Shown here piece after piece: positions 1 to 64,000 of a stretch of 64,000 bases of DNA. How positions within the stretch are numbered: the first letter of the stretch is position 1; each line of letters opens with the position of its first letter. The notes under the pieces were generated by a model that was given only the letters and a program-made list of their open reading frames with translations, had not been told where the DNA came from and searched no databases. The position numbers and the translations under genes are program-made. The DNA lies in NCBI RefSeq assembly GCF_002272925.1, contig NZ_MLAR01000007.1, forward strand, positions 1-64,000, in the 5' to 3' direction. Source of the DNA: Helicobacter sp. 13S00401-1 (GTDB lineage: Bacteria > Campylobacterota > Campylobacteria > Campylobacterales > Helicobacteraceae).

Positions 1-42
1 TCTTAAAAGAAAGCCTTTTTCGGCGTGAGCCAAGGGGAGGGC

Positions 43-127
43 CTCGCTAATTACGTTTCTAGCAAAAATCACGCGTTCGCACTACTGCTCACTTTTCTCG
101 TGATTTTTACACCACGAAACGGGCGAG
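43..127. repeat. Large nested inverted repeat (stem-loop)
   Basis: Three nested pairs of arms line up: CTCGC (43-47) with GCGAG (123-127), CGTTTC (54-59) with GAAACG (116-121), and AAAAATCACG (64-73) with CGTGATTTTT (99-108). The central loop is 25 nt. No T-run follows at the base of the outer stem, so it is not a typical terminator. It could be a structured RNA, a bidirectional signal or a remnant of a mobile sequence; the sequence does not decide. Confidence 0.6.
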
Positions 128-230
128 CTAACGGGCACATTTTAGTGGAATAATTTGCATATATATAATTTTTTATTTTTAAGGAAGCTTCGCTTTGGTT
201 AGAAAAAACATGCAAATAATAAACAGTGTG

Positions 231-290
231 AAAGAGAAAGTGTTGGAATAAAGATTTAGTTAATAGTGTAAAGAGATTGGAACTGCTTAT
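231..290 (+). repeat. Inverted repeat arm, left copy
   Basis: The reverse complement of this 60-base stretch matches 12502-12561 with four mismatches by eye, including an unbroken match of about 34 bases. Weaker similarity continues towards about 181. The two arms lie outside the block that runs from the thioredoxin gene to gdhA. Confidence 0.75.
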
Positions 291-378
291 AAAAAATGAT
301 GTGTTAAAAAATATTGTTGATTTTTGTTAATCTATGACTTGTATCATTGCTTTCATATTAATAAAGGAGTTACCCATC

Positions 379-690
379 ATGGAAAACTTAGTTCAATCAA
401 CTTATAACGATGCTATAAAAAGCGGTGTAGTAGTAGTAGACGTAGGCGCTAACTGGTGTCCAGACTGCAGACGTATCAAACCTGTGGTAGAAGCGATGAG
501 CAAGGAGTATGCTGGTAAGGCAAAGTTTTATGAAGTAGACTTTTCAGAAGAAGAAGCTTTAAAAGATAGCCTAGGCATAAAAAGAATCCCAACTATAATA
601 TTTTATAAAGATGGTGTAGAAGTAGGCACTAGACTAGTAGAGCCAGCTTCAAGAACACCTATAGAAGATGCTTTAAAATCTTTACTTTAA
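379..690 (+). CDS. Thioredoxin family protein with CPDC active site
   Basis: A 103-residue cytoplasmic thioredoxin-fold disulfide reductase. The redox motif is WCPDC (Cys27 and Cys30) instead of the classical WCGPC, and the cis-proline sits in the later IKRIPT segment. Length is normal for a single thioredoxin domain. I chose the ATG at 379 because an AAAGGAG ribosome site ends about 10 bases upstream; the frame is open further upstream but those residues are not thioredoxin-like. A CPDC motif is, from memory, also found in the second thioredoxin of H. pylori, so this is probably the Trx2-type protein and not the main TrxA. It is a single-gene unit followed by a hairpin at 698-724. Confidence 0.9.
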   Translation: MENLVQSTYNDAIKSGVVVVDVGANWCPDCRRIKPVVEAMSKEYAGKAKFYEVDFSEEEALKDSLGIKRIPTIIFYKDGVEVGTRLVEPASRTPIEDALKSLL

Positions 691-697
691 TGATAAA

Positions 698-730
698 TTA
701 GATTCTATATCTCATAGAATCTAAGCTTTT
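698..730 (+). terminator. Hairpin terminator after trx, built from an AGATTCT/AGAATCT pair
   Basis: TTAGATTCTAT (698-708) and ATAGAATCTAA (714-724) form a perfect 11-bp stem with a 5-nt loop, followed by GCTTTTC. It lies 8 bases after the trx stop codon and could also serve the converging hof gene. The stem is an inverted pair of the 7-mer over-represented throughout the window. Confidence 0.7.
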
Positions 731-775
731 CAAGAGCTAGAAGGCTTTTGGAAGGTTTTTCCTCCTAGCAAACTT

Positions 776-2284
776 TTATATATTTTTAGAAAAAGACCCT
801 ATACCAGTAGAAAACTTATAGTCTATATAAAGAAAGACGCTACTTCTATCATCTGTCCTGCCCTCAAAATTATCTGCTACTTTGCTATAAGAGCCAACCT
901 TATAACCTTGATTTGTAACATCTCTAAAGTACTCAAATCTTAGACCAACTCCAAAGTTTTTAAGTGACTGATACATATCAAGATAGATAGACTGCTCATC
1001 ACTCCTAGTGCTAGTTGTGTAGCGTCCAAGCAAGGTCCAAGTAAAGTCACCTATGTGTACATTATGAGTACCACCTACCCACAAGTAAGCATTAAAAGCA
1101 TTTCTAGATACAGCATCTGAAAGTGACTGGCCTATCTCGTACACACTTGAAGTCCAAAAGTCAAACTTTAAGCCCTTATTACCTATAGTGCCTACATATG
1201 CATTAGCATAGCCGAAGTTTTTATAAAGCCCAAGACCAAAGTTATAGTCATGTAAGTTGAAAGTTTGCATTAGCGAGATGTTATAGCTATAGCGATCGAT
1301 TTTTTGACCTCTATAGTAGCGAACACCATTAATGCGCTCTAACCCACGTGCTAGATTCCACTGTTTATCTTGTATGTAAACTCCATAGCCCATAAGTTGA
1401 GTAGTAGACTTTAGATCTCCCCATGTGTAAGTTCCTACTACTTTTCCACCAACTGCAGTAGCGATATTTACCATAAACTGAGTGAAAGGTCTTATAAGTA
1501 AGCTTTTAGAACCATCTTCATTTGATAGTGTTAGGTCTAGACCTCCTATGTGTATACCACTAAGGTTGTAGTATCTTTTTCCATTAACATCATAGTTTTG
1601 ATATATAGCAGTTGGGGCATAGTAGTCATAAAGCCACTGACTATCAGCAAAGGCTCTTCCAAAAGAGCTTACCCACCAAAGTCTAGCTTCATTGTTTCCT
1701 AAAAACTTAGAATGCACACTAGTTTTTATACCTTGCATATGACCACTTAAGTAGTCAGCATCTGAGGCAAAGCGACCTCCCTTAAAGTCAAAGTACTTGC
1801 TTTTAAAGTCTACATAGGCATTATGTATGACTATATTTCTAGTGTGGATTCCATCTGGGTTTAGTGTGTTGCTATATCCACCCCAGTAACCTATGAAGTT
1901 ATAGTTTAAGCCACCTACTGGACTAGCCTGGTCAAAACCATCATTGTTGATAAACTTAGTGGAATCATAGATTAACCCCCCAGCAGTTACACCTACATCA
2001 AAGGTGATAGATGTATCCTCCCAGCCAAACTTCTCACTAGGGTCTATATTTAAGTCTAGTTGGCCAACCATGGTCGAAAAAGATTCTGTAGGATACTGGC
2101 CTTTTGCATTATTTACAGGCTGGTTATTAAAGCCAAACTTTGAAAAAGATCCAGCATATCCATCTATCCTAATCATAGGCTTACTTTCTTTCTTCACACT
2201 CATACTCTCATCAGCATAGCCTAAAGAAAAAACTAAACTTGCTGCTAGTAGCACTCCTGCATTTGTCATTAAACTACCTTTCAC
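776..2284 (-). CDS. Hof-family outer membrane protein (paralogue 1)
   Basis: An outer membrane beta-barrel protein of the Helicobacter Hof/HP_OMP_2 family, probably a porin-like or surface protein. Shared landmarks with its two neighbours are YPTESF, LDLNIDPSEKFGWEDTS, YDSTKF, NAYVDFKSKYFDFKGGR and a C-terminal DDRS...YIDYKFS segment. I chose the GTG at 2284 because AAGGGGGA lies just upstream and the resulting KGS plus signal peptide aligns with the paralogues; the TTG six codons earlier has no ribosome site. The mature part begins after a signal peptide ending near GYA. At 502 residues it matches its paralogues in length. Which solute or ligand it handles cannot be read from sequence. Confidence 0.85.
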   Translation of the reverse strand: MKGSLMTNAGVLLAASLVFSLGYADESMSVKKESKPMIRIDGYAGSFSKFGFNNQPVNNAKGQYPTESFSTMVGQLDLNIDPSEKFGWEDTSITFDVGVTAGGLIYDSTKFINNDGFDQASPVGGLNYNFIGYWGGYSNTLNPDGIHTRNIVIHNAYVDFKSKYFDFKGGRFASDADYLSGHMQGIKTSVHSKFLGNNEARLWWVSSFGRAFADSQWLYDYYAPTAIYQNYDVNGKRYYNLSGIHIGGLDLTLSNEDGSKSLLIRPFTQFMVNIATAVGGKVVGTYTWGDLKSTTQLMGYGVYIQDKQWNLARGLERINGVRYYRGQKIDRYSYNISLMQTFNLHDYNFGLGLYKNFGYANAYVGTIGNKGLKFDFWTSSVYEIGQSLSDAVSRNAFNAYLWVGGTHNVHIGDFTWTLLGRYTTSTRSDEQSIYLDMYQSLKNFGVGLRFEYFRDVTNQGYKVGSYSKVADNFEGRTDDRSSVFLYIDYKFSTGIGSFSKNI

Positions 2285-2686
2285 TAAATCCCCCTTAAGC
2301 AATATTTTGTAATGTGTAATTATTCTAGTGAGTTAGTTTTTTAATGTCAATATTTATTTAGATTGTGTTTATAATGATATGTATATAGAAGGATATATTT
2401 ACCTTTTGAAACGTAAATTTTATAATATCTTACTTTTTTATACACTATCACTAAGAAAAAAGATTAGGGTAGGGTAAGGCAAACTTTAAGTATCTAGTAT
2501 GATGATTTTACTTTTACTTGCAAAACTAGCTTTTAAGAGGCTAGGTAATCTAACACTAAAAAATGCAGTTTTTATAGAATCTAGCTTTTCATAGATAAAG
2601 CTTGCCATGGCTGCAAGTTACACACTTACTTAGCGCATGGTAAGTTTAAATCTATCTATCCACCTTAAAGCTTGCTAGATAAAAAC
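2285..2686. other. Intergenic region between hof paralogues 1 and 2
   Basis: About 400 bases without a gene. The part near hof paralogue 1 holds its promoter (2322-2350, reverse strand). The rest is AT-rich with one AGAATCT copy near 2579. I saw no strong terminator for the upstream hof gene and no pseudogene remnant. Confidence 0.6.
2322..2350 (-). promoter_or_regulatory. Promoter of hof paralogue 1
   Basis: On the reverse strand TTGACA (2345-2350) is followed after exactly 17 bases by TAGAAT (2322-2327), about 40 bases upstream of the chosen start codon. The full -35 box is notable because vegetative promoters of this group usually lack one. Confidence 0.7.
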
Positions 2687-4225
2687 TTATACTTTTTTAT
2701 AAGACTTTCTCATAAAGGCTTTTACTCCTGAAGAGAATTTATAGTCTATATAAAAATAGATATGGCTTCTATCATCAACGCGTGGAGCGAAGTTGCTAGC
2801 TACTTTATTGTAAGAGCCTACCATAAAGCCTCTATTAGTATAATCTCTCATCCATTCAGCAGTGAAACCTACACCAAACATTTTGAATTGTTGATAAAGA
2901 TCTAGAGTTAAAGCTGGCTCTTCTGCTCTATCACTAGTAGTGTATCTTCCTTGTAAACGCCAAGTTAGAGTGCCTATCTTAACATCATGATTACCACCAA
3001 CCCATAGATAAGAAGTAAAAGCCCTCCTTCCAACTACTGCTGAAAGAGACTGTCCTATCTCATAAACTGAGTTTGAGTAAACATCTATATCGCTTAAAGC
3101 ACTATTACCTATTGAACCCATGTAGGCATTAGCCATGCCAAAGTTTTTATACAGTCCAAATCCAAAGTCATAGTTTTTCATATTGAACTTTTGGATTAGG
3201 GCTAGGTTGTAGCTGTTTTGATCTATGACTTGTCCTTTAGCATAACGGATTCCATCTATTAATTGTAAGTTGCCAGGAGTACCTGCTAGATTCCACTCTT
3301 CATTGGCAACTTTTACCCAGTAGCCTTGAAGTGTGGTAGTAGACTTAAAGTCACTATTACCATAAGCTGCTACTGCTTTACCACCTACTGCTGTAAAAAC
3401 GCCTGGTGTAAAGTAGACAAAAGGTCTTAAAAGCACGTTATGACTACCATCTGCGTTTTGCACTTTTATATCTATACCACCTGCATGAACACCTTTTAAG
3501 TTAGGGTTGTTAGCTACACTTCTACCTGTGTTTTCCCAGCCTGCAGTTGGGGCGTAGTAGTCATATAGCCACTCGCTATATGCTTGAGCCCTTCCCCATG
3601 AGCTTTGCCACCAGAATCTTGCTTCATGATCTCCTGCAAACTTAAAGTGCACACTAGTAGTAAAGCCTTGAGTGTAGCCACTAAAGTAGTCAATTTTAGA
3701 TTCATACCTTCCACCTTGGAAGTCAAAGTACTTACTTTTGAAGTTTAAGTAAGCATTATGTACCATTATATTTCTTGCATTATTACCATTTGCACCTTGA
3801 TTTATATAGCCTCCCCAGTAACCAACATAGTTATAGCCTAGACCACCTGTTCCATCAGCTCCACTAAAACCAGAGTTATCAGCAAACTTAGTTGAGTCAT
3901 AGGCTAGTCCACCTAAAGTAGCTCCTATATCAAAGGTCAAAGAAGTATCTTCCCAACCTAGTTTTTCACTAGGGTCTATGTTTAAGTCTAGTTGAGTTAT
4001 AAGGCTAGTAAAAGATTCTGTAGGGTACTGGCCAGTTTTGTTATCTATACTTTGATCATTAAGCCCAAACTTCGAAAAAGTCCCTACGTAGCCATCTAGC
4101 ATCACTATAGGTCTTTTAGCAACTCCAGCCTGATTTACATTAGCGCTTCCTTCTCCAAATGCAAGAGTCCCAACTAAGCTAGCAGCTAAGACTAAAACAC
4201 TTCCTTTTGTAAATATACTTCTCAT
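2687..4225 (-). CDS. Hof-family outer membrane protein (paralogue 2)
   Basis: A 512-residue outer membrane beta-barrel protein, the middle of three tandem Hof paralogues. The signal peptide begins MRSIFTKGSVLVLAASLVG and should be cleaved after FGEG or nearby. It carries the same blocks as its neighbours: GYVGTFSKFG, YPTESFTSLITQLDLNID, a LAYDSTKF loop, and a C-terminal RVDDRSHIYFYIDYKFSSG strand region. AGGAG lies just upstream of the ATG. It is closer in wording to paralogue 3 than to paralogue 1 in the N-terminal third, consistent with local duplication. It has its own TTGACA promoter, so it is not obviously in one operon with the others. Ligand unknown. Confidence 0.87.
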   Translation of the reverse strand: MRSIFTKGSVLVLAASLVGTLAFGEGSANVNQAGVAKRPIVMLDGYVGTFSKFGLNDQSIDNKTGQYPTESFTSLITQLDLNIDPSEKLGWEDTSLTFDIGATLGGLAYDSTKFADNSGFSGADGTGGLGYNYVGYWGGYINQGANGNNARNIMVHNAYLNFKSKYFDFQGGRYESKIDYFSGYTQGFTTSVHFKFAGDHEARFWWQSSWGRAQAYSEWLYDYYAPTAGWENTGRSVANNPNLKGVHAGGIDIKVQNADGSHNVLLRPFVYFTPGVFTAVGGKAVAAYGNSDFKSTTTLQGYWVKVANEEWNLAGTPGNLQLIDGIRYAKGQVIDQNSYNLALIQKFNMKNYDFGFGLYKNFGMANAYMGSIGNSALSDIDVYSNSVYEIGQSLSAVVGRRAFTSYLWVGGNHDVKIGTLTWRLQGRYTTSDRAEEPALTLDLYQQFKMFGVGFTAEWMRDYTNRGFMVGSYNKVASNFAPRVDDRSHIYFYIDYKFSSGVKAFMRKSYKKV

Positions 4226-4261
4226 AATCTACTCCTGTAAATATTGTTTTGGGTGTATTAC

Positions 4262-4290
4262 ATTGTAGTACTAAGAGTGGATGATGTCAA
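4262..4290 (-). promoter_or_regulatory. Promoter of hof paralogue 2
   Basis: Reverse strand TTGACA (4285-4290), 17-base spacer, TACAAT (4262-4267), about 40 bases before the start codon. The bases after the -35 box (TCAT) match those upstream of paralogue 3, so the promoter was probably duplicated with the gene. Confidence 0.7.
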
Positions 4291-4489
4291 TATCATTTAA
4301 TGAACATTTATGTAAAAATGCTAGCAAATTAAAAGTAGCTTTTTAAGTTTTATTTAAGCTAAAAATAACGAAAAAAGGTGATGAAAGTAAAAATAAGCTG
4401 TATAAAAGTAGTATAAAAATGATCTAGCTATAAAAAACTAGATCATTATAAGGAGTAAGTTTAGTTAAAAAAGTAAAGATTTAGTTATC

Positions 4490-5998
4490 TTATATTTTTG
4501 TATAAGATGTTTTCATAAAGTTTCTAACTCCACTTGAGAATTTGTAGTCTATATAGAAGTAAGCATGGCTTCTATCATCATATCTTTTAGCTAAGGTTGC
4601 GGCATTACCAGTAAATAGAGGTCCTACTGCATAACCTGCATTAGTATTAACCCCTAAGTACACTAGGTTTAAGCCTACGCCAAAGTCTTTAAACTGTTGA
4701 TAGATATCAAGAGAGACTGAGTTTTCATTAGCTCTTGGAGCTACAGTATTTCTGTACTGAAGATTCCAAGTTAGATTACCTATACCTACATTATGAGTAC
4801 CACCTACAAAGCCATAAACTGTGAAGGCATTTCTTGCTAGGGCGTTAATGTAGTCTCTTCCATAGGCATAAACTGAGTTTGCATTTACATCTACGTAAGT
4901 GTTAAAGCTTGCATTACCTGTAGTACCTATGATGGCATTAGCAAAGCCAAAGTTTTTATATAGTCCTAAACCAAAGTCAAAGTCTTTAACATAAAAGGTT
5001 TGAACTAAGGCAAGGTTGAAACTGTTTTGATCTAGAGTTTCGCCAAATAGTTTTGCATTAACCCCAGTTCCTGTTGCACCTAACATAGAAGGATCAGCCA
5101 TCATAGCGTTAGTTAGACCTACCCAGTAGCCTTGAAGGTGAGTTTTTGACTTAAAGTTATAATCTCCAAAAGTAGCTACTACTTTACCACCAACTTGTGT
5201 GAAGATATTATTAGCAAACTCTACAAAAGGTCTTATAAGGATGTTTCTAGTATTATCAGCATTAGCAAAAGTTAGATCAAGTCCTGCAAAGTGTAGGCCA
5301 CTAAAGTTATCTTTTTGCCAGCCACCACTTTCTGAGTAGAAGTCATAAAACCATCTACTATAAGCTAGCCCTCTTCCCCATGAGCTCATCCACCAAAGTT
5401 TGGCTTCATTGTTGCCACCAAACTTATAGTGCACATCAGTACTAAAACCTTGGTTGTAACCACTTAAGTAGTCAGCATCAGATTCATAACGACCGCCCTT
5501 AAAGTCAAAGTACTTACTTTTAAAGTCTACATAAGCGTTATGAACTATGATGTTTCTAGTGTTATTACCAGTTGCAACTTGAGCATTTCTAAAGTAGCCA
5601 TCACGATAACCAAAGTAGTTAAAAGCTAGTCCACCTCCATTAGTGCCATTGTTATCAAACTTAGTTGAGTCATAAGCTAGTCCACCTAAAGTAGCCCCTA
5701 TATCAAAAGTTAAAGAAGTATCCTCCCAGCCAAATTTTTGACTAGGATCTATGTTTAAATCTAGTTGAGTTATAAGACTAGTGAAAGATTCTGTAGGATA
5801 TTTATCTTTAGTGGCATCTACTGGTGTGTTGTTAAAACCAAACTTTGAGAAGGTTCCTACATAACCATCTACCATAACCATAGGTCTTTTTACAGTAGTA
5901 GTACTAGTAGAGCTAGTAGCATCAGCACCAAAGGTTAAGGTTCCTACTAGACTTGCGGCTAATACTAAAAAAGTACCTTTTAGAAAAACAGCTTTCAT
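4490..5998 (-). CDS. Hof-family outer membrane protein (paralogue 3)
   Basis: A 502-residue outer membrane beta-barrel protein, first of the three tandem Hof genes in transcription order. The signal peptide MKAVFLKGTFLVLAASLVG leads into a Ser/Thr-rich stretch and then the family core (GYVGTFSKFGFN, YPTESFTSLITQLDLNID, YDSTKF, KGGRYESDADYLSGYNQG). The C-terminal end RYDDRSHAYFYIDYKFSSG is the family signature. A GGAG ribosome site precedes the ATG. It differs from paralogue 2 mostly in loop regions and in the middle third, as expected for surface-exposed loops. Porin or adhesin functions are both possible and cannot be separated here. Confidence 0.87.
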   Translation of the reverse strand: MKAVFLKGTFLVLAASLVGTLTFGADATSSTSTTTVKRPMVMVDGYVGTFSKFGFNNTPVDATKDKYPTESFTSLITQLDLNIDPSQKFGWEDTSLTFDIGATLGGLAYDSTKFDNNGTNGGGLAFNYFGYRDGYFRNAQVATGNNTRNIIVHNAYVDFKSKYFDFKGGRYESDADYLSGYNQGFSTDVHYKFGGNNEAKLWWMSSWGRGLAYSRWFYDFYSESGGWQKDNFSGLHFAGLDLTFANADNTRNILIRPFVEFANNIFTQVGGKVVATFGDYNFKSKTHLQGYWVGLTNAMMADPSMLGATGTGVNAKLFGETLDQNSFNLALVQTFYVKDFDFGLGLYKNFGFANAIIGTTGNASFNTYVDVNANSVYAYGRDYINALARNAFTVYGFVGGTHNVGIGNLTWNLQYRNTVAPRANENSVSLDIYQQFKDFGVGLNLVYLGVNTNAGYAVGPLFTGNAATLAKRYDDRSHAYFYIDYKFSSGVRNFMKTSYTKI

Positions 5999-6030
5999 GA
6001 AAACTCCTTATGTTATTTTGGGTTGTGCTC

Positions 6031-6060
6031 ATTTTAGTACTAGGGATAATTTGATGTCAA
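6031..6060 (-). promoter_or_regulatory. Promoter of hof paralogue 3
   Basis: Reverse strand TTGACA (6055-6060), about 18-base spacer, TAAAAT (6031-6036). It sits at the same distance from the gene as in the other two hof copies and shares the TTGACATCA wording. Confidence 0.6.
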
Positions 6061-6210
6061 CATCATTTAACCTTCATTTAATCTTGTGTGTACGAGTATG
6101 CGAATACAAGTCGTTTTTTAAAAAAATGTAAATTTTCCTTGATAATATTTATTTGTTAGGTAGGAGTGCTATTTTAGGACTCATGCATAATGAGAAGTTA
6201 TAAAAAGTCC

Positions 6211-6224
6211 TTGATTTAAATCAT
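6211..6224. promoter_or_regulatory. FNR/CRP-type palindrome
   Basis: TTGATTTAAATCAT matches the FNR-type consensus TTGAT-N4-ATCAA at nine of ten positions and contains the perfect 12-bp palindrome TGATTTAAATCA. It lies between the divergent hof and lutA genes. A Crp/Fnr-family regulator is encoded at 24961-25608. Binding is an inference. Confidence 0.4.
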
Positions 6225-6481
6225 GAAAGAGTTAATTTAAGTTCATAAATACACAAAAGATATATTTTTTGGTGATATTTTCTCATTTTTTACGATTAGT
6301 AACAATTAAAGGGCTAAAGATTCCCATGAAAGCAATGTTTAGCTTTTGTTTAGTAAGTAAGTTGTACTTAGGTTGCGTTTCTTATCTTTGATCAAAAATT
6401 ATTTTTAATTGTTCTAAAAGCCTTGCTTTTAATTTACTTTATAGTTAATCTTTTGAAAATTAACATTGAGAAAGGAAGAAA

Positions 6482-7219
6482 ATGTCAAAAGTTTATTTTT
6501 TCGCTACCTGTGTAGGTAGTGCTGTATACGCAGATACTTGCGTGAACGCCATTAAGCTACTACAAGATGCAGGCGTTGAAGTTATCTTCAAAAAAGATCA
6601 AACTTGCTGCGGGCAGCCAAGTTTTAACAGTGGTTACTATGAAGAAAGTAGGAAAATAGCTCTTCATAATATAAAAGTTTTTGAAGGAGACTATCCTATA
6701 GTTACTATAAGTGGGTCTTGTGCTGGAGTTATGAGAAAAGATTATGAAGAGCTTTTTGAAGGAAGACCAGAGATAGATGAGGTAAGAAAGTTTCAATCAA
6801 GAATGTATGAGTTAAGTGAGTATTTAGATTCTGTCTTGCAAGTAAAGTATGATACTAGAGATATGGGAGAAAAGATAAAAGTTACATGGCACTCAAACTG
6901 CCATGCCTTACGTGTTGCTAAGTGCATACCTAGTGCTAAAAATATCTTAAGGTCTTTATCTAATGTTGAACTCATAGAACTTGAAAGAGAAGAAGAGTGC
7001 TGTGGCTTTGGTGGAACTTTTGCAGTTAAAGAGCCTGAGCTTAATGAAGCCTTAGTAACAAATAAGATAGCAGACATAAAAAGTAGAGACGTAGATATAC
7101 TATTAGCCGCTGATGCGGGCTGTCTTTTAAATATATCAGGTGCTATGAAAAAGCAAGGATATGAGCTTCCAACTATGCATTTTTATGATTTTTTAGCTAA
7201 ACGTATACAGATAGCATAA
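6482..7219 (+). CDS. lutA: Lactate utilization protein LutA, CCG-domain iron-sulfur subunit
   Basis: A 245-residue subunit of the three-part L-lactate oxidation complex LutABC, which converts lactate to pyruvate. It carries two cysteine-rich CCG domains with CCGQPSFNSGYY in the first half and CCGFGGTF in the second; these cysteines bind iron-sulfur clusters in this family (shared with GlpC and heterodisulfide reductase HdrB). A GAAAGGAAG ribosome site precedes the ATG. lutB starts 11 bases after the stop, so the three genes form one operon. H. pylori carries the same trio (HP0139 to HP0137) beside its lactate permeases; here the permeases lie about 8 kb away. Confidence 0.93.
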   Translation: MSKVYFFATCVGSAVYADTCVNAIKLLQDAGVEVIFKKDQTCCGQPSFNSGYYEESRKIALHNIKVFEGDYPIVTISGSCAGVMRKDYEELFEGRPEIDEVRKFQSRMYELSEYLDSVLQVKYDTRDMGEKIKVTWHSNCHALRVAKCIPSAKNILRSLSNVELIELEREEECCGFGGTFAVKEPELNEALVTNKIADIKSRDVDILLAADAGCLLNISGAMKKQGYELPTMHFYDFLAKRIQIA

Positions 7220-7230
7220 AGGAGATAGAT

Positions 7231-8682
7231 ATGAGTAGACATTCTATATACCACTCAAAGCAAGAGTATCACGACAAAGTAAAACAAAAACTAGCTGATA
7301 AACAACTAGGAGCTAACTTAAAGTCTGGTATGGATACTTTAAAGACTAATAGAAAAAAACTAATCGCCACAAGATACTTTGACTGGGAAGGTCTAAGAGA
7401 AGAGGGCAGTAAAATAAAACAAAATGCTTTAAGGAATCTTGATACTTTACTTGCAAATTTTGAAGAAAAAGCTACCAAAAATGGCATAAAAGTTCACTGG
7501 GCAAGCACACCAGATGAAGCTAATGAAATAATTTTAAAACTAGCTGTAGACAGACAAGTTACTACCATACTTAAAGGTAAGTCTATGGCTAGTGAAGAGA
7601 TACAGCTTAATGCTTACTTGCAAGAAAAGGGTATAAAAGCAGTAGAGACTGACTTAGGAGAGCTTATCATCCAGCTTATAGATGAGCCGCCAGTTCATAT
7701 AGTAGTTCCTGCCATCCATAAAAATAGAAATCAGATAGGGCAAATCTTTGTAGATAAACTAGGAAGTGAGTATGTAAGTGAGCCTGAAGAGTTAAATAAG
7801 ATAGCTAGAAAACATCTAAGAAAAGAGTTTGAAGGCTTTAAGATGGGGATTTCTGGCGTAAACTTTGCTATAGCTAATGAAGGTGCACTGTGGCTAGTTG
7901 AAAATGAAGGTAATGGAAGGATGAGTACTACAGCTTGTGATATACACGTAGCAATCTGTGGTATAGAAAAAATAGTTGAAAGCTTTGAAGATGCTTGTAT
8001 ACTAGATACTTTGCTAGTTCCTTCAGCAACAGGAGCAACCATTACTTGCTATAACAACATTATCTCAAGCCCTAGAAAAGAAGGTGAGTTAGATGGGCCA
8101 AAAGAAGTACACGTAGTAATGTTAGATAATAATAGATCTAATATGCTTTCTCAGCCTCACTACTGGAAAGCACTAAGTTGTATAAGATGTGGTACTTGCT
8201 TAAACCACTGTCCAGTCTATGACAAAATAGGAGGACATGCTTACTTAAGTACTTATCCAGGACCTATAGGAGAAGTTATAAGCCCTCAACTTTTTGGACT
8301 TGATAATGTATCGCCAATTGTAAATCTTTGCAGTCTTTGTAATAGATGTAATGAAGTCTGCCCAGTTAAGATTCCACTAGCTGATTTAATCCGTGACTTA
8401 AGGGCTGAAAAAGCACACGAGTATGAAGGCAAGATAGCAGGCTATAAAAACACCAAAGTTAACTCCACAGAAAAAAAGATAATGGAAGGTTTTGCTAGCT
8501 TTGCAAGCAGTGGATCTAAGTGGCGCTTTGCTATGACAATGGCAACTCTAGCCCCACTTGCTAAGCCAGTAGGTAGGATGATACCTATACTTAATAAGTG
8601 GCTGCTTAATCACTCTTTCCCAGAGATGAGTGGGAACTTAAACTCAAAAGTTAAACATATGAAAGGGGTCATCTATGAGTAG
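7231..8682 (+). CDS. lutB: Lactate utilization protein LutB, LUD domain plus ferredoxin domain
   Basis: A 483-residue iron-sulfur subunit of the lactate oxidation complex. The N-terminal two thirds form a LUD domain; near residues 310-370 are two [4Fe-4S] motifs, CIRCGTCLNHCP and CSLCNRCNEVCP, the usual bacterial ferredoxin pattern, followed by a LutB-type C-terminal tail. Length is typical of the family. The ATG has a GGAG site upstream. Its last codons overlap the start of lutC by 8 bases, which suggests coupled translation. Confidence 0.93.
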   Translation: MSRHSIYHSKQEYHDKVKQKLADKQLGANLKSGMDTLKTNRKKLIATRYFDWEGLREEGSKIKQNALRNLDTLLANFEEKATKNGIKVHWASTPDEANEIILKLAVDRQVTTILKGKSMASEEIQLNAYLQEKGIKAVETDLGELIIQLIDEPPVHIVVPAIHKNRNQIGQIFVDKLGSEYVSEPEELNKIARKHLRKEFEGFKMGISGVNFAIANEGALWLVENEGNGRMSTTACDIHVAICGIEKIVESFEDACILDTLLVPSATGATITCYNNIISSPRKEGELDGPKEVHVVMLDNNRSNMLSQPHYWKALSCIRCGTCLNHCPVYDKIGGHAYLSTYPGPIGEVISPQLFGLDNVSPIVNLCSLCNRCNEVCPVKIPLADLIRDLRAEKAHEYEGKIAGYKNTKVNSTEKKIMEGFASFASSGSKWRFAMTMATLAPLAKPVGRMIPILNKWLLNHSFPEMSGNLNSKVKHMKGVIYE

Positions 8683-9319
8683 TAGAGAAGATATATATGG
8701 CAAGATAAAAGATGCCTTAAAAGCTAACCCTATATTAGAGGTTAAAGTAGAACATAACGATCATATGATCTATGATAGAGATAGACTAGTAGACGCCTAT
8801 GTAGAGTATCAAGAGGCTAATAAAGGCGAAGTCTTACTTTCTAGTAAAGAGACCTTAAAAGAAGATGTAAGTAAGCTTTTAGCTGATCTTAAAGCAGAAA
8901 GACTACTTATTGCTAAAAATATAGAATCTGTTTTGCCTGCAGATTCTATAGAGTTTGCAAATAAGATAGTTTATGATAAGAGTGTAGAAGAGCAAAGAAG
9001 TGATCTTTTTAATATAGACTTTAGTATCATCCATGCTGATGTTGGTGTGGCTAACCTAGGCATTATAGGGATTGCTACTAATGAAGAAAATCCGCGCCTT
9101 GCTAGCCTTATAGTTAGTAGCTGTATAATCTTGCTTAAAAAAGAAAGCATTTTGCCTAACCTCTTTGAAGCTATAAATGTTTTAAAAGGCTCTAGAAAAG
9201 ATGGCCACCTTCCTACTAATATAGTCTTTATATTAGGCCCAAGTAGGACTGCTGATATAGAGCTAAAAACAGTTTTAGGAGTACATGGTCCAAGGAATGT
9301 GTACGTAGTTTTATATTAG
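8675..9319 (+). CDS. lutC: Lactate utilization protein LutC, LUD domain
   Basis: A 214-residue LUD-domain protein, third subunit of LutABC. The C-terminal part GPSRTADIELKTVLGVHGP is the family signature, and there are no cluster-binding cysteine motifs, as expected for LutC. It overlaps the end of lutB, with AAAGGGG upstream as ribosome site. It probably binds the cofactor or scaffolds the other two subunits; the family mechanism is not fully settled. It is the last gene of the operon. Confidence 0.92.
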   Translation: MSSREDIYGKIKDALKANPILEVKVEHNDHMIYDRDRLVDAYVEYQEANKGEVLLSSKETLKEDVSKLLADLKAERLLIAKNIESVLPADSIEFANKIVYDKSVEEQRSDLFNIDFSIIHADVGVANLGIIGIATNEENPRLASLIVSSCIILLKKESILPNLFEAINVLKGSRKDGHLPTNIVFILGPSRTADIELKTVLGVHGPRNVYVVLY

Positions 9320-9727
9320 TTTTTAAGCACGCTTTAAGCAAGTTTTTATTGAAGTAGTTTTAAAGGGTAGATATTTAAAAACTATCCTTTAAGGCTACCT
9401 AGTTTACAAATCCACTTCATTTCCCTAAGTTTAAAAAGCCCTTTTTTAGCTTAGGGGATCTTTTTATATAGATAGATAGCTTATATATTTCTTCTTAATA
9501 AGTAACTTTTAGTAGCTTTACTCATTTTGGACATAGCTATGAAAGTTGGCCTATAGTTACACTTTAGTGATTTAGAATCTATAAAAAAGCAAATATTTAA
9601 AAATAAGATGGAACTTTTACTCCAATAGTTTTAGAAACTTAAGTATCCTTAGGAAATAGTTACACTGTTAAAAATAGGGGTTATTTTCAATAGCTAAGCT
9701 ACACAAAACGCATTTTAAGGATATTAC
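9320..9727. other. Intergenic region after lutC
   Basis: About 400 bases without a gene. A long stem (TTAAAGGGTAG at 9360-9370 with CTATCCTTTAA at 9382-9392, one G-T pair) lies 40 bases after lutC but has no T-run behind it, so it may be a weak terminator or an RNA-end stabiliser. One AGAATCT copy sits near 9574. The promoter of the NYN-domain gene should be in the last 150 bases; no clear box was found. Confidence 0.55.
9360..9392 (+). terminator. Possible terminator hairpin after lutABC
   Basis: An 11-bp stem with an 11-nt AT-rich loop, 40 bases downstream of the lutC stop. The missing T-run lowers confidence in intrinsic termination. Confidence 0.35.
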
Positions 9728-10366
9728 ATGAAAAAGAAAGTCGTTATCTTCATAGACTGGGAGAACCTAAGAAAGGAGATAGAAAAGATACAAAAAGATA
9801 AAAAATGCATGCATTTTAATAAGACTACCCTAAATTATAACAATGCTACACACATCATGGCTTTAATCTACTCTTTCATAGAAAAAGATGATGACTTACA
9901 AAAGATATTTTTTTATACTGCACCACCCATTGATATGGATGATAACATGAGTGCTAGTGTGGAGATAAAACCTAGAATCCCACAGTATGCAAAAGAGTTT
10001 TTAGATAACATAGTTAAACAGCCCTACGTTGCTTCTAGGCTTGGTATATCAAAGTTTAGAGGTTTTGATGAAGGTGGTAAGCCAATATTTATCCAAAAGC
10101 AAGTTGATATGCTTTTAGGGCTTGATATAGCCCACGTAGTCTATAACAAACTAGCAGATAGAATCTTAATCTTTTCAAAAGATATAGATTTAGTGCCTGC
10201 TTTAAAGTGTGCTAGAACACAAGGAGTTATAACCTTGCTTGCTAACATAAAAGAGGGCTTTGATATGAACTCTGAGCTTATGAAACACTCAGACTTAATC
10301 CGAACAAGAAGTTGTGAGAATATAGTCAGCTACATAGCAAGCAAGATGCAAGAACTACAAAAGTAG
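9728..10366 (+). CDS. NYN-domain (PIN-like) putative nuclease
   Basis: A 212-residue protein with the features of the NYN/LabA (DUF88) group, a PIN-like fold linked to RNA cleavage or processing. The acidic signature residues are visible: FIDWENL at the N-terminus, KQVDMLLGLDIAH in the middle and SKDIDLVPAL after it; these aspartates would coordinate the metal. It has no signal peptide or membrane segment. A TTAAGGATAT ribosome site precedes the ATG. It stands alone between lutC and gdhA with gaps of about 400-500 bases on both sides, so the context gives no clue to its substrate. Nuclease activity is inferred from the family only. Confidence 0.8.
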   Translation: MKKKVVIFIDWENLRKEIEKIQKDKKCMHFNKTTLNYNNATHIMALIYSFIEKDDDLQKIFFYTAPPIDMDDNMSASVEIKPRIPQYAKEFLDNIVKQPYVASRLGISKFRGFDEGGKPIFIQKQVDMLLGLDIAHVVYNKLADRILIFSKDIDLVPALKCARTQGVITLLANIKEGFDMNSELMKHSDLIRTRSCENIVSYIASKMQELQK

Positions 10367-12213
<1,847 letters not shown>

Positions 12214-12263
12214 GAAACTTACTTTTTATATAGCTTTATTTATATAGTCTTGGCTTTAAAGAT

Positions 12264-12284
12264 GGGAGTTAGAATCTAACTTCC
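12264..12284 (+). terminator. Possible gdhA terminator hairpin
   Basis: GGGAGTTAG (12264-12272) pairs with CTAACTTCC (12276-12284), nine pairs with one G-T, 3-nt loop. There is no T-run, and the stem contains an AGAATCT copy. Confidence 0.35.
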
Positions 12285-12388
12285 ACTTAAGAAAGTAAGA
12301 GGCTATTTTATCTTTTAATCATCACCTTAATAAGCTACGCAATTATCAAATCTATAAGCCTTTAAATCACTGCTAAATATTATTTCTT

Positions 12389-12406
12389 TTAGAATCTAGA
12401 TTCTAA
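12389..12406. repeat. Perfect AGAATCT palindrome
   Basis: TTAGAATCTAGATTCTAA is an 18-base perfect palindrome made of two abutting inverted copies of the over-represented 7-mer. Confidence 0.8.
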
Positions 12407-12501
12407 CTTTACCTTGCTAAGAGTTTCTATGCTGCTTTGCTACTACTTATTTTTTGCATCATAGTGATTTTATAAAATAGTTAAGATTTAGATTATTTTA
12501 T

Positions 12502-12561
12502 ATAGGCAGTTTCAATCTCTTTGCACTATTAACTAAATCTTTATTCCAACACTTTCTTTTT
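12502..12561 (+). repeat. Inverted repeat arm, right copy
   Basis: Matches the reverse complement of 231-290 at 56 of 60 positions by eye. Weaker similarity continues to about 12650, where both loci have an AAGCTTCCTT-type sequence. Confidence 0.75.
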
Positions 12562-12601
12562 TTTTATTTTTTCTTATGTATATGTTTTTCTTTTAATAAA
12601 A

Positions 12602-12655
12602 ACGAAGTTTCCTCGAAAGCGTAAGCTTCCTTGAAAACGTAAGCTTCCTTGAAAA
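12602..12655. repeat. Three tandem 18-base units
   Basis: CGTAAGCTTCCTTGAAAA occurs twice in a row (12620-12637 and 12638-12655), preceded by a diverged unit (12602-12619). A further partial unit ends near 12714. Confidence 0.8.
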
Positions 12656-12719
12656 AGGGATTTATCTCCTCTTCACTCCCTGCAAGCCTGCGAAAGTGTG
12701 TGCTTCCTTGAAACTAGCA

Positions 12720-12750
12720 CTAGTTGTTATAAACAACTAGGGCTTTTTTT
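12720..12750 (+). terminator. Strong intrinsic terminator in a gene-free region
   Basis: CTAGTTGTT (12720-12728) and AACAACTAG (12732-12740) form a perfect 9-bp stem with a 3-nt loop, followed by GGC and seven T. No gene ends within 500 bases upstream, so it may end a small RNA or a long gdhA tail. Confidence 0.65.
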
Positions 12751-13316
12751 GAGAAAGCCTCTTTTTAGCGTGAACTAAGGGAAGGGCCAAGTAATATTTG
12801 TTTTATCATTGCTAGGAGTAGAGAATCCATGACTTAGCAATCTAATATTTTGTCTTTTGTTTTTGTGTGTAAGCAAAAACAAGCTTGCGGAGATGACTAC
12901 TAGGCAATATTTTATAAAATAAAAACTAGGGGGATAAGAGGAGGGGGAGCGCCTAGCTTAAGATAGGGGCCCCCCTTACCAAAAGACAAAGATTTTTAAA
13001 AGTAGATTTTGCGATAAGAAACTTGTGCTTCTCACACACAAGACTTGCCACAGGGTATTTTACATACCCTTAGCACATGATAGATTGTAAGGATTGTAAG
13101 AAAAGTACTACTGCCTATAAAAATGATGATTTGTAACTTTTGCTAGTAAATTATGATACTTGCTAAAAGCAAGCTAATAAAAATTATAGTAAATAAATAT
13201 TTTACTAAATCTGTGTATACAGTAAAGCATTTCTTATCTAATCTGTCAATAATATGTCAAGAGTAGCTTTTACTAGCCTATAAGTTAAGAAAGTATTTAC
13301 TTAATATCAACTAATC

Positions 13317-13345
13317 TTTACATACTTCAGTTAGACACTTATAAT
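13317..13345 (+). promoter_or_regulatory. Promoter of the TonB-dependent receptor gene
   Basis: TTTACA (13317-13322), 17-base spacer, TATAAT (13340-13345), about 60 bases upstream of the start codon. The -10 box overlaps Fur-box-like sequence. Confidence 0.55.
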
Positions 13346-13394
13346 AATCACTATTAATATTTAGATTAATAAAAATTACAATTATTATTATAAA
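13340..13394 (+). promoter_or_regulatory. Two Fur-box-like sequences
   Basis: TATAATAATCACTATTAATA and, 20 bases on, ACAATTATTATTATAA both resemble the A/T-rich inverted TAATAAT/ATTATTA repeat described for H. pylori Fur. They cover the -10 box and the region just upstream of the ribosome site, where iron-dependent repression would be effective. AT-rich DNA makes chance matches possible. Confidence 0.45.
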
Positions 13395-13403
13395 AGGTGG
13401 CTT

Positions 13404-15683
13404 ATGAAAAAATACGCAACTTTAGCCCTAACGCTAGGGCTACTCTTCGCGCAAGATGATATTTCTAACACAGATGAAAAAGAAAAAGATTCTAAAAACA
13501 CACACCACACTAGACTAGATAGAGTAGTAGCTACTGCTAGTGGGTTTGAACAAAATATCAGCCAGGCACCAGCTTCTATCTCTGTAGTCACACCTGAAGA
13601 ACTAAGCGCTACACCAGTTAGAGATATAGCTGAAGCCTTGCAAGATGTACCAGGCGTTTCCATTGATAGTGGTGTAGGCAAGACAGGAGGTTGGGGTATA
13701 ACTATAAGAGGTATGCCTCAAGCCTATACTCTCTTTTTACAAGATGGTAAAAGGCTTAATGTCACCACAGGAACCCTTCCTAATGGCTTTTCAGAAACCT
13801 TAACTGCCTTTATGCCCCCACTTGCTGCAATTGAACGTATAGAAGTTATAAGAGGGCCTATGAGTACTCTTTATGGAAGTGATGCAATCGGTGGGGTAGT
13901 AAATATCATCACTAAAAAGAACTTTGATAGATGGGGTGGGAGTATAACATTAGATGGACTTGTAAATGAAGATAGGGCTTTTGGTAATACTGCCTCACTT
14001 GGACTTTACACAGCAGGGCCTTTAGATAAGGCCAAACACTGGGGGCTAACTTTAAGGGCTAGAGAGTTTTATAGAACTAAAGTTAATGTTAATGACTTTA
14101 AAAGGATTCCAACGCTTAGATTTAATGCTGCTGGTATAAATGCTGCTGCAAGAAACACAGTAGTAGGACTTTCAGAGGCTAATATCTATAATATAGGTAG
14201 TAGACTTATCTATAGTCCAGATGCGCAAAATAGCGGTTATATAGATCTAGACTGGGCTAGTCAGTGGTATGATAACTCTCAAAGTCAGCTAGGAACTATA
14301 GGTGCAGGCTATGGCCCATCTTTAACTTTTGATAGGCTTAATGCTATAGCAGCCCATGATGGAAGGTATGAAGTAGGAGGACTTTTAAGACGCATATCTA
14401 CTGATACTAGCTTGCAGTTAAACTACGCTTCTAACTTTGGAAGAGAGCTAACTGCTGATATCTTTACTAATAGACCTGCTGAAAGACATTTAGTTGGGCA
14501 GTCAAGAGATATCTATGGGCTAGATGTGATACTAGATCAAAATACTAAGTTTGACTATGAAACAGTTAAGCTTACAGTAGGTGGTCGCTACTGGTTTAAC
14601 TCTATGAATGATAGACTTATACCAGGTACTTCTTTTATATACCAGCACAACGCAGCCATCTTTGCTGAAGCCCAGATAGAAATAATTGACAATCTTCTTT
14701 TAACCTTAGGAGATAGGATTAATTACAACTCAGTCTTTGGATTTAACAACTCTCCTAGAGTTTATCTAGTCTATAACCCACTAGAGTGGTTGACCATAAA
14801 AGGCGGAGTGGCCCAAGGCTATAAAACTCCTAATGTTAATCAACTAGTGCCAGGCGTTATAAACCTAACTGGTCAAGGCCAAGTGCTAGTTTATGGTAAT
14901 CCAACACTTCGTCCTGAGACTTCTACTAACTACGAGCTAGGAGTAAGTACTGATAATGACTGGTTTGAAGCAAGTCTAACAGGCTTTTACATAGACTTTA
15001 GAGATAGGATAGGTAACGTCAGTGTGGCTGCTCAAGGTACTTTGCCAGGTGGAAGCGGTATATGTGTTCCCATAAGAACTACATCTAATGGAAATGCAGT
15101 AAATAGTAATGTTAATAGATGTCAAACTCAAGAAAACCAATCCAGTGCTTTAAGCTATGGAGCTGAAGTCTTTTTTGGCCTTAAGCCAGTAGGAGTAGGA
15201 GTTGGTGATATCAAGTTTAATCTAAGCTATACCTTTAATAAAACTGAAGCTATCCCAGCACAAGGCGCTAGGAATCAATTCAGAGTGCCTTTTACAGATG
15301 TACCACTTCACACTTTAAACTCAGCCATAACTTATATACTAGATGAGTTTAATATCTTCTTGCGTGGAGAGTTTAGAGGCGATACTTTTAGAAAAGAGAT
15401 AACTTCCTTTGCCCAACAACAATCTTTCATAAACGCAGGGGTTAGCCAGTACTATAAAGACTACTTTTTACTTCATATAGGAGCTAACTATACTTATAAG
15501 ATAGATAAGCATCAAAGTATAAAAATAAGCCTTGGTATAAACAACTTACTAAATCAAGACTTCTTTGACTACACAATAAGAGATCCTTTAGCAACAAATG
15601 GTACTACTGCTAATGCTCTAAATGCCTATAACTATGTGCGTGAAGGTAGACGCTACTATGGCTCTATAACTTATAACTTTTAG
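13404..15683 (+). CDS. TonB-dependent outer membrane receptor, CirA/FepA-like
   Basis: A 759-residue outer membrane active transporter, powered by TonB-ExbB-ExbD, most likely for an iron-siderophore complex. It has a short signal peptide, a TonB-box-like stretch (LDRVVATASGF) near residue 35, a plug domain (PASISVVTPEELSA, VRDIAEALQDVPGV, IEVIRGPMSTLYGSDAIGGV) and a barrel ending in a terminal phenylalanine (YYGSITYNF). The two cysteines near residues 550-573 may close an extracellular loop. AAAGGTGG precedes the ATG. Fur-box-like DNA upstream supports an iron role. The receptor class resembles enterobactin or colicin I receptors, but the ligand cannot be named. Confidence 0.9.
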   Translation: MKKYATLALTLGLLFAQDDISNTDEKEKDSKNTHHTRLDRVVATASGFEQNISQAPASISVVTPEELSATPVRDIAEALQDVPGVSIDSGVGKTGGWGITIRGMPQAYTLFLQDGKRLNVTTGTLPNGFSETLTAFMPPLAAIERIEVIRGPMSTLYGSDAIGGVVNIITKKNFDRWGGSITLDGLVNEDRAFGNTASLGLYTAGPLDKAKHWGLTLRAREFYRTKVNVNDFKRIPTLRFNAAGINAAARNTVVGLSEANIYNIGSRLIYSPDAQNSGYIDLDWASQWYDNSQSQLGTIGAGYGPSLTFDRLNAIAAHDGRYEVGGLLRRISTDTSLQLNYASNFGRELTADIFTNRPAERHLVGQSRDIYGLDVILDQNTKFDYETVKLTVGGRYWFNSMNDRLIPGTSFIYQHNAAIFAEAQIEIIDNLLLTLGDRINYNSVFGFNNSPRVYLVYNPLEWLTIKGGVAQGYKTPNVNQLVPGVINLTGQGQVLVYGNPTLRPETSTNYELGVSTDNDWFEASLTGFYIDFRDRIGNVSVAAQGTLPGGSGICVPIRTTSNGNAVNSNVNRCQTQENQSSALSYGAEVFFGLKPVGVGVGDIKFNLSYTFNKTEAIPAQGARNQFRVPFTDVPLHTLNSAITYILDEFNIFLRGEFRGDTFRKEITSFAQQQSFINAGVSQYYKDYFLLHIGANYTYKIDKHQSIKISLGINNLLNQDFFDYTIRDPLATNGTTANALNAYNYVREGRRYYGSITYNF

Positions 15684-15692
15684 AGCTTGTTG

Positions 15693-15728
15693 CTTACTAA
15701 ACTAGGGCTTACTACCTAGGTTAGTAAG
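15693..15728. repeat. Strong hairpin followed by AGTAAG repeats
   Basis: CTTACTAAACTAGG (15693-15706) pairs with CCTAGGTTAGTAAG (15715-15728) over 13 of 14 positions, 8-nt loop. Further AGTAAG units follow to about 15772. It lies between the converging receptor and rpoN genes and could stop transcription from either side, but it lacks a T-run. Confidence 0.6.
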
Positions 15729-15905
15729 GCAAGTAAGCAATGTAATTAAGTAAGACTAGTAAGGTTAGTAAGGCAGCACTTATTGCTTTATATCATAGGT
15801 AAAATTACTTTTTTTATAAGCTTTTAGATATTTGCTTCTAAATAAGCCTAATAAAACTAGAGATTTATAAGCTTGTGATGGATGGATAAAAAAGATTAGA
15901 GCTCT

Positions 15906-17213
15906 TTACTCGCAAGCTATTTTATACATCTTCTTTCTTTGGCTTGAGCCTTCTATATTAAGCTGCTTTCTATACTTTGTGATAGTTCGTCTAACTATTT
16001 TTAGATTAAACTTTTCTTCTATAAGACTTAGAATCTTAACATCACTTAGAGGCTGCTTTTTATTCTCATTTTTGATAAGTTCTAGTAAGAAATCTTTTAT
16101 GCTTGCATTACTTGTATTTTCATCTATAGCTGTTGTAAAAAAGCTTTTTATAGGAAAGATGCCGCGGTTACACTCTAAGAACTTATTTTGTATAGCACGT
16201 GAGATAGTACTTGGAGAGTGCTTTAACTCATCGGCTATATCTTTTAGCTTCATAGGCTTTATCTCCCCACCTGTAAAAAAGTCATACTGATACTCTATGA
16301 TCATAAGGCCAATTTTACGCAAAGTAGCTTTTCTCATATCTAGGGCATCTATTAAATCTCTAGCTTCTTTTAGTTTTGTTTTAAAAAAAGTATCTTTAAG
16401 TACTTCTTTGTTTGTGTTTTCTGTACTAGTTGCAAAGATATTAGGATAGTAAGCGTCATTTAGCCTAAGTTCTATGTTGTGCTTATCTTGCACTAAAATC
16501 AAATCAGGGATGATAACACCTTCATTAGCTTTATAATCTATGGCTGGTGGGCGTTTAAAGTGTTTTATGACATTCATAACTTTGGCGTAGTTTGGTTGGG
16601 CTTTATAGCTTGAGTGAGACTGCAAGTTAGATAGAATCTTAGCTGCTAAGTCGTAGTCTTTGCCTTCTAGTGGACTTGAATCAAGCTGAAAGATTAAAGA
16701 TTCTAAAGCATCTTTTGCACCTATGCCAGTTGGAGTAAGCCTACTAAATCTAAGTCTTATTCTCTCTACTTCTTCTTTAAAAGTATAGATTTCTTTAACC
16801 TTTAAGCTTTCAACTATAAAATCTAGATCTGCATCAAAGTAACCATCCTCATCTAAGTTGTCTATGATTTCAAAAGCTATGCTTTGACTTTTAGGACTTG
16901 GAAAAAGAGGGGGGATAATCTGATCGCTTAAAATCTCATATAAACCAGTTTCATAAGTACTTAAACTTTCTATCTTATCACTTAGGGAGTTTTTAGCACT
17001 AAAGATTTCTTTTTGTGCCTTTCTAGTGGGCGCTAGACTTCCTTCTAGTGAGGTTTGAAAGTTGCTTTCTACGTTTATGCATGGGTTATCCTCACTCATC
17101 TTTGATATGATGCTTTCTAGGTCTGTAAGTGAGCTTTGGAGAAGAGGAAGCCAACCTTTTAGCGTAGAAGAAAGTTTAACTTTTGCTGATATTTGCGTTT
17201 TAAGTTTTGCCAC
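15906..17213 (-). CDS. rpoN: RNA polymerase sigma-54 factor
   Basis: A 435-residue sigma-54 factor. In Helicobacter and Campylobacter it directs the middle class of flagellar genes with the activator FlgR. The N-terminal activator-interacting region (KLSSTLKGWLPLLQSSLTDLESII) is followed by an acidic and core-binding region and the C-terminal DNA-binding part; the RpoN box is seen as VRRTITKYRKQL near the end, with the preceding helix-turn-helix HSPSTISRAIQNKF. Slightly shorter than the E. coli protein, as usual in this class. It stands alone on the reverse strand between the receptor and lctP genes. The fliA and fliM genes at 27-29 kb belong to the same regulatory network. Confidence 0.95.
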   Translation of the reverse strand: MAKLKTQISAKVKLSSTLKGWLPLLQSSLTDLESIISKMSEDNPCINVESNFQTSLEGSLAPTRKAQKEIFSAKNSLSDKIESLSTYETGLYEILSDQIIPPLFPSPKSQSIAFEIIDNLDEDGYFDADLDFIVESLKVKEIYTFKEEVERIRLRFSRLTPTGIGAKDALESLIFQLDSSPLEGKDYDLAAKILSNLQSHSSYKAQPNYAKVMNVIKHFKRPPAIDYKANEGVIIPDLILVQDKHNIELRLNDAYYPNIFATSTENTNKEVLKDTFFKTKLKEARDLIDALDMRKATLRKIGLMIIEYQYDFFTGGEIKPMKLKDIADELKHSPSTISRAIQNKFLECNRGIFPIKSFFTTAIDENTSNASIKDFLLELIKNENKKQPLSDVKILSLIEEKFNLKIVRRTITKYRKQLNIEGSSQRKKMYKIACE

Positions 17214-17413
17214 AAGCTTACCTACAACTTCGGTTTAATCTTTTTTGCATTTTAACACACGCAAGAGTGTAAAAAGCTTTATATTTAAGCCTAGGGGCTA
17301 ATAAAATAATCTTTAAAATTATTAAGATTAGTTAATGACTTATCAATATTTTGTTAATTTTTAATGTTATTTTGGTACCATGTAATACATTTTTATAAAA
17401 TCAAGGAGAAGAA

Positions 17414-19102
17414 ATGGGTGTTGAGCAGGTATCTGGACAATGGCTGCAAAACTATGATCCACTAGGCAATTTATGGCTTAGTGGGCTAGTAGCGATCTTG
17501 CCAATTATTTTGTTTTTTGTAGCATTAGTTGTGTTTAAAGTAAAAGGATGGCTTGCATCTTTGCTCACTGTTATACTTAGTATGTTGATAGCACTTTTTA
17601 TGTATGAGATGCCTTTTAACATGGTTATATTGTCCTTTGTTAGAGGATTCTTATATGGTATTTGGCCTATAGCGTGGATAATTGTTGCGGCTATATTCTT
17701 ATATAAGCTTTCAGTGAAGACTGGTTACTTTGATGTATTAAAACAAAGCGTTATGCATATAACTCCAGATCATAGAATCCAAGTTGTATTAATAGGTTTT
17801 TGTTTTGGGTCTTTCTTAGAAGGTGCTATAGGTTTTGGTGGTCCAGTAGCTATCACTGCTGCGCTTTTAGTTGGTCTTGGATTAAGACCACTTTATGCTG
17901 CAGGCCTTTGTTTGATAGCTAATACTGCTCCAGTTGCCTTTGGTGCAGTTGGGATTCCTATCATAGCTTTGGCGGGTTCTGTAGGCGTACCAGCTGATGC
18001 AATCTCAGCTATGGTTGGTAGGATGCTTCCTCCTTTGACTATCTTTGTACCTTTCTTTATAGTATTTTTAATGGATGGTATGAGGGGTGTTAAACAAACT
18101 TTCCCTGCAGTGTTTGTAGCAGCTATAAGCTTTGTTTTAGTTCAGTACTTTAGTTCTAACTATCTAGGTGCAGAGTTACCAGATATCATCTCAGCTATAG
18201 TTTCTATCTTCTTAACAGCTATATTTTTAAAATTCTGGAAACCAAAAAATATCTTTAGAACTGATGGAGATACTTCAAAAGAGGCATTAGACGCAGGAGA
18301 AAAGCATCACATATGTAAAGTTATAGTTGCATGGATGCCTTTTGTGTTTTTAATCATCGTTGTAGTTATATGGAGCACTCCTTGGTTTAAAGACCTAGTT
18401 AAAGCAGGTGGAGCACTAAGTGCAACTAATATAAGCTTCCATATGCCTTATATCTTCAACACCATCTTGCAAAATACTCCATTAGTAGAAGCACCAAAAG
18501 TGATAAATACTACTTATACATGGAATATCATAAGTGCAGCTGGAACTGCTATCTTTATAGCAGCTATCATTAGCATCTTTGCTCTTCGTGCAAGACCTAG
18601 CATCATAGCAAGCTCTATAGCAGAGACTTTTAAAGAGATGTGGATACCTATCATAACTATAGGCTTAGTTGTAAGCTTTGCTTTTGTATCTCAGTATAGT
18701 GGAGCAGGGGCTACTATGGGTCTAGCACTAGCACAAACTGGTGGTGTGTTTACTTTCTTCTCACCTATAGTTGGTTGGATAGGTGTTTTCTTAACAGGAT
18801 CTGATACATCAGCTAACTTACTCTTTGGTACGCTTCAACAAGCAACCGCTAAAGGTCTTGGCATGCCAGAAGTCTTATTTCTTGCTGCAAACTCAGTAGG
18901 TGGGGTTGTAGGTAAGATGATAAGTCCTCAAAGTATAGCTATAGCTTGTGCGGCAGTTGGTCTAGTAGGTAGAGAATCTGAACTATTTAGATACGCTGTT
19001 AAGTACTCTATAGGCTTTGTTATAGTTATAGGAATCTGGGTAAGTCTTATAGCTTATGTTTTCCCAGGCATGATAGTAGATATCGCAAACTACACGCACT
19101 AA
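17414..19102 (+). CDS. lctP: L-lactate permease (copy 1)
   Basis: A 562-residue inner membrane transporter of the LctP family with about 12-14 hydrophobic segments, importing lactate with protons. Family blocks are visible: GFCFGSFLEGAIGFGGPVA, PIVGWIGVFLTGSDTSAN, and GGVVGKMISPQSIAIACAAVG. AAGGAGAAG precedes the ATG. It is one of two tandem copies; the second follows after a terminator and 420 bases, so each likely has its own promoter. H. pylori also has two adjacent lctP genes (HP0140, HP0141) next to lutABC. Here they lie about 8 kb away from lutABC, but the pathway link is the same. Confidence 0.95.
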   Translation: MGVEQVSGQWLQNYDPLGNLWLSGLVAILPIILFFVALVVFKVKGWLASLLTVILSMLIALFMYEMPFNMVILSFVRGFLYGIWPIAWIIVAAIFLYKLSVKTGYFDVLKQSVMHITPDHRIQVVLIGFCFGSFLEGAIGFGGPVAITAALLVGLGLRPLYAAGLCLIANTAPVAFGAVGIPIIALAGSVGVPADAISAMVGRMLPPLTIFVPFFIVFLMDGMRGVKQTFPAVFVAAISFVLVQYFSSNYLGAELPDIISAIVSIFLTAIFLKFWKPKNIFRTDGDTSKEALDAGEKHHICKVIVAWMPFVFLIIVVVIWSTPWFKDLVKAGGALSATNISFHMPYIFNTILQNTPLVEAPKVINTTYTWNIISAAGTAIFIAAIISIFALRARPSIIASSIAETFKEMWIPIITIGLVVSFAFVSQYSGAGATMGLALAQTGGVFTFFSPIVGWIGVFLTGSDTSANLLFGTLQQATAKGLGMPEVLFLAANSVGGVVGKMISPQSIAIACAAVGLVGRESELFRYAVKYSIGFVIVIGIWVSLIAYVFPGMIVDIANYTH

Positions 19103-19522
19103 AACTAGTGCCTTAATCTAGCCTTAAAAACAAGACTTTTTTTAAAGTCTTGTTTTGCTTTTTACTTAATCTTTAAGCTTCTTAACTTTGTTTTTAAAAT
19201 AGACTAGGAAAAATTACAAAGTAATGTAGACATCTAAACAAGCTTATACATCAAGTTTTATAGAATCCTTTTTTTACTACATTTTTGCTCTTTAATTTTA
19301 AGAATAATAATTCCTTGCATATCCTAAGTGAAACCTACTTTACTTTTATGCTTATACTTTACTCTTTTACATATATAGAGATTTAAAACATGCAAAAAAT
19401 TATTTTTTTAAGCTGTATTTAGCAAATAAAGTACTAATATCATTCCGTCTTGGTGTCATGTTTTTGCTATTTTTGACACTACATAGATAGATTAAAAATT
19501 TTAATTAGCGAAGGGAAGTTAA
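19103..19522. other. Intergenic region between the two lactate permease genes
   Basis: 420 bases holding the terminator of copy 1 (19130-19163) and AT-rich DNA with the promoter and leader of copy 2. TTGACACTACAT near 19473 could be a -35 region, but no matching -10 is clear. No gene remnant is visible. Confidence 0.6.
19130..19163 (+). terminator. Intrinsic terminator after lctP copy 1
   Basis: ACAAGACTTT (19130-19139) pairs perfectly with AAAGTCTTGT (19144-19153), 4-nt loop, followed by TTTGCTTTTT. Confidence 0.85.
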
Positions 19523-21208
19523 ATGGGAATAGCAGAAACATCAGCACACTGGCTGCAAAACTATAACCCGCTGGGCAACTTATGGCTTAGTGGTTTTGTT
19601 GCATTATTGCCTATTATCTTGTTTTTTTTATGTTTGATTGCTTTTAAGATGAAGGGGTGGTTAGCCGCTCTTTTAACAGTTATCTTAAGCATCATAATTG
19701 CACTTGTTATGTACAAAATGCCTTTTGGCATGGTCATTATGTCTTTTATCAAGGGCTTTTTATATGGAATCTGGCCTATAGCGTGGATAATTATTGCCGC
19801 TATTTTCTTATTTAAACTATCTGATAAGACTGGTTATTTTAAGATACTTCAAGATAGCGTTATGACTATCACTCCAGATCATAGAATCCAAGTTATATTA
19901 GTTGCTTTTTGTTTGGGTGCTTTCTTAGAAGGTGCTATAGGTTTTGGTGCTCCTGTGGCCATCGCTGCTGCCCTTTTGGTGGGTCTTGGTTTAAGACCGC
20001 TATATGCTGCATCTTTATGTTTAGTTGGTAATACTATACCAGTTGCCTTTGGTGCAGTTGGTATACCTATAGTTGCTATGGCAGGCCTTGTAGACATGCC
20101 AGCTAGTGGTATATCAGCTATGGTTGGTAGGATGCTTCCTCCATTTATCATCCTTTTACCATTTGTAATGATATTTTTAATGGATCGTTGGAAGGGTATA
20201 AAAGAAACTTGGCCAGCTCTTCTTGTAGCAGGCATTAGTTTTGCCATCCTTCAGTACCTTACTACAAACTATATAGGGCCTGAGTTAGGAGACATCATCC
20301 CATCTGTTATATCTTTGGTGCTAACTGCTGTGTTTATGAGGTTTTGGAAGCCAAAAAGGATATTTAGAACTGATGGTAAAGAGTTAGATCCTAACTTTAA
20401 GCCAGAACGTCATCCTGCAGGTAAAGTAGTACTTGCTTGGATACCTTTTGTGCTATTAATTATTGCTGTAGTTATTTGGAGTACTCCATGGTTTAAAGAT
20501 CTTTTTAAAGCCGGTGGAGCTTTAGCTTTAACAAATATTAGCTGGCATATGCCTTTTATAACTGGTACTATCTTTAGCGCAGCGCCAATTACAGCTACAC
20601 CAAAAGTTATAGCTACAACTTATACTTGGGACATCATACATGCTACAGGAACTGCGCTTTTAATAGCAGGTATTATTAGTATCTTCGTGCTTCGTGCAAA
20701 ACCTGCAGTTGTTGGTGCTGCTATAGCTGATACTTTTAAAGAGATGTGGATTCCAATTATTACTATAGGTTTAGTTGTAAGCTTTGCTTTTATCACTCAG
20801 TATAGTGGAGCAGGGGATACTATGGGTCTAGCCCTAGCTCAAACTGGACATGTTTATACCTTTTTTGCGCCTATAGTTGGTTGGATAGGTGTTTTCTTAA
20901 CAGGGTCTGATACTAGTTCAAACTTGCTTTTTGGAACTCTTCAACAAGCAACTGCCATAGGTCTTCACGTCCCAGAAGTTTTCTATCTAGCGCTTAACTC
21001 CTTTGGTGGTATCGTAGGTAAGATGATAAGCCCTCAATCTATCGCAGTAGCGTGCGCTGCTGTTGGTATAGTAGGTCAAGAATCTGCACTCTTTAGAAAA
21101 GTAGTTATACACTCAGTATGGCTGGTTGTACTTATGAGTATTTGGGCTGTTGTTGTCTATTACGTCTTCCCTAGCATGATAGTTAATATAGCTCATTATG
21201 TAAGCTAA
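19523..21208 (+). CDS. lctP: L-lactate permease (copy 2)
   Basis: A 561-residue LctP-family lactate/proton symporter, closely similar to copy 1 from the first residues (HWLQNYNPLGNLWLSG) to the last helix. Same family blocks: FCLGAFLEGAIGFGAPVA and GIVGKMISPQSIAVACAAVG. GAAGGGAAG precedes the ATG. The two copies differ throughout at scattered positions and in the loop near residue 285, so the duplication is old, not a recent repeat. They may differ in affinity or in lactate versus glycolate preference; that is inference. A clear terminator follows. Confidence 0.95.
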   Translation: MGIAETSAHWLQNYNPLGNLWLSGFVALLPIILFFLCLIAFKMKGWLAALLTVILSIIIALVMYKMPFGMVIMSFIKGFLYGIWPIAWIIIAAIFLFKLSDKTGYFKILQDSVMTITPDHRIQVILVAFCLGAFLEGAIGFGAPVAIAAALLVGLGLRPLYAASLCLVGNTIPVAFGAVGIPIVAMAGLVDMPASGISAMVGRMLPPFIILLPFVMIFLMDRWKGIKETWPALLVAGISFAILQYLTTNYIGPELGDIIPSVISLVLTAVFMRFWKPKRIFRTDGKELDPNFKPERHPAGKVVLAWIPFVLLIIAVVIWSTPWFKDLFKAGGALALTNISWHMPFITGTIFSAAPITATPKVIATTYTWDIIHATGTALLIAGIISIFVLRAKPAVVGAAIADTFKEMWIPIITIGLVVSFAFITQYSGAGDTMGLALAQTGHVYTFFAPIVGWIGVFLTGSDTSSNLLFGTLQQATAIGLHVPEVFYLALNSFGGIVGKMISPQSIAVACAAVGIVGQESALFRKVVIHSVWLVVLMSIWAVVVYYVFPSMIVNIAHYVS

Positions 21209-21230
21209 CTTAATAGGGATATATTATTTG

Positions 21231-21268
21231 ACCTTAGCCTTAATCTTAGGGCTAAGGTGTTTTGCTTT
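21231..21268 (+). terminator. Intrinsic terminator after lctP copy 2
   Basis: ACCTTAGCC (21231-21239) and GGCTAAGGT (21250-21258) form a 9-bp stem, followed by GTTTTGCTTT, about 20 bases after the stop codon. Confidence 0.8.
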
Positions 21269-21373
21269 GGTTAGATATTTTTATTAGATATTTGGGGCTA
21301 GATATTAAAACTTAGTTAGTTTAAAGAGACTTTGTGTAAACGTTTGCTAAAAAAAGCATTTACAAGTATTTTT

Positions 21374-21382
21374 TGTTAGAAT
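21374..21382 (+). promoter_or_regulatory. Extended -10 promoter of the aroQ run
   Basis: TGTTAGAAT (TG, one base, TAGAAT) 30 bases upstream of aroQ. The same nine bases occur upstream of cheV (36105) and of the SurA-like gene (46904), so this looks like a local form of the vegetative promoter. Confidence 0.55.
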
Positions 21383-21412
21383 AGAAAAATCTCAATTAGG
21401 AGCGATAAATCA

Positions 21413-21901
21413 ATGAAAATTTTAGTTATACAAGGTCCAAACCTAAACATGTTAGGACATAGAGACCCTAGAATCTATGGCACTTTGACCTTAGAGCAAA
21501 TCCATGCTAACATGAAAATATGGGCTAATCAAAACCAACTTGAACTAGACTTTTTACAAAGTAACCACGAAGGTGAGATTATAGATAAGATTCAAGAGTG
21601 TGTTGGTGGAGAGTATGAAGGTGTTTTAATGAATCCAGGTGGTTTATCTCATACATCTATATCTTTAGCTGATGCTATAGCATCTTGTGGTGTGCCTGTC
21701 GTTGAAGTTCACTTAAGCAACATACAAGCTAGAGAAGAATCAAGACAGAAGTCCATCACTGCTGCAGTAAGCGTTGGGATTATAGCTGGCTTTGGACCTT
21801 TAGGCTATCACTTAGGACTATTAGCTTTAACTAATATTATCCAAGAGATTAAGCAGCTTAAAGAAAGTCAAGAACAACAAGCTAATAATCCTCAGGCCTA
21901 A
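21413..21901 (+). CDS. aroQ: 3-dehydroquinate dehydratase, type II
   Basis: A 162-residue shikimate-pathway enzyme that turns 3-dehydroquinate into 3-dehydroshikimate. The type II pattern is clear: IQGPNLNMLGHRDPRIYG with the catalytic tyrosine, QSNHEGEIID, NPGGLSHTSISLADAI and the catalytic histidine in VEVHLSNIQAREE. AGGAG lies upstream of the ATG. It is the first gene of a long forward run; cdsA follows after about 100 bases. Confidence 0.96.
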   Translation: MKILVIQGPNLNMLGHRDPRIYGTLTLEQIHANMKIWANQNQLELDFLQSNHEGEIIDKIQECVGGEYEGVLMNPGGLSHTSISLADAIASCGVPVVEVHLSNIQAREESRQKSITAAVSVGIIAGFGPLGYHLGLLALTNIIQEIKQLKESQEQQANNPQA

Positions 21902-22002
21902 ACCTAAGCTTTAAAACTTATCCCTTTTAGTTTTAAAGGGGATTCCTTCTATAAAAAGCATAAATTTGACACAAAGCATTTTTTATACTTAAATACTAAA
22001 TC

Positions 22003-22809
22003 ATGTCAGTCAAGGAAAGTAATTTGAGTTCATTTAAAGAGCTGCTAAAAAGCAGTAAAAATCGCTTAATAACAGGTGTGATTTTAATCATAGCCCTTAT
22101 TATCATCCTATGGATAGATAACCTAATCCTTACTTGGGCCATACTAGGGATAATCTTTCTTATAGGCATGCAAGAGGCTTGTGTCTTATATAAAACTTCT
22201 TTTAACATTCAAAAGATCATCATCTCAATAGTTATATGGGTAGTTGCTTACTTTGTTTCTCATCCAGTTTATCTTGGAATCTTTGCTTGGGTTTTACTAA
22301 GCGGGATAAAGGCTTTTAGAGGAGAGAGCGAAGAAAGAAATGAGATTAATGAGATAAAACCTTTTTTATATCCTAGTGTTATGTTTTTAGCCCTTTATGA
22401 TATCTATGCTAACTTTGGCACTTATGCTTTTGTATGGCTTATAGTTGTAGTGGCTTTAACTGATACCTTAGCTTACATAGGAGGTAGGCAGTTTGGCAAG
22501 CATAAGCTAACAAAAACATCTCCTAATAAGACTATAGAAGGAACTATCATAGGTGTTATCATAGGTAGTGCTATAGGCTCTTTAGTAGGGCTAGGTGTAG
22601 TTGAAGGCTTTTGGGTGTCTTTGGTGTTTAGTTTTATTATAAGTGTGCTTAGTGTTTTAGGTGATATCTATGAAAGCTTTTTGAAACGAAGTGTTGATGT
22701 AAAAGATTCTGGAAGTTTGCTGCCTGGGCATGGTGGAGTGCTAGATAGGCTAGATGGGCTTTTATTTGGTGCTATAGCTATGCTTTTAGTCTTTTATGTT
22801 TTGGTGTGA
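22003..22809 (+). CDS. cdsA: Phosphatidate cytidylyltransferase
   Basis: An inner membrane enzyme of up to 268 residues that makes CDP-diacylglycerol from phosphatidate and CTP, feeding all phospholipid synthesis. Several transmembrane helices fill the first two thirds, and the family signature stands near the end (SFLKRSVDVKDSGSLLPGHGG, with the conserved K, D and PGHGG). The ATG at 22003 has no ribosome site; a TTG seven codons later has AAGGAAAG in front and may be the real start. dxr starts 9 bases after the stop, an order also seen in H. pylori-type genomes and many other bacteria. Confidence 0.94.
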   Translation: MSVKESNLSSFKELLKSSKNRLITGVILIIALIIILWIDNLILTWAILGIIFLIGMQEACVLYKTSFNIQKIIISIVIWVVAYFVSHPVYLGIFAWVLLSGIKAFRGESEERNEINEIKPFLYPSVMFLALYDIYANFGTYAFVWLIVVVALTDTLAYIGGRQFGKHKLTKTSPNKTIEGTIIGVIIGSAIGSLVGLGVVEGFWVSLVFSFIISVLSVLGDIYESFLKRSVDVKDSGSLLPGHGGVLDRLDGLLFGAIAMLLVFYVLV

Positions 22810-22818
22810 AAAAAAGTT

Positions 22819-24003
22819 ATGGAAGAAAGTACTTTAGATTCTAAAAACATAGAATCTTTTTTGAAAAACTCCTTTGTATTACTTGGATCAACAGGTAGCA
22901 TAGGGGTTAATGCCCTAAAAGTTATCTCCGCTTTTGATAAAAAGATAGAAGCCCTAAGTGCAGGCAGTAATATAGACTTGCTTAATAGGCAAATAAGTCT
23001 TTATAACCCAAGCCTAGTATGCATAGCTAATAAATGGGATTTAGCTAGGCTAGAAGCTAGGGGGGCTAAGGTATTTGTAGGAGAAGAAGGGCTTTTAGAG
23101 ATGTTAAGTCTTGCTAAGTCAAGATGTGTGATAAACGCCATATCTGGTTTTGCAGGCTTGCACGCTAGCTTAAAAACCCTAGACTTAGATAAAAGCTTAA
23201 TACTTTCTAATAAAGAAAGCTTAGTGATAGCTGGAAGCAGGCTTGAGACAAGTAAGATTATCCCAATTGATAGTGAGCACTTTGGGCTTTGGTATCTTTT
23301 AGAGAGCTTAAGTACTAAAAAAAGTAGTGTTTCTAGGCTAGTTATAACTGCAAGCGGCGGGGCTTTAAGAGATAAAAGTGCTAGCGAGATTATGGAATCT
23401 AAACTAAAAAGTGTCTTAGCCCATCCAAACTGGAAGATGGGCGCACGCATAACAATTGATAGTGCTACTATGGTTAATAAACTCTATGAAGTTCTTGAAA
23501 CCTACTGGCTTTTTAAAGATATAAATCCTAAGCTAAAGATAGATGCTTTGATTGAAAGAAGCTCAAGTGTGCACTCCTTAGTTGAACTAGAAGATGGAAG
23601 TTTACTAGCCCACTTAGCAAGTCCAGACATGAAGCTACCTCTTAGCTTTGGGATAGCAGGTAAAGAGGCTTTTGAAAAGCCTATAATCAAAAAGCTAGAT
23701 TTAAAAGATTTGCTAAAAATAGACTTTAGAGATATAGACTGTGACTTATATCCTTTATGGAGATATAAAGACTTGCTATTAGAAAAGCCATATTTAGGTG
23801 CTGTGCTTAATGCTAGCAATGAAGTAGCAGTTGAAGGCTTTTTAAATGATAATCTCCCTTTAAAAGTGATACTAGACATAGTAAGTTTTGCCCTAGAAAC
23901 TTTTAAAGATTCTAAGATAGGTGAAGATTTAAAAGACTTACTAGACCTTCATAAGGCTGCTAAAGATCTAGCGATAAAACGTCTTCAAAGACATCTAGCT
24001 TAA
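22819..24003 (+). CDS. dxr: 1-deoxy-D-xylulose 5-phosphate reductoisomerase
   Basis: A 394-residue cytoplasmic enzyme, second step of the MEP isoprenoid pathway, using NADPH and a divalent metal. Visible motifs are the NADPH loop GSTGSIG, SNKESLV, IDSEH (metal ligands), SGGALRD, HPNWKMG and NASNEVAVEGF. The N-terminus is about 20 residues longer than usual before the Rossmann loop, and no strong ribosome site precedes the ATG, so the start may be further in. The extra segment contains an inverted AGATTCT/AGAATCT pair. Confidence 0.95.
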   Translation: MEESTLDSKNIESFLKNSFVLLGSTGSIGVNALKVISAFDKKIEALSAGSNIDLLNRQISLYNPSLVCIANKWDLARLEARGAKVFVGEEGLLEMLSLAKSRCVINAISGFAGLHASLKTLDLDKSLILSNKESLVIAGSRLETSKIIPIDSEHFGLWYLLESLSTKKSSVSRLVITASGGALRDKSASEIMESKLKSVLAHPNWKMGARITIDSATMVNKLYEVLETYWLFKDINPKLKIDALIERSSSVHSLVELEDGSLLAHLASPDMKLPLSFGIAGKEAFEKPIIKKLDLKDLLKIDFRDIDCDLYPLWRYKDLLLEKPYLGAVLNASNEVAVEGFLNDNLPLKVILDIVSFALETFKDSKIGEDLKDLLDLHKAAKDLAIKRLQRHLA

Positions 24004-24012
24004 CTCTTTTTT

Positions 24013-24945
24013 ATGTTTACTAAAGTAAGTTTTAACAAAGAAAAGTATTTTCTAGATACTCTTAGACAACTAGGTGTGTTTAAAGGTGTAGGCGATGACT
24101 GCGTTAACTTAACATATTTAAAAACTAAGCATAGATTAGAAGAGCATGAGGTTTTAGACTATAAAAGTAAAGTAGTAGGCTTTGATAGCTTTGTAGAAGG
24201 AGTTCACTTTAAAAGGGAGTGGATGTCTTTAAAAGATATAGCAACAAAGGCTTTTTTAGTTAACTTTTCAGATGTGCTATCTTGTAATGCAACTCCAAAA
24301 TACGCCCTTTTAAGTATCTCTCTTCCTAGTCTAACTAAGCTAGAAGTAAAAGAGCTAGCAGAGTCTATAGCTAGTATCTGTAAGAAACATGGAATCTTTT
24401 TAATAGGTGGAGATACAACTAGTGGCAAAGTTTTAAGCTTAAATATAGTAGTTTTTGGAAAGCTAGATAAAAGAAGGTTTTTAAGTAGGAAAAATCGCCA
24501 CTTAAAAGGTGCTATCCTAGCTTATACAAGATCGCGCACTAAAGACTTAGGAGGCTCACTAAAAACACTTACTTCACTTTTAAGATACCCTCATAAGCTA
24601 GTGCACAATAAAAGAGATAAGAGATTTTTAGAACCTAGTTTACGTGGAAGTTTTATAAAAGATGCTAGAAAACACATGCTTATAGGCTTAGATATCTCAG
24701 ACGGCTTAGCTAGTGAAGTGAAGTATTTAGAATCTAGCAATAAACTAGGCTTAAAATCTTTTATAAAACTTAACTCTAAAGTTTGGAAAAGTGGCGAAGA
24801 GTATGAGATGTTATTTGCCTATAATAAGGCCAGTAAACTTGCCTTGCAAAGACAGGCAAAAAGACATAGGATAGCCCTTGTAGATGTTGGTAGCTTTGGA
24901 TGCATTAAAAAGCTTAGGGTGAAATATAATGTTTGGCATCAGTAA
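24013..24945 (+). CDS. thiL: Thiamine-monophosphate kinase
   Basis: A 310-residue ATP-dependent kinase that makes thiamine diphosphate from the monophosphate. It shows VGDDCVNL, DSFVEGVHF, IGGDTTSG, the GLDISDGLASEVKYL block and the closing SGEEYEMLFAY motif, all typical of ThiL. It starts 10 bases after dxr, with a weak ribosome site. The middle region (KLDKRRFLSRKNRHLKG) is unusually basic, but the active-site residues are intact. It is followed after 15 bases by the Crp/Fnr regulator. Confidence 0.9.
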   Translation: MFTKVSFNKEKYFLDTLRQLGVFKGVGDDCVNLTYLKTKHRLEEHEVLDYKSKVVGFDSFVEGVHFKREWMSLKDIATKAFLVNFSDVLSCNATPKYALLSISLPSLTKLEVKELAESIASICKKHGIFLIGGDTTSGKVLSLNIVVFGKLDKRRFLSRKNRHLKGAILAYTRSRTKDLGGSLKTLTSLLRYPHKLVHNKRDKRFLEPSLRGSFIKDARKHMLIGLDISDGLASEVKYLESSNKLGLKSFIKLNSKVWKSGEEYEMLFAYNKASKLALQRQAKRHRIALVDVGSFGCIKKLRVKYNVWHQ

Positions 24946-24960
24946 AAGGAGATTAAGCAA

Positions 24961-25608
24961 GTGTTAGATAAGAAATTATTAAAAAGTATAGATATTTTTA
25001 GGTCACTAGATGATTCGCTTTTAAATGAACTACTTTTAATAAGTAATATAGTGCAGTATAAAAAAGATAATGTGCTTTTTTATGAGGGCGAAAGACCAAG
25101 TAGGCTTTATATCTTGCTTGATGGGAAGATAAAGCTTTTTAAGGTTGATAATAACTCTAATGAGATAGTTTTACATAGATTACAAGGCATATCATTGATA
25201 GCTGAAGTAGTCTACTTTGCACATGGAATCTTTCCAGCCACAGCTATCTTTGAAGGGGATAGTACAGTTTTAAGCATAGACTATGAAGGATTTGAGAAGT
25301 TTTTAGATAATAAACAGGTTTTAAAAAGCTTTGTGATATCTTTAACTGAAAAGATAAGGATATTAGAGGGGATAATCTCTAATAAAATGATTTTAAAAGC
25401 TAAGCAAAAGATAGCAAGGTATATAATTTTAAATGAAGCTAGGCTTAATATGCTAAATCAAAAGCAGATTGCAAAAGAGCTTTTTATAACACCAGAGACT
25501 TTAAATCGTAATCTTAAGATTTTAAAAGAAGAAGGTGCTATTAATATGGTAAAAAGTAAAATAGAAATACTTGATTTAGAATTCTTAAAAGATATCTCAG
25601 AATCTTAA
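24961..25608 (+). CDS. Crp/Fnr-family transcription regulator
   Basis: A 215-residue DNA-binding regulator with an N-terminal cyclic-nucleotide-binding-like beta-barrel (EGERPSRLYILLDGKIKLFKV), a long dimer helix around residues 120-150, and a C-terminal winged helix (NQKQIAKELFITPETLNRNLKILKEEGAI). No cysteine cluster is present in the N-terminal part, so it is not a classical [4Fe-4S] FNR oxygen sensor. It starts with GTG behind AAAGGAGATT. Genes of this type in epsilonproteobacteria control respiratory or nitrosative responses, but no specific effector can be assigned. The FNR-like palindrome at 6211 is a possible target. Confidence 0.85.
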   Translation: MLDKKLLKSIDIFRSLDDSLLNELLLISNIVQYKKDNVLFYEGERPSRLYILLDGKIKLFKVDNNSNEIVLHRLQGISLIAEVVYFAHGIFPATAIFEGDSTVLSIDYEGFEKFLDNKQVLKSFVISLTEKIRILEGIISNKMILKAKQKIARYIILNEARLNMLNQKQIAKELFITPETLNRNLKILKEEGAINMVKSKIEILDLEFLKDISES

Positions 25609-25775
25609 AAGTTTGTTAAAAGTTTGGTTTAAAGGTATACTTTTTGCTACTGGCTTTACAAAGAGGGCTAATAAAGGCTCCAAAAAAGTTTAAAAAGATT
25701 TAGTTTGATATCCTTGAAAGGGACTGAAGGGACTTATGTATATGGTTTTTGAAGATTTTATTTATGGAGTTAGTA

Positions 25776-26648
25776 ATGGCATATAATCAAGCTAAAAAGT
25801 TAGATGACCTACTAGACAAACGTAAATGCAATAAATCTAACATTAAGTATATTTCCGTAACTTCAGGCAAAGGTGGAGTAGGGAAGTCTACAATCAGTGC
25901 TAACCTCGCATACAAGCTTAGTAAGCTAGGTTATAAAGTTGGAGTTTTTGATGCTGATATAGGCTTAGCTAACTTAGATCTTATCTTTGGCGTTAAGGTA
26001 GAACATAGCCTTTTAGATGTTTTAAAAGGCTATGCTAGCATAGATGATATTATCCATAAAGTTGATCAAAACTTATATCTTATACCTGGCGATAGTGGCG
26101 AAGAGATACTAAAGTATGCACAAAACAACATAGTGGAATCTATAATTGATAAAAGTTCCATACTTGACACTCTAGACTATCTTATCATAGATACAGGAGC
26201 AGGCATAGGCGCGCTTAATCAAGCCACTTTAAAAGCTAGCGAGTATATAATCGTAGTTACCATGCCAGATCCTTCAGCCATAACTGATGCCTATACTACT
26301 ATTAAGATTAATGCAGATTCTAAGTCTGAGATATTTATGATTATAAATATGTGCAAAGATCAAAGCGAGGCAAAGTCAGTTTTTTCTAGAATCCAAACCA
26401 TAGCTAAGAAAAATATCCCCACTATGAACCTTAAGTTCCTTGGAGGGTTAGAGAGTAATGCAGCTGTAAATAGAGCCACTAGAAATAGATCTCTTATAGC
26501 TAAAGTTGAGCCATTTAACCCAGTATCTGTAGAGTTAGGAGACATCGCATTAAGACTTCATAATGAAGTTAACAGTTTGGAACAAAACATGCTTTCAGAC
26601 CGTAAAGGCTTTAATAGCTTTTTTAGGCGTATGCTAAGTTATATATAG
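25776..26648 (+). CDS. flhG: Flagellar number regulator FlhG, MinD-like ATPase
   Basis: A 290-residue ParA/MinD-type ATPase (also called YlxH) that limits polar flagella together with the GTPase FlhF. The deviant Walker A TSGKGGVGKST is near residue 33, followed by FDADIGLANLDL and a Walker B-like DYLIIDTGAGIG. I chose the ATG at 25776 because GGAG lies 6 bases upstream and the product then begins MAYNQAKKLDDL, like other FlhG proteins. A TTG nine codons earlier has no ribosome site. It opens the flagellar cluster. flhF, which usually precedes it, is not in this window. Confidence 0.93.
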   Translation: MAYNQAKKLDDLLDKRKCNKSNIKYISVTSGKGGVGKSTISANLAYKLSKLGYKVGVFDADIGLANLDLIFGVKVEHSLLDVLKGYASIDDIIHKVDQNLYLIPGDSGEEILKYAQNNIVESIIDKSSILDTLDYLIIDTGAGIGALNQATLKASEYIIVVTMPDPSAITDAYTTIKINADSKSEIFMIINMCKDQSEAKSVFSRIQTIAKKNIPTMNLKFLGGLESNAAVNRATRNRSLIAKVEPFNPVSVELGDIALRLHNEVNSLEQNMLSDRKGFNSFFRRMLSYI

Positions 26649-26670
26649 GCTTTACAAAAGGATTTGCAAC

Positions 26671-26985
26671 ATGTTAAGACAGGAAAATTTCATAAGCTTT
26701 TCTATTGTCTGTGGATTTTTCATAGGGATAATGTTTGGTCTAGTTAAGTTTAATGACCCAGCACTTATCATACTTTGGGTTATCCTAGCCACAGCTGGAA
26801 TCTATCTTATAGTCATAGCTTGCGTGTCTATTTACTCTCGTTTTGTTGATTTAAGTAAAGAGCGTGATATGCCAAAAGAAAAACTAGAAGACAGTCTTGA
26901 GTACTATCGAAAAGAGTTCGATAAGAAAGAAAAAGAAGTGCAAAATATTAGAAATTTCATAAAAAGCATAAAGAGTTCAGACTAG
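26671..26985 (+). CDS. Small membrane protein of the flhG-fliA cluster
   Basis: A 104-residue protein with two transmembrane helices (about residues 8-26 and 33-54) and a charged, helix-forming tail with coiled-coil character (EKLEDSLEYYRKEFDKKEKEV). It sits between flhG and fliA, 22 bases after one and 8 before the other, with AAAGGA as ribosome site. H. pylori has an uncharacterised gene of similar size at this spot (HP1033). No known function can be assigned; the location suggests a role in flagellar regulation or assembly. Confidence 0.8.
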   Translation: MLRQENFISFSIVCGFFIGIMFGLVKFNDPALIILWVILATAGIYLIVIACVSIYSRFVDLSKERDMPKEKLEDSLEYYRKEFDKKEKEVQNIRNFIKSIKSSD

Positions 26986-26993
26986 AGAAAAAG

Positions 26994-27683
26994 ATGAAGT
27001 CAAAAAACCACTATGATCAGTACCTTAGAGATTCTCAAGATGAGCTAGCATTGCAGTACATACCTGCTGTTAGGGCTATGGCCTTTAAGCTAAAAGAAAG
27101 ACTACCTAGTTCTATAGATATGAACGATCTTGTGTCAATTGGCACTGAAGAGCTTATAAAGCTTTCTCGTCGTTATGATAGCACTAAGAATGATTCATTT
27201 TGGGGTTATGCTAGAAAGAGGGTTAATGGGTCTATGCTTGATTATCTAAGAAGTCTAGATGTGTTATCTCGTGCTTCAAGAAGGCTAGTTAAGGCTATAG
27301 ACTATGAAGTATCAAAATACTTTAATACCCATGAAGAAGAACCAAGTAATGAGTACCTTGCAGAAGTGTTAAATGAAGACTTAGATAAGATCAAACAAGC
27401 ACGCATAGCTGCAGATATCTATACAGTTATACCCATAGATGAGCAGTATAACGCTCTAGAAGAGGGTGATATACTAAAAGAGTGTGAGCATGCACAAGTT
27501 TTAGATTCAGTCAAAAAGATCTTAAGTACTTTAAGCCAAAGGGAGCAGTTAGTTATACAGCTTTATTATTTAGAAGAGCTAAGTTTGAGTGAGATTAGCG
27601 AAGTTTTAGATATCACAGAATCTAGAATCTCACAAATCTCAAAAGAGGTCATTAAAAAAATTAGAAAGTCCCTAGGAGCGTAA
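26994..27683 (+). CDS. fliA: Flagellar sigma factor FliA (sigma-28)
   Basis: A 229-residue alternative sigma factor for late flagellar genes such as flagellin. Region 2 is seen in YIPAVRAMAFKLKERLPSS and SFWGYARKRVNGSMLDYLR, and region 4 in LSQREQLVIQLYYLEELSLSE followed by the helix-turn-helix ITESRISQISKEVI. AGAGAAAAAG precedes the ATG. It lies two bases before fliM, so it is cotranscribed with switch genes, as in other Helicobacter. Confidence 0.95.
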   Translation: MKSKNHYDQYLRDSQDELALQYIPAVRAMAFKLKERLPSSIDMNDLVSIGTEELIKLSRRYDSTKNDSFWGYARKRVNGSMLDYLRSLDVLSRASRRLVKAIDYEVSKYFNTHEEEPSNEYLAEVLNEDLDKIKQARIAADIYTVIPIDEQYNALEEGDILKECEHAQVLDSVKKILSTLSQREQLVIQLYYLEELSLSEISEVLDITESRISQISKEVIKKIRKSLGA

Positions 27684-27685
27684 CC

Positions 27686-28750
27686 ATGGCTAAGATTCTA
27701 AGTCAAGAAGAGATAGATTCCCTACTAAATGTTATGGATGAAGACGGAGATGGATTTGAAGGTGGGGATCTTGTAGACCTTGCAACAGAAAAGCAAGTTA
27801 TAGTATATGACTTTAGAAGGCCAAATCGAGTAAGCCGTGAGCAGCTAAGAAGTTTTAGAAGCATACATGATAAGATGGCTAGAAACTTATCTAACCAGAT
27901 ATCAGCCATCATGAGAAGTATAGTTGAAATCCAACTTCACTCAGTAGACCAGATGACTTATGGTGAGTTTTTAATGTCCCTTCCAACTCCTACTAGTTTT
28001 AACGTTTTTTCCATGAAGCCTATGGATGGTGCTGGAGTATGTGAGATAAACCCAACTATTGCCTTTCCTATGATAGATAGGCTTTTAGGTGGTAGGGGTG
28101 ATCAGTATGAAGGAACGCGCGAGTTTACAAACATAGAGCTTAACTTACTAGATACTATCTTACGTCAGATTATGCAAAATCTAAAAGAAGCTTGGGCGCC
28201 TATAGCAGATATCTTCCCAAGTGTAGATGCTAAAGAATCTAGCCCAAACGTAGTTCAAATAGTTGCACAAAATGAAGTAGTAGTAATGGTTGTTATGGAA
28301 ATAGTGATAGGGCATAGTAGTGGGATGATGAATCTTTGCTATCCAGTTATATCTCTTGAAACTATACTAAGTCGTCTTGCAAGTAGAGATTTGCTTATGA
28401 GTGAGACTAGTGGTAAAAAGTCACGTAATAAAGAATTGCAAGCTTTAATCGGTGGGGCAGATGTTAATGTCTCTGCAATCTTAGGCAGTACAAATATAAG
28501 CCTAAAAGATATCTTAGAGTTAAAAGTTGGAGATGTCATAAGACTAGATAAAGTAGCTGATGATGTAGTTACAGTTAATATAGATGGTAGAGAAAAGTAT
28601 GCAGCAAGTATCGGTCTTCAACGATATAGAAAAACCATACAGATAAAAGAAGAGATAAGAACTGAAAAAGATAAACTAAAAGAAGTTATACAGATGCTTG
28701 AAACTCAAAGAAAGTCAAAAGTTAATGATATACAAGAGGAAGATGTATGA
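27686..28750 (+). CDS. fliM: Flagellar motor switch protein FliM
   Basis: A 354-residue C-ring protein that receives CheY-phosphate and sets the direction of rotation. The N-terminal CheY-binding peptide LSQEEIDSLLN is exact, followed by the middle domain (YDFRRPNRVSREQLRSF, DQMTYGEFLMSLP) and a C-terminal FliN-like domain (ILGSTNISLKDILELKVGDVIRLDK). The ATG follows GGAGCGTAACC. Its stop overlaps the start of fliY by four bases (ATGA), implying translational coupling. Confidence 0.96.
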   Translation: MAKILSQEEIDSLLNVMDEDGDGFEGGDLVDLATEKQVIVYDFRRPNRVSREQLRSFRSIHDKMARNLSNQISAIMRSIVEIQLHSVDQMTYGEFLMSLPTPTSFNVFSMKPMDGAGVCEINPTIAFPMIDRLLGGRGDQYEGTREFTNIELNLLDTILRQIMQNLKEAWAPIADIFPSVDAKESSPNVVQIVAQNEVVVMVVMEIVIGHSSGMMNLCYPVISLETILSRLASRDLLMSETSGKKSRNKELQALIGGADVNVSAILGSTNISLKDILELKVGDVIRLDKVADDVVTVNIDGREKYAASIGLQRYRKTIQIKEEIRTEKDKLKEVIQMLETQRKSKVNDIQEEDV

Positions 28751-29562
28751 AAGAGTTCTTAGATCTAGTACTTAGAGAGTTTAAAGGTACGCTAGAAGGC
28801 CTTTTTGGAAGGGATGCTGTTTTAGAGTACAAAGGGGAAAGCAAAGTAAGTAATGACATCTTAACCCCACCTTTTGTAGTTGTTAGTGTAAATGTTATCT
28901 TAGATTCCAAAGTTGCTTCTAAACTTAGCTTTATTATGGGTTATGACTTAGCTACTGCCTTGCCTGATATGATGTTAGGTGGGGATGGGGCTATAAAAGC
29001 TAACTTAGAAGAAGATGATAAGGATGCTTTAAAAGAGATTATTAATAATGTCTTAGGCTCACTAAGCACTACTTTAAACTCTCAAGATTCATTACCAAAG
29101 TATAGTTTTAATGTAGAGAATTTACAAACTGTAGAATCTGAAGCTAACTTAACTATCTATGATAAGGCTTATAAGTTTTCTATAAATATAGATTCTTTAA
29201 ACTCTAGTTTTTATCTATTAATCCAAGATAATCTTTTAGAATCTAAAGAAGCCCCAAAACCTCAAAGCCAAGCAAAGCCAGTGTTGAATGAAAGAGAGCT
29301 TAAAAACATAGCTATGCTTTTAGACATAGGCTTAAATGTAAAAGTGCGCATAGGTCAAAAACGCATGCTTTTAAAAGACGTTATATCTATGGATATAGGA
29401 AGCGTTATAGAGCTAAACCAGCTAGCAAGCGACCCACTTGAGATACTAGTTAATGATAAAGTAATAGCTAAGGGCGAGGTTGTGGTAGTGGATGGAAACT
29501 TTGCAGTTCAGATAACTGAGATAGCTACTAAAAAAGAAAGACTAGAGCAGTTAAAAGGCTAA
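28747..29562 (+). CDS. fliY: Flagellar motor switch protein FliY/FliN type
   Basis: A 271-residue C-ring protein. The last 85 residues are a FliN-type domain (LDIGLNVKVRIGQKRMLLKDVISMDIGSVIELNQLASDPLEILVND, read in parts), while the N-terminal 170 residues resemble the CheC/CheX-like phosphatase part found in FliY of Helicobacter and Bacillus. Whether the phosphatase residues are active cannot be judged. It overlaps fliM by four bases and is followed by the helicase gene after 25 bases. Confidence 0.9.
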   Translation: MKEFLDLVLREFKGTLEGLFGRDAVLEYKGESKVSNDILTPPFVVVSVNVILDSKVASKLSFIMGYDLATALPDMMLGGDGAIKANLEEDDKDALKEIINNVLGSLSTTLNSQDSLPKYSFNVENLQTVESEANLTIYDKAYKFSINIDSLNSSFYLLIQDNLLESKEAPKPQSQAKPVLNERELKNIAMLLDIGLNVKVRIGQKRMLLKDVISMDIGSVIELNQLASDPLEILVNDKVIAKGEVVVVDGNFAVQITEIATKKERLEQLKG

Positions 29563-29587
29563 TGACTAAGCATATAAAGCATGGCTT

Positions 29588-31876
29588 ATGGATATATTAG
29601 ATTCTTTAAATGAAGCCCAGCGCTACGCAGCTACCCATATAGAGGGCCCTCTTTTAATCATAGCAGGGGCAGGAAGTGGCAAGACTAAAACTATCACTAC
29701 CAGGCTTGCTTACATGATAGATAAAGCAGGCATAAACCCTTATAATACTTTAACACTTACCTTTACTAACAAAGCAGCAAGCGAGATGAGGACGCGTGCA
29801 CTAGCTTTAATAGAATCTAAAGAAAAGCTTGACCCTCTTCTTTGTACTTTTCATAAATTTGGCCTTATCTTTTTACGTGAGTACATAGAAAGCCTAGATA
29901 ACAAGCGAAATACAAACTTTGTAATAATAGATTCTAATGACCAAAAAGACATTATCAAAAAGATTAATAAAGAAAAGATAGATAATGTACGTGAGTTTAT
30001 AAGTAATGCTAAAAATAAGCTTTTAACCCCAAAAGATTTGAGTTTAAAACACCCTTTAAAATCAAAATTGTATGAAGACTATGAAGACTACCTAGCTTTT
30101 AATAATTTAGTAGACTTTGATGATTTACTTTTGATGCCAGCTTTGGTGCTTAAATCTTTTGATGCTTTAAGGCGGGCTATATCTTGTCGTTATAAGTACA
30201 TAATGGTAGATGAGTATCAAGATACTAACTTGCTTCAGTTAGAGCTTATAAAGCTTTTATGCAGTGAGCATAATAATATCTGTGTAGTAGGGGATGATGA
30301 TCAAAGTATCTATGAGTGGCGTGGAGCGCTATTAGAAAACATTTTAAACTTCCAAAGTGACTTTGATGCTAAGGCTATAAAGTTAGAATCTAACTATAGA
30401 TCTAAAAAAGAGATTTTAGAGCTTGCTAACAACCTTATCATGCATAATAAAACTAGGCTAAATAAAGTACTTCGCCCAACTATAGAATCTAAAGCCAGCA
30501 TAACTTATAATGACGCTTTTTCCGAGTATGAAGAAGTTGAGCTAGTTTGCAAAGCAGTACATGAGCTAAAAACTAAGGGTGTTAGCTATAAAGATATAGC
30601 CATCATTTTTAGGGTTAATGCCCTCTCACGCGTTATAGAAGCCACGCTTAATAGATATAAGATTAAACATAAGTTAATAGGTCTTATGCGCTTTTATGAG
30701 AGGGCTGAAGTAAAAGATGTTTTAGCTTACTTTAGACTTATGATTAATCCTAATGATAACTATTCTTTTTTGCGCGCTATCTCTTCACCAAAAAGAGGCA
30801 TAGGAGATAAAGGCTTAGATATCATCATGGAAAGTGCTAGTGGGTTAAGTGTTTATGAAGCTTATAAAAAGGGCTTATTAAGCACTACTAAACATTATGC
30901 TAAGTTAAAAGAGTTTTTTGATTTTATAGAATCTAATTTTAATCTTAACCTCTATGAAGTCTCATCTAACTTTAAACGAAGCATTAAGCTAATCCCAGAT
31001 AAAGATGTAAGCGAAGAAGCTAACTCAAGACGGCAGAATATAGATGAGCTTTTAGGTCTTTGTAAAGATATGCACGAGCAAGGTTTAAACTTAGAGCGCT
31101 TTTTAGATGAGATAAGCTTAAGTTCAAGCAGTGATGAAAGCGCTTATAGTGAAGAAGTGTCTGTTTTAAATATACATTCAAGTAAGGGCTTGGAGTTTAA
31201 GCATGTTTTTTTACTTGGGCTTAATGAAGGCTTTTTACCAGTTAGTGAAGATAACATAGAAGAAGAAAGACGTCTTGCTTATGTTGCTTTTACGCGCGCA
31301 AAAGAAGGCCTTTATCTAAGTAGTGCTAAAAATAGACTTCATCACGGCACAAGAAAGCAAACCCCAACATCTCGCTTTATAAAAGAGTGCAAAGTTAGAG
31401 ATTTACTTGGATTAAAAAGTGAAGCTCCAGAGTTTGAGTTTAAATTTGAAAGGAAAAAAGGGCTTGATGTAAAAGAGCTAGACCTTAAACGTAATGACAT
31501 CTTAAAACACAGCATCCTTGGCATAGGCGTAGTTGAAAGTGTGGAAAGCGACACTTTTAAGATGAGTTTAAAAGTAAACTTTGGCGGTAAGCTTAGAGAG
31601 TTTAGCTATGCACTAGATCCAAGCCTAGTTAATATCTACTTAGATGAAAACTTAAAAGACTTAAAAGATATAACTAAGCTTTTAAATAAAGAAGGCTTCA
31701 GCGTACAAGAAAGTTTAAATGAAGATACTTCTTTAGTGCTTGCTAGCAAGCCTTTTCAAAACTTAGAGTTTAACCCTTTAGTGCTTATCTATGATGATGC
31801 TTTAAGTACTTTAAAATCTAAGATTATAACTACTATCTTAGAATCTAAGATCGCTAAAGTTTTTAGTAAGGTTTAG
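29588..31876 (+). CDS. uvrD: ATP-dependent DNA helicase, UvrD/Rep/PcrA type
   Basis: A 762-residue superfamily 1A helicase for repair and replication restart. All motifs are readable: I AGAGSGKTKT, Ia TLTFTNKAASEM, II VDEYQDTN, III VGDDDQSIYEWRGA, IV LESNYRSK, V VLNIHSSKGLEFKHV, and VI EERRLAYVAFTRAKE. The C-terminal part after residue 650 is poorly conserved. Length fits UvrD/PcrA. UvrD and Rep are hard to separate by eye; I favour the UvrD/PcrA name. It closes the forward run that starts at aroQ. Confidence 0.9.
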   Translation: MDILDSLNEAQRYAATHIEGPLLIIAGAGSGKTKTITTRLAYMIDKAGINPYNTLTLTFTNKAASEMRTRALALIESKEKLDPLLCTFHKFGLIFLREYIESLDNKRNTNFVIIDSNDQKDIIKKINKEKIDNVREFISNAKNKLLTPKDLSLKHPLKSKLYEDYEDYLAFNNLVDFDDLLLMPALVLKSFDALRRAISCRYKYIMVDEYQDTNLLQLELIKLLCSEHNNICVVGDDDQSIYEWRGALLENILNFQSDFDAKAIKLESNYRSKKEILELANNLIMHNKTRLNKVLRPTIESKASITYNDAFSEYEEVELVCKAVHELKTKGVSYKDIAIIFRVNALSRVIEATLNRYKIKHKLIGLMRFYERAEVKDVLAYFRLMINPNDNYSFLRAISSPKRGIGDKGLDIIMESASGLSVYEAYKKGLLSTTKHYAKLKEFFDFIESNFNLNLYEVSSNFKRSIKLIPDKDVSEEANSRRQNIDELLGLCKDMHEQGLNLERFLDEISLSSSSDESAYSEEVSVLNIHSSKGLEFKHVFLLGLNEGFLPVSEDNIEEERRLAYVAFTRAKEGLYLSSAKNRLHHGTRKQTPTSRFIKECKVRDLLGLKSEAPEFEFKFERKKGLDVKELDLKRNDILKHSILGIGVVESVESDTFKMSLKVNFGGKLREFSYALDPSLVNIYLDENLKDLKDITKLLNKEGFSVQESLNEDTSLVLASKPFQNLEFNPLVLIYDDALSTLKSKIITTILESKIAKVFSKV

Positions 31877-32104
31877 GGTAGTTTTTATAGCTAACTATTT
31901 AGTAAGTAGTGTTATATGTCAATAAACTATTTATAAGTTAAGCTAGTTTATGCGAGCTTAAATTTGCTTATAGAATCTAGTTTTATTTTTTCTGCTTAGA
32001 AAGTCTATATTGTTTTGTTATCACTTTACTCTTAGCGTATAAATCTATATAGTTTAAGTTTTTTATAAAAGTAAGGATTTGAAAAGTAGAGTAGGTATAA
32101 AAAA

Positions 32105-32181
32105 TGGTGTCCTAAGCAGGACTTGAACCTGCGGCCTTATGATTAGGAATCATACGCTCTATCCGGCTGAGCTATTAAGAC
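32105..32181 (-). tRNA. tRNA-Arg (CCT)
   Basis: Read on the reverse strand the gene begins GTCTTAA and ends TTAGGAC-A-CCA, giving a 7-bp acceptor stem with one G-T pair. D stem GCTC, anticodon loop with CCT, and the TTCAAGT T-loop are all present. The CCA end is encoded. It is last in a cluster of three tRNA genes. Confidence 0.95.
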
Positions 32182-32192
32182 ATATTTATACA

Positions 32193-32279
32193 TGGTGCCG
32201 AAGGTCGGACTCGAACCGACACAAGGTTGCCCTTACTAGATTTTGAGTCTAGCGCGTCTACCAGTTTCACCACTCCGGC
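32193..32279 (-). tRNA. tRNA-Leu (CAA)
   Basis: An 87-base class II tRNA with acceptor GCCGGAG/CTTCGGC, anticodon CAA in the loop of GACTCAAAATC, a long variable arm, TTCGAGT T-loop and encoded CCA. It reads UUG leucine codons. Confidence 0.95.
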
Positions 32280-32307
32280 TAAAGATATAAAAGCTAAAAA
32301 AGCTAAA

Positions 32308-32392
32308 TGGTGCACTGAGCGAGACTTGAACTCGCACGAACGAAGTTCACCACCCCCTCAAGATGGCGTGTCTACCATTCCACCACCAGTGC
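32308..32392 (-). tRNA. tRNA-Leu (GAG)
   Basis: An 85-base class II tRNA with acceptor GCACTGG/TCAGTGC, anticodon GAG in the loop TTGAGGG, a long variable arm and encoded CCA. It reads CUC and CUU codons and is first in the reverse-strand tRNA cluster. Confidence 0.93.
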
Positions 32393-32529
32393 TTAAACCA
32401 TAAGCATTTTAAATTAAAATGCTAGAAACACCTTAAGATTTTAATAAAAATTAGTAAAATCAAGGATGCTCATTCTAGCATATTTTATGTGAAGAAATTT
32501 AGATTCTTAAAAATCCTAAGGTAAAAACT

Positions 32530-33105
32530 TTATCTATCAAAAAACTTAACTAACTCCTCTACAGTTACTATCTTTGCGCCATAGACCATTTTTAGGTACT
32601 CTAATCCTTCCTCGTAGTCTTTTTCTGTAAAGGCATTAGTCCCATCACTTGGAACTATTATCTTATATCCTAGGCAAAAAGCATCTGCAGTTGTGTGCCT
32701 TACACAGATATTAGTATGAAGCCCTGTTATAACTAAAGTATCAACATCTAGCTCTCTAAGCAGTATGTCAAGATGTGTTGCAAAAAAGCCACTATATCTT
32801 CGTTTAGGCACTATAAAGTCTATCTTACTTACTTTTAACTCCGGGATAACTTCAGCTCCTTTAGTGCCAGCTATGCCGTGGTCTCCCCAGAGAGCTAACT
32901 CATGATCTATGCCTTTTATATGAGCGTCATTTGAAAATATAACTGGGATCTTATGCTCCCTTGCAGAATCTAAAAGCTTGACTATATTTTGTATGATATC
33001 TTGTGCTCTCTCACATTTTAAAGATCCAGTCACAAAGTCATTTAACATATCTACAACTATGATGGCAACTTTTTTCTTATCAAGACCCTTTAGCATATCT
33101 TCCAT
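32530..33105 (-). CDS. Isochorismatase-family cysteine hydrolase
   Basis: A 191-residue hydrolase of the isochorismatase/nicotinamidase superfamily. The catalytic triad is visible as the aspartate in IIVVDMLNDF, the lysine in VPKRRYSGF and the cysteine in LHTNICVRHTTADAF. The family covers nicotinamidases, ureidoacrylate hydrolases and isochorismatases. The metal-binding D-x-H nicotinamidase pattern is only partly matched (NDAHIKGIDHE), so the substrate is left open. AAAGGA lies 8 bases before the ATG. It sits between the tRNA cluster and atpE, all on the reverse strand. Confidence 0.85.
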   Translation of the reverse strand: MEDMLKGLDKKKVAIIVVDMLNDFVTGSLKCERAQDIIQNIVKLLDSAREHKIPVIFSNDAHIKGIDHELALWGDHGIAGTKGAEVIPELKVSKIDFIVPKRRYSGFFATHLDILLRELDVDTLVITGLHTNICVRHTTADAFCLGYKIIVPSDGTNAFTEKDYEEGLEYLKMVYGAKIVTVEELVKFFDR

Positions 33106-33189
33106 AACTGCATCCTTTTTTGTGTTTTATCTCTTTGTGAGATGCTGCATTATAGCTATGTAGTATGAAATATTAAGTATGGTGAGTGT

Positions 33190-33217
33190 AAAAAAGTACT
33201 AGGTGTAGCTAGTACTT
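33190..33217 (-). terminator. Intrinsic terminator after atpE
   Basis: On the reverse strand AAGTACTAG and CTAGTACTT form a perfect 9-bp stem (arms 209-217 and 194-202 of the 33 kb block) with a 6-nt loop, followed by a T-run (33190-33195). Confidence 0.85.
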
Positions 33218-33285
33218 GATAGGAAAGGTAAGATTTTTATAACCTTACTTATATCTTCCCTCTATAGTTTTTAAGATTTTAGATT

Positions 33286-33591
33286 CTATAAGAATGGATT
33301 TGCATACAAAGCGATGATGGCAAAAACAAGTGTATAGATAACTTGTGCTTCAATAAGTGCTATGGCGATAAACATAGTTGCTTGAAGTTTTGAACCAAGT
33401 GCTGGGTTTCTAGCTGTACCAGTTATAGCTGCTGCTGCTGCGTGTCCCATACCTATACCACCACCAAGAGCGGCTATACCTAAGCCTACAACTGCTCCAA
33501 CTACAGAAAAGGCTTGTATAAACTCTTTCCCACCTATCTCACCTGCAAATGCAAAGCCAGTTATGGCAAGCACAGTAAATAATAATTTCAT
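33286..33591 (-). CDS. atpE: ATP synthase subunit c
   Basis: A 101-residue proteolipid that forms the rotating ring of the membrane F0 sector. Two long hydrophobic helices are joined by a polar loop with ARNP (GTARNPALGSKL), and the proton-binding glutamate lies in helix 2 (IALIEAQVIYTLVF). An N-terminal hydrophobic segment (MKLLFTVLAITGFAFAG) looks like a signal peptide, as in related species. I chose the ATG at 33591 because AAGGAG lies 5-10 bases upstream; the frame is open 21 codons further but those residues are not atpE-like. It is separate from the other atp genes at 56-62 kb, as in H. pylori. Confidence 0.94.
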   Translation of the reverse strand: MKLLFTVLAITGFAFAGEIGGKEFIQAFSVVGAVVGLGIAALGGGIGMGHAAAAAITGTARNPALGSKLQATMFIAIALIEAQVIYTLVFAIIALYANPFL

Positions 33592-33784
33592 TAAGTCTCC
33601 TTGTATATCAAAGTCGTTCGGATCCATACCCCTACTTAAACTCTGTAGTTGCATTATCTAATAAGTTTGATTAAGAAAAGTTTAAAGTTAAGGCTTTTTA
33701 AGACCCTTAAAATGGTACTTTAAACTCTAAAGCTTTTAATTTAGTAAAATCTAGTTTTTTAGATTCTAAGATCATAAAGCCCTT

Positions 33785-34993
33785 TTATCTTTTATCTTTA
33801 ATAACCTTGCCATTTTCTAGCACTACCCAAGGAAGACCTTGCTTATCTAGCTCGCTCATAAAAGGATCGGGGTCATTTTGTTCCATATTAAACACACCTT
33901 CACCACTCCAAACTTTTGTAGCTATAAGTTTAGCGCCTATCATTGCTGGAACACCTGTAGTGTAGCTTACACCTTGTGCGTTTACTTCACGGTAGCACTC
34001 TTCATGATCACAGACATTATAGATATAAATAGTTCTTTCCTTGCCATCTTTTTTGCCTTTAAAGTAGCAGCCTATATTAGTTTTGCCCTTAGTTCTAGGC
34101 GCTAGGCTTGCTGGGTCTGGAAGTAGGGTTTTTAAAAACTGCATAGGGACTATTTTTACACCGTTATGTTCAACCTCATCAATGCGAAGCATGCCTACAT
34201 TTTCAAGACACTTCATATGAGTTAGATAGCTTTGTGAAAAAGTCATAAAAAAGCGTATACGCTTTAAGCCCTTGATATGTTTTACTAAGCTTTCAAGCTC
34301 TTCATGATAAAGCAAATAAGAATCTTTTTTGCCAACTTCTGGATAGTCCCAAACTTGCATTATCTCCATAGGCTTTGTTTCTATCCACTTTCCTTCTTCC
34401 CAGTAGCGCCCATTTGAACTAACTTCTCGTAAGTTAATCTCAGGGTTAAAGTTAGTAGCAAAAGCATAGCCGTGATCGCCTGCATTGCAGTCTAGGATGT
34501 CTATAGATTCTATTTCATCAAAGTAGTGTTTCATCGCGTAAGCACAAAAGACATTAGTAACTCCTGGATCAAAGCCACTACCTAGCAAGCCATAAATGCC
34601 AGCTTCTTTGAAGGCGTCATTTAGCGCCCACTGTTCTTTGTACTCAAAACGGGCAGTATCAGGATGCTCATAGTTTGCAGTATCAAGATAGTTAGTTTTA
34701 GTTTTGATACAAGCTTGCATTATGCTTAAGTCTTGATAAGGCAAAGCTACATTTATAACCACTACTGGTTTATATTTTTCTATCAAAGCTACTAACTCAT
34801 CTACTTTATCAGCATCAACTGTTTCAGTGATGATATCTCCTAGGCCTTTTTCTTTTATACTTTTTGCTATGGCAAGTGGCTTTGCAAGCGTCCTTGAAGC
34901 AAGGATAATCTTGCTAAATACATCTTTATTCATAGCAAGTTTGTGTGCTACGACACCTCCAACTCCTCCGGCCCCTATTTGTAGTACTGTCAT
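33785..34993 (-). CDS. Saccharopine dehydrogenase-like carboxynorspermidine synthase
   Basis: A 402-residue NAD(P)-dependent enzyme of the saccharopine dehydrogenase family. The Rossmann loop VLQIGAGGVGGVVAHKLA is at the N-terminus, and the LDTANYEHPD and GSGFDPGVTNVF blocks match carboxynorspermidine (carboxyspermidine) dehydrogenase of Vibrio and Campylobacter. That enzyme joins aspartate semialdehyde to a diamine for spermidine synthesis. The partner decarboxylase NspC is not in the window. It is one of a reverse-strand set with cysE and atpE. The exact polyamine is inferred from the family. Confidence 0.85.
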   Translation of the reverse strand: MTVLQIGAGGVGGVVAHKLAMNKDVFSKIILASRTLAKPLAIAKSIKEKGLGDIITETVDADKVDELVALIEKYKPVVVINVALPYQDLSIMQACIKTKTNYLDTANYEHPDTARFEYKEQWALNDAFKEAGIYGLLGSGFDPGVTNVFCAYAMKHYFDEIESIDILDCNAGDHGYAFATNFNPEINLREVSSNGRYWEEGKWIETKPMEIMQVWDYPEVGKKDSYLLYHEELESLVKHIKGLKRIRFFMTFSQSYLTHMKCLENVGMLRIDEVEHNGVKIVPMQFLKTLLPDPASLAPRTKGKTNIGCYFKGKKDGKERTIYIYNVCDHEECYREVNAQGVSYTTGVPAMIGAKLIATKVWSGEGVFNMEQNDPDPFMSELDKQGLPWVVLENGKVIKDKR

Positions 34994-35056
34994 TTGTTTC
35001 CTTTTAGTAAGTATTTATATTTAAGTTTAAGATTTTAGAGTGCAAAGATTACAATA

Positions 35057-35998
35057 TTATTTCGAACTTGTAGTGTCATCTTTTAGCTCTTTATCTTTTA
35101 AAGCATCCTTAGTTTTTGTGTATTCTGGGGTATCTTTTAGAACTGTCTCATTAGTTTTATTCTCTTCTTCTTTGGCATCTTTTTCCCCATCATGCTCTTT
35201 TGGCTCATCAGCTTTAACTGCTTTTAAAAATATGTCATAGACCTCATCTAGCTTAACTTGTTGTTCTTTATACTTACCATGCTCTTTGCAAAGATCTTTT
35301 ATATTGATGTTGCCATGTTCATCACTTACTGCATTAACTATTTGCTCATAGAGTTTTAGTTTGCAAAGTATGTAAGCAAACATTTCTTTATCTATATCTG
35401 GAAGTTTTGTTCTAGTGTTTTTGGCTTCACTTTCTTTAGAATCTTCATGCTTATTTTTATCTATGATCCTAGCTGGTATCCCAACTGCCACGCAGTCATC
35501 TGGAACATCTTTTACTACAACTGAGTTTGATCCTATCTTTACATTTTTACCTATAGTAATGTTTCCTAAGACTTTTGCGCCACTTCCTATAACTGCCCCT
35601 TCTAAGATAGTAGGATGCCTTTTAGTCTTTTCCAAACTAACCCCTCCTAAAGTAACTCCTTGATAGATAGTTACATCATCACCTATGATGGCAGTTTCTC
35701 CAACTACTACACCTATGCCATGATCTATGAAAACTTTTCTTCCTACAACTGCTGCAGGGTGCAAGTCTATATTGTAAGCAAACTGGCAAAAACCCATGAT
35801 GATACGACCCAGTGTTCTCCACTTCTTTATATAAAGTCTATGGGCTATCCTATGAAGGGAGATAGTCATAACTCCAGGGTAGTTAAAAAAAAGCTCGACT
35901 CTGCTTTTAAAGGCTGGGTCTTTTAATCTTGGTATACTTAGGTCTTCTCTTATGAGTGAAAATATGCCTTTGTCTAAGGGATCTATTTGTGTCTGCAT
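35057..35998 (-). CDS. cysE: Serine O-acetyltransferase with long charged tail
   Basis: A cytoplasmic enzyme that acetylates serine with acetyl-CoA for cysteine synthesis. Residues about 20-75 form the helical N-terminal part and about 80-185 the left-handed hexapeptide beta-helix (VFIDHGIGVVVGETAIIGD, IYQGVTLGG, GAKVLGNITIGKN, VGIPARI). The protein is 313 residues; after about residue 185 there is a helical stretch and then about 65 very charged residues rich in Lys, Glu and Asp. That tail is unusual but short CysE proteins with C-terminal extensions are known in this class. In H. pylori cysE also lies close to atpE. Confidence 0.92.
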   Translation of the reverse strand: MQTQIDPLDKGIFSLIREDLSIPRLKDPAFKSRVELFFNYPGVMTISLHRIAHRLYIKKWRTLGRIIMGFCQFAYNIDLHPAAVVGRKVFIDHGIGVVVGETAIIGDDVTIYQGVTLGGVSLEKTKRHPTILEGAVIGSGAKVLGNITIGKNVKIGSNSVVVKDVPDDCVAVGIPARIIDKNKHEDSKESEAKNTRTKLPDIDKEMFAYILCKLKLYEQIVNAVSDEHGNINIKDLCKEHGKYKEQQVKLDEVYDIFLKAVKADEPKEHDGEKDAKEEENKTNETVLKDTPEYTKTKDALKDKELKDDTTSSK

Positions 35999-36104
35999 AA
36001 TATATCCTTAATAAATTTTATTTTCCTTAAAAATCTTTACAGCCATATACATTATAGCGTGGCTTTAAAATTAAGACTTATTTATATTTTAAACAGTGTT
36101 TTTT

Positions 36105-36113
36105 TGTTAGAAT
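36105..36113 (+). promoter_or_regulatory. Extended -10 promoter of cheV-aspS
   Basis: TGTTAGAAT about 88 bases upstream of the cheV start, the same nine bases as before aroQ and the SurA-like gene. A long leader follows. Confidence 0.5.
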
Positions 36114-36200
36114 AGCCTGATTTTAGATTCTAAAAAAGCTTAAGTTGGGTTAGTTTCTAACCTCATAAAGCAAGCATTTTATACAAGCCTAGGAGCGATT

Positions 36201-37175
36201 TTGATAAGTAATATAGACAAAACTACCTCTTTACATTTGCATAATGAAGTCCAGTTTCTATGCTTCACATTAGAAGAAGATACTAAAGGAAGCAATCAAC
36301 TTTATGCTATGAACGTATTTAAGATAAGAGAGATAATCTACTATGATGGAGATCTAGCTGAAACAGCTGGAGAAAATGACGGCATAGTCTTAGGTTTTTT
36401 AACAGTTAGAGGAGAAAGTATACCCTTATTAGATATGAGAAGGTGGCTTTACTTTAATCCAAAAGAGCCTAACAAAGATCTAAAATCTTACTCTGTTGAT
36501 AACTCTAAAAAAAGCTTAGTTGTTATATGCAACTTTTCAGAACATACAGTTGGACTTAAGATTTATAGCGTTAAACGTATAATCCAAAAAAGTTGGAATG
36601 AGATATCAGTTGGCAGTGAGCTAGGTTTTGGTGGAAGTGATGATAAGATAACTGCTACTACTAAATTTGATGATGGCAATGTAGTTCAGATCTTAGATGT
36701 AGAAAAGATGCTACTTGATGCCTTCCCTCATATAGACGATTCTAGAGACTTAGAACTAAACTCACTGAAGTTTATAGATAGCGATAAGATTATCCTTTTA
36801 GCTGAAGATTCTAAGCCTGCACAAAAATCTTTACAAACCATCATGGAACATCTTGGCTTAAAGTACTTTACTTTTGCTAATGGTAAGTCTTTACTAGAGT
36901 ATCTTAATAGTCCAGGGGCTTTAGCTCAAGTGGGCGCAGTTATAACAGACTTAGAGATGCCAGTTATATCAGGCTATGAGGTATTAAAAGCTATACGAAA
37001 TAACCCAAGAACAAAAGAGCTTCCAGTCATCATAAACTCATCTATGAGCAATGATTCCAACATAGAAAAAGCTAGGGAGTTAAGGGCTAGTGCTTTTATC
37101 ACTAAATCTAATCCTAGGGAGATAGAAGAAGCTTTGAAAAAAGTTTTAAATATAGAAGTAGAACATATTAATTAA
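36201..37175 (+). CDS. cheV: Chemotaxis coupling protein CheV
   Basis: A 324-residue protein with a CheW-like domain (about residues 15-180) and a C-terminal receiver domain (about 193-322). The receiver has the acidic pocket LLAEDSKPAQ, the phospho-aspartate in VITDLEMP and the lysine in ITKSNPRE. It couples chemoreceptors to CheA and may act in adaptation. It starts at TTG behind AGGAG, five bases upstream; no better start is present nearby. H. pylori has three CheV proteins; the one before aspS is CheV2, so this is probably its counterpart. Confidence 0.92.
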   Translation: MISNIDKTTSLHLHNEVQFLCFTLEEDTKGSNQLYAMNVFKIREIIYYDGDLAETAGENDGIVLGFLTVRGESIPLLDMRRWLYFNPKEPNKDLKSYSVDNSKKSLVVICNFSEHTVGLKIYSVKRIIQKSWNEISVGSELGFGGSDDKITATTKFDDGNVVQILDVEKMLLDAFPHIDDSRDLELNSLKFIDSDKIILLAEDSKPAQKSLQTIMEHLGLKYFTFANGKSLLEYLNSPGALAQVGAVITDLEMPVISGYEVLKAIRNNPRTKELPVIINSSMSNDSNIEKARELRASAFITKSNPREIEEALKKVLNIEVEHIN

Positions 37176-37184
37176 GGTAGGTAC

Positions 37185-38954
37185 ATGCTTAGAACAACTT
37201 ATAACACTGACTTAAGCAAAAAAGATATAGATAAAGAGGTCACAGTTTGTGGCTGGTGTAACACTTATAGAGATCATGGAGGGCTTATATTTATAGATCT
37301 TCGCGATGTTAGTGGCTTAGTGCAGCTAGTTTGTGACCCAAGCTCTAAGGCACATAGTGTCGCTTCAAGTGTTAGAGATGAGTACGTGCTAGTTGCTAAA
37401 GGCAAAGTTAGAGCAAGAGGTGAAGGGTTAAGTAACCCTAAGCTTAAAACTGGCGATATAGAGATAGTTTTAGATGAGTTAGTTATAGAAAATAAGTCTT
37501 TAACTCCACCTATTGCCATAGGCGATTTTAATGTCAATGAAGAGTTGCGTTTAAAGTACCGTTATCTTGACTTGCGCGCTCCTAAAAACATAGAAACTTT
37601 TAAGCTTAGATCTAAGGTTAACAATGTAACTCGTAACTTTTTAGTAGAAAATAACTTCATAGAAGTAGATACCCCCATACTAACTAAAGCAACTCCTGAA
37701 GGAGCAAGGGACTATCTAGTGCCTTCACGCGTGCACGCTGGGGAGTTTTACGCCCTTCCTCAAAGCCCGCAGATCTTCAAACAGCTTTTAATGGTAAGTG
37801 GTTTTGATAGGTACTTTCAGATAGCAAAGTGTTTTAGAGATGAAGACTTGCGCGCTGATAGGCAGCCTGAGTTTACGCAAATTGATATAGAGATGAGTTT
37901 TTGTAATGAAGAAGACATCATAGAACTAGCTTCAAATCTAATAAAAGCTATCTTTGAATCTTGTGGCAAGAAAGTAAATCTACCTATACCACGTATGACC
38001 TATGAAGATGCTATGAACTTATATGGAAGTGATAAGCCTGATATGAGATTTGGCCTGCCTTTAGCTGAAGTAAGTGAGTACTTTTTAGATTCTAATAATG
38101 AGATATTTAAAAATATAGCCTTACTTTCTCAAGATGGTAAAAATGAAAGAGAAGGTGGTCACTCTATAAAAGCCCTAGTAGTGCCAAATGCTGATAGTAT
38201 CTTTACTCGCAAAACCTACTCTGAGTTAGAATCTTTTGTGCGTGACTTTGGTGCTAAAGGCTTAGCTTACATACAGTATAAAGAAGATGGCTTAAAAGGA
38301 CCGCTAGTTAAGTTTTTAAGTGAGACTAGTTTAGATTCTATGTTAAAGGCTTTAAATCTAAAAGTAGGTGATGTAGTCTTTTTTGGAGCGGGAGCTAAGG
38401 CTACTGTGCTAGATTATATGGGACGTTTAAGACTAAGGGTTGGAAGTGACTTAAAACTTATAGATGAAGATAAGTTAAGCTTTTTATGGGTGGTAGACTT
38501 TCCTATGTTTGAAAAAGATGAAGAGGGCTTTAAAAGCCTACATCACCCATTTACTAAGCCAAAAGATATTAATGCAGAGCCTTTAAAGATGGCTTCAGTT
38601 GCTTATGACATAGTATTAAATGGTATAGAGTTAGGAGGAGGTAGCATTAGGATACACAAAGAAGATGTGCAAGCAAAAGTCTTTGATCTTTTAGGTATAA
38701 GTAAAGAAGATGCGCAAGAAAAATTTGGCTTTTTACTAGAAGCGTTACGTTTTGGAGCACCACCACATGGCGGTATAGCTATAGGGCTTGATAGATTAGT
38801 AATGTTGCTTAGTAAGTCAAGTAGTATAAGAGATGTTATAGCCTTTCCAAAAACGCAAAAAGCAACTTGTTTGCTAACTGATGCACCAAGTCATATAGAT
38901 TCTAAGCAATTACGTGAGCTTCATATTAAAACTAACACAAAGGAGATTAAGTGA
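37185..38954 (+). CDS. aspS: Aspartyl-tRNA synthetase
   Basis: A 589-residue class II aminoacyl-tRNA synthetase. It has the anticodon-binding OB fold ([21 protein letters not shown]), motif 2 ([20 protein letters not shown]) and motif 3 (GLDRLVMLL), plus a bacterial insertion domain. Length is normal. In Helicobacter this enzyme is non-discriminating and also charges tRNA-Asn, corrected by GatCAB; I infer the same here. The last bases overlap adk by four. Confidence 0.96.
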
Positions 38955-39523
38955 AGAAGCTGTTTTTAATCATAGGAGCCCCAGGTAGTGGTAAAACTAC
39001 GGATGCTGAGCGTATAGCAGCAAACCGATCTGATATAGCTGTGCACTACTCAACTGGTGAGTTGCTAAGAAGTGAAAGCGCAAGTGGGAGCGAAAGAGGC
39101 AAACTTATAGAATCTTTTACTTCAAAAGGTCAGTTAGTACCCCTTCACATAGTTGTGCAAACTATCATCCACGCTATAGCTGAAGCGCCAAAAGATGTTA
39201 TCTTGATAGATGGTTATCCAAGAAGCGTAGAGCAGATGAAAGAGCTAGATAGTGTTTTAAGTATGAGAGATGATGTAAAACTTCAAAGCATTATAGAAGT
39301 AGAAGTTAGCGAAGCTACCGCAAAAGATAGAGTTTTGGGACGGGCTAGAGGTAGTGATGATAACGAAGAAGTTTTTAAAAATCGTATGCATGTTTACTTA
39401 GAGCCACTTGAAGAGATAGAGAAGTTTTATGCTAATAAAAACTTACTGCACAAGATAAATGGCGAACGAGGCATAGATGAGATAGTAGCAGATATGCAAA
39501 AGTATATAGAATCTAAAATATAA
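38951..39523 (+). CDS. adk: Adenylate kinase
   Basis: A 190-residue nucleotide kinase that converts AMP and ATP to two ADP. The P-loop [15 protein letters not shown], the AMP-binding [10 protein letters not shown], the [10 protein letters not shown] block and the [16 protein letters not shown] lid region are present. It is the short-lid form. The GTG start overlaps the aspS stop (GTGA) behind AAAGGAG. Confidence 0.95.
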
Positions 39524-39560
39524 ATCATTACTCAAAATACAAAATTAAGAAAGGCTAAAA

Positions 39561-40079
39561 ATGAACATAGATAAGATAAGTTTTGGGAAAGACATAAACC
39601 ACATAAACGCAGTTATAGAGATACCTTATGGGTCTAATATAAAATATGAGATAGATAAAGATAGTGGGGCTATAGTTGTAGATAGAGTGATGTTTTCAGC
39701 TATGTTTTATCCGGCAAATTACGGCTTTATACCTCAAACTTTAGCAGATGATGGGGATCCACTTGATATATTAGTCTTAAATGAGTATCCACTTCAAGCA
39801 GGCAGCGTTATAGCTTGCAGGGTTATAGGCATGCTTGTTATGGAAGATGAAAAAGGTATGGATGAAAAGCTATTAGCCCTGCCAGTTAGCAAAGTAGATG
39901 CAAGATATGAAAATATAAAATCAATGGATGACCTACCAAAAATCACCCTTGATAGAATCAAAAACTTTTTTGAAACCTATAAGATGTTAGAGCCTAAAAA
40001 ATGGGTAAAAGTAAAAGATTTTGCAAGCGTAAAAGAAGCAGACGCTGTGCTTCAAAAGTCTTTAAAGGCTTATAAATAA
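39561..40079 (+). CDS. ppa: Inorganic pyrophosphatase
   Basis: A 172-residue soluble family I pyrophosphatase that hydrolyses pyrophosphate to phosphate. The signature DDGDPLDILVL with metal-binding aspartates, the MFYPANYGFIPQT block and the closing KWVKV segment are present. AAGAAAGG precedes the ATG. It sits between adk and gpmI; the aspS-adk-ppa order is shared with H. pylori. Confidence 0.96.
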   Translation: MNIDKISFGKDINHINAVIEIPYGSNIKYEIDKDSGAIVVDRVMFSAMFYPANYGFIPQTLADDGDPLDILVLNEYPLQAGSVIACRVIGMLVMEDEKGMDEKLLALPVSKVDARYENIKSMDDLPKITLDRIKNFFETYKMLEPKKWVKVKDFASVKEADAVLQKSLKAYK

Positions 40080-40088
40080 AGGCTTAAA

Positions 40089-41558
40089 ATGGGACAAAAA
40101 GTAGTTTTAGTTATAACAGATGGCATAGGTTATAGTGAGAAGCAAGACTATAATGCTTTTTTCCACGCTAAAAAGCCAAACTATGACTACCTTTTTAAGC
40201 ACGTTCCTAACTCTTTAGTTAGTACGCACGGCTTAAGCGTTGGTCTTCCAAGTGGGCAAATGGGTAATAGTGAAGTAGGGCATATGTGCATAGGAAGTGG
40301 GCGTGTGCTTTATCAAGACCTAGTTAGGATAAGCAAGTCACTTGATAATGGGGAACTTTCATCTAGTGAGATTTTAAAAGGTTTTTTAGAGCCTCTTAAT
40401 ACGCTTCATATATGCGGGCTTTTAAGTGATGGCGGTGTGCACTCTCATATCGCCCATCTTAAAGGACTACTTAATATCATCAAAGATAAAAAAATATATT
40501 TACATCTTATAACAGATGGTAGGGATACTAAGCCTTTAAAGGCCCTAGAATTTTTACAAGAGATGGAATCTTTTTTAGATGATAGAGTAAAGATAGCAAC
40601 TATAAATGGACGTTTCTATGCCATGGATAGGGATAATAGATGGGATAGAGTAGAGCTAGCCTATAAGGCCATAGTTGAAGGGACACCTAGCACTACTCTT
40701 AGTCCACTTGAATATGTGAAAGCCTCTTTTGAAAACGAAGTTTTAGATGAGTTTATAGAGCCTGCTAGTTTTAGTGGCTATGAAGGCTTTAACAAAGATG
40801 ATGGCTTTTTATTTTTCAACTATAGAAGTGATAGGGCGCGCGAGTTAGTGGGCGCTATAGGACTAGAAGAGTTTTCACACTTCCCACGACCAAAGGGCAG
40901 TTTTAAAGTGCTTTGTATGTGTGAGTATGATGAAAGTTTTAGCTTCCCTATACTTTTTCCTAAACAAAAAGTTAAAGATACTTTAGCTGAGATTATAAGC
41001 AAGGCTGGATTAAAACAAGCCCATATAGCAGAAACTGAAAAGTATGCGCACGTGACTTTTTTCTTAAATGGTGGCGTTGAAGGTGCTTTTCCAGGGGAAG
41101 AAAGATTCCTAGTGCCAAGTCCTAATGTAAAAACTTATGACTTAAAGCCAGAGATGAGTGCTTATGAAGTTAAAGATAAGGTTATGGATTCTATGAAAGA
41201 AGGCTTTGACTTTATAGTAGTGAACTTTGCAAATGGTGATATGGTAGGGCATACGGGTAATTATGAAGCAGCAACTCGTGCTGTAGAGGTTGTTGATGAT
41301 TGCATAGGTGAGATTTTTAAAGAAAGCCAAAAGTTAGATTATGCCTTTGTTATGACTAGTGATCATGGCAACTGTGAGGCTATGAAGGATGAAAGCTTAA
41401 AACCTTTAACTAATCACACAGTAGGGGATGTGTTTTTATTTATAAATGCTAAAGGCGTTAGTAAAGTAGAAAATGGCGCTTTAGATAATATAGCCCCAAG
41501 CGTGCTTAAAATCATGGGCCTTCCTATAGATCCTAAGATGAGCAAGCCTTTAGTTTAA
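40089..41558 (+). CDS. gpmI: Phosphoglycerate mutase, cofactor-independent
   Basis: A 489-residue manganese-dependent enzyme of the alkaline phosphatase superfamily that interconverts 3- and 2-phosphoglycerate. The N-terminal metal site (VITDGIGYSE), the catalytic serine in GQMGNSEVGHMCIGSGR and the C-terminal metal ligands (NFANGDMVGHTGNYEA, TSDHGNCE) are all intact. It starts 10 bases after ppa and is followed by a strong terminator. Confidence 0.96.
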   Translation: MGQKVVLVITDGIGYSEKQDYNAFFHAKKPNYDYLFKHVPNSLVSTHGLSVGLPSGQMGNSEVGHMCIGSGRVLYQDLVRISKSLDNGELSSSEILKGFLEPLNTLHICGLLSDGGVHSHIAHLKGLLNIIKDKKIYLHLITDGRDTKPLKALEFLQEMESFLDDRVKIATINGRFYAMDRDNRWDRVELAYKAIVEGTPSTTLSPLEYVKASFENEVLDEFIEPASFSGYEGFNKDDGFLFFNYRSDRARELVGAIGLEEFSHFPRPKGSFKVLCMCEYDESFSFPILFPKQKVKDTLAEIISKAGLKQAHIAETEKYAHVTFFLNGGVEGAFPGEERFLVPSPNVKTYDLKPEMSAYEVKDKVMDSMKEGFDFIVVNFANGDMVGHTGNYEAATRAVEVVDDCIGEIFKESQKLDYAFVMTSDHGNCEAMKDESLKPLTNHTVGDVFLFINAKGVSKVENGALDNIAPSVLKIMGLPIDPKMSKPLV

Positions 41559-41610
41559 AACTTTTGTTTTTGAGCTTAAGGCATTGCCAAGATTGCTAAA
41601 TACCTTTTTT

Positions 41611-41645
41611 AAAGTCTTTTTTTACTAAAGACTTTATATTTTGCA
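41611..41645 (+). terminator. Intrinsic terminator after gpmI
   Basis: AAAGTCTTT (41611-41619) pairs perfectly with AAAGACTTT (41627-41635), 7-nt loop, followed by ATATTTTG. Confidence 0.75.
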
Positions 41646-41726
41646 ATGTAGATAATAGTTTTTAACTTTTCTTTATTTACCTTTTACTTCAAATCTTAAA
41701 TTTCTTACTATTTTTTTTGAGAATCT

Positions 41727-41732
41727 TATAAT
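41727..41732 (+). promoter_or_regulatory. -10 box of the TM2 gene
   Basis: A perfect TATAAT 31 bases upstream of the start codon, next to an AGAATCT copy. No clear -35 box, as is common in this group. Confidence 0.5.
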
Positions 41733-41763
41733 TGCGTCATTTTGAATTACAAAAGAGGAAAAG

Positions 41764-42210
41764 ATGGATACAAATGCGATATTACTAAACCTTAGCGGTA
41801 AGCTCCCAAAAGATTCCATAGCCCTTGGTATATTAAAAGAAAAGCTAGATAAGCTAAGTGATAAGCAAAGAGATGAGTTTTATCAAAAAGTTATTATGGC
41901 AAGGTTAAAGTCTCCTAGCCTAATCTTTTGGGTGGGAAGTTTTCTTTTTGGCAGCCTTGGCGTTGGGCGATTTATGGTAGGGGATATCTTACTTGGCATT
42001 ATTAGATTAGCTTTATCTATAGTGTTTATAGTACTTACCCTTGTTGATAAAACTAATCTTGAAAACTATAACTTTATGCTAACCTCATCAGATGCTAGCG
42101 TAGGTGGGATGCTGCTATGGGCTATTAAAGCATGGTGGTTTATAGATTTGTTTTTAGTGGGAAAGAGGGCAAGGGATCTAAATATGAAAAAGTGTCTAGA
42201 GCTTTTATAA
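41764..42210 (+). CDS. TM2-domain membrane protein
   Basis: A 148-residue protein with a helical soluble N-terminus (residues 1-50) and three or so hydrophobic segments. The block PSLIFWVGSFLFGSLGVGRFMVGD matches the TM2 domain (glycine-rich turn with a GxxRF motif), a small family of unknown function. It ends with KKCLELL. AGAGGAAAAG precedes the ATG. It stands between gpmI and mnmA (reverse strand). I cannot assign a function. Confidence 0.8.
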   Translation: MDTNAILLNLSGKLPKDSIALGILKEKLDKLSDKQRDEFYQKVIMARLKSPSLIFWVGSFLFGSLGVGRFMVGDILLGIIRLALSIVFIVLTLVDKTNLENYNFMLTSSDASVGGMLLWAIKAWWFIDLFLVGKRARDLNMKKCLELL

Positions 42211-42342
42211 GATAAAAATTATGCAGAGTCATATATAAAAAATTAGACTAATTAAAAAGAGATTCTATATTTCTTAAAAGGCTATATTTTGATGCCTTAT
42301 ATATACGCTAAAAGCCTTATTAAAATTATAGAATCTATATTA

Positions 42343-42386
42343 CATAGGGGCTCATGCTAGATATTTTAGCTAGCATAAGCCCTATG
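42343..42386. terminator. Long hairpin between the TM2 gene and mnmA
   Basis: CATAGGGGCTCATGCTAG (42343-42360) and CTAGCATAAGCCCTATG (42370-42386) form a nearly complete stem of about 16 pairs with a 9-nt loop. It lies between converging genes, just after the mnmA stop, and probably ends transcription from both sides even without T-runs. Confidence 0.5.
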
Positions 42387-42393
42387 CAAAGCT

Positions 42394-43434
42394 TTAAACT
42401 ATAACTCCACCGCCTACTACGATATCATCATTATATATAACTAGAGCTTGGCCTTTAGCTACGCCAAAGACTGGCTCTTCTAAGTTTGCGACTATGGTGT
42501 TATCTTCATTTAAAGTAACTTTAGCAGGGCTTAAAGAGCTTCTATAACGTACTTTTACATTATAGATTCCATTTGTAAAGTTTTCTGGCAGAGACTTATT
42601 TATAGCCTTAACTTCAAAGGTCTCTAAGTCTTTTTTTTCACCTACTATTATTTGGTTAGTCTTAGGATTTATATCTAGCACAAAGTGAGGAGTGAGTGCG
42701 CCTTTTACACTAAAACCTTTACGCTTGCCTATGGTGTATTGCATATAGCCTTTATGCTTGCCAACTACTTTTCCATTTATATCTAAAACTTCGCCTTCTT
42801 TGTCTACTTCAACATGCTTTTGTAATAAATCTATATAGCTTTTATCTACAAAGCAAATCTCTTGGCTTTCTTTATAAGTTTCTAGACTACCAAGAAAGGG
42901 CATCTCTTTTAAGGCTTTAGGCTTTATGTCAACTTTTTTCATATCTCCTAGTGGGAAGACTAGCCTATCTAGCGCGTCTTGACTTAGTGCGTATAAAAAG
43001 TAGCTTTGATCTTTAGAAGTATCTAGGGCGCATTTTATACGATTTACCCCATTTAGCTTTTCTATCCTTGCATAATGTCCTGTAGCTATAAACTCACAAC
43101 CTAGGCTTTTAGCTTTATCTAAGGCTAGGCCAAACTTCATTAAAGGATTACAAACTGCGCAAGGATTAGGAGTTATGCCTTCTTTATAGCTATCTATAAA
43201 GTAGTCATACACACTTTCTTTAAACTCATCCTTAGCATCAACTACTATAAAGTCTATGTTTAGATGGCGGCTTACGTTTTCACAGTTTTTTATAAAGACG
43301 TTATGTTTTTCTTCTTTGGTGTGTAGTTTAAGATACATGCCTAAGACCTCATAACCTTGTTCTTTTAACAAGTATGCACAATATGAGCTATCAACTCCAC
43401 CACTCATTAAAAGAGCAATCTTTTTACTTTTCAT
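42394..43434 (-). CDS. mnmA: tRNA 2-thiouridylase MnmA
   Basis: A 346-residue enzyme that thiolates U34 of Lys, Glu and Gln tRNAs. The PP-loop [15 protein letters not shown] opens the protein, and the catalytic cysteines are in NPCAVCN and SQEICFVD. The [11 protein letters not shown] and KVRYRS blocks of the C-terminal domains are present. Length is typical. It lies alone on the reverse strand, back to back with the OMP gene; a TATAAT at 43503 is readable on both strands and could serve both. Confidence 0.95.
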
Positions 43435-43574
43435 TAGTATCCTTTTTTGTAGTGCTTTAAAATTTTATCTTTGTGTTTTGTCCATAAAGTTTTTAAAAAT
43501 ATTATAATATTAGCTTTCCTTATCACTCTTTATCAAGTGTTGCTATCATGAAAATATTATTTATAAGGTAGGAG

Positions 43575-44861
43575 ATGTATAAACCTTTTGGACTTTTGAC
43601 ACTGGGAAGTATTTTAGCATTAAATATAGGAACTCTAACTCTAGCTACTGAGATAGAAACTCCAAAGCAAACACTAAAGCCTATCGATTCTATAGATACT
43701 ACAGATATAACAAACACTAGCCTTCTTAAGATAAAACCCTTAGAAAGGTCAAAGGCTTTTACACTGGGCTTTCAGTTTAATATGTTTGCTATTAATATAG
43801 AAGATTCTAACCTTATATGGGGAGACTTAACTCGTGGTGGAGTTAGGGGTAGTTTTGATCTAGGATATAGTCTAGATGCTAAAAACTCTCTGCATGCAGG
43901 AGGTTATCTAACCCAGCAACTCCAGTTTACTTACCCAAGGTTTAATGCTTCTCTTAACACTCAAGGAGACTTAGGCTTAAGGCTTTATTATCAATATATG
44001 AATAGATATAGTGAAGATTCCCATTTTAGAGCAGTTTTTGGAATCTTTCCTAGAGATATCATGAAGCCTTTTAACATGTCTATATTTTGGCCTCCATTTT
44101 ATTTCTTCAATCCTAATGTAACTGGTTTTCTTTTAGATAGTGGAACTAAGTATGGCTACACTCAATTTTATCTTGACTGGTATGGGGGCAATATAGCAGC
44201 AGGAACTGCAAGTAAGGAACGATTTAGAGTAGGGCTTAATAGTCACTATGAGTTTTTTAACAAGCTTTTAATCTTTGATGCAGAAGGGCTTTATCATCAC
44301 ATACATGATAGGGATTACTTAAGGGTTGGAGTAAGTGATAACACTTTTGCAGCAGCTAATATGCCAGTGGCTAATGGCCCAGTAGATATAGCTGAGCAGC
44401 TTTATTATAGAGCTAGCATAGGAAGTGATGTAGGAAGATATATAGGGCTTGATAGGGCTTACTTAGGCGTTGGTTACTCTGGAAGTATGGAGCGTTTTAG
44501 GCCAGTGATACCAAAGTATGTGCCTCGTGGTGGCCTTGAGCTAGCATGGCAGCTTAGGTATAAATGGCTAGGCTATAATGGAACTTACTATGAAGGCACA
44601 GGACAGCTTCTATCTTATGACCAGCCAGGTTATAGAAATGCCCTTTATCAGCCTATAGCACTTTTTAGGGCGGATAGATTAGTGGTTAATGACTTTTATA
44701 TAGTCTTAAAGTCAAGTAAGTACGTTACTTGGAGACTTGATACTGTGTTTGAATGGTGGAAAGGTAGCTTTAATCAAGTAGTAGCAGCCTTGCCTGGCAT
44801 GAACTATACTTATCACCAGTTACTAAACGTAAGGATAGACACAAGGAGGTTTCATTTCTAA
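43575..44861 (+). CDS. Putative outer membrane beta-barrel protein, function unknown
   Basis: A 428-residue exported protein I do not recognise. The signal peptide MYKPFGLLTLGSILALNIG is followed by a polar, Thr/Asp-rich linker to about residue 60 and then alternating aromatic and glycine-rich strands (FTLGFQFNMFAINIED, GYLTQQLQFTYP, FRVGLNSHYEF, LELAWQLRYKWLGYNG). It ends in phenylalanine (RIDTRRFHF), as outer membrane barrels do. There is no TonB box or plug domain. AGGTAGGAG precedes the ATG. Candidates are a porin or an uncharacterised Helicobacter OMP. It is monocistronic and followed by a terminator. Confidence 0.75.
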   Translation: MYKPFGLLTLGSILALNIGTLTLATEIETPKQTLKPIDSIDTTDITNTSLLKIKPLERSKAFTLGFQFNMFAINIEDSNLIWGDLTRGGVRGSFDLGYSLDAKNSLHAGGYLTQQLQFTYPRFNASLNTQGDLGLRLYYQYMNRYSEDSHFRAVFGIFPRDIMKPFNMSIFWPPFYFFNPNVTGFLLDSGTKYGYTQFYLDWYGGNIAAGTASKERFRVGLNSHYEFFNKLLIFDAEGLYHHIHDRDYLRVGVSDNTFAAANMPVANGPVDIAEQLYYRASIGSDVGRYIGLDRAYLGVGYSGSMERFRPVIPKYVPRGGLELAWQLRYKWLGYNGTYYEGTGQLLSYDQPGYRNALYQPIALFRADRLVVNDFYIVLKSSKYVTWRLDTVFEWWKGSFNQVVAALPGMNYTYHQLLNVRIDTRRFHF

Positions 44862-44866
44862 TAGTT

Positions 44867-44905
44867 AAGCTCTTTTTTGTTTACTACTAAAGAGCTTTTA
44901 TTTAG
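44867..44905 (+). terminator. Intrinsic terminator after the OMP gene
   Basis: AAGCTCTTT (44867-44875) pairs with AAAGAGCTT (44889-44897), 13-nt loop, followed by TTATTTAG. It lies just downstream of the stop codon. Confidence 0.7.
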
Positions 44906-44982
44906 AAGAGATTTTAAAGTTATTAGATTAGAAAAAACAAGTTTAGTGGGTAGTTAGTAGGTAGGGGATTAAAAAAGACTAC

Positions 44983-45369
44983 TTACTTATCAAAGATTCT
45001 ATTATAGACTTTTCTACAAAGTGTTTCTGTAGGATTACAAGTTAAGATAGCACGGTTTAGCAAGTCTTGCCTTAGTCTAAGCCTTAAAGTCTCACTACCT
45101 ATTTGTATATTTACTTCACGTGCACTAGCCTTCAAAGTGTAGAATCTAAAGTTACCTTCAAAGCGTTTTAAGACGCTTAAAGCTTCCCTTTCACTTAGGG
45201 CTTGATGCTTCATATAAGCGTCTACATAAAGCTTGTTTAAGTCAACTTGCATCTCAGTTATAGTTGCTTGCACTTGTCTATAAGCATAAAATGTCTCAAA
45301 CTTTTTAAAACCAAGACCAGTAAGCACTGCTAAGATGACTATGACTGCTAAGAGTTCTAAAGCGCTTAT
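44983..45369 (-). CDS. Type IV pilin-like protein behind fumarase, start codon uncertain
   Basis: A protein of about 114 residues from the first canonical start (GTG at 45327), or 128 if read from the stop codon of the fumarase beta gene. The upstream codons read SALELLAVIVILAVL, which looks like the first residues of a mature type IV pilin or pseudopilin, with the glutamate at the expected place. The C-terminus carries a C-x6-C pair (CNPTETLC) like the pilin disulfide loop. Between the fumB stop (45373-45375) and GTG 45327 there is no ATG, GTG or TTG; only ATA (45367-45369). A leader peptide with the peptidase site is missing. It may use ATA, be coupled to fumB, or be a decayed gene. Confidence 0.55.
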   Translation of the reverse strand: MSALELLAVIVILAVLTGLGFKKFETFYAYRQVQATITEMQVDLNKLYVDAYMKHQALSEREALSVLKRFEGNFRFYTLKASAREVNIQIGSETLRLRLRQDLLNRAILTCNPTETLCRKVYNRIFDK

Positions 45370-45372
45370 GGA

Positions 45373-45927
45373 CTAGATCTCTTTAAAAGGTTTTTGTCCC
45401 TCTTCATAGTAGTTATTACCCATGGCATCTATTGCTACTATGGCAGGGAAGTTTTCTACACTTAGGCGTGCTACAGCTTCTGGTCCCAGTTCTGGGTAGG
45501 CTAGGACTTCATACTTTTTGATGCAGTTTGATATTAAAGCTGCTGCTCCACCAACTGCTACCATATAAACTACGCCATTTTTAAGCATATAGTCCATAAC
45601 TTCTTTACTTCTATAGCCTTTACCTATCATACCGCTTATACCTTGATCTATCATAGCTGGAGTATATTTATCCATACGTCCACTTGTAGTTGGACCAGCA
45701 CTTCCTATAGCATGGCCTGGTTTTGCCGGGCTTGGGCCTAGATAGTATATAGTTTGATTAGTAAAGTCAACTGGGAGTTTTTCTCCTCTAGCTAGTGCTT
45801 CAGTCATAGCTTTATGGGCTGCATCTCTTGCGGCTATGATAGTACCTGTTATAAGTACAGTATCGCCTGCTTTTAGTGTTTTGCCTATCTCTTTAGTAAA
45901 TGGAGCTTGCAATTTTACTTCTGCCAT
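45373..45927 (-). CDS. Fumarate hydratase class I, beta subunit
   Basis: A 184-residue subunit of the oxygen-sensitive [4Fe-4S] fumarase, the swivelling C-terminal domain of the longer one-chain enzymes. The GRMDKYTP and GPTTSGRMD blocks, and IGKGYRS, match the TtdB/FumB family. It follows the alpha subunit after 24 bases with GGAAATA as ribosome site. Together they hydrate fumarate to malate. H. pylori instead uses the iron-free FumC, so this is a difference from that species. L-tartrate dehydratase has the same fold; fumarase is favoured by context. Confidence 0.88.
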   Translation of the reverse strand: MAEVKLQAPFTKEIGKTLKAGDTVLITGTIIAARDAAHKAMTEALARGEKLPVDFTNQTIYYLGPSPAKPGHAIGSAGPTTSGRMDKYTPAMIDQGISGMIGKGYRSKEVMDYMLKNGVVYMVAVGGAAALISNCIKKYEVLAYPELGPEAVARLSVENFPAIVAIDAMGNNYYEEGQKPFKEI

Positions 45928-45951
45928 ATTATTTCCTTCTTTTAAGTGTGC

Positions 45952-46797
45952 TTATAGGGTTACGCTGTAGTGACGTGCTGCGTGACAGTTTACGTTAATA
46001 GCTGTTGGCATCATGGCTATATGAGTAGGATACCACTCTACATTTACACCAAAAGCGGTTACTTTACCACCTAGTCCTTGAGGACCAACACCAGTTTTAT
46101 TAGCTAGCTCTAAAAGCTCTTCTTCTAAGGCAGCGTATTTTGGGTGAGAGTTTTTAGAATCTATAGGGCGTATGGCTGCTTTTTTAGCTAGGATCGCTGC
46201 TTTTTCCATAGTACCACCAACTCCTACACCTAGCACCATAGGTGGGCAGGCATTAGGCCCAGCTAGTTTCACTGCTTCTAAAAATAGTGCCTTAACGCCA
46301 TCTAGTCCATCAGCAGGCACAAGCATTTTAAGCATAGACTTATTCTCACTTCCAGCACCTTTTGGCGCTACAAGAATCTTAATCTTATCACCAGGAACTA
46401 AATCTAAATGTATCACAGCAGGGGAGTTATCAGTAGTATTTTTACGTTCAAATATAGGCTCATTAACAACAGACTTTCTTAAGTAACCATTTATATAGCC
46501 CTTTCTTACACCTTCATTAATAGCGTCATTTAAAAGACCACCGACTATATGCACATCTTGACCCACATCTACAAATACTACAGTCATACCAGTATCTTGA
46601 CATATAGGCATCATATTAGTCTCTGCTATCTTGCCATTTTCTATTAGGGTGTCTAGTATCCTCTCTCCAAGGACTGACTTTTCTACTTTTTTAGCATCTT
46701 GAAAAGCTGTTTTTATGTCTGGAGTTTGTATACAACAAGCCTTTATACAAAGACTTGCTACGCTTTCAGTTATCTCATTCACATGTATCTCTCGCAT
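45952..46797 (-). CDS. Fumarate hydratase class I, alpha subunit
   Basis: A 281-residue catalytic subunit holding the [4Fe-4S] cluster. Probable cluster cysteines are in MPICQDTGM, NACPPMVLG and NVNCHAARHYS. The family block KGAGSENKS is also present. The beta subunit follows directly. Fumarate hydratase fits a microaerophile with reductive TCA steps. Expression is probably from a promoter in the 150 bases upstream shared with the divergent SurA-like gene. Confidence 0.9.
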   Translation of the reverse strand: MREIHVNEITESVASLCIKACCIQTPDIKTAFQDAKKVEKSVLGERILDTLIENGKIAETNMMPICQDTGMTVVFVDVGQDVHIVGGLLNDAINEGVRKGYINGYLRKSVVNEPIFERKNTTDNSPAVIHLDLVPGDKIKILVAPKGAGSENKSMLKMLVPADGLDGVKALFLEAVKLAGPNACPPMVLGVGVGGTMEKAAILAKKAAIRPIDSKNSHPKYAALEEELLELANKTGVGPQGLGGKVTAFGVNVEWYPTHIAMMPTAINVNCHAARHYSVTL

Positions 46798-46903
46798 AAC
46801 CTTCCTTTAAATCAATAGTTAAAAACTTAAAACTAGCTAATATTCTATCACTAAATGTTGCATAAAGTGAGAAATGGGCCAGTAAACTAGCTGACAAAAT
46901 TTG

Positions 46904-46912
46904 TGTTAGAAT
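46904..46912 (+). promoter_or_regulatory. Extended -10 promoter of the SurA-like gene
   Basis: TGTTAGAAT 38 bases upstream of the start codon. Its TAGAAT is part of an AGAATCT copy. Confidence 0.5.
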
Positions 46913-46949
46913 CTTAAGTAAACATTATCACATACACAAAGGTAACTTA

Positions 46950-47921
46950 ATGCACTTTATGAAAAGACTTTTATTATGTAGTACGCCTTTGATATTTAGC
47001 ATCACTCTAGCACAAGACTTAAACAAAGCCCCAACTAGCGATGCGCCTACTACTACTAAAGCCTCAAGTTCAACTTCCATAAAAAAAGATTCTATGACTA
47101 CATCTTCTAAAGATACTAGCAAGGATGCAAAGTCTGATGTAGTTGGTGGTATAGCCATATTAGTTAATAGAGAGCCTATAACTTTATATGAGATATCTAA
47201 CCTAGAAAAGACTATGAAGATAGGTAAAAAAGAAGCCATAAAACTTTTGATAGATAATAAGCTAAAAGATGAAGAAATAAGACGCCTTAAGATAGTAGTC
47301 AGTGATGATGATGTAGATTCTCAAATCAACTCTTTAGCTAAGCAAAACCATATGAGCTTAGATCAGTTCTATACAGAAGTAGAGAAGCAAGGCTTCACTC
47401 TTAGCTCTTATAGAAAAAAGCTAAAAGAGCAAATGGTAGATAACAATCTTTTTGGAAAAATCTTATATAGCTCTAATAACATAGGCCAAGATGATGAACT
47501 AAGAGACTACTACAACAAGCACCAAGAAGAGTTTAATATACCAAAGGCTATAGATACAGTTAAGTATGTAGCTAATAATAAAGAGCTTTTAGAAAAGTTT
47601 ATAAAATCTAAAGATACTAAGAACCTACCAAAAGGTATAGCAAAAGACACAGAAAAAGTAGAGCTAAAAGACTTACCACCACAAGTTGCAGACTTGCTTA
47701 TAGCTAGTAAAGAAGGCAACTTTAGTCCAGTGCTTCAAAGCGATGCTAACACTTTTGTTAGCTTTTTTATAACCAAAAAAGAAGATATAGAGCATATCGA
47801 CTTTCAAAAGGCTAAAAACTATATAGTTCAAAAACTAATAGCTACTAAGCAAGAACAGATTCTTTCAGAGTATTTTGCAAAAGTAAAAGCTAGGTCTAAT
47901 ATTGAAATATTAAGAGATTAA
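46950..47921 (+). CDS. Periplasmic SurA-like chaperone
   Basis: A 323-residue exported protein with a signal peptide (MKRLLLCSTPLIFSITLAQ), a Ser/Thr/Lys-rich linker to about residue 65, then a SurA N-terminal chaperone-type domain (IAILVNREPITLYEISNLEKT, IDNKLKDEEIRRLKI). The part after residue 185 is a shortened or degenerate parvulin region; no clear isomerase active site is visible. It probably helps outer membrane protein folding. The gene order with the TPR protein and rnhA matches HP0659-HP0661 of H. pylori. The stop overlaps the next start by one base. Confidence 0.8.
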   Translation: MHFMKRLLLCSTPLIFSITLAQDLNKAPTSDAPTTTKASSSTSIKKDSMTTSSKDTSKDAKSDVVGGIAILVNREPITLYEISNLEKTMKIGKKEAIKLLIDNKLKDEEIRRLKIVVSDDDVDSQINSLAKQNHMSLDQFYTEVEKQGFTLSSYRKKLKEQMVDNNLFGKILYSSNNIGQDDELRDYYNKHQEEFNIPKAIDTVKYVANNKELLEKFIKSKDTKNLPKGIAKDTEKVELKDLPPQVADLLIASKEGNFSPVLQSDANTFVSFFITKKEDIEHIDFQKAKNYIVQKLIATKQEQILSEYFAKVKARSNIEILRD

Positions 47922-48985
47922 TGCAAAGTATCATCGAGCTATATCGCGACCCTATATTTGGTATCATAATCTTATGTGCCATAGTTGCTGTGGTCGCCAT
48001 AGCTGACTACTCAAGACTAAAACTAAAAAGAAAAAACAAAAAACACTCACTTGAAGTTTTAAGTAAGAAGTTTGAGATATCAAATATCAATGAAGGCATA
48101 AAGCAGTTTGCAAAAACTACGGCTAATCCAAAAGCTACCCTCCTTCCTATAGCCAAAACCTACGCAAAAGCTGGTAATCACGAACAGGCTATAAGTATAT
48201 ACACTACCTTACTAGATAACCTAAATAGCACTCAAGATAAGATAGAAGTTTTAGAAGAACTAGGGGTTAGCTACTTTGATGCTGGATTTTTGCAAAGAGC
48301 TAAGGGGATATTTTTAGAAGTACTTAAAAACTTTCCTAATAATATACAAATGCTAAGTTATTTGATGAGAAGTTATGAGTTTATGGGGCAGTATCAAAAA
48401 GCGCTAGAAACGCTAACTTGTATAGATGAAGCTCAGAATCTAGATTCTAACCAAAAGCTTTTTGATATCAAAAAAAACCAAAGCTACCTAGAAGCTATGC
48501 TAGTAATCTCTCATAATAGATACTCTATAAATGAAAAGATAGATAAGCTGCTTAAGATTTTAGCTAGTGATGGAAGTGTGAAGGCTCTTGTTTTAAGACA
48601 CTTTAAGACTTATAATGTCCATTTGTTTTGGCAAGAGATAAACAAAATAGAAGATGTGCAAAACTATATAGATATACTTTGGGACTTTAGTATACAAGAG
48701 GTTCCTTTTAACTATCTTAGTAACGAAAGAGTGCTAGATATTTATAGAGCTAAAGGTTTTATAAGTGATGAAAGAGAGATAGATCTTTTTGCCTTAGAGG
48801 CTTTACGTGTGCTGCATAAACATTCTCACTTAAAAGGGACTTTAGAGTTTAGCTATAGATGTAATGTATGTCAGGGTGTAGTGCCTTTTTACTCGCACAG
48901 ATGCCCAATTTGTAGCTCTATAGATACTATGGTGCTTAAAGTTAGTCCAATTGGTGTTAAGACATTAAATCAAGGAAGTTTTTAG
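47921..48985 (+). CDS. TPR protein with C-terminal zinc ribbon, LapB/YciM-like
   Basis: A 354-residue inner membrane-anchored protein. One transmembrane helix lies at about residues 13-30, then TPR-type helices (PIAKTYAKAGNHEQAISIYTT, FDAGFLQRAKGIFLEVLKNF, YEFMGQYQKALETL), and a C-terminal rubredoxin-like zinc ribbon YRCNVCQ...HRCPICSS near residues 315-335. This order (helix, TPRs, two CxxC pairs) is that of E. coli LapB/YciM, which controls LPS synthesis through LpxC turnover. The H. pylori counterpart HP0660 is uncharacterised as far as I know. The LapB role is inferred from architecture. Confidence 0.75.
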   Translation: MQSIIELYRDPIFGIIILCAIVAVVAIADYSRLKLKRKNKKHSLEVLSKKFEISNINEGIKQFAKTTANPKATLLPIAKTYAKAGNHEQAISIYTTLLDNLNSTQDKIEVLEELGVSYFDAGFLQRAKGIFLEVLKNFPNNIQMLSYLMRSYEFMGQYQKALETLTCIDEAQNLDSNQKLFDIKKNQSYLEAMLVISHNRYSINEKIDKLLKILASDGSVKALVLRHFKTYNVHLFWQEINKIEDVQNYIDILWDFSIQEVPFNYLSNERVLDIYRAKGFISDEREIDLFALEALRVLHKHSHLKGTLEFSYRCNVCQGVVPFYSHRCPICSSIDTMVLKVSPIGVKTLNQGSF

Positions 48986-49446
48986 TGAAGCAAGTTAATA
49001 TTTATACTGATGGCTCTAGTCTTAATAACCCAGGACCATCTGGCTGGTGTGCTTTACTTGAATATAGGGATGCTAATAATAAACTTTATACAAAAGAGCT
49101 AAAAGGCGGAGAAGCACATAGCACTAATAATAGAATGGAGCTAAAGGCTGTCATTGAAGGACTAAAGGTTTTAAATGAGCCTTGTAAGGTGTTACTACAT
49201 AGTGATTCTAAGTATGTAGTAGATAGCATTAAGCTATATCTTCAAGGCTGGATTAAAAAAAACTTTAAAGAGATTAAAAATGTTGACTTATGGAAAGAGT
49301 ATATAGAGGAGTCTAAACGTCATGAAGTGATGATGGTTTGGGTTAAAGCCCATGCAGGGCATCCGCAAAATGAGCACTGTGATAAAGTAGCAAGGTTTGA
49401 AGCAAGTAAGTTTTTAAACAGTAAAGATGATCCAGGTTTGCTATAA
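48985..49446 (+). CDS. rnhA: Ribonuclease HI
   Basis: A 153-residue enzyme that cuts RNA in RNA-DNA hybrids. The catalytic acidic residues are seen in YTDGSSLNNPGPSG, NNRMELKAVIEGL and HSDSKYVVDSI, and the basic handle GWIKKNFKEIKN is present. It starts with GTG that overlaps the stop of the LapB-like gene. In H. pylori rnc and aroC follow rnhA; here neither does, so the order has been broken. Confidence 0.96.
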   Translation: MKQVNIYTDGSSLNNPGPSGWCALLEYRDANNKLYTKELKGGEAHSTNNRMELKAVIEGLKVLNEPCKVLLHSDSKYVVDSIKLYLQGWIKKNFKEIKNVDLWKEYIEESKRHEVMMVWVKAHAGHPQNEHCDKVARFEASKFLNSKDDPGLL

Positions 49447-49448
49447 GT

Positions 49449-49470
49449 AAGTTTATATAAAACTTTTTTT
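49449..49470. terminator. Weak terminator between rnhA and yceI
   Basis: AAGTTT (49449-49454) pairs with AAACTT (49460-49465), 5-nt loop, followed by T-run to 49470. The stem is short, but the position right after rnhA fits. Confidence 0.45.
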
Positions 49471-49581
49471 AAAGTGATGCGTGTACTATAGAATCTTTTT
49501 TATTCAAAAAAAAGTGGTCTTAACTAAATAGTAGCCTTTAAGTATATAAGACTACTACAGATACAAGCTTTAACTACAAAA

Positions 49582-50139
49582 CTACTCTCTATCTAGTGCT
49601 AGATTAACACTAAATTTTACATTGTTGTTCATTATCGCATAGCTTTTCATGCCAAAGTCTTTTTTTACATTAACTTCACCTGTTAGGATAAGCGTAGCCT
49701 TAGTATCAGTTTTTGTAATACTAGATTCCAAAGTGATATTTTTCTCTACTCCATGCATGCTTAAAACCCCTTTTACTAAACCCTTGCCATCTTTAAGTGC
49801 TTCAAAGCTAGTCATTTTAAAGGTGATATAAGGATACTTTGTGCTATCAAATAAGCTTTCTCCCCTTATGTGTTCATCTCTTGTCTCATCTTTAGAGTTT
49901 ACAGAGTTAACTACCACTTTCCCTTCTAGCTTAGCTAGTCCTTTATCATTAAGATCTACTACTCCATCAAAATCTTTAAAGACGCCTTTTACAGGCACCA
50001 CAAATATCTTACTTCCTTGAAAAGAGACTTTTGAGTTAGCCTTATCTATTTTGTAAGCACTCATATTGCCAGCTGCGAGCAAAGCCCCACCATATAACAT
50101 AACTAGCACTAAAAATGTGCTTTTTAGCATTTTGTTCAT
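49582..50139 (-). CDS. YceI-family periplasmic lipid-binding protein
   Basis: A 185-residue exported protein with signal peptide (MNKMLKSTFLVLVMLYGGALLAA) and the YceI lipocalin-like fold (YKIDKANSKVSFQG, KDETRDEHIRGESLFDSTKYPYITF, GVLSMHGVEKNITL). The family binds isoprenoid-type lipids and is often induced by acid or base stress. The ATG overlaps the last stop of the broken marR gene upstream (ATGA), so the two were once an operon with coupled translation. The corresponding H. pylori gene is HP1286. Confidence 0.93.
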   Translation of the reverse strand: MNKMLKSTFLVLVMLYGGALLAAGNMSAYKIDKANSKVSFQGSKIFVVPVKGVFKDFDGVVDLNDKGLAKLEGKVVVNSVNSKDETRDEHIRGESLFDSTKYPYITFKMTSFEALKDGKGLVKGVLSMHGVEKNITLESSITKTDTKATLILTGEVNVKKDFGMKSYAIMNNNVKFSVNLALDRE

Positions 50140-50572
50140 TTTTGTCCCTTTGTGATTAGATGATGGTAGATTTTTGTTAGTAAGTCTGATAAAAGTTTTC
50201 GCTCCTCCTCATCTAAAAAGGCTAGCAACTATCTTTAGTTTCTAACATCTCTTTATAAAGCTCTTTAGTTAGCTTTTTGCCTTCTGGCATTATGAGTATT
50301 AGATTCTTTTTTTTATTATTTGAATTTTTCTGACGTTTTAAAAGTGACTTTGCTTCTAAGGCATCTATCATATTAAGAGTTATGTTTTTATCCACTTTAG
50401 TTATCTTTGATATCTTGGTTTGAGAGTATTCCTTTTGGCTAATAACCACTAAGATTCCATACTCTCTTGCAGGTATGCCATACTTTAATGAGTGGACTTC
50501 AAACTTTTTTATGATCTCGTTTAGATAACTTTTCTATCTTAGCACAGTTAGTAAATGCAAGATAAAAAGCAT
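50136..50572 (-). pseudogene. Broken MarR-family regulator
   Basis: A remnant that reads as a MarR-type winged-helix repressor once two lesions are corrected. From the ATG at 50572 the frame gives MLFILHLLTVLR, then a TAG stop at 50534-50536, then YLNEIIKKFEVHSLKYG and PAREYGILVVISQKEYS, the recognition part TKVDKNITLNMIDALEAK, and LILIMPEGKKLTKELYKEM. The frame ends at a stop at 50222, and the dimer helix DEEERKLLSDLLTKIYHHL continues in a neighbouring frame. Total length is 437 bases, one less than a 146-codon gene, as expected for a one-base loss. It overlaps yceI by ATGA. Confidence 0.85.
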
Positions 50573-50828
50573 ATCTAGTAAATAACAAGTTTAATAAAAA
50601 CGCTATCTTTAGGCTAAGACTGGGAGTTAAGATGATAGAGGCTTTATTTTTAGGTTTTAGGCTAGATTTATAGAATCTTGTAGATTTAAAGCGATCTCAT
50701 AATGTTTTTAAAATAAATAAGATAACAAGGAGAGTATCTAGGCTTATCTTTACAAAAATAGCTTTTGTAAAGTGCCTGTTATTAAAGATATTAAGGATGC
50801 TAAAAAGTGGGCTTAAAGCCCTTTCTTT
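50573..50828. other. Intergenic region between marR remnant and slyD
   Basis: About 250 bases with an AGAATCT copy near 50673 and the slyD terminator at its right end. It holds the promoter of the marR remnant and yceI, but no clear box was found. Confidence 0.5.
50801..50821 (-). terminator. Intrinsic terminator after slyD
   Basis: On the reverse strand GGGCT-TTA-AGCCC (50809-50821) is followed by AC and five T (50802-50806), eight bases after the slyD stop. It closes the long atp-tol-slyD run. Confidence 0.7.
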
Positions 50829-51365
50829 TTAGTGGCAGCCACAGCCTCCACCACCGCCACCACAGCATCCACCTTCTTCATGTCCGCCACCACTACCACA
50901 TCCACAAGCTTCACCTTTTAGTTCAGCTTCTGTTGGTGGTCTTGTGCCTAATACTTCAACTTGGAAGTCTAAAGTTTTGCCAGCTAGTGGGTGATTATAG
51001 TCTATGATAACTATGTCGTCATTGAAGTCATTAACTATTACTTGCACAGTTTGTCCATCTTCAGACTGACCAAAAAGACTCATACCGCGTTCTAGTTCTA
51101 TATCTTCAAACTGAGCTCTTGGTACTTCTTGTAATAGTTGAGAGTTTCTTTCTCCATAAGCATCTTGAGGAAGGGCTTTAAAGTTTAGTTTATCACCTAC
51201 ATTTTTACCTAGCACCTCTCTTTCTAGAGCACTTATAACTTGCCCTTCACCTAATAGAAATTCTAGAGGTTTGCCATCTAGGTTGGAATCTATAATCTCA
51301 TTTGTGTCTGCATCTTTTACTGTATATAGGATGGATACTACTTGTTTTTCTTTAACTGTGTTCAT
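50829..51365 (-). CDS. slyD: FKBP-type peptidyl-prolyl isomerase SlyD
   Basis: A 178-residue cytoplasmic prolyl isomerase and metallochaperone. The FKBP core includes GKPLEFLLGEGQVISALE, with the inserted flap domain (DAYGERN...MSLFGQSEDG) and DYNHPLAGKTLDF. The last 30 residues are a Cys/His/Gly-rich metal-binding tail (ACGCGSGGGHEEGGCC and more), with many cysteines. In H. pylori and E. coli SlyD hands nickel to hydrogenase maturation factor HypB. It is the last gene of the tol-pal run. Confidence 0.95.
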   Translation of the reverse strand: MNTVKEKQVVSILYTVKDADTNEIIDSNLDGKPLEFLLGEGQVISALEREVLGKNVGDKLNFKALPQDAYGERNSQLLQEVPRAQFEDIELERGMSLFGQSEDGQTVQVIVNDFNDDIVIIDYNHPLAGKTLDFQVEVLGTRPPTEAELKGEACGCGSGGGHEEGGCCGGGGGGCGCH

Positions 51366-51383
51366 GTGTTTTCCTTTATAAGA

Positions 51384-52430
51384 TTATCTTTTCAGATCTT
51401 TTGCTTTTTTACCTTGCTCACTGTTTGGATACATGAGTACTAAAGTATTTAAAAATTTACCATAATTTGCGTTATCTTTTAAGTATCTATAAGACCAAGC
51501 AGTATGCCAAAGTAAGATAGGCATATAACTTGCCTTGTCGTCAAGAGTGACACTAGACTTAAAATAAGAGAGGGCGTTAGTGTATGATTTCTGCGCGTAG
51601 GCTATCTCACCTAGGTAAAAGTTAGCCTCCGCTACATGATAGTTTTTTTCTATAAGACGCTCAAAAAGTTTAGTTGCAGAATCTAGATTCTTTTTTCTAA
51701 AAAAAGATTTGGCCTGTCTTAGCACATCAGCATTACTCATGCTAGACAAAACTTCATCTCCTAGGCTTGATTGCGTAGTTTCTGTCTTATCTTCAGTGAC
51801 TTTTTTAATAGGCGCATTGATCTGATTTTGCAAGCTTATGGCATTACTTTGCAAAGCCTTTGCTTGAGTGCTTAGGGCTTGAAGCTGGGCAAGTATGTCA
51901 TTGTTTGCTTTTAGTAACACTTCTGAAAGAGTATCTATCTTTTTATCTAAGTCTTTTATACGCTGGGAGTTTTCATCTATCTGAGTTTTTAAAGAGTTTA
52001 TAGTAGTACTTTGAGCACTTTGAGCCTTGTAGTAAGAGTTCATAGTGTTTTCCATAGTGGCTATCTTAGCACTTTGTTCTTTTAAAGCTAGAGAATCTTG
52101 CCTGCTAGTTACACTAAAGCCTTCATATAGACTTTTTAACCCATCAACACCTTGTTCAAGATTTTGTATCCTAGATTGAAAGTCACCTATAACAAATTGA
52201 GTCTTTTCTGAACTGCTTTGAAGTTCTTTCATCTCCTGCTTTGTTGCCCCACTTTGTATCTCAAAGGCTGAAGGCTCTAAAGCATATAAATGGCTAGCAA
52301 AAAATAGACCAGTAAAGATAGCAATAGAGCCTTTTAATAAGGGTTTTTTAAGCAAAAAACCCTTAACGCCAATACTTTTACCACCTAGTCTGCTTTTATG
52401 TCTGGCCTTCAAAGCAGTTTTTATCAACAT
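51384..52430 (-). CDS. cpoB: Tol-Pal cell division coordinator CpoB/YbgF
   Basis: A 348-residue periplasmic protein. A long basic N-terminus (residues 1-35) leads to a hydrophobic export segment near 36-50, then a coiled coil (residues about 65-185, heptads like KTQIDENSQRIKDLDKKIDTL) and TPR repeats at the C-terminus (VLRQAKSFFRKKNLDSATKLFERLI, ANFYLGEIAYAQKSYTNALSYFK). Same position as HP1124 in H. pylori. It coordinates Tol-Pal with cell wall synthesis at division in other bacteria. The basic N-terminal stretch is longer than usual and the start could be further in. Confidence 0.88.
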   Translation of the reverse strand: MLIKTALKARHKSRLGGKSIGVKGFLLKKPLLKGSIAIFTGLFFASHLYALEPSAFEIQSGATKQEMKELQSSSEKTQFVIGDFQSRIQNLEQGVDGLKSLYEGFSVTSRQDSLALKEQSAKIATMENTMNSYYKAQSAQSTTINSLKTQIDENSQRIKDLDKKIDTLSEVLLKANNDILAQLQALSTQAKALQSNAISLQNQINAPIKKVTEDKTETTQSSLGDEVLSSMSNADVLRQAKSFFRKKNLDSATKLFERLIEKNYHVAEANFYLGEIAYAQKSYTNALSYFKSSVTLDDKASYMPILLWHTAWSYRYLKDNANYGKFLNTLVLMYPNSEQGKKAKDLKR

Positions 52431-52435
52431 AAAAC

Positions 52436-52984
52436 CTATTTGTTATTTACTACTAGGTCAGCTCTTCTATTTTCTTGATAGCAAGCTCTTGTAGATTCTG
52501 TGCACACAGGTTTACTTTCGCCAAAACTTATAGTAGACAGCATACTTGCGTCTATGCCTTGTAGTATAAGTGCATTTTTAACAGCATCAGCTCTTTTTAA
52601 TCCAAGTGCATAGTTATACTCATCTGTACCAAATTCATCAGTATTACCTTGAATAAGGACAGATTTGATATTGTTGTTTTTAATAAAGTTAGCATCATCT
52701 ATGATCTTTTGACGCATATCATCAGAGATGTTATATTTGTCAAAGGCAAAGTGTATAGATTGAAAGGCTTTGATACCATTATCTGCTTGATTTGTAACAG
52801 GTTGGCTTTGAGTTGTTGGTGCAGTAGCCTCTGCTGCTGGAGTTTGCTCAGCAGGAGTAGGTTGTGCAACAGTACTAGTGCTACTAGCATCACCACTATT
52901 AGCTCCTATGCTTTCACCTTTAGAAGCACATCCCACTAAAAATAATATACCAAATGCAAGAATTGCTAATTTTAAACGACTCAT
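52436..52984 (-). CDS. pal: Peptidoglycan-associated lipoprotein Pal
   Basis: A 182-residue outer membrane lipoprotein. The lipobox LVGC at residues 16-19 gives the lipidated cysteine, a Ser/Thr/Pro/Gln linker follows, and residues about 75-180 form the OmpA-like peptidoglycan-binding domain (IQGNTDEFGTDEYNYALGLKRADAVKNAL). It binds TolB and anchors the outer membrane. It is 40 bases after tolB in the operon and ends 6 bases before cpoB. Confidence 0.96.
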   Translation of the reverse strand: MSRLKLAILAFGILFLVGCASKGESIGANSGDASSTSTVAQPTPAEQTPAAEATAPTTQSQPVTNQADNGIKAFQSIHFAFDKYNISDDMRQKIIDDANFIKNNNIKSVLIQGNTDEFGTDEYNYALGLKRADAVKNALILQGIDASMLSTISFGESKPVCTESTRACYQENRRADLVVNNK

Positions 52985-53023
52985 TCTACTTCCTTTGAAA
53001 ATAATGTCTAATTATACTTTATG

Positions 53024-54448
53024 TTACCAGTCAAAAGATTGGATTTTAGTAAACTTTAAAGGAAAAATAAAGCTTTTGTTAATAGAAAGTCTAATAATCC
53101 CCAAACCACTTTCTTGTGGAGTCTGCTTTAAATACATGACAGCATCGCCGTCTTTTGAGAATTTTGGCATTTGATTTGTTCCACTTTTACTCAGTCTTCT
53201 TATATAGTCACTTTGGGTGGATGCAAGATATAGGTTAAATACATTTAAACCAGTATCTTCATCACTTTCCCTACTTGAGTAGACTATGTTATTTTTATAA
53301 GTTGAAAGCGAGCTGTTATTTTTACCATGATACACCAGTTGGGTTACAGGTGCATTAGGAGAAAGACCTTTAATGAAAATGTTTGGATAGCCTAGCCTAT
53401 CTGAAACAAAGGCAAAAGACTTGTCATTATTTATAAAGCTTCCATTTACATCTATGCCTGTATAGCTAGTTAGTCTAGTTAGTTTTTTGTCATCTAGATT
53501 ATAAAGGTAGATATCACTAAGTCCATTTGGTGCTAGGCTTAAAAGTAGCTTTTTGCCATCACTACTTACATCTGAGACTATGGCCATGCCATTGCTAGAA
53601 AGCACATCTTCATCCTTGCCAGTATATATGTTGTAAAGCCTGATATCTGCCTTATTGCCTATTTTTGTATAGTAAAAAGAGTCTTTAGAGCTATTTGCCC
53701 ATTTTGGAAAGATGTTTAGTCCATCTTTAATTAGTACTTTCTGATAAGTTAAGGTGTAGTCAGAGATAGATATCTCGCTCTTTCCGCTACCTGTATATCT
53801 TGAAAATACTACATAACCTGTCATCCATTTTATAGAATCTGCCCCTATTTGTACGTTTATATCATTAGCCATGTTGTGAGATATAAAAGGAAAGAGATCA
53901 ACTGTTGGCTCTTCATAGGATTTTTCTAATAAGGGTGTTTCTAAGTCAGAGCTTGTATCATAAAGTGTAAGTGTAGCTTTTATAGTTCCAAAGCTTCGGC
54001 TAACTGATACATCTGCTAAAAGCCCTATATCTTTTAGCTTTAAGTTATTTAGATAAGTTGAATTTAGCGTGTTGCTTCCAGCATTCTCAAAGCTTATATT
54101 ATTAAAGTGACCACTAACTTTTAAGTCAGTTAGTAGCATCTCTATAATTCTTTGACTTAGCGAAGATTTATCTGCAGCCATGACTTGTATGTTAGGTAGC
54201 TTATCGATATTTTTTATGATATCAATGGTTGGGTCTCCGATCTCTCCTTCATTTAAAGCAGTATTTGGCTGCTGAGCAGTAGTGCTAGTAGGGGCATTGG
54301 TAGCAGAAGTAGATTGCGCGGTACTTGATGTAGTAGTGTTAATCGCTATACTTCCTGGGATACTTAAAGCATCTATTGCTAAAGAATCCATTGCAGGTTT
54401 AGCCAGCAAGAGACCTAGCGTTAAAAGTATTAAAGTTATTAGCTTCAT
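53024..54448 (-). CDS. tolB: Tol-Pal periplasmic protein TolB
   Basis: A 474-residue periplasmic protein with a signal peptide (MKLITLILLTLGLLLA), a Ser/Thr/Ala-rich low-complexity stretch to about residue 70, a N-terminal alpha/beta domain and a C-terminal six-blade propeller with repeated S-D-G-K and PNIF-type blade motifs (VSDVSSDGKKLLLSLAPNGLSDIYL). It links Pal to TolA. The inserted linker is longer than in E. coli. It is followed by pal. Confidence 0.94.
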   Translation of the reverse strand: MKLITLILLTLGLLLAKPAMDSLAIDALSIPGSIAINTTTSSTAQSTSATNAPTSTTAQQPNTALNEGEIGDPTIDIIKNIDKLPNIQVMAADKSSLSQRIIEMLLTDLKVSGHFNNISFENAGSNTLNSTYLNNLKLKDIGLLADVSVSRSFGTIKATLTLYDTSSDLETPLLEKSYEEPTVDLFPFISHNMANDINVQIGADSIKWMTGYVVFSRYTGSGKSEISISDYTLTYQKVLIKDGLNIFPKWANSSKDSFYYTKIGNKADIRLYNIYTGKDEDVLSSNGMAIVSDVSSDGKKLLLSLAPNGLSDIYLYNLDDKKLTRLTSYTGIDVNGSFINNDKSFAFVSDRLGYPNIFIKGLSPNAPVTQLVYHGKNNSSLSTYKNNIVYSSRESDEDTGLNVFNLYLASTQSDYIRRLSKSGTNQMPKFSKDGDAVMYLKQTPQESGLGIIRLSINKSFIFPLKFTKIQSFDW

Positions 54449-54458
54449 TGATACCTCT

Positions 54459-55448
54459 TTATTGGTTGTTTATTTGGGTTACAAAGTTTATGATTATCTC
54501 TACTCGACCATTTATTGGTTTTGGGAATTGTACACTTTGCAAGCTTTGCAAAAAGTTAATGGTTTTAGTATTAAACTCATCACTATTTGATTTAGATTCT
54601 AAATACATATATCTAAAGTGACCTTCACTATCTATAGACACCCTGGCACTAAGCTTTGCTTGCTCATAAAAGTTAGAGTTCCATTTTGAATAGATAATAT
54701 TTTGTACTTCTGCATACCACTTATCATAGATTCCCTTTTGGTCTGGTGCTATGCTTGCACTTTTGTCTACTTTTAGCTTTAAAGATAAACTATCTTTTAC
54801 TTTTTGACTTAAATTTGAACTAGTTGCAGATACATTTTTTATAGTTTCTTGTAAGGCAAGATTGTGCTGCTGAAGCATTTCAAGTTCTTTTTGTTGTTGT
54901 CTTCTTCTGGTTTCAAGTTCTTCTTCTGCTTTTAGACGCTGCAGTGCTTGCTGTTTTTTAAGCTCTTCTTGCTTTTTTATGTTGTCTTGCTTAAGTTTTT
55001 TTTGTAAATCTAAGTTTGGAATATTTGCAAACATATCACTTAGGTTTATAGAAGGTTTTGGTGGAGTTGGCAAAGCTATATTTTTATCTTCAGGAGCAGC
55101 ATGTGTTTTAGGTAGCGCACTTTGTGGCATCAGAGAGCTGACATCTATGCTTTTTTGTTTTAACTCTGCAACTGGCATATTGCTAAAAACATCAACTTCT
55201 GACTTATCAGAGTAGTGTTTTAGCTTTTGTGCTTTATAAAAGTTAAGGCTTGCTATAACTAAAAGAAATACTATTAGTATATAAATTATGATGGAGCTTA
55301 TAGCACTTATTAAGCATAATTTTGGATTTGTGATATTTTTTCTATCAAAAAGTGTGTTTTTGATAGAAGAGGTACTAGAAGGATGTGGTGATAATAAGCT
55401 TAGATCTATATCTTTATCCATTTTACTTTGCCTTAAATCCTCTGCCAT
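54459..55448 (-). CDS. tolA: TolA/TonB-like envelope linker protein
   Basis: A 329-residue inner membrane protein with a cytoplasmic N-terminus, one transmembrane helix (about residues 45-68), a proline-containing stretch, a Lys/Glu/Gln coiled coil (about 140-190) and a C-terminal TonB/TolA domain (KWYAEVQNIIYSKWNSNF, ARVSIDSEGHFRYMYLESKS). The place between tolR and tolB argues for TolA, although the C-terminal fold is shared with TonB. It carries energy from TolQR to TolB and Pal. It overlaps tolR by one base. Confidence 0.85.
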   Translation of the reverse strand: MAEDLRQSKMDKDIDLSLLSPHPSSTSSIKNTLFDRKNITNPKLCLISAISSIIIYILIVFLLVIASLNFYKAQKLKHYSDKSEVDVFSNMPVAELKQKSIDVSSLMPQSALPKTHAAPEDKNIALPTPPKPSINLSDMFANIPNLDLQKKLKQDNIKKQEELKKQQALQRLKAEEELETRRRQQQKELEMLQQHNLALQETIKNVSATSSNLSQKVKDSLSLKLKVDKSASIAPDQKGIYDKWYAEVQNIIYSKWNSNFYEQAKLSARVSIDSEGHFRYMYLESKSNSDEFNTKTINFLQSLQSVQFPKPINGRVEIIINFVTQINNQ

Positions 55449-55849
55449 TAGTCACTTGTGACTAAGGCTACCTTGCTAAAGCCAGTATCTTTTAAAACTT
55501 TTAGTAAAAAGACTACATCACCATAGGCTATAGACTTATCTGCTCTTATATAAACTTGCTTAGTTTTGTCATAGTTTTGCGACTTTAATGCTAGATTATC
55601 TGGAAAAGATAAGAAGTTATAAGTATCTTTTCCTATGTATATTTTTTTATTTTTATCCATTCTAACAACTAGCATATCAGTATCATTTGCTTTTTGCGTT
55701 TTAGAGCCATGGGGTAGATTTATGCTTTCTTTATAAACTATACTAGGAGTTGTAACCATTAATATAGCTAGTAAAACTAGCATGATATCAACTAGAGGTG
55801 TGATGTTTAACTCTGGCTTTTCATCCCATTCAAATAAATCATCTTGCAT
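55448..55849 (-). CDS. tolR: Proton channel subunit TolR/ExbD
   Basis: A 133-residue protein with one N-terminal transmembrane helix (NITPLVDIMLVLLAILMV) that carries the proton-linked aspartate, and a periplasmic domain. It works with TolQ to energise TolA. The family includes ExbD; the tol-pal context decides the name. It starts 10 bases after tolQ. Confidence 0.92.
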   Translation of the reverse strand: MQDDLFEWDEKPELNITPLVDIMLVLLAILMVTTPSIVYKESINLPHGSKTQKANDTDMLVVRMDKNKKIYIGKDTYNFLSFPDNLALKSQNYDKTKQVYIRADKSIAYGDVVFLLKVLKDTGFSKVALVTSD

Positions 55850-55859
55850 AATGTACTAA

Positions 55860-56426
55860 CTATCTCTTATTGATGTTTAAAGATATATCAGCTTGTGCTT
55901 GAAGCAAAACAGAAAGTTCCAAAAGTTTACGTTTTAAGATTAGATAAAAAGAGTAAGCAGGTATGGCAGCTAGGATTCCACAAGCAGTAGCAACTAACGC
56001 TTTTGATATAACTGGTGCTATGACATCAAAGGTTGCATTACCACTAACACCTAGCTTTGAAAAAGCATCAAGTATCTCAACTACAGTTCCAAAAAGACCT
56101 ATAAAAGGTGCTGTAGAGCTTACTACACTTAAGAAAGTAAATCCAGCACTAGAAGACTTTAGAATCTGATTTTTCCACACACTTAACATCTCTTTAGAAA
56201 GTATGGTGTCATTTTTAAGATTATTAAAAACAGCACTTTTTGGCGAAAATATAGTGCCAGTTAGTAACATTTCTAGAGAAATATTTTCTCTTTCTTTAAT
56301 GTTTCTTAGTAGAAACCATTTATATATAAAAAGCCAAAACGTGGCTATGAAGTAGATAGAAAGCCAGACTATTACCAAAATAGTTATTATGCTACTAGTA
56401 GCAAAAAAGTTTACAATTGATTCCAT
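55860..56426 (-). CDS. tolQ: Proton channel subunit TolQ/ExbB
   Basis: A 188-residue inner membrane protein with three transmembrane helices and the typical TAPFIGLFGTVVEILDAF and ISKALVATACGILAAIPA segments. It forms the proton channel with TolR. It starts directly after the atpC stop, without a gap, so the tol genes are read with the ATP synthase genes. Confidence 0.93.
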   Translation of the reverse strand: MESIVNFFATSSIITILVIVWLSIYFIATFWLFIYKWFLLRNIKERENISLEMLLTGTIFSPKSAVFNNLKNDTILSKEMLSVWKNQILKSSSAGFTFLSVVSSTAPFIGLFGTVVEILDAFSKLGVSGNATFDVIAPVISKALVATACGILAAIPAYSFYLILKRKLLELSVLLQAQADISLNINKR

Positions 56427-56810
56427 TTATTTAGAAGCCATCTCAAGTTTGTGCATAGCGTTTGCTATTAATAATTTATCACTAGTTGCAGATTCTAACA
56501 AAGCTTTCGCATCATTTAAAAACTCAGATATTTTTGAGTTTTCTTTACTTTTTAAGCACACAGCACTATCAATTAATGCATTCACATGGTTATCTGCTAT
56601 CTCCACATATCCCCAGTTAATAGCAACTAGTTCAGTGCTACCATCAAGGTGTTCTATTTCTACTATGCCAGTAGTTAGTAAGGCTAGTAGGGCAGAGTGC
56701 CCTTTTAGTACACCAAACTCTCCTTCTTTGCCAGGCATATACACATGCTTAACAGGTCCGTTAAACATCTCACCATATGGGGTAACCAGCACTAATGTCA
56801 AATCATCCAT
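56427..56810 (-). CDS. atpC: ATP synthase subunit epsilon
   Basis: A 127-residue F1 subunit with the N-terminal beta-sandwich (LVLVTPYGEMFNGPVKHVYMPG, EGEFGVLKGHSALLALL) and a C-terminal helical part. It inhibits F1 and links it to the c-ring. It begins 14 bases after atpD. Confidence 0.95.
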   Translation of the reverse strand: MDDLTLVLVTPYGEMFNGPVKHVYMPGKEGEFGVLKGHSALLALLTTGIVEIEHLDGSTELVAINWGYVEIADNHVNALIDSAVCLKSKENSKISEFLNDAKALLESATSDKLLIANAMHKLEMASK

Positions 56811-56824
56811 TGCTTAACCTTTCT

Positions 56825-58246
<1,422 letters not shown>

Positions 58247-59152
58247 TTATTTCATTGCTTCCACGCCAGCATTTATTTCTACTAGCTCTGTTGTTATAGT
58301 TTCTTGTCTTGCTTTGTTATAAGAGACAGTTAAAGACTTTACTAAGTCAGTTGCATTATTAGTAGCAGCATCCATTGCCTGCATCCTAGCACTATGTTCT
58401 GCTGCCAAAGAATCTATTAATGCATAGTACATGTTATATTCTATATACTTTGTTGCAAGTTGATCTAAAACTAAATTTTCTTCATCTTCTGGTTCGATGT
58501 TTAATACTTCATACTCAGCATTTTCTATCTTGACAGCATTAATATGAGCCGCAAATGGAAGTATCTTTGAAACTTTTAACTCTTGAGAGATAAGACTTTT
58601 AAAGCCATTATAAACTATAGTTACTTCATCTGTTTTTTCTTCAAGGTACTCATTTATAATATCTGTTATAAACTCCCTTGCCTTATCATAGTTTGGAGCA
58701 GAGCTTAAGTCGCTTATACTTGTGACAAGCGGTATCTGATTAAAGTGAAAAAAAGATCCGCCTTTTTTACCTATGCAGTGAAGTCTAACTTTTACATTAT
58801 GCTTTTCATATTCGTCTTTTAATTTTAAGACTTCTTTGATAGTCATGCTATTAAAACCACCACATAGACCCTTATCTGCAGTTATGAAGATGATATCTGC
58901 TGAAGTTATATTAGACTTTCTAGTAGCGTCAAAAAACTTACTATCTATATGATCAAGACCACTATGTTTCATACGCCTCATCATATCCATGAAAACTTCA
59001 TTTAACCTATCTGCAAAGACTTTAGATCTAAGGGCGAGATCTTGAGCTCTTCTTAGCTTTGAAGTTGAAACTAACTTCATAGCCCTTGTTGTTTTTTTAG
59101 TGTTGTTAACACTAGCAATCTTTTTTCTTATGTCTTTTAATCCATCTGCCAT
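58247..59152 (-). CDS. atpG: ATP synthase subunit gamma
   Basis: A 301-residue central stalk subunit of F1. The N-terminal helix (DIRKKIASVNNTKKTTRAMKLVS) and the C-terminal SARMQAMDAATNNATDLVKSLT are the long coiled pair that turns inside the alpha-beta ring; ITADKGLCGGFN is the family block. It starts 12 bases after atpA. Confidence 0.97.
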   Translation of the reverse strand: MADGLKDIRKKIASVNNTKKTTRAMKLVSTSKLRRAQDLALRSKVFADRLNEVFMDMMRRMKHSGLDHIDSKFFDATRKSNITSADIIFITADKGLCGGFNSMTIKEVLKLKDEYEKHNVKVRLHCIGKKGGSFFHFNQIPLVTSISDLSSAPNYDKAREFITDIINEYLEEKTDEVTIVYNGFKSLISQELKVSKILPFAAHINAVKIENAEYEVLNIEPEDEENLVLDQLATKYIEYNMYYALIDSLAAEHSARMQAMDAATNNATDLVKSLTVSYNKARQETITTELVEINAGVEAMK

Positions 59153-59164
59153 AGCTATGCCTTA

Positions 59165-60676
59165 TTAAAAGTTGCTGTTAAATTCTTGTAGTGCGGCATC
59201 CAGCTGAGTTTCCACATCTTTATCTAAAACTTTTTTCTCTCTTATGCTTTTTAGTATGTTTGGATAGCTAGCTTCTAGGAATGCATATAATTCACCTTCA
59301 TAAGTAACTATCTTTTGAGTAGGTATGGAATCTAAAAATCCTCTAGTACCTGCATAAATTATCACAACTTGGTTTTCTAAAGGCACTGGTGAATAAGGCC
59401 CTTGCTTTAAAACCTCCACCATCTTTTGACCTCTTTCAAGCTGCTTTCTACTTGCTTCATCTAAGTCAGAGGCAAACTGTGCAAAGGACTGAAGCTCTCT
59501 AAATTGTGCTAGATCAAGTCTTAAAGTACCAGCAACTTGTTTTATAGCCTTAGTCTGTGCAGCACCACCAACACGAGAAACTGATAACCCTACGTTAATG
59601 GCGGGTCTTATACCAGAGAAGAAAAGATCTGTTTCTAGGAATATCTGACCATCTGTAATAGATATAACGTTAGTTGGGATATAAGCAGAAACATCTCCTG
59701 CTTGGGTTTCTATAATAGGTAGGGCAGTTAGAGATCCACCACCTAATTCATCACTTAACTTAGCTGCTCTTTCTAGTAATCTAGAGTGTATGTAGAATAC
59801 ATCCCCTGGATAAGCTTCTCTACCTGGAGGTCTTCTTAGGATAAGACTCATCTCTCTATAAGCTATGGCGTGTTTTGTGAGGTCATCATAGATTATCAAA
59901 GCGTGTCTTTTGTTATCTCTAAAATACTCTCCTATAGTAGCACCAGTATAAGGGGCAAGATATTGCATGGCAGCAGAGCTAGAAGCTGGTGCATCAACTA
60001 TTATCGTGTAGTCCATAGCACCGTGTTCTTCTAACTTTCTTGCTACTTGTGTTACTGTACTTTCTTTTTGACCTATAGCTACATAGATACAGATAACATC
60101 TTGACCTTTTTGGTTGATTATAGAATCTATTGCAACAGTAGTTTTACCTGTTTGTCTATCACCTATGATTAGCTCTCTTTGCCCTCTGCCTATTGGCACT
60201 AGTGCATCTATAGCTTTTATACCTGTTTGAAGTGGTTCGTTTACACTTTTTCTATCCATGATCCCTGGTGCTTTTTGCTCTATAAATCTATACTCAGCAG
60301 CTTCTATACTACCTTTACCATCTATTGGCTCACCTATGGTGTTTATGACCCTTCCTATAACAGCATCACCAACTGGAATCTTCATAAGCTTATCTAGTCT
60401 TTTAACAGAGGTACCTTCTTTTATGCCCTTACCATCACCTAAGATAACAACACCAACACTGCCTTCTTCAAGGTTTGATGCTAGTCCTTTTTCACCGGTA
60501 TCAAACTCTACCATTTCATAAGACATAACATCGTTTAATCCATATACCTTGGCAACGCCATCAGCATAACTTATAACTTTACCAGTCTGACTTATGTCGA
60601 TTTGTAAGTCAAAGCTTTCTATCCTCTCTTTTATGATAGAGCTGATTTCTTCTGGCTTGAGTTTTGTTGTTACCAT
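59165..60676 (-). CDS. atpA: ATP synthase subunit alpha
   Basis: A 503-residue non-catalytic nucleotide-binding F1 subunit. The Walker A loop [15 protein letters not shown] near residue 170 and the signature [17 protein letters not shown] are present. AAAGGAAAAG precedes the ATG. A 35-base gap separates it from atpH. Confidence 0.98.
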
Positions 60677-60711
60677 AACTTTTCCTTTGAGTTTAATTTA
60701 TCTAATTTGGG

Positions 60712-61245
60712 TTAAATTGCTTTTAAAATGTAGTTTTGCAGTTCTTGAACAAAACGCTCTTTTGAAAAGGCTATCTCCACACCTAAATCAACCACGCTTA
60801 GTCTTATGCTTTCTACTGGCTCTACTGACTGAGATAGATTAAGGGTTATATTAAGCCTTTTTTCTACATTTGACTTAAGGCTTTCTAGTACGCTTCCACT
60901 TACTTCTTTGTTTACATGTAAAACTCCATCATAGAGTTTATTTTTAGAATCTATAAAGTGTTTTAGCTCTACTACTAAAAATGGTATAAGCTCTAGGCGG
61001 TTGTTAGTTGTCAAAAGTACTAGTAGATTTTCTAACTTATCATTTCTAGAGCTTGCAAGAGAAAGCACTAGCTTTATCTTCTCTTCTTTTAAGACGGCAT
61101 GTGAATGTATGATAGTACAGAACTTTTCAAGCTCAAAAGCACCAGCAACTTCTTTAAGTTTAAGGTACATATCTCTTAACTCTTCCTCACTGCAGCTAGC
61201 AACTATGGCTTTTGCATACTTTCTTGCGACTACATTTAACTGCAT
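60712..61245 (-). CDS. atpH: ATP synthase subunit delta
   Basis: A 177-residue F1 subunit that ties the peripheral stalk to the top of F1. The N-terminal VARKYAKAIV helix and the C-terminal SVVDLGVEIAF segment fit the family; the sequence is otherwise weakly conserved, as usual. Its start overlaps the atpF stop by one base. Confidence 0.92.
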   Translation of the reverse strand: MQLNVVARKYAKAIVASCSEEELRDMYLKLKEVAGAFELEKFCTIIHSHAVLKEEKIKLVLSLASSRNDKLENLLVLLTTNNRLELIPFLVVELKHFIDSKNKLYDGVLHVNKEVSGSVLESLKSNVEKRLNITLNLSQSVEPVESIRLSVVDLGVEIAFSKERFVQELQNYILKAI

Positions 61246-61766
61246 TAAGCAACCTTCCTATCTAAGATGTTGAGATAATCAGCTATATCTAAATCCATCT
61301 CTTTACTACTAAAGGCTTCTTGTAATATCTCTGTGATAATTGCTTTTTCAAAAGCTTTATATTCAAAGTCTTCAGCTTCTTCATTAGCCTTTGCAAGATG
61401 GGCTATTTGCTCTCTAGCCTTAGCATTTATATGCTCTGCCATCACTTGGACTTCTTTTCTTGTAGTAGCAACTATATCTTCAGCATGAACTTTTGCTTCT
61501 TGAAGTTTTATTTGAGCTTTTTTAAGCTTTTCTTTAGAGATTTCACTTTGTTTTTGTGCATCATCTAACTGCTTTAATATGCCTTCTGATCTCTCTTTTA
61601 GTACTACTTTAAATTTATCTGCTACCAAAAACCATAACAAGATGATAAATAATATAAAGTTCATAAGCCTAGGAGTTATATCAGTGTGTGAGACTACCAT
61701 AGGATGATCAGCAGCAAATATAAAAGCGGAACTAAAAAATGCAAAGATTACAGTGAGTTTAAGCAT
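61245..61766 (-). CDS. atpF: ATP synthase subunit b
   Basis: A 173-residue peripheral stalk subunit with an N-terminal signal-like hydrophobic stretch, a transmembrane segment (RLMNFILFIILLWFLVADKF) and a long charged coiled coil. It pairs with the b' type subunit encoded just upstream to form an asymmetric stalk, which is the usual arrangement in epsilonproteobacteria. Confidence 0.92.
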   Translation of the reverse strand: MLKLTVIFAFFSSAFIFAADHPMVVSHTDITPRLMNFILFIILLWFLVADKFKVVLKERSEGILKQLDDAQKQSEISKEKLKKAQIKLQEAKVHAEDIVATTRKEVQVMAEHINAKAREQIAHLAKANEEAEDFEYKAFEKAIITEILQEAFSSKEMDLDIADYLNILDRKVA

Positions 61767-61778
61767 TAAGTCCTCCCC

Positions 61779-62210
61779 CTATACGTTTCTAATTTTTTTA
61801 CTTAACATAGAATCTAAGTCTAGTAAGTGTTCTTTTATCTTAGCTTTTAGTAAAGGCTTTTGCTCGCGTAAGTTAGCTTTAAAAGCATCTAATTTTGCCT
61901 TATTTTCTTGTAAAGCTTTTTCTATAGAGTCATTAGCAGCGTCTTTTGCTTTTTTAGTTTCTGATTCTATAAGCATGTGGGCTTCATGCTTAGCTTTTTG
62001 AAGTATATCTTGTGTTTCTCTCTCAAGTGCAGTGATCTCATCTTGATTACTATGAGCGTCTATTAAATCTTGTCTTATGTGTTCATCTCTTTTGTCCATG
62101 AAGCCTATCATAGGCTTGAAAACAAACTTGTTCATTAGATACATAGTTATTAAAAATACTACGAAGACAAGTATCATGACGTATATATTAGGTTCTATCT
62201 GCATTGGCAC
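61779..62210 (-). CDS. atpF': ATP synthase subunit b'
   Basis: A 143-residue second peripheral stalk subunit with one N-terminal transmembrane helix (IYVMILVFVVFLITMYLMNKFVF) and a charged coiled coil (KHEAHMLIESETKKAKDAAND). It lies 50 bases after parB and 12 bases before atpF. The b/b' pair matches H. pylori HP1136-HP1137. Confidence 0.9.
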   Translation of the reverse strand: MPMQIEPNIYVMILVFVVFLITMYLMNKFVFKPMIGFMDKRDEHIRQDLIDAHSNQDEITALERETQDILQKAKHEAHMLIESETKKAKDAANDSIEKALQENKAKLDAFKANLREQKPLLKAKIKEHLLDLDSMLSKKIRNV

Positions 62211-62260
62211 CCTTATGTTTTTAGATGTGTTAAGATGACTGGGCTACATTCTAGCAAATT

Positions 62261-63211
62261 TTACTTAATATTAGCCTGAATGATGTCTAACAACCTTGAT
62301 ATATCTTCATCGCTTAAAAGCTTGATATTTATAGAATCTTTTTTCAAGCCGGCCTTAAAGCCTAGAGATTTTAAGGTGCTTAGTAGATTTTGTAAATTAG
62401 GGTTATGATTGAAGGATACTTTTCCATTTAAGTTTTTTTCTTTAAAAAGTTTATCTTTACTTAACTTCTTTCCCTCTTCATCCTTAAAATTTTCTTCATC
62501 TTCATTGTGATTAGTTTGTATCCAAAACTCTCCACTTTTTAGTTCTCTTGCTAGGTTTTCTGTTTCTTTTACGCTTAAGTTCTCATCAACTATCTTTTTT
62601 ACTATAAAGTTTTCATCATCTTCGCTTAGACCAACTATAACTTTTGCGTGGGCTTGAGTTAGCTTTCCTTGTAGTATGTAATCTTGTGTAGCCTTACTTA
62701 AGTCTAAGATTCTAAGAGTATTTGTTATTTGCGTGCGTGACTTTTTTATCTTTTGTGCAAGTTTTTCATGAGTGAAGCCATATTCATCTATTAAAGATTT
62801 ATAGCTAGTTGCTAGCTCTAGTGGGTTAAGATTCTCTCTTTGTATATTTTCTATTAGGGCTAGTTCCCTTAAAGACTCTTCTTTTACATCCTCTAAAACT
62901 ATAGCTTTAATACTTTCTAGGCCTAAAAGTTTAGAAGCCCTAAGACGTCTTTCCCCAGCTATTAACACATAGCCTTTTTCATCTTTATAAACTAAGACTG
63001 GTTGGAGTAAACCATGCTCTTTTATAGAAGAAGCAAGTTCATGTAATCTATCATCATTAAAACTAACTCGTGGCTGTTTTGGATTAGGCCTTATTAGATT
63101 TATATCTAAATCAAAGGGCTTTAAGCTTTCAGTTACTTCTTTATAAAACTCCTCTGCATCTCCTAAGATATCGCCTAGTCCGCGCCCCAAAGCTATCTTT
63201 TTTGCCATCAC
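62261..63211 (-). CDS. parB: Chromosome partitioning protein ParB/Spo0J
   Basis: A 316-residue DNA-binding CTPase that loads on parS sites. It has the N-terminal KIALGRGLGDIL motif, the CTP-binding ParB/Srx domain (NPKQPRVSF, VLIAGERRLRASKLLGL), the arginine-rich ENIQRENLNPLE, and a helix-turn-helix (THEKLAQKIKKSRTQITNTLRILDL). The GTG at 63211 or the ATG at 63208 may be the start; both overlap the soj stop. The usual TGTTTCACGTGAAACA parS site was not noticed in this window. Confidence 0.95.
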   Translation of the reverse strand: MMAKKIALGRGLGDILGDAEEFYKEVTESLKPFDLDINLIRPNPKQPRVSFNDDRLHELASSIKEHGLLQPVLVYKDEKGYVLIAGERRLRASKLLGLESIKAIVLEDVKEESLRELALIENIQRENLNPLELATSYKSLIDEYGFTHEKLAQKIKKSRTQITNTLRILDLSKATQDYILQGKLTQAHAKVIVGLSEDDENFIVKKIVDENLSVKETENLARELKSGEFWIQTNHNEDEENFKDEEGKKLSKDKLFKEKNLNGKVSFNHNPNLQNLLSTLKSLGFKAGLKKDSINIKLLSDEDISRLLDIIQANIK

Positions 63212-64000
63212 GCTTGTACGGCCTTAGTTGACTTGTTATATAAGCTTAATATCGCGTGTGCAAGGTTTGTATAAGCTACATTACCTGCTGACTTACTATC
63301 ATACATAGATATAGGCTTTCCAAAGCTTGGGGCTTCAGCTAGTTTTATATTTCTAGGGATAGATATCTTTGCTCCTTTAGCATCTATGAAAAATTTTCCT
63401 GAGAAGTGATTACACAAGTCTTCATATATGCTTTTTGATAAGTTGTTAGTGCTTGAGAACATAGTTGGTAAAAAGCCCATTATCCTAAGATGAGGATTTA
63501 CGTTGCTATTTTTTAAAAGCTTTACTGTGTTAAGCAACTGTGATAATCCTTCTAATGCAAAGTACTCACACTGCACTGGCACTATTACAGAATCTGCGCT
63601 ACTTAGGGCATTTATAGTTAGAGGTCCAAGGGCTGGAGGAGAGTCAATGATGATAAAATCAAAATTCTTTCTAATCTCTTGTATGCACCCTTTTAGTATG
63701 TACTCTCTTTGGTTTTTCTTTTTTCCATAAAAGTCTTGTTCTATAGTTACTAAGTGTAGGCTTGAAGGAGCTAACTTTAAGTTTGGTATATCTGTGTCAA
63801 GTAAGATTTTTTCTAAACTAGTATTACCAAGTAGCACGTGTAATATATTGTGTTCTATGTTGTTTACTTTAAACCCTAGGCTAGTTGTTGCATTAGTTTG
63901 AGGATCAAAGTCTATAAGCAAAACCTTTTTGTTGGCATTAGCCAAACTTGCTGCTAGATTAACTGCTGTAGTTGTTTTCCCTACTCCACCTTTTTGGTTT
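63208..64000 (-). CDS. soj: Chromosome partitioning ATPase ParA/Soj, 5' end outside window
   Basis: A partial gene; the window edge cuts the first few codons. The deviant Walker A loop NQKGGVGKTTTAVNLA is encoded right at the edge (to 63999), followed by LIDFDPQTNATTSLG, the Walker B-like FIIIDSPPALGP and the IPRNIKLAEAPSFG block. It acts with ParB in chromosome segregation. It is the first visible gene of the reverse-strand run down to slyD. An internal TTG at 63945 is not the true start because the family motif lies before it. Confidence 0.95.
   Translation of the reverse strand, partial: NQKGGVGKTTTAVNLAASLANANKKVLLIDFDPQTNATTSLGFKVNNIEHNILHVLLGNTSLEKILLDTDIPNLKLAPSSLHLVTIEQDFYGKKKNQREYILKGCIQEIRKNFDFIIIDSPPALGPLTINALSSADSVIVPVQCEYFALEGLSQLLNTVKLLKNSNVNPHLRIMGFLPTMFSSTNNLSKSIYEDLCNHFSGKFFIDAKGAKISIPRNIKLAEAPSFGKPISMYDSKSAGNVAYTNLAHAILSLYNKSTKAVQA

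What the first reader, a model, noticed from the sequence alone, without database searches (positions are those of the whole stretch)
1..64000. Over-represented AGATTCT/AGAATCT motif across the whole window, uptake-sequence-like
By eye I counted about 95 copies of the 7-mer in both orientations, roughly one per 0.7 kb. My hand estimate from AT-rich base composition is about 15. Copies are in genes in several reading frames (for example Lys-Ile-Leu in fliM near 27694 and Asp-Ser in flhG near 26314), so one favoured dipeptide does not explain them. They are at least as dense between genes. Some are perfect palindromes (12389-12406, 48435-48448 in the LapB-like gene, 51678-51691 in cpoB), and others are inverted pairs (698-724 as a terminator-like stem, 10470-10494, 22836-22857, 42260-42336). 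DNA uptake sequences in Neisseria and Pasteurellaceae show these same features. No uptake sequence is known to me for Helicobacter. Its core GATTC/GAATC is also a GANTC methylation site.
Basis: partly seen in the sequence, partly recalled or inferred. Interest (0 to 1): 0.75.

Follow-up and report, generated by a model that had tools for sequence, protein, structure and literature searches.

The report
Uptake-sequence-like repeat across non-gastric Helicobacteraceae
A short DNA word (AGAATCT/AGATTCT and close relatives) is sprinkled thousands of times through genomes of nearly the whole Helicobacter family except the stomach species, in a pattern that looks like a third, undescribed system by which competent bacteria tag their own DNA for uptake.

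Summary
Observation confirmed. The window holds 97 AGAWTCT (about 14 expected by composition). The whole genome has 2833, against 777 of the reversed control word. In held coding DNA AGAWTCT is the most enriched of 7141 7-mers under a codon-preserving shuffle (966 vs 230). Intergenic DNA is richer still (210 vs 23.5), densest between convergent genes. There is no strand bias.

The signal is a family trait. All 87 Helicobacteraceae genomes outside the H. pylori-type gastric genus exceed the control (up to 16,584 copies in 2.7 Mb); the 34 gastric genomes (0.25-1.39 times control) show no such array. Enrichment of this size is not seen in the other Campylobacterales families sampled, bar one sister-family genome. 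The core is GAATC, with species dialects (TRGAATCTA here; CCTAGAATCCACTT in one species).

GANTC methylation does not explain it: the CcrM-type gene is patchy. The motif does track the competence machinery: the T4P/T2SS-like platform gene is in 86 of 87 motif genomes and 0 of 33 gastric ones, all of which carry a VirB8/ComB-type gene.

Best explanation (~0.6): a DNA uptake sequence read by a competence pseudopilin. Weak points: the machinery correlation is one evolutionary event; the motif is near-palindromic; resident prophages carry it at 60-90% of host density; no uptake was measured.

The parts
1..64000 (.). 97 copies of AGAWTCT (43 AGATTCT, 54 AGAATCT) spread over the whole window, mean spacing about 640 bp, close to random spacing, no strand bias
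698..724 (.). inverted pair TTAGATTCTATATCTCATAGAATCTAA, stem-loop 8 bp downstream of the ORF ending at 690; terminator-like
   Evidence: stretch 690-735 folds at -12.2 kcal/mol
10470..10494 (.). inverted pair AGAATCT...AGATTCT between ORFs ending at 10366 and starting at 10861
12389..12406 (.). perfect 18-bp palindrome TTAGAATCTAGATTCTAA (two abutting copies)
22836..22857 (.). inverted pair AGATTCT...AGAATCT followed by a T run; hairpin-forming
42260..42336 (.). widely spaced inverted pair between convergent ORFs (41764-42210 + and 42394-43434 -)
48435..48448 (.). perfect palindrome AGAATCTAGATTCT inside ORF 47921-48985
51678..51691 (.). perfect palindrome AGAATCTAGATTCT inside ORF 51384-52430
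27693..27699 (+). AGATTCT in fliM, read xAG-ATT-CTx (Lys-Ile-Leu)
26315..26321 (+). AGATTCT in flhG, read xxA-GAT-TCT (Asp-Ser), the favoured phase

Best explanation
The motif is a self-DNA uptake signal of non-gastric Helicobacteraceae. Proposed mechanism: (1) a minor pilin (pseudopilin) of the T4P/T2SS-like competence apparatus binds double-stranded DNA carrying T-R-GAATC-T-A (or the species dialect); (2) retraction pulls that DNA in, ComEC passes one strand, and it recombines; (3) alleles that carry the motif are imported more often than alleles without it, so copies build up by molecular drive wherever protein sequence allows, above all at synonymous positions and between convergent genes, where inverted pairs can double as terminators. 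The H. pylori-type gastric genus lacks the pilus-type machine, carries a VirB8/ComB-type T4SS gene, and shows no such array. Shown here: the enrichment, its limits, dialects, placement, and the machinery correlation. Inferred: steps 1 to 3, the receptor, and that motif loss followed the switch of machine.
For: Enrichment: 4.1 times a codon-preserving shuffle in genes, 9 times an order-2 model between genes; rank 1 of 7141. Phylogenetic limit: all 87 non-gastric family genomes exceed the control word, the 34 gastric ones do not as a group; no comparable enrichment in the other Campylobacterales families sampled, except the single f2 genome G121, 1412 vs 455. Dialects: common GAATC core, different directional flanks by species; TAGAATCCA 2496 copies in G053 vs 248-796 in its four congeners. 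Machinery: T2SSF platform protein in 86 of 87 non-gastric genomes (the exception is 67% complete) and 0 of 33 gastric genomes; VirB8/ComB8-type protein in 33 of 33 gastric genomes and patchy elsewhere; ComEC in 118 of 120. Placement: 3.79/kb between convergent genes vs 1.66-1.67/kb in tandem or divergent gaps; close pairs inverted 62 vs same-orientation 26; forward 222 vs reverse 213 in 274 kb. Conservation against congeners (about 82% DNA identity): 62% of AGAWTCT sites kept vs 17-54% for four control words, and the commonest replacement is the other accepted form AGATTCC/GGAATCT. A T4SS element in G053 carries the other dialect (27 AGAWTCT, 2 TAGAATCC/GGATTCTA), as islands with foreign DUS dialects do in Neisseria (PMC7371117).
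Against: No uptake data. The machinery correlation rests on one clade, so it is one event. [quoted passage not shown] AGAWTCT is an odd palindrome; DUS and USS are not. Prophages carry it at 60-92% of host density in three g5 hosts and T4SS regions at a median 64%, where Neisseria islands are often strongly depleted (PMC7371117). Enrichment is small in some genera (g10, g8; ratios from 1.07). No receptor identified; the basic four-Cys pilin is not found by profile in this genome, in the window's congener, or in the motif-richest genome G042.
Confidence: 0.6

Rival explanations
1. Methylation-linked highly iterated palindrome (HIP1-like): a DNA methyltransferase that acts on GAWTC/AGAWTCT, with enrichment serving a methylation-dependent role, or methylation marking DNA as self for uptake as with RAATTY in C. 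jejuni.
For: The core is palindromic and contains GANTC; this genome has a CcrM/HinfI-type methyltransferase (PDB 6pbd CcrM, E 7.6e-91). HIP1 enrichment in cyanobacteria goes with methyltransferases (PMC4390886). C. jejuni recognises its own DNA through a methylated motif (PMC8468864).
Against: The GANTC-type methyltransferase is absent from the window's congener G102 (2748 copies), G110 (4666) and G120, and present in many gastric genomes without the motif. A shorter relative is also patchy and often broken. Dialects are directional and extend beyond any palindrome. Other methyltransferase families were not surveyed.
Confidence: 0.14
2. Chi-like recombination hotspot: RecBCD/AddAB recognises the motif, sparing self DNA and promoting repair; phages carry it for protection.
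For: Prophages carry the motif at 60-92% of host density; two Mu-like prophages with annotated Gam nuclease-inhibitor genes are less enriched than two without, though hosts differ.
Against: Chi is strongly co-oriented with replication in well-studied bacteria (own knowledge); here both strands are equal on both sides of the GC-skew sign change and in G053 (1235 vs 1261). Chi does not explain inverted pairs or the preference for convergent intergenic gaps. RecBCD/AddAB distribution was not tested.
Confidence: 0.09
3. Mutational or repair bias: a mismatch-repair-like or editing process converts near-matches into the motif, with no function.
For: One-mismatch neighbours are depleted overall (2272 observed vs about 2896 expected in genes; AGASTCT at 0.17, ANATTCT at 0.22-0.27); resident phages acquire it too.
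Against: Enrichment depends on gene arrangement (3.79 vs 1.66/kb) and needs an 8-12 base context that changes between sister species. Neighbour depletion is also expected from biased import, and AATT words are avoided in this genome generally. A T4SS element in G053 has kept a foreign dialect, which argues against fast host-wide conversion.
Confidence: 0.1
4. Ordinary codon or dipeptide bias, or composition.
For: 76% of coding copies are in one phase as Asp/Glu-Ser.
Against: Codon-preserving shuffle gives a quarter of the count; the motif is denser between genes than in them; it is not seen in other Campylobacterales of various compositions.
Confidence: 0.01

Closest known systems
DNA uptake sequence (DUS) of Neisseriaceae, read by the minor pilin ComP
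   Same: Thousands of copies, common short core with dialects that follow phylogeny, inverted pairs, T4P-dependent competence; islands with a foreign dialect occur
   Different: Unrelated sequence; core here is GAATC within a near-palindrome; the 8-mer AGATTCTA reaches 5.8/kb in the G042 sample, against 5918 kingDUS in 2.4 Mb, the highest dialect density in PMC3630211; prophages often carry it; receptor unknown; uptake untested
Uptake signal sequence (USS) of Pasteurellaceae
   Same: Directional core with AT-rich flank preference, frequent inverted pairs forming terminators, synonymous placement in genes
   Different: Unrelated sequence and phylum; no experimental uptake bias yet; near-palindromic
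HIP1 (GCGATCGC) of cyanobacteria
   Same: Highly iterated palindromic word in genes and between them; contains a methyltransferase site
   Different: Here directional and dialect-forming, restricted to lineages with a pilus-type uptake machine, and not coupled to the GANTC methyltransferase
CtsM-methylated RAATTY self-recognition in Campylobacter jejuni
   Same: Same order of bacteria, same kind of uptake machine, aim of taking up own DNA
   Different: There the signal is a methylated site; other Campylobacterales families show no comparable AGAWTCT array

Membership tests
DUS/USS-type uptake sequence | Preferential uptake or transformation by DNA carrying the motif | not testable with these tools
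   needs a bench assay
DUS/USS-type uptake sequence | Massive genome-wide over-representation in genes and between genes | tested here: met
DUS/USS-type uptake sequence | Directional extended consensus with lineage dialects around a shared core | tested here: met
   core itself near-palindromic
DUS/USS-type uptake sequence | No replication-strand bias; inverted pairs at gene ends | tested here: met
DUS/USS-type uptake sequence | Lineage has T4P-type competence machinery | tested here: met
DUS/USS-type uptake sequence | Low density in mobile and recently acquired DNA | tested here: inconclusive
   own prophage-like bits 12 vs 28 expected; T4SS regions median 0.64, range 0.17-1.52 of host; three g5 prophages 0.60-0.92
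DUS/USS-type uptake sequence | Sequence-specific receptor (minor pilin) | not tested
   only a candidate: basic four-Cys pilin beside the main pilin in many motif genomes, no profile match in g2, own genome, G102 or G042
HIP1-type iterated palindrome | Exact palindrome | tested here: not met
   AGATTCC 452 vs AGAATCC 92 in this genome; AGAATCC 163 vs AGATTCC 8 in G053
HIP1-type iterated palindrome | Cognate methyltransferase coextensive with the motif | tested here: not met
   for the CcrM/HinfI-type enzyme; other families not surveyed
Chi site | Co-orientation with replication | tested here: not met

The most novel reading that the evidence does not exclude
A third, independently evolved DNA uptake sequence system, in a third bacterial family and another phylum (Campylobacterota), with species dialects, lost together with the pilus-type machine when the H. 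pylori lineage came to rely on the ComB type IV secretion system.
Probability: 0.55. Interest if true: 0.9.

Novelty: new variant of a known kind. Interest (0 to 1): 0.8.

Why it matters
[quoted passage not shown] A third case would show that such signals evolve repeatedly, give a natural experiment (gain, dialect change and apparent loss within one family), and make the debate over selection versus molecular drive testable. It would bear on why the H. pylori lineage carries no such signal while its relatives do, and it would guide genetic work on non-gastric species. Even if the function is different, a word at up to six copies per kilobase in a bacterial genome needs an explanation.

Tried and rejected
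GANTC methylation as the common cause: rejected for the CcrM/HinfI-type enzyme. Codon bias: rejected. Chi or segregation signal: no strand bias. Simple GASTC to GAWTC conversion: GASTC is depleted (0.22 of codon-shuffled), but AGASTCT losses are far too few to supply the AGAWTCT excess. Order k-2 Markov models of the window itself hide the signal because the motif shapes its own sub-words; codon shuffles and the reversed control word were used instead. Receptor search: in g4 the basic four-Cys pilin differs more between the dialect-switched G053 and G049/G051 (79-80% identity) than the main pilin (89-91%) or the 230-aa pilin (83-86%), but its profile finds no match in g1, so it is only a lead. 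Literature searches for the motif or a Helicobacter uptake sequence found nothing; the H. hepaticus genome paper could not be read.
Full report
OBSERVATION. Genome-wide there are 2833 copies in 1.835 Mb against 777 of the reversed, uncomplemented word. In 735 kb held from this genome, 621 ORFs of at least 100 aa were tested by permuting synonymous codons within each gene: 966 observed, 234 +/- 15 expected; among 7141 7-mer pairs AGAWTCT ranks first and AGATTCC/GGAATCT second. Between genes 210 copies stand against 23.5 expected from an order-2 model.

ANATOMY. Aligning all GAATC sites by orientation gives, for this genus, T at -2 (0.69), A/G at -1 (0.66/0.28), T at +1 (0.82) and A at +2 (0.50): T-R-GAATC-T-A. 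The motif is directional: AGATTCC (452) far exceeds its mirror AGAATCC (92). In genes 76% of copies lie in the phase xxA-GAW-TCT; TCT is used for 45% of serines after GAW and 22% elsewhere, and the base before GAW-TCT is A in 82% of cases vs 51% before GAW otherwise. Asp-Ser pairs exceed expectation (1.24) and Glu-Ser barely (1.04), so the cost to protein sequence is small. Copies in close pairs (within 60 bp) are inverted 62 times and in the same orientation 26 times; gaps between convergent genes hold 3.79/kb against 1.66-1.67 in tandem and divergent gaps; both strands are used equally (222 vs 213 on the 274-kb contig, on both sides of the GC-skew sign change); spacing is close to random.

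DISTRIBUTION. Of 121 family genomes, all 87 outside genus g2 exceed the control word (ratio 1.07 to 25.5; extreme G042 with 16,584 copies in 2.7 Mb, about 6 per kb). The 34 g2 genomes have ratios of 0.25-1.39. Across the order, comparable enrichment is confined to this family and one sister-family genome (G121, 1412 vs 455); some other families show low control counts but only a few hundred copies. Named loci agree: H. cinaedi 57, H. magdeburgensis 79 and Helicobacter sp. 11S02629-2 34 copies in 21.7 kb each, H. cholecystus only 8.

DIALECTS. Every motif-rich genome sampled shares GAATC, but flanks differ: TRGAATCTA (g1), TTAGAATCTA (G042), CCTAGAATCCACTT (G053), R-GAATC-G (G120). The 80-kb samples of weakly enriched genera (G099 of g9, G107 of g10) show little or no flank signal. 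TAGAATCCA occurs 2496 times in G053 and 248-796 times in its four congeners, equally on both strands (1235/1261).

WHAT MAKES IT. In contrast the T2SSF platform protein of T4P/T2SS-like uptake machines is in 86 of 87 non-g2 genomes and in 0 of 33 g2 genomes, while a VirB8/ComB8-type protein is in 33 of 33 g2 genomes and patchy outside. ComEC is nearly universal. C. [quoted passage not shown] ComB functions in DNA uptake in H. pylori (PMC6247508). The motif follows the pilus-type machine and is missing where it is missing. This is one evolutionary contrast, and other families with such machines lack the motif, so the machine is at most necessary.

MOBILE DNA. Prophage-like pieces of this genome hold 12 copies of the wider motif where 28 would be usual. 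In three g5 hosts related prophages reach 1.61, 2.27 and 1.70/kb against host 1.76, 2.50 and 2.85; a related prophage in motif-poor G109 is at chance (0.47 vs 0.44). Seventeen T4SS-gene regions have a median 0.64 of host density (0.17 to 1.52), and one in G053 carries the foreign dialect. So mobile DNA tends to carry the motif of hosts it has lived in. This can be fitted to an uptake signal but is weaker depletion than that reported for Neisseria islands (PMC7371117), and leaves room for Chi-like or mutational rivals.

RECEPTOR. The genome has a main pilin (G000:C15:226393-226977) and a larger pilin-like protein (C3:22172-22846). Many motif genomes also have, next to the main pilin, a small basic pilin with four cysteines, absent by profile from all g2 genomes tested but also not found in g1 or G042. 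It is a lead only.

VERDICT. A real, strong, family-wide and apparently undescribed motif array. An uptake sequence is the best reading (about 0.6), unproven. Literature coverage is limited to open-access papers; the H. hepaticus genome paper was not available.

Noticed in passing
whole genome sample (735 kb): GASTC is strongly avoided (118 vs 537 in codon shuffles) while GAWTC is enriched; GASTC is low in most sampled family genomes.
   Followed up: partly
whole genome sample (735 kb): AATT-containing words (AAATTT, AAAATT, AATTTA) are the most avoided 7-mers, perhaps restriction-site avoidance; recalls RAATTY in C. jejuni.
   Followed up: no
G000:C47:60771-61892 (L123, L124): CcrM/HinfI-type GANTC methyltransferase with no other ORF of 200 aa or more within about 1.1 kb; absent from the congener G102.
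   Followed up: partly
L018:12095-16425, L010:7003-10595, L006:1-4700: Prophage-like remnants with tail tape-measure genes (and a phage-type methyltransferase gene in L018) on three contigs.
   Followed up: yes
L251 (G053:C4:1-14000): T4SS-bearing element with the wrong motif dialect for its host, suggesting recent arrival from an AGAWTCT host.
   Followed up: partly
G042 (g3 genome): 16,584 AGAWTCT copies in 2.7 Mb, by far the highest density seen; unnamed species worth identifying.
   Followed up: no
G000:C1:28459-28600: Four AGATTCT copies spaced exactly 45 bp apart, suggesting a tandem repeat.
   Followed up: no
whole genome sample: Runs of eight or more C are about 18-fold over expectation, likely phase-variable tracts.
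   Followed up: no
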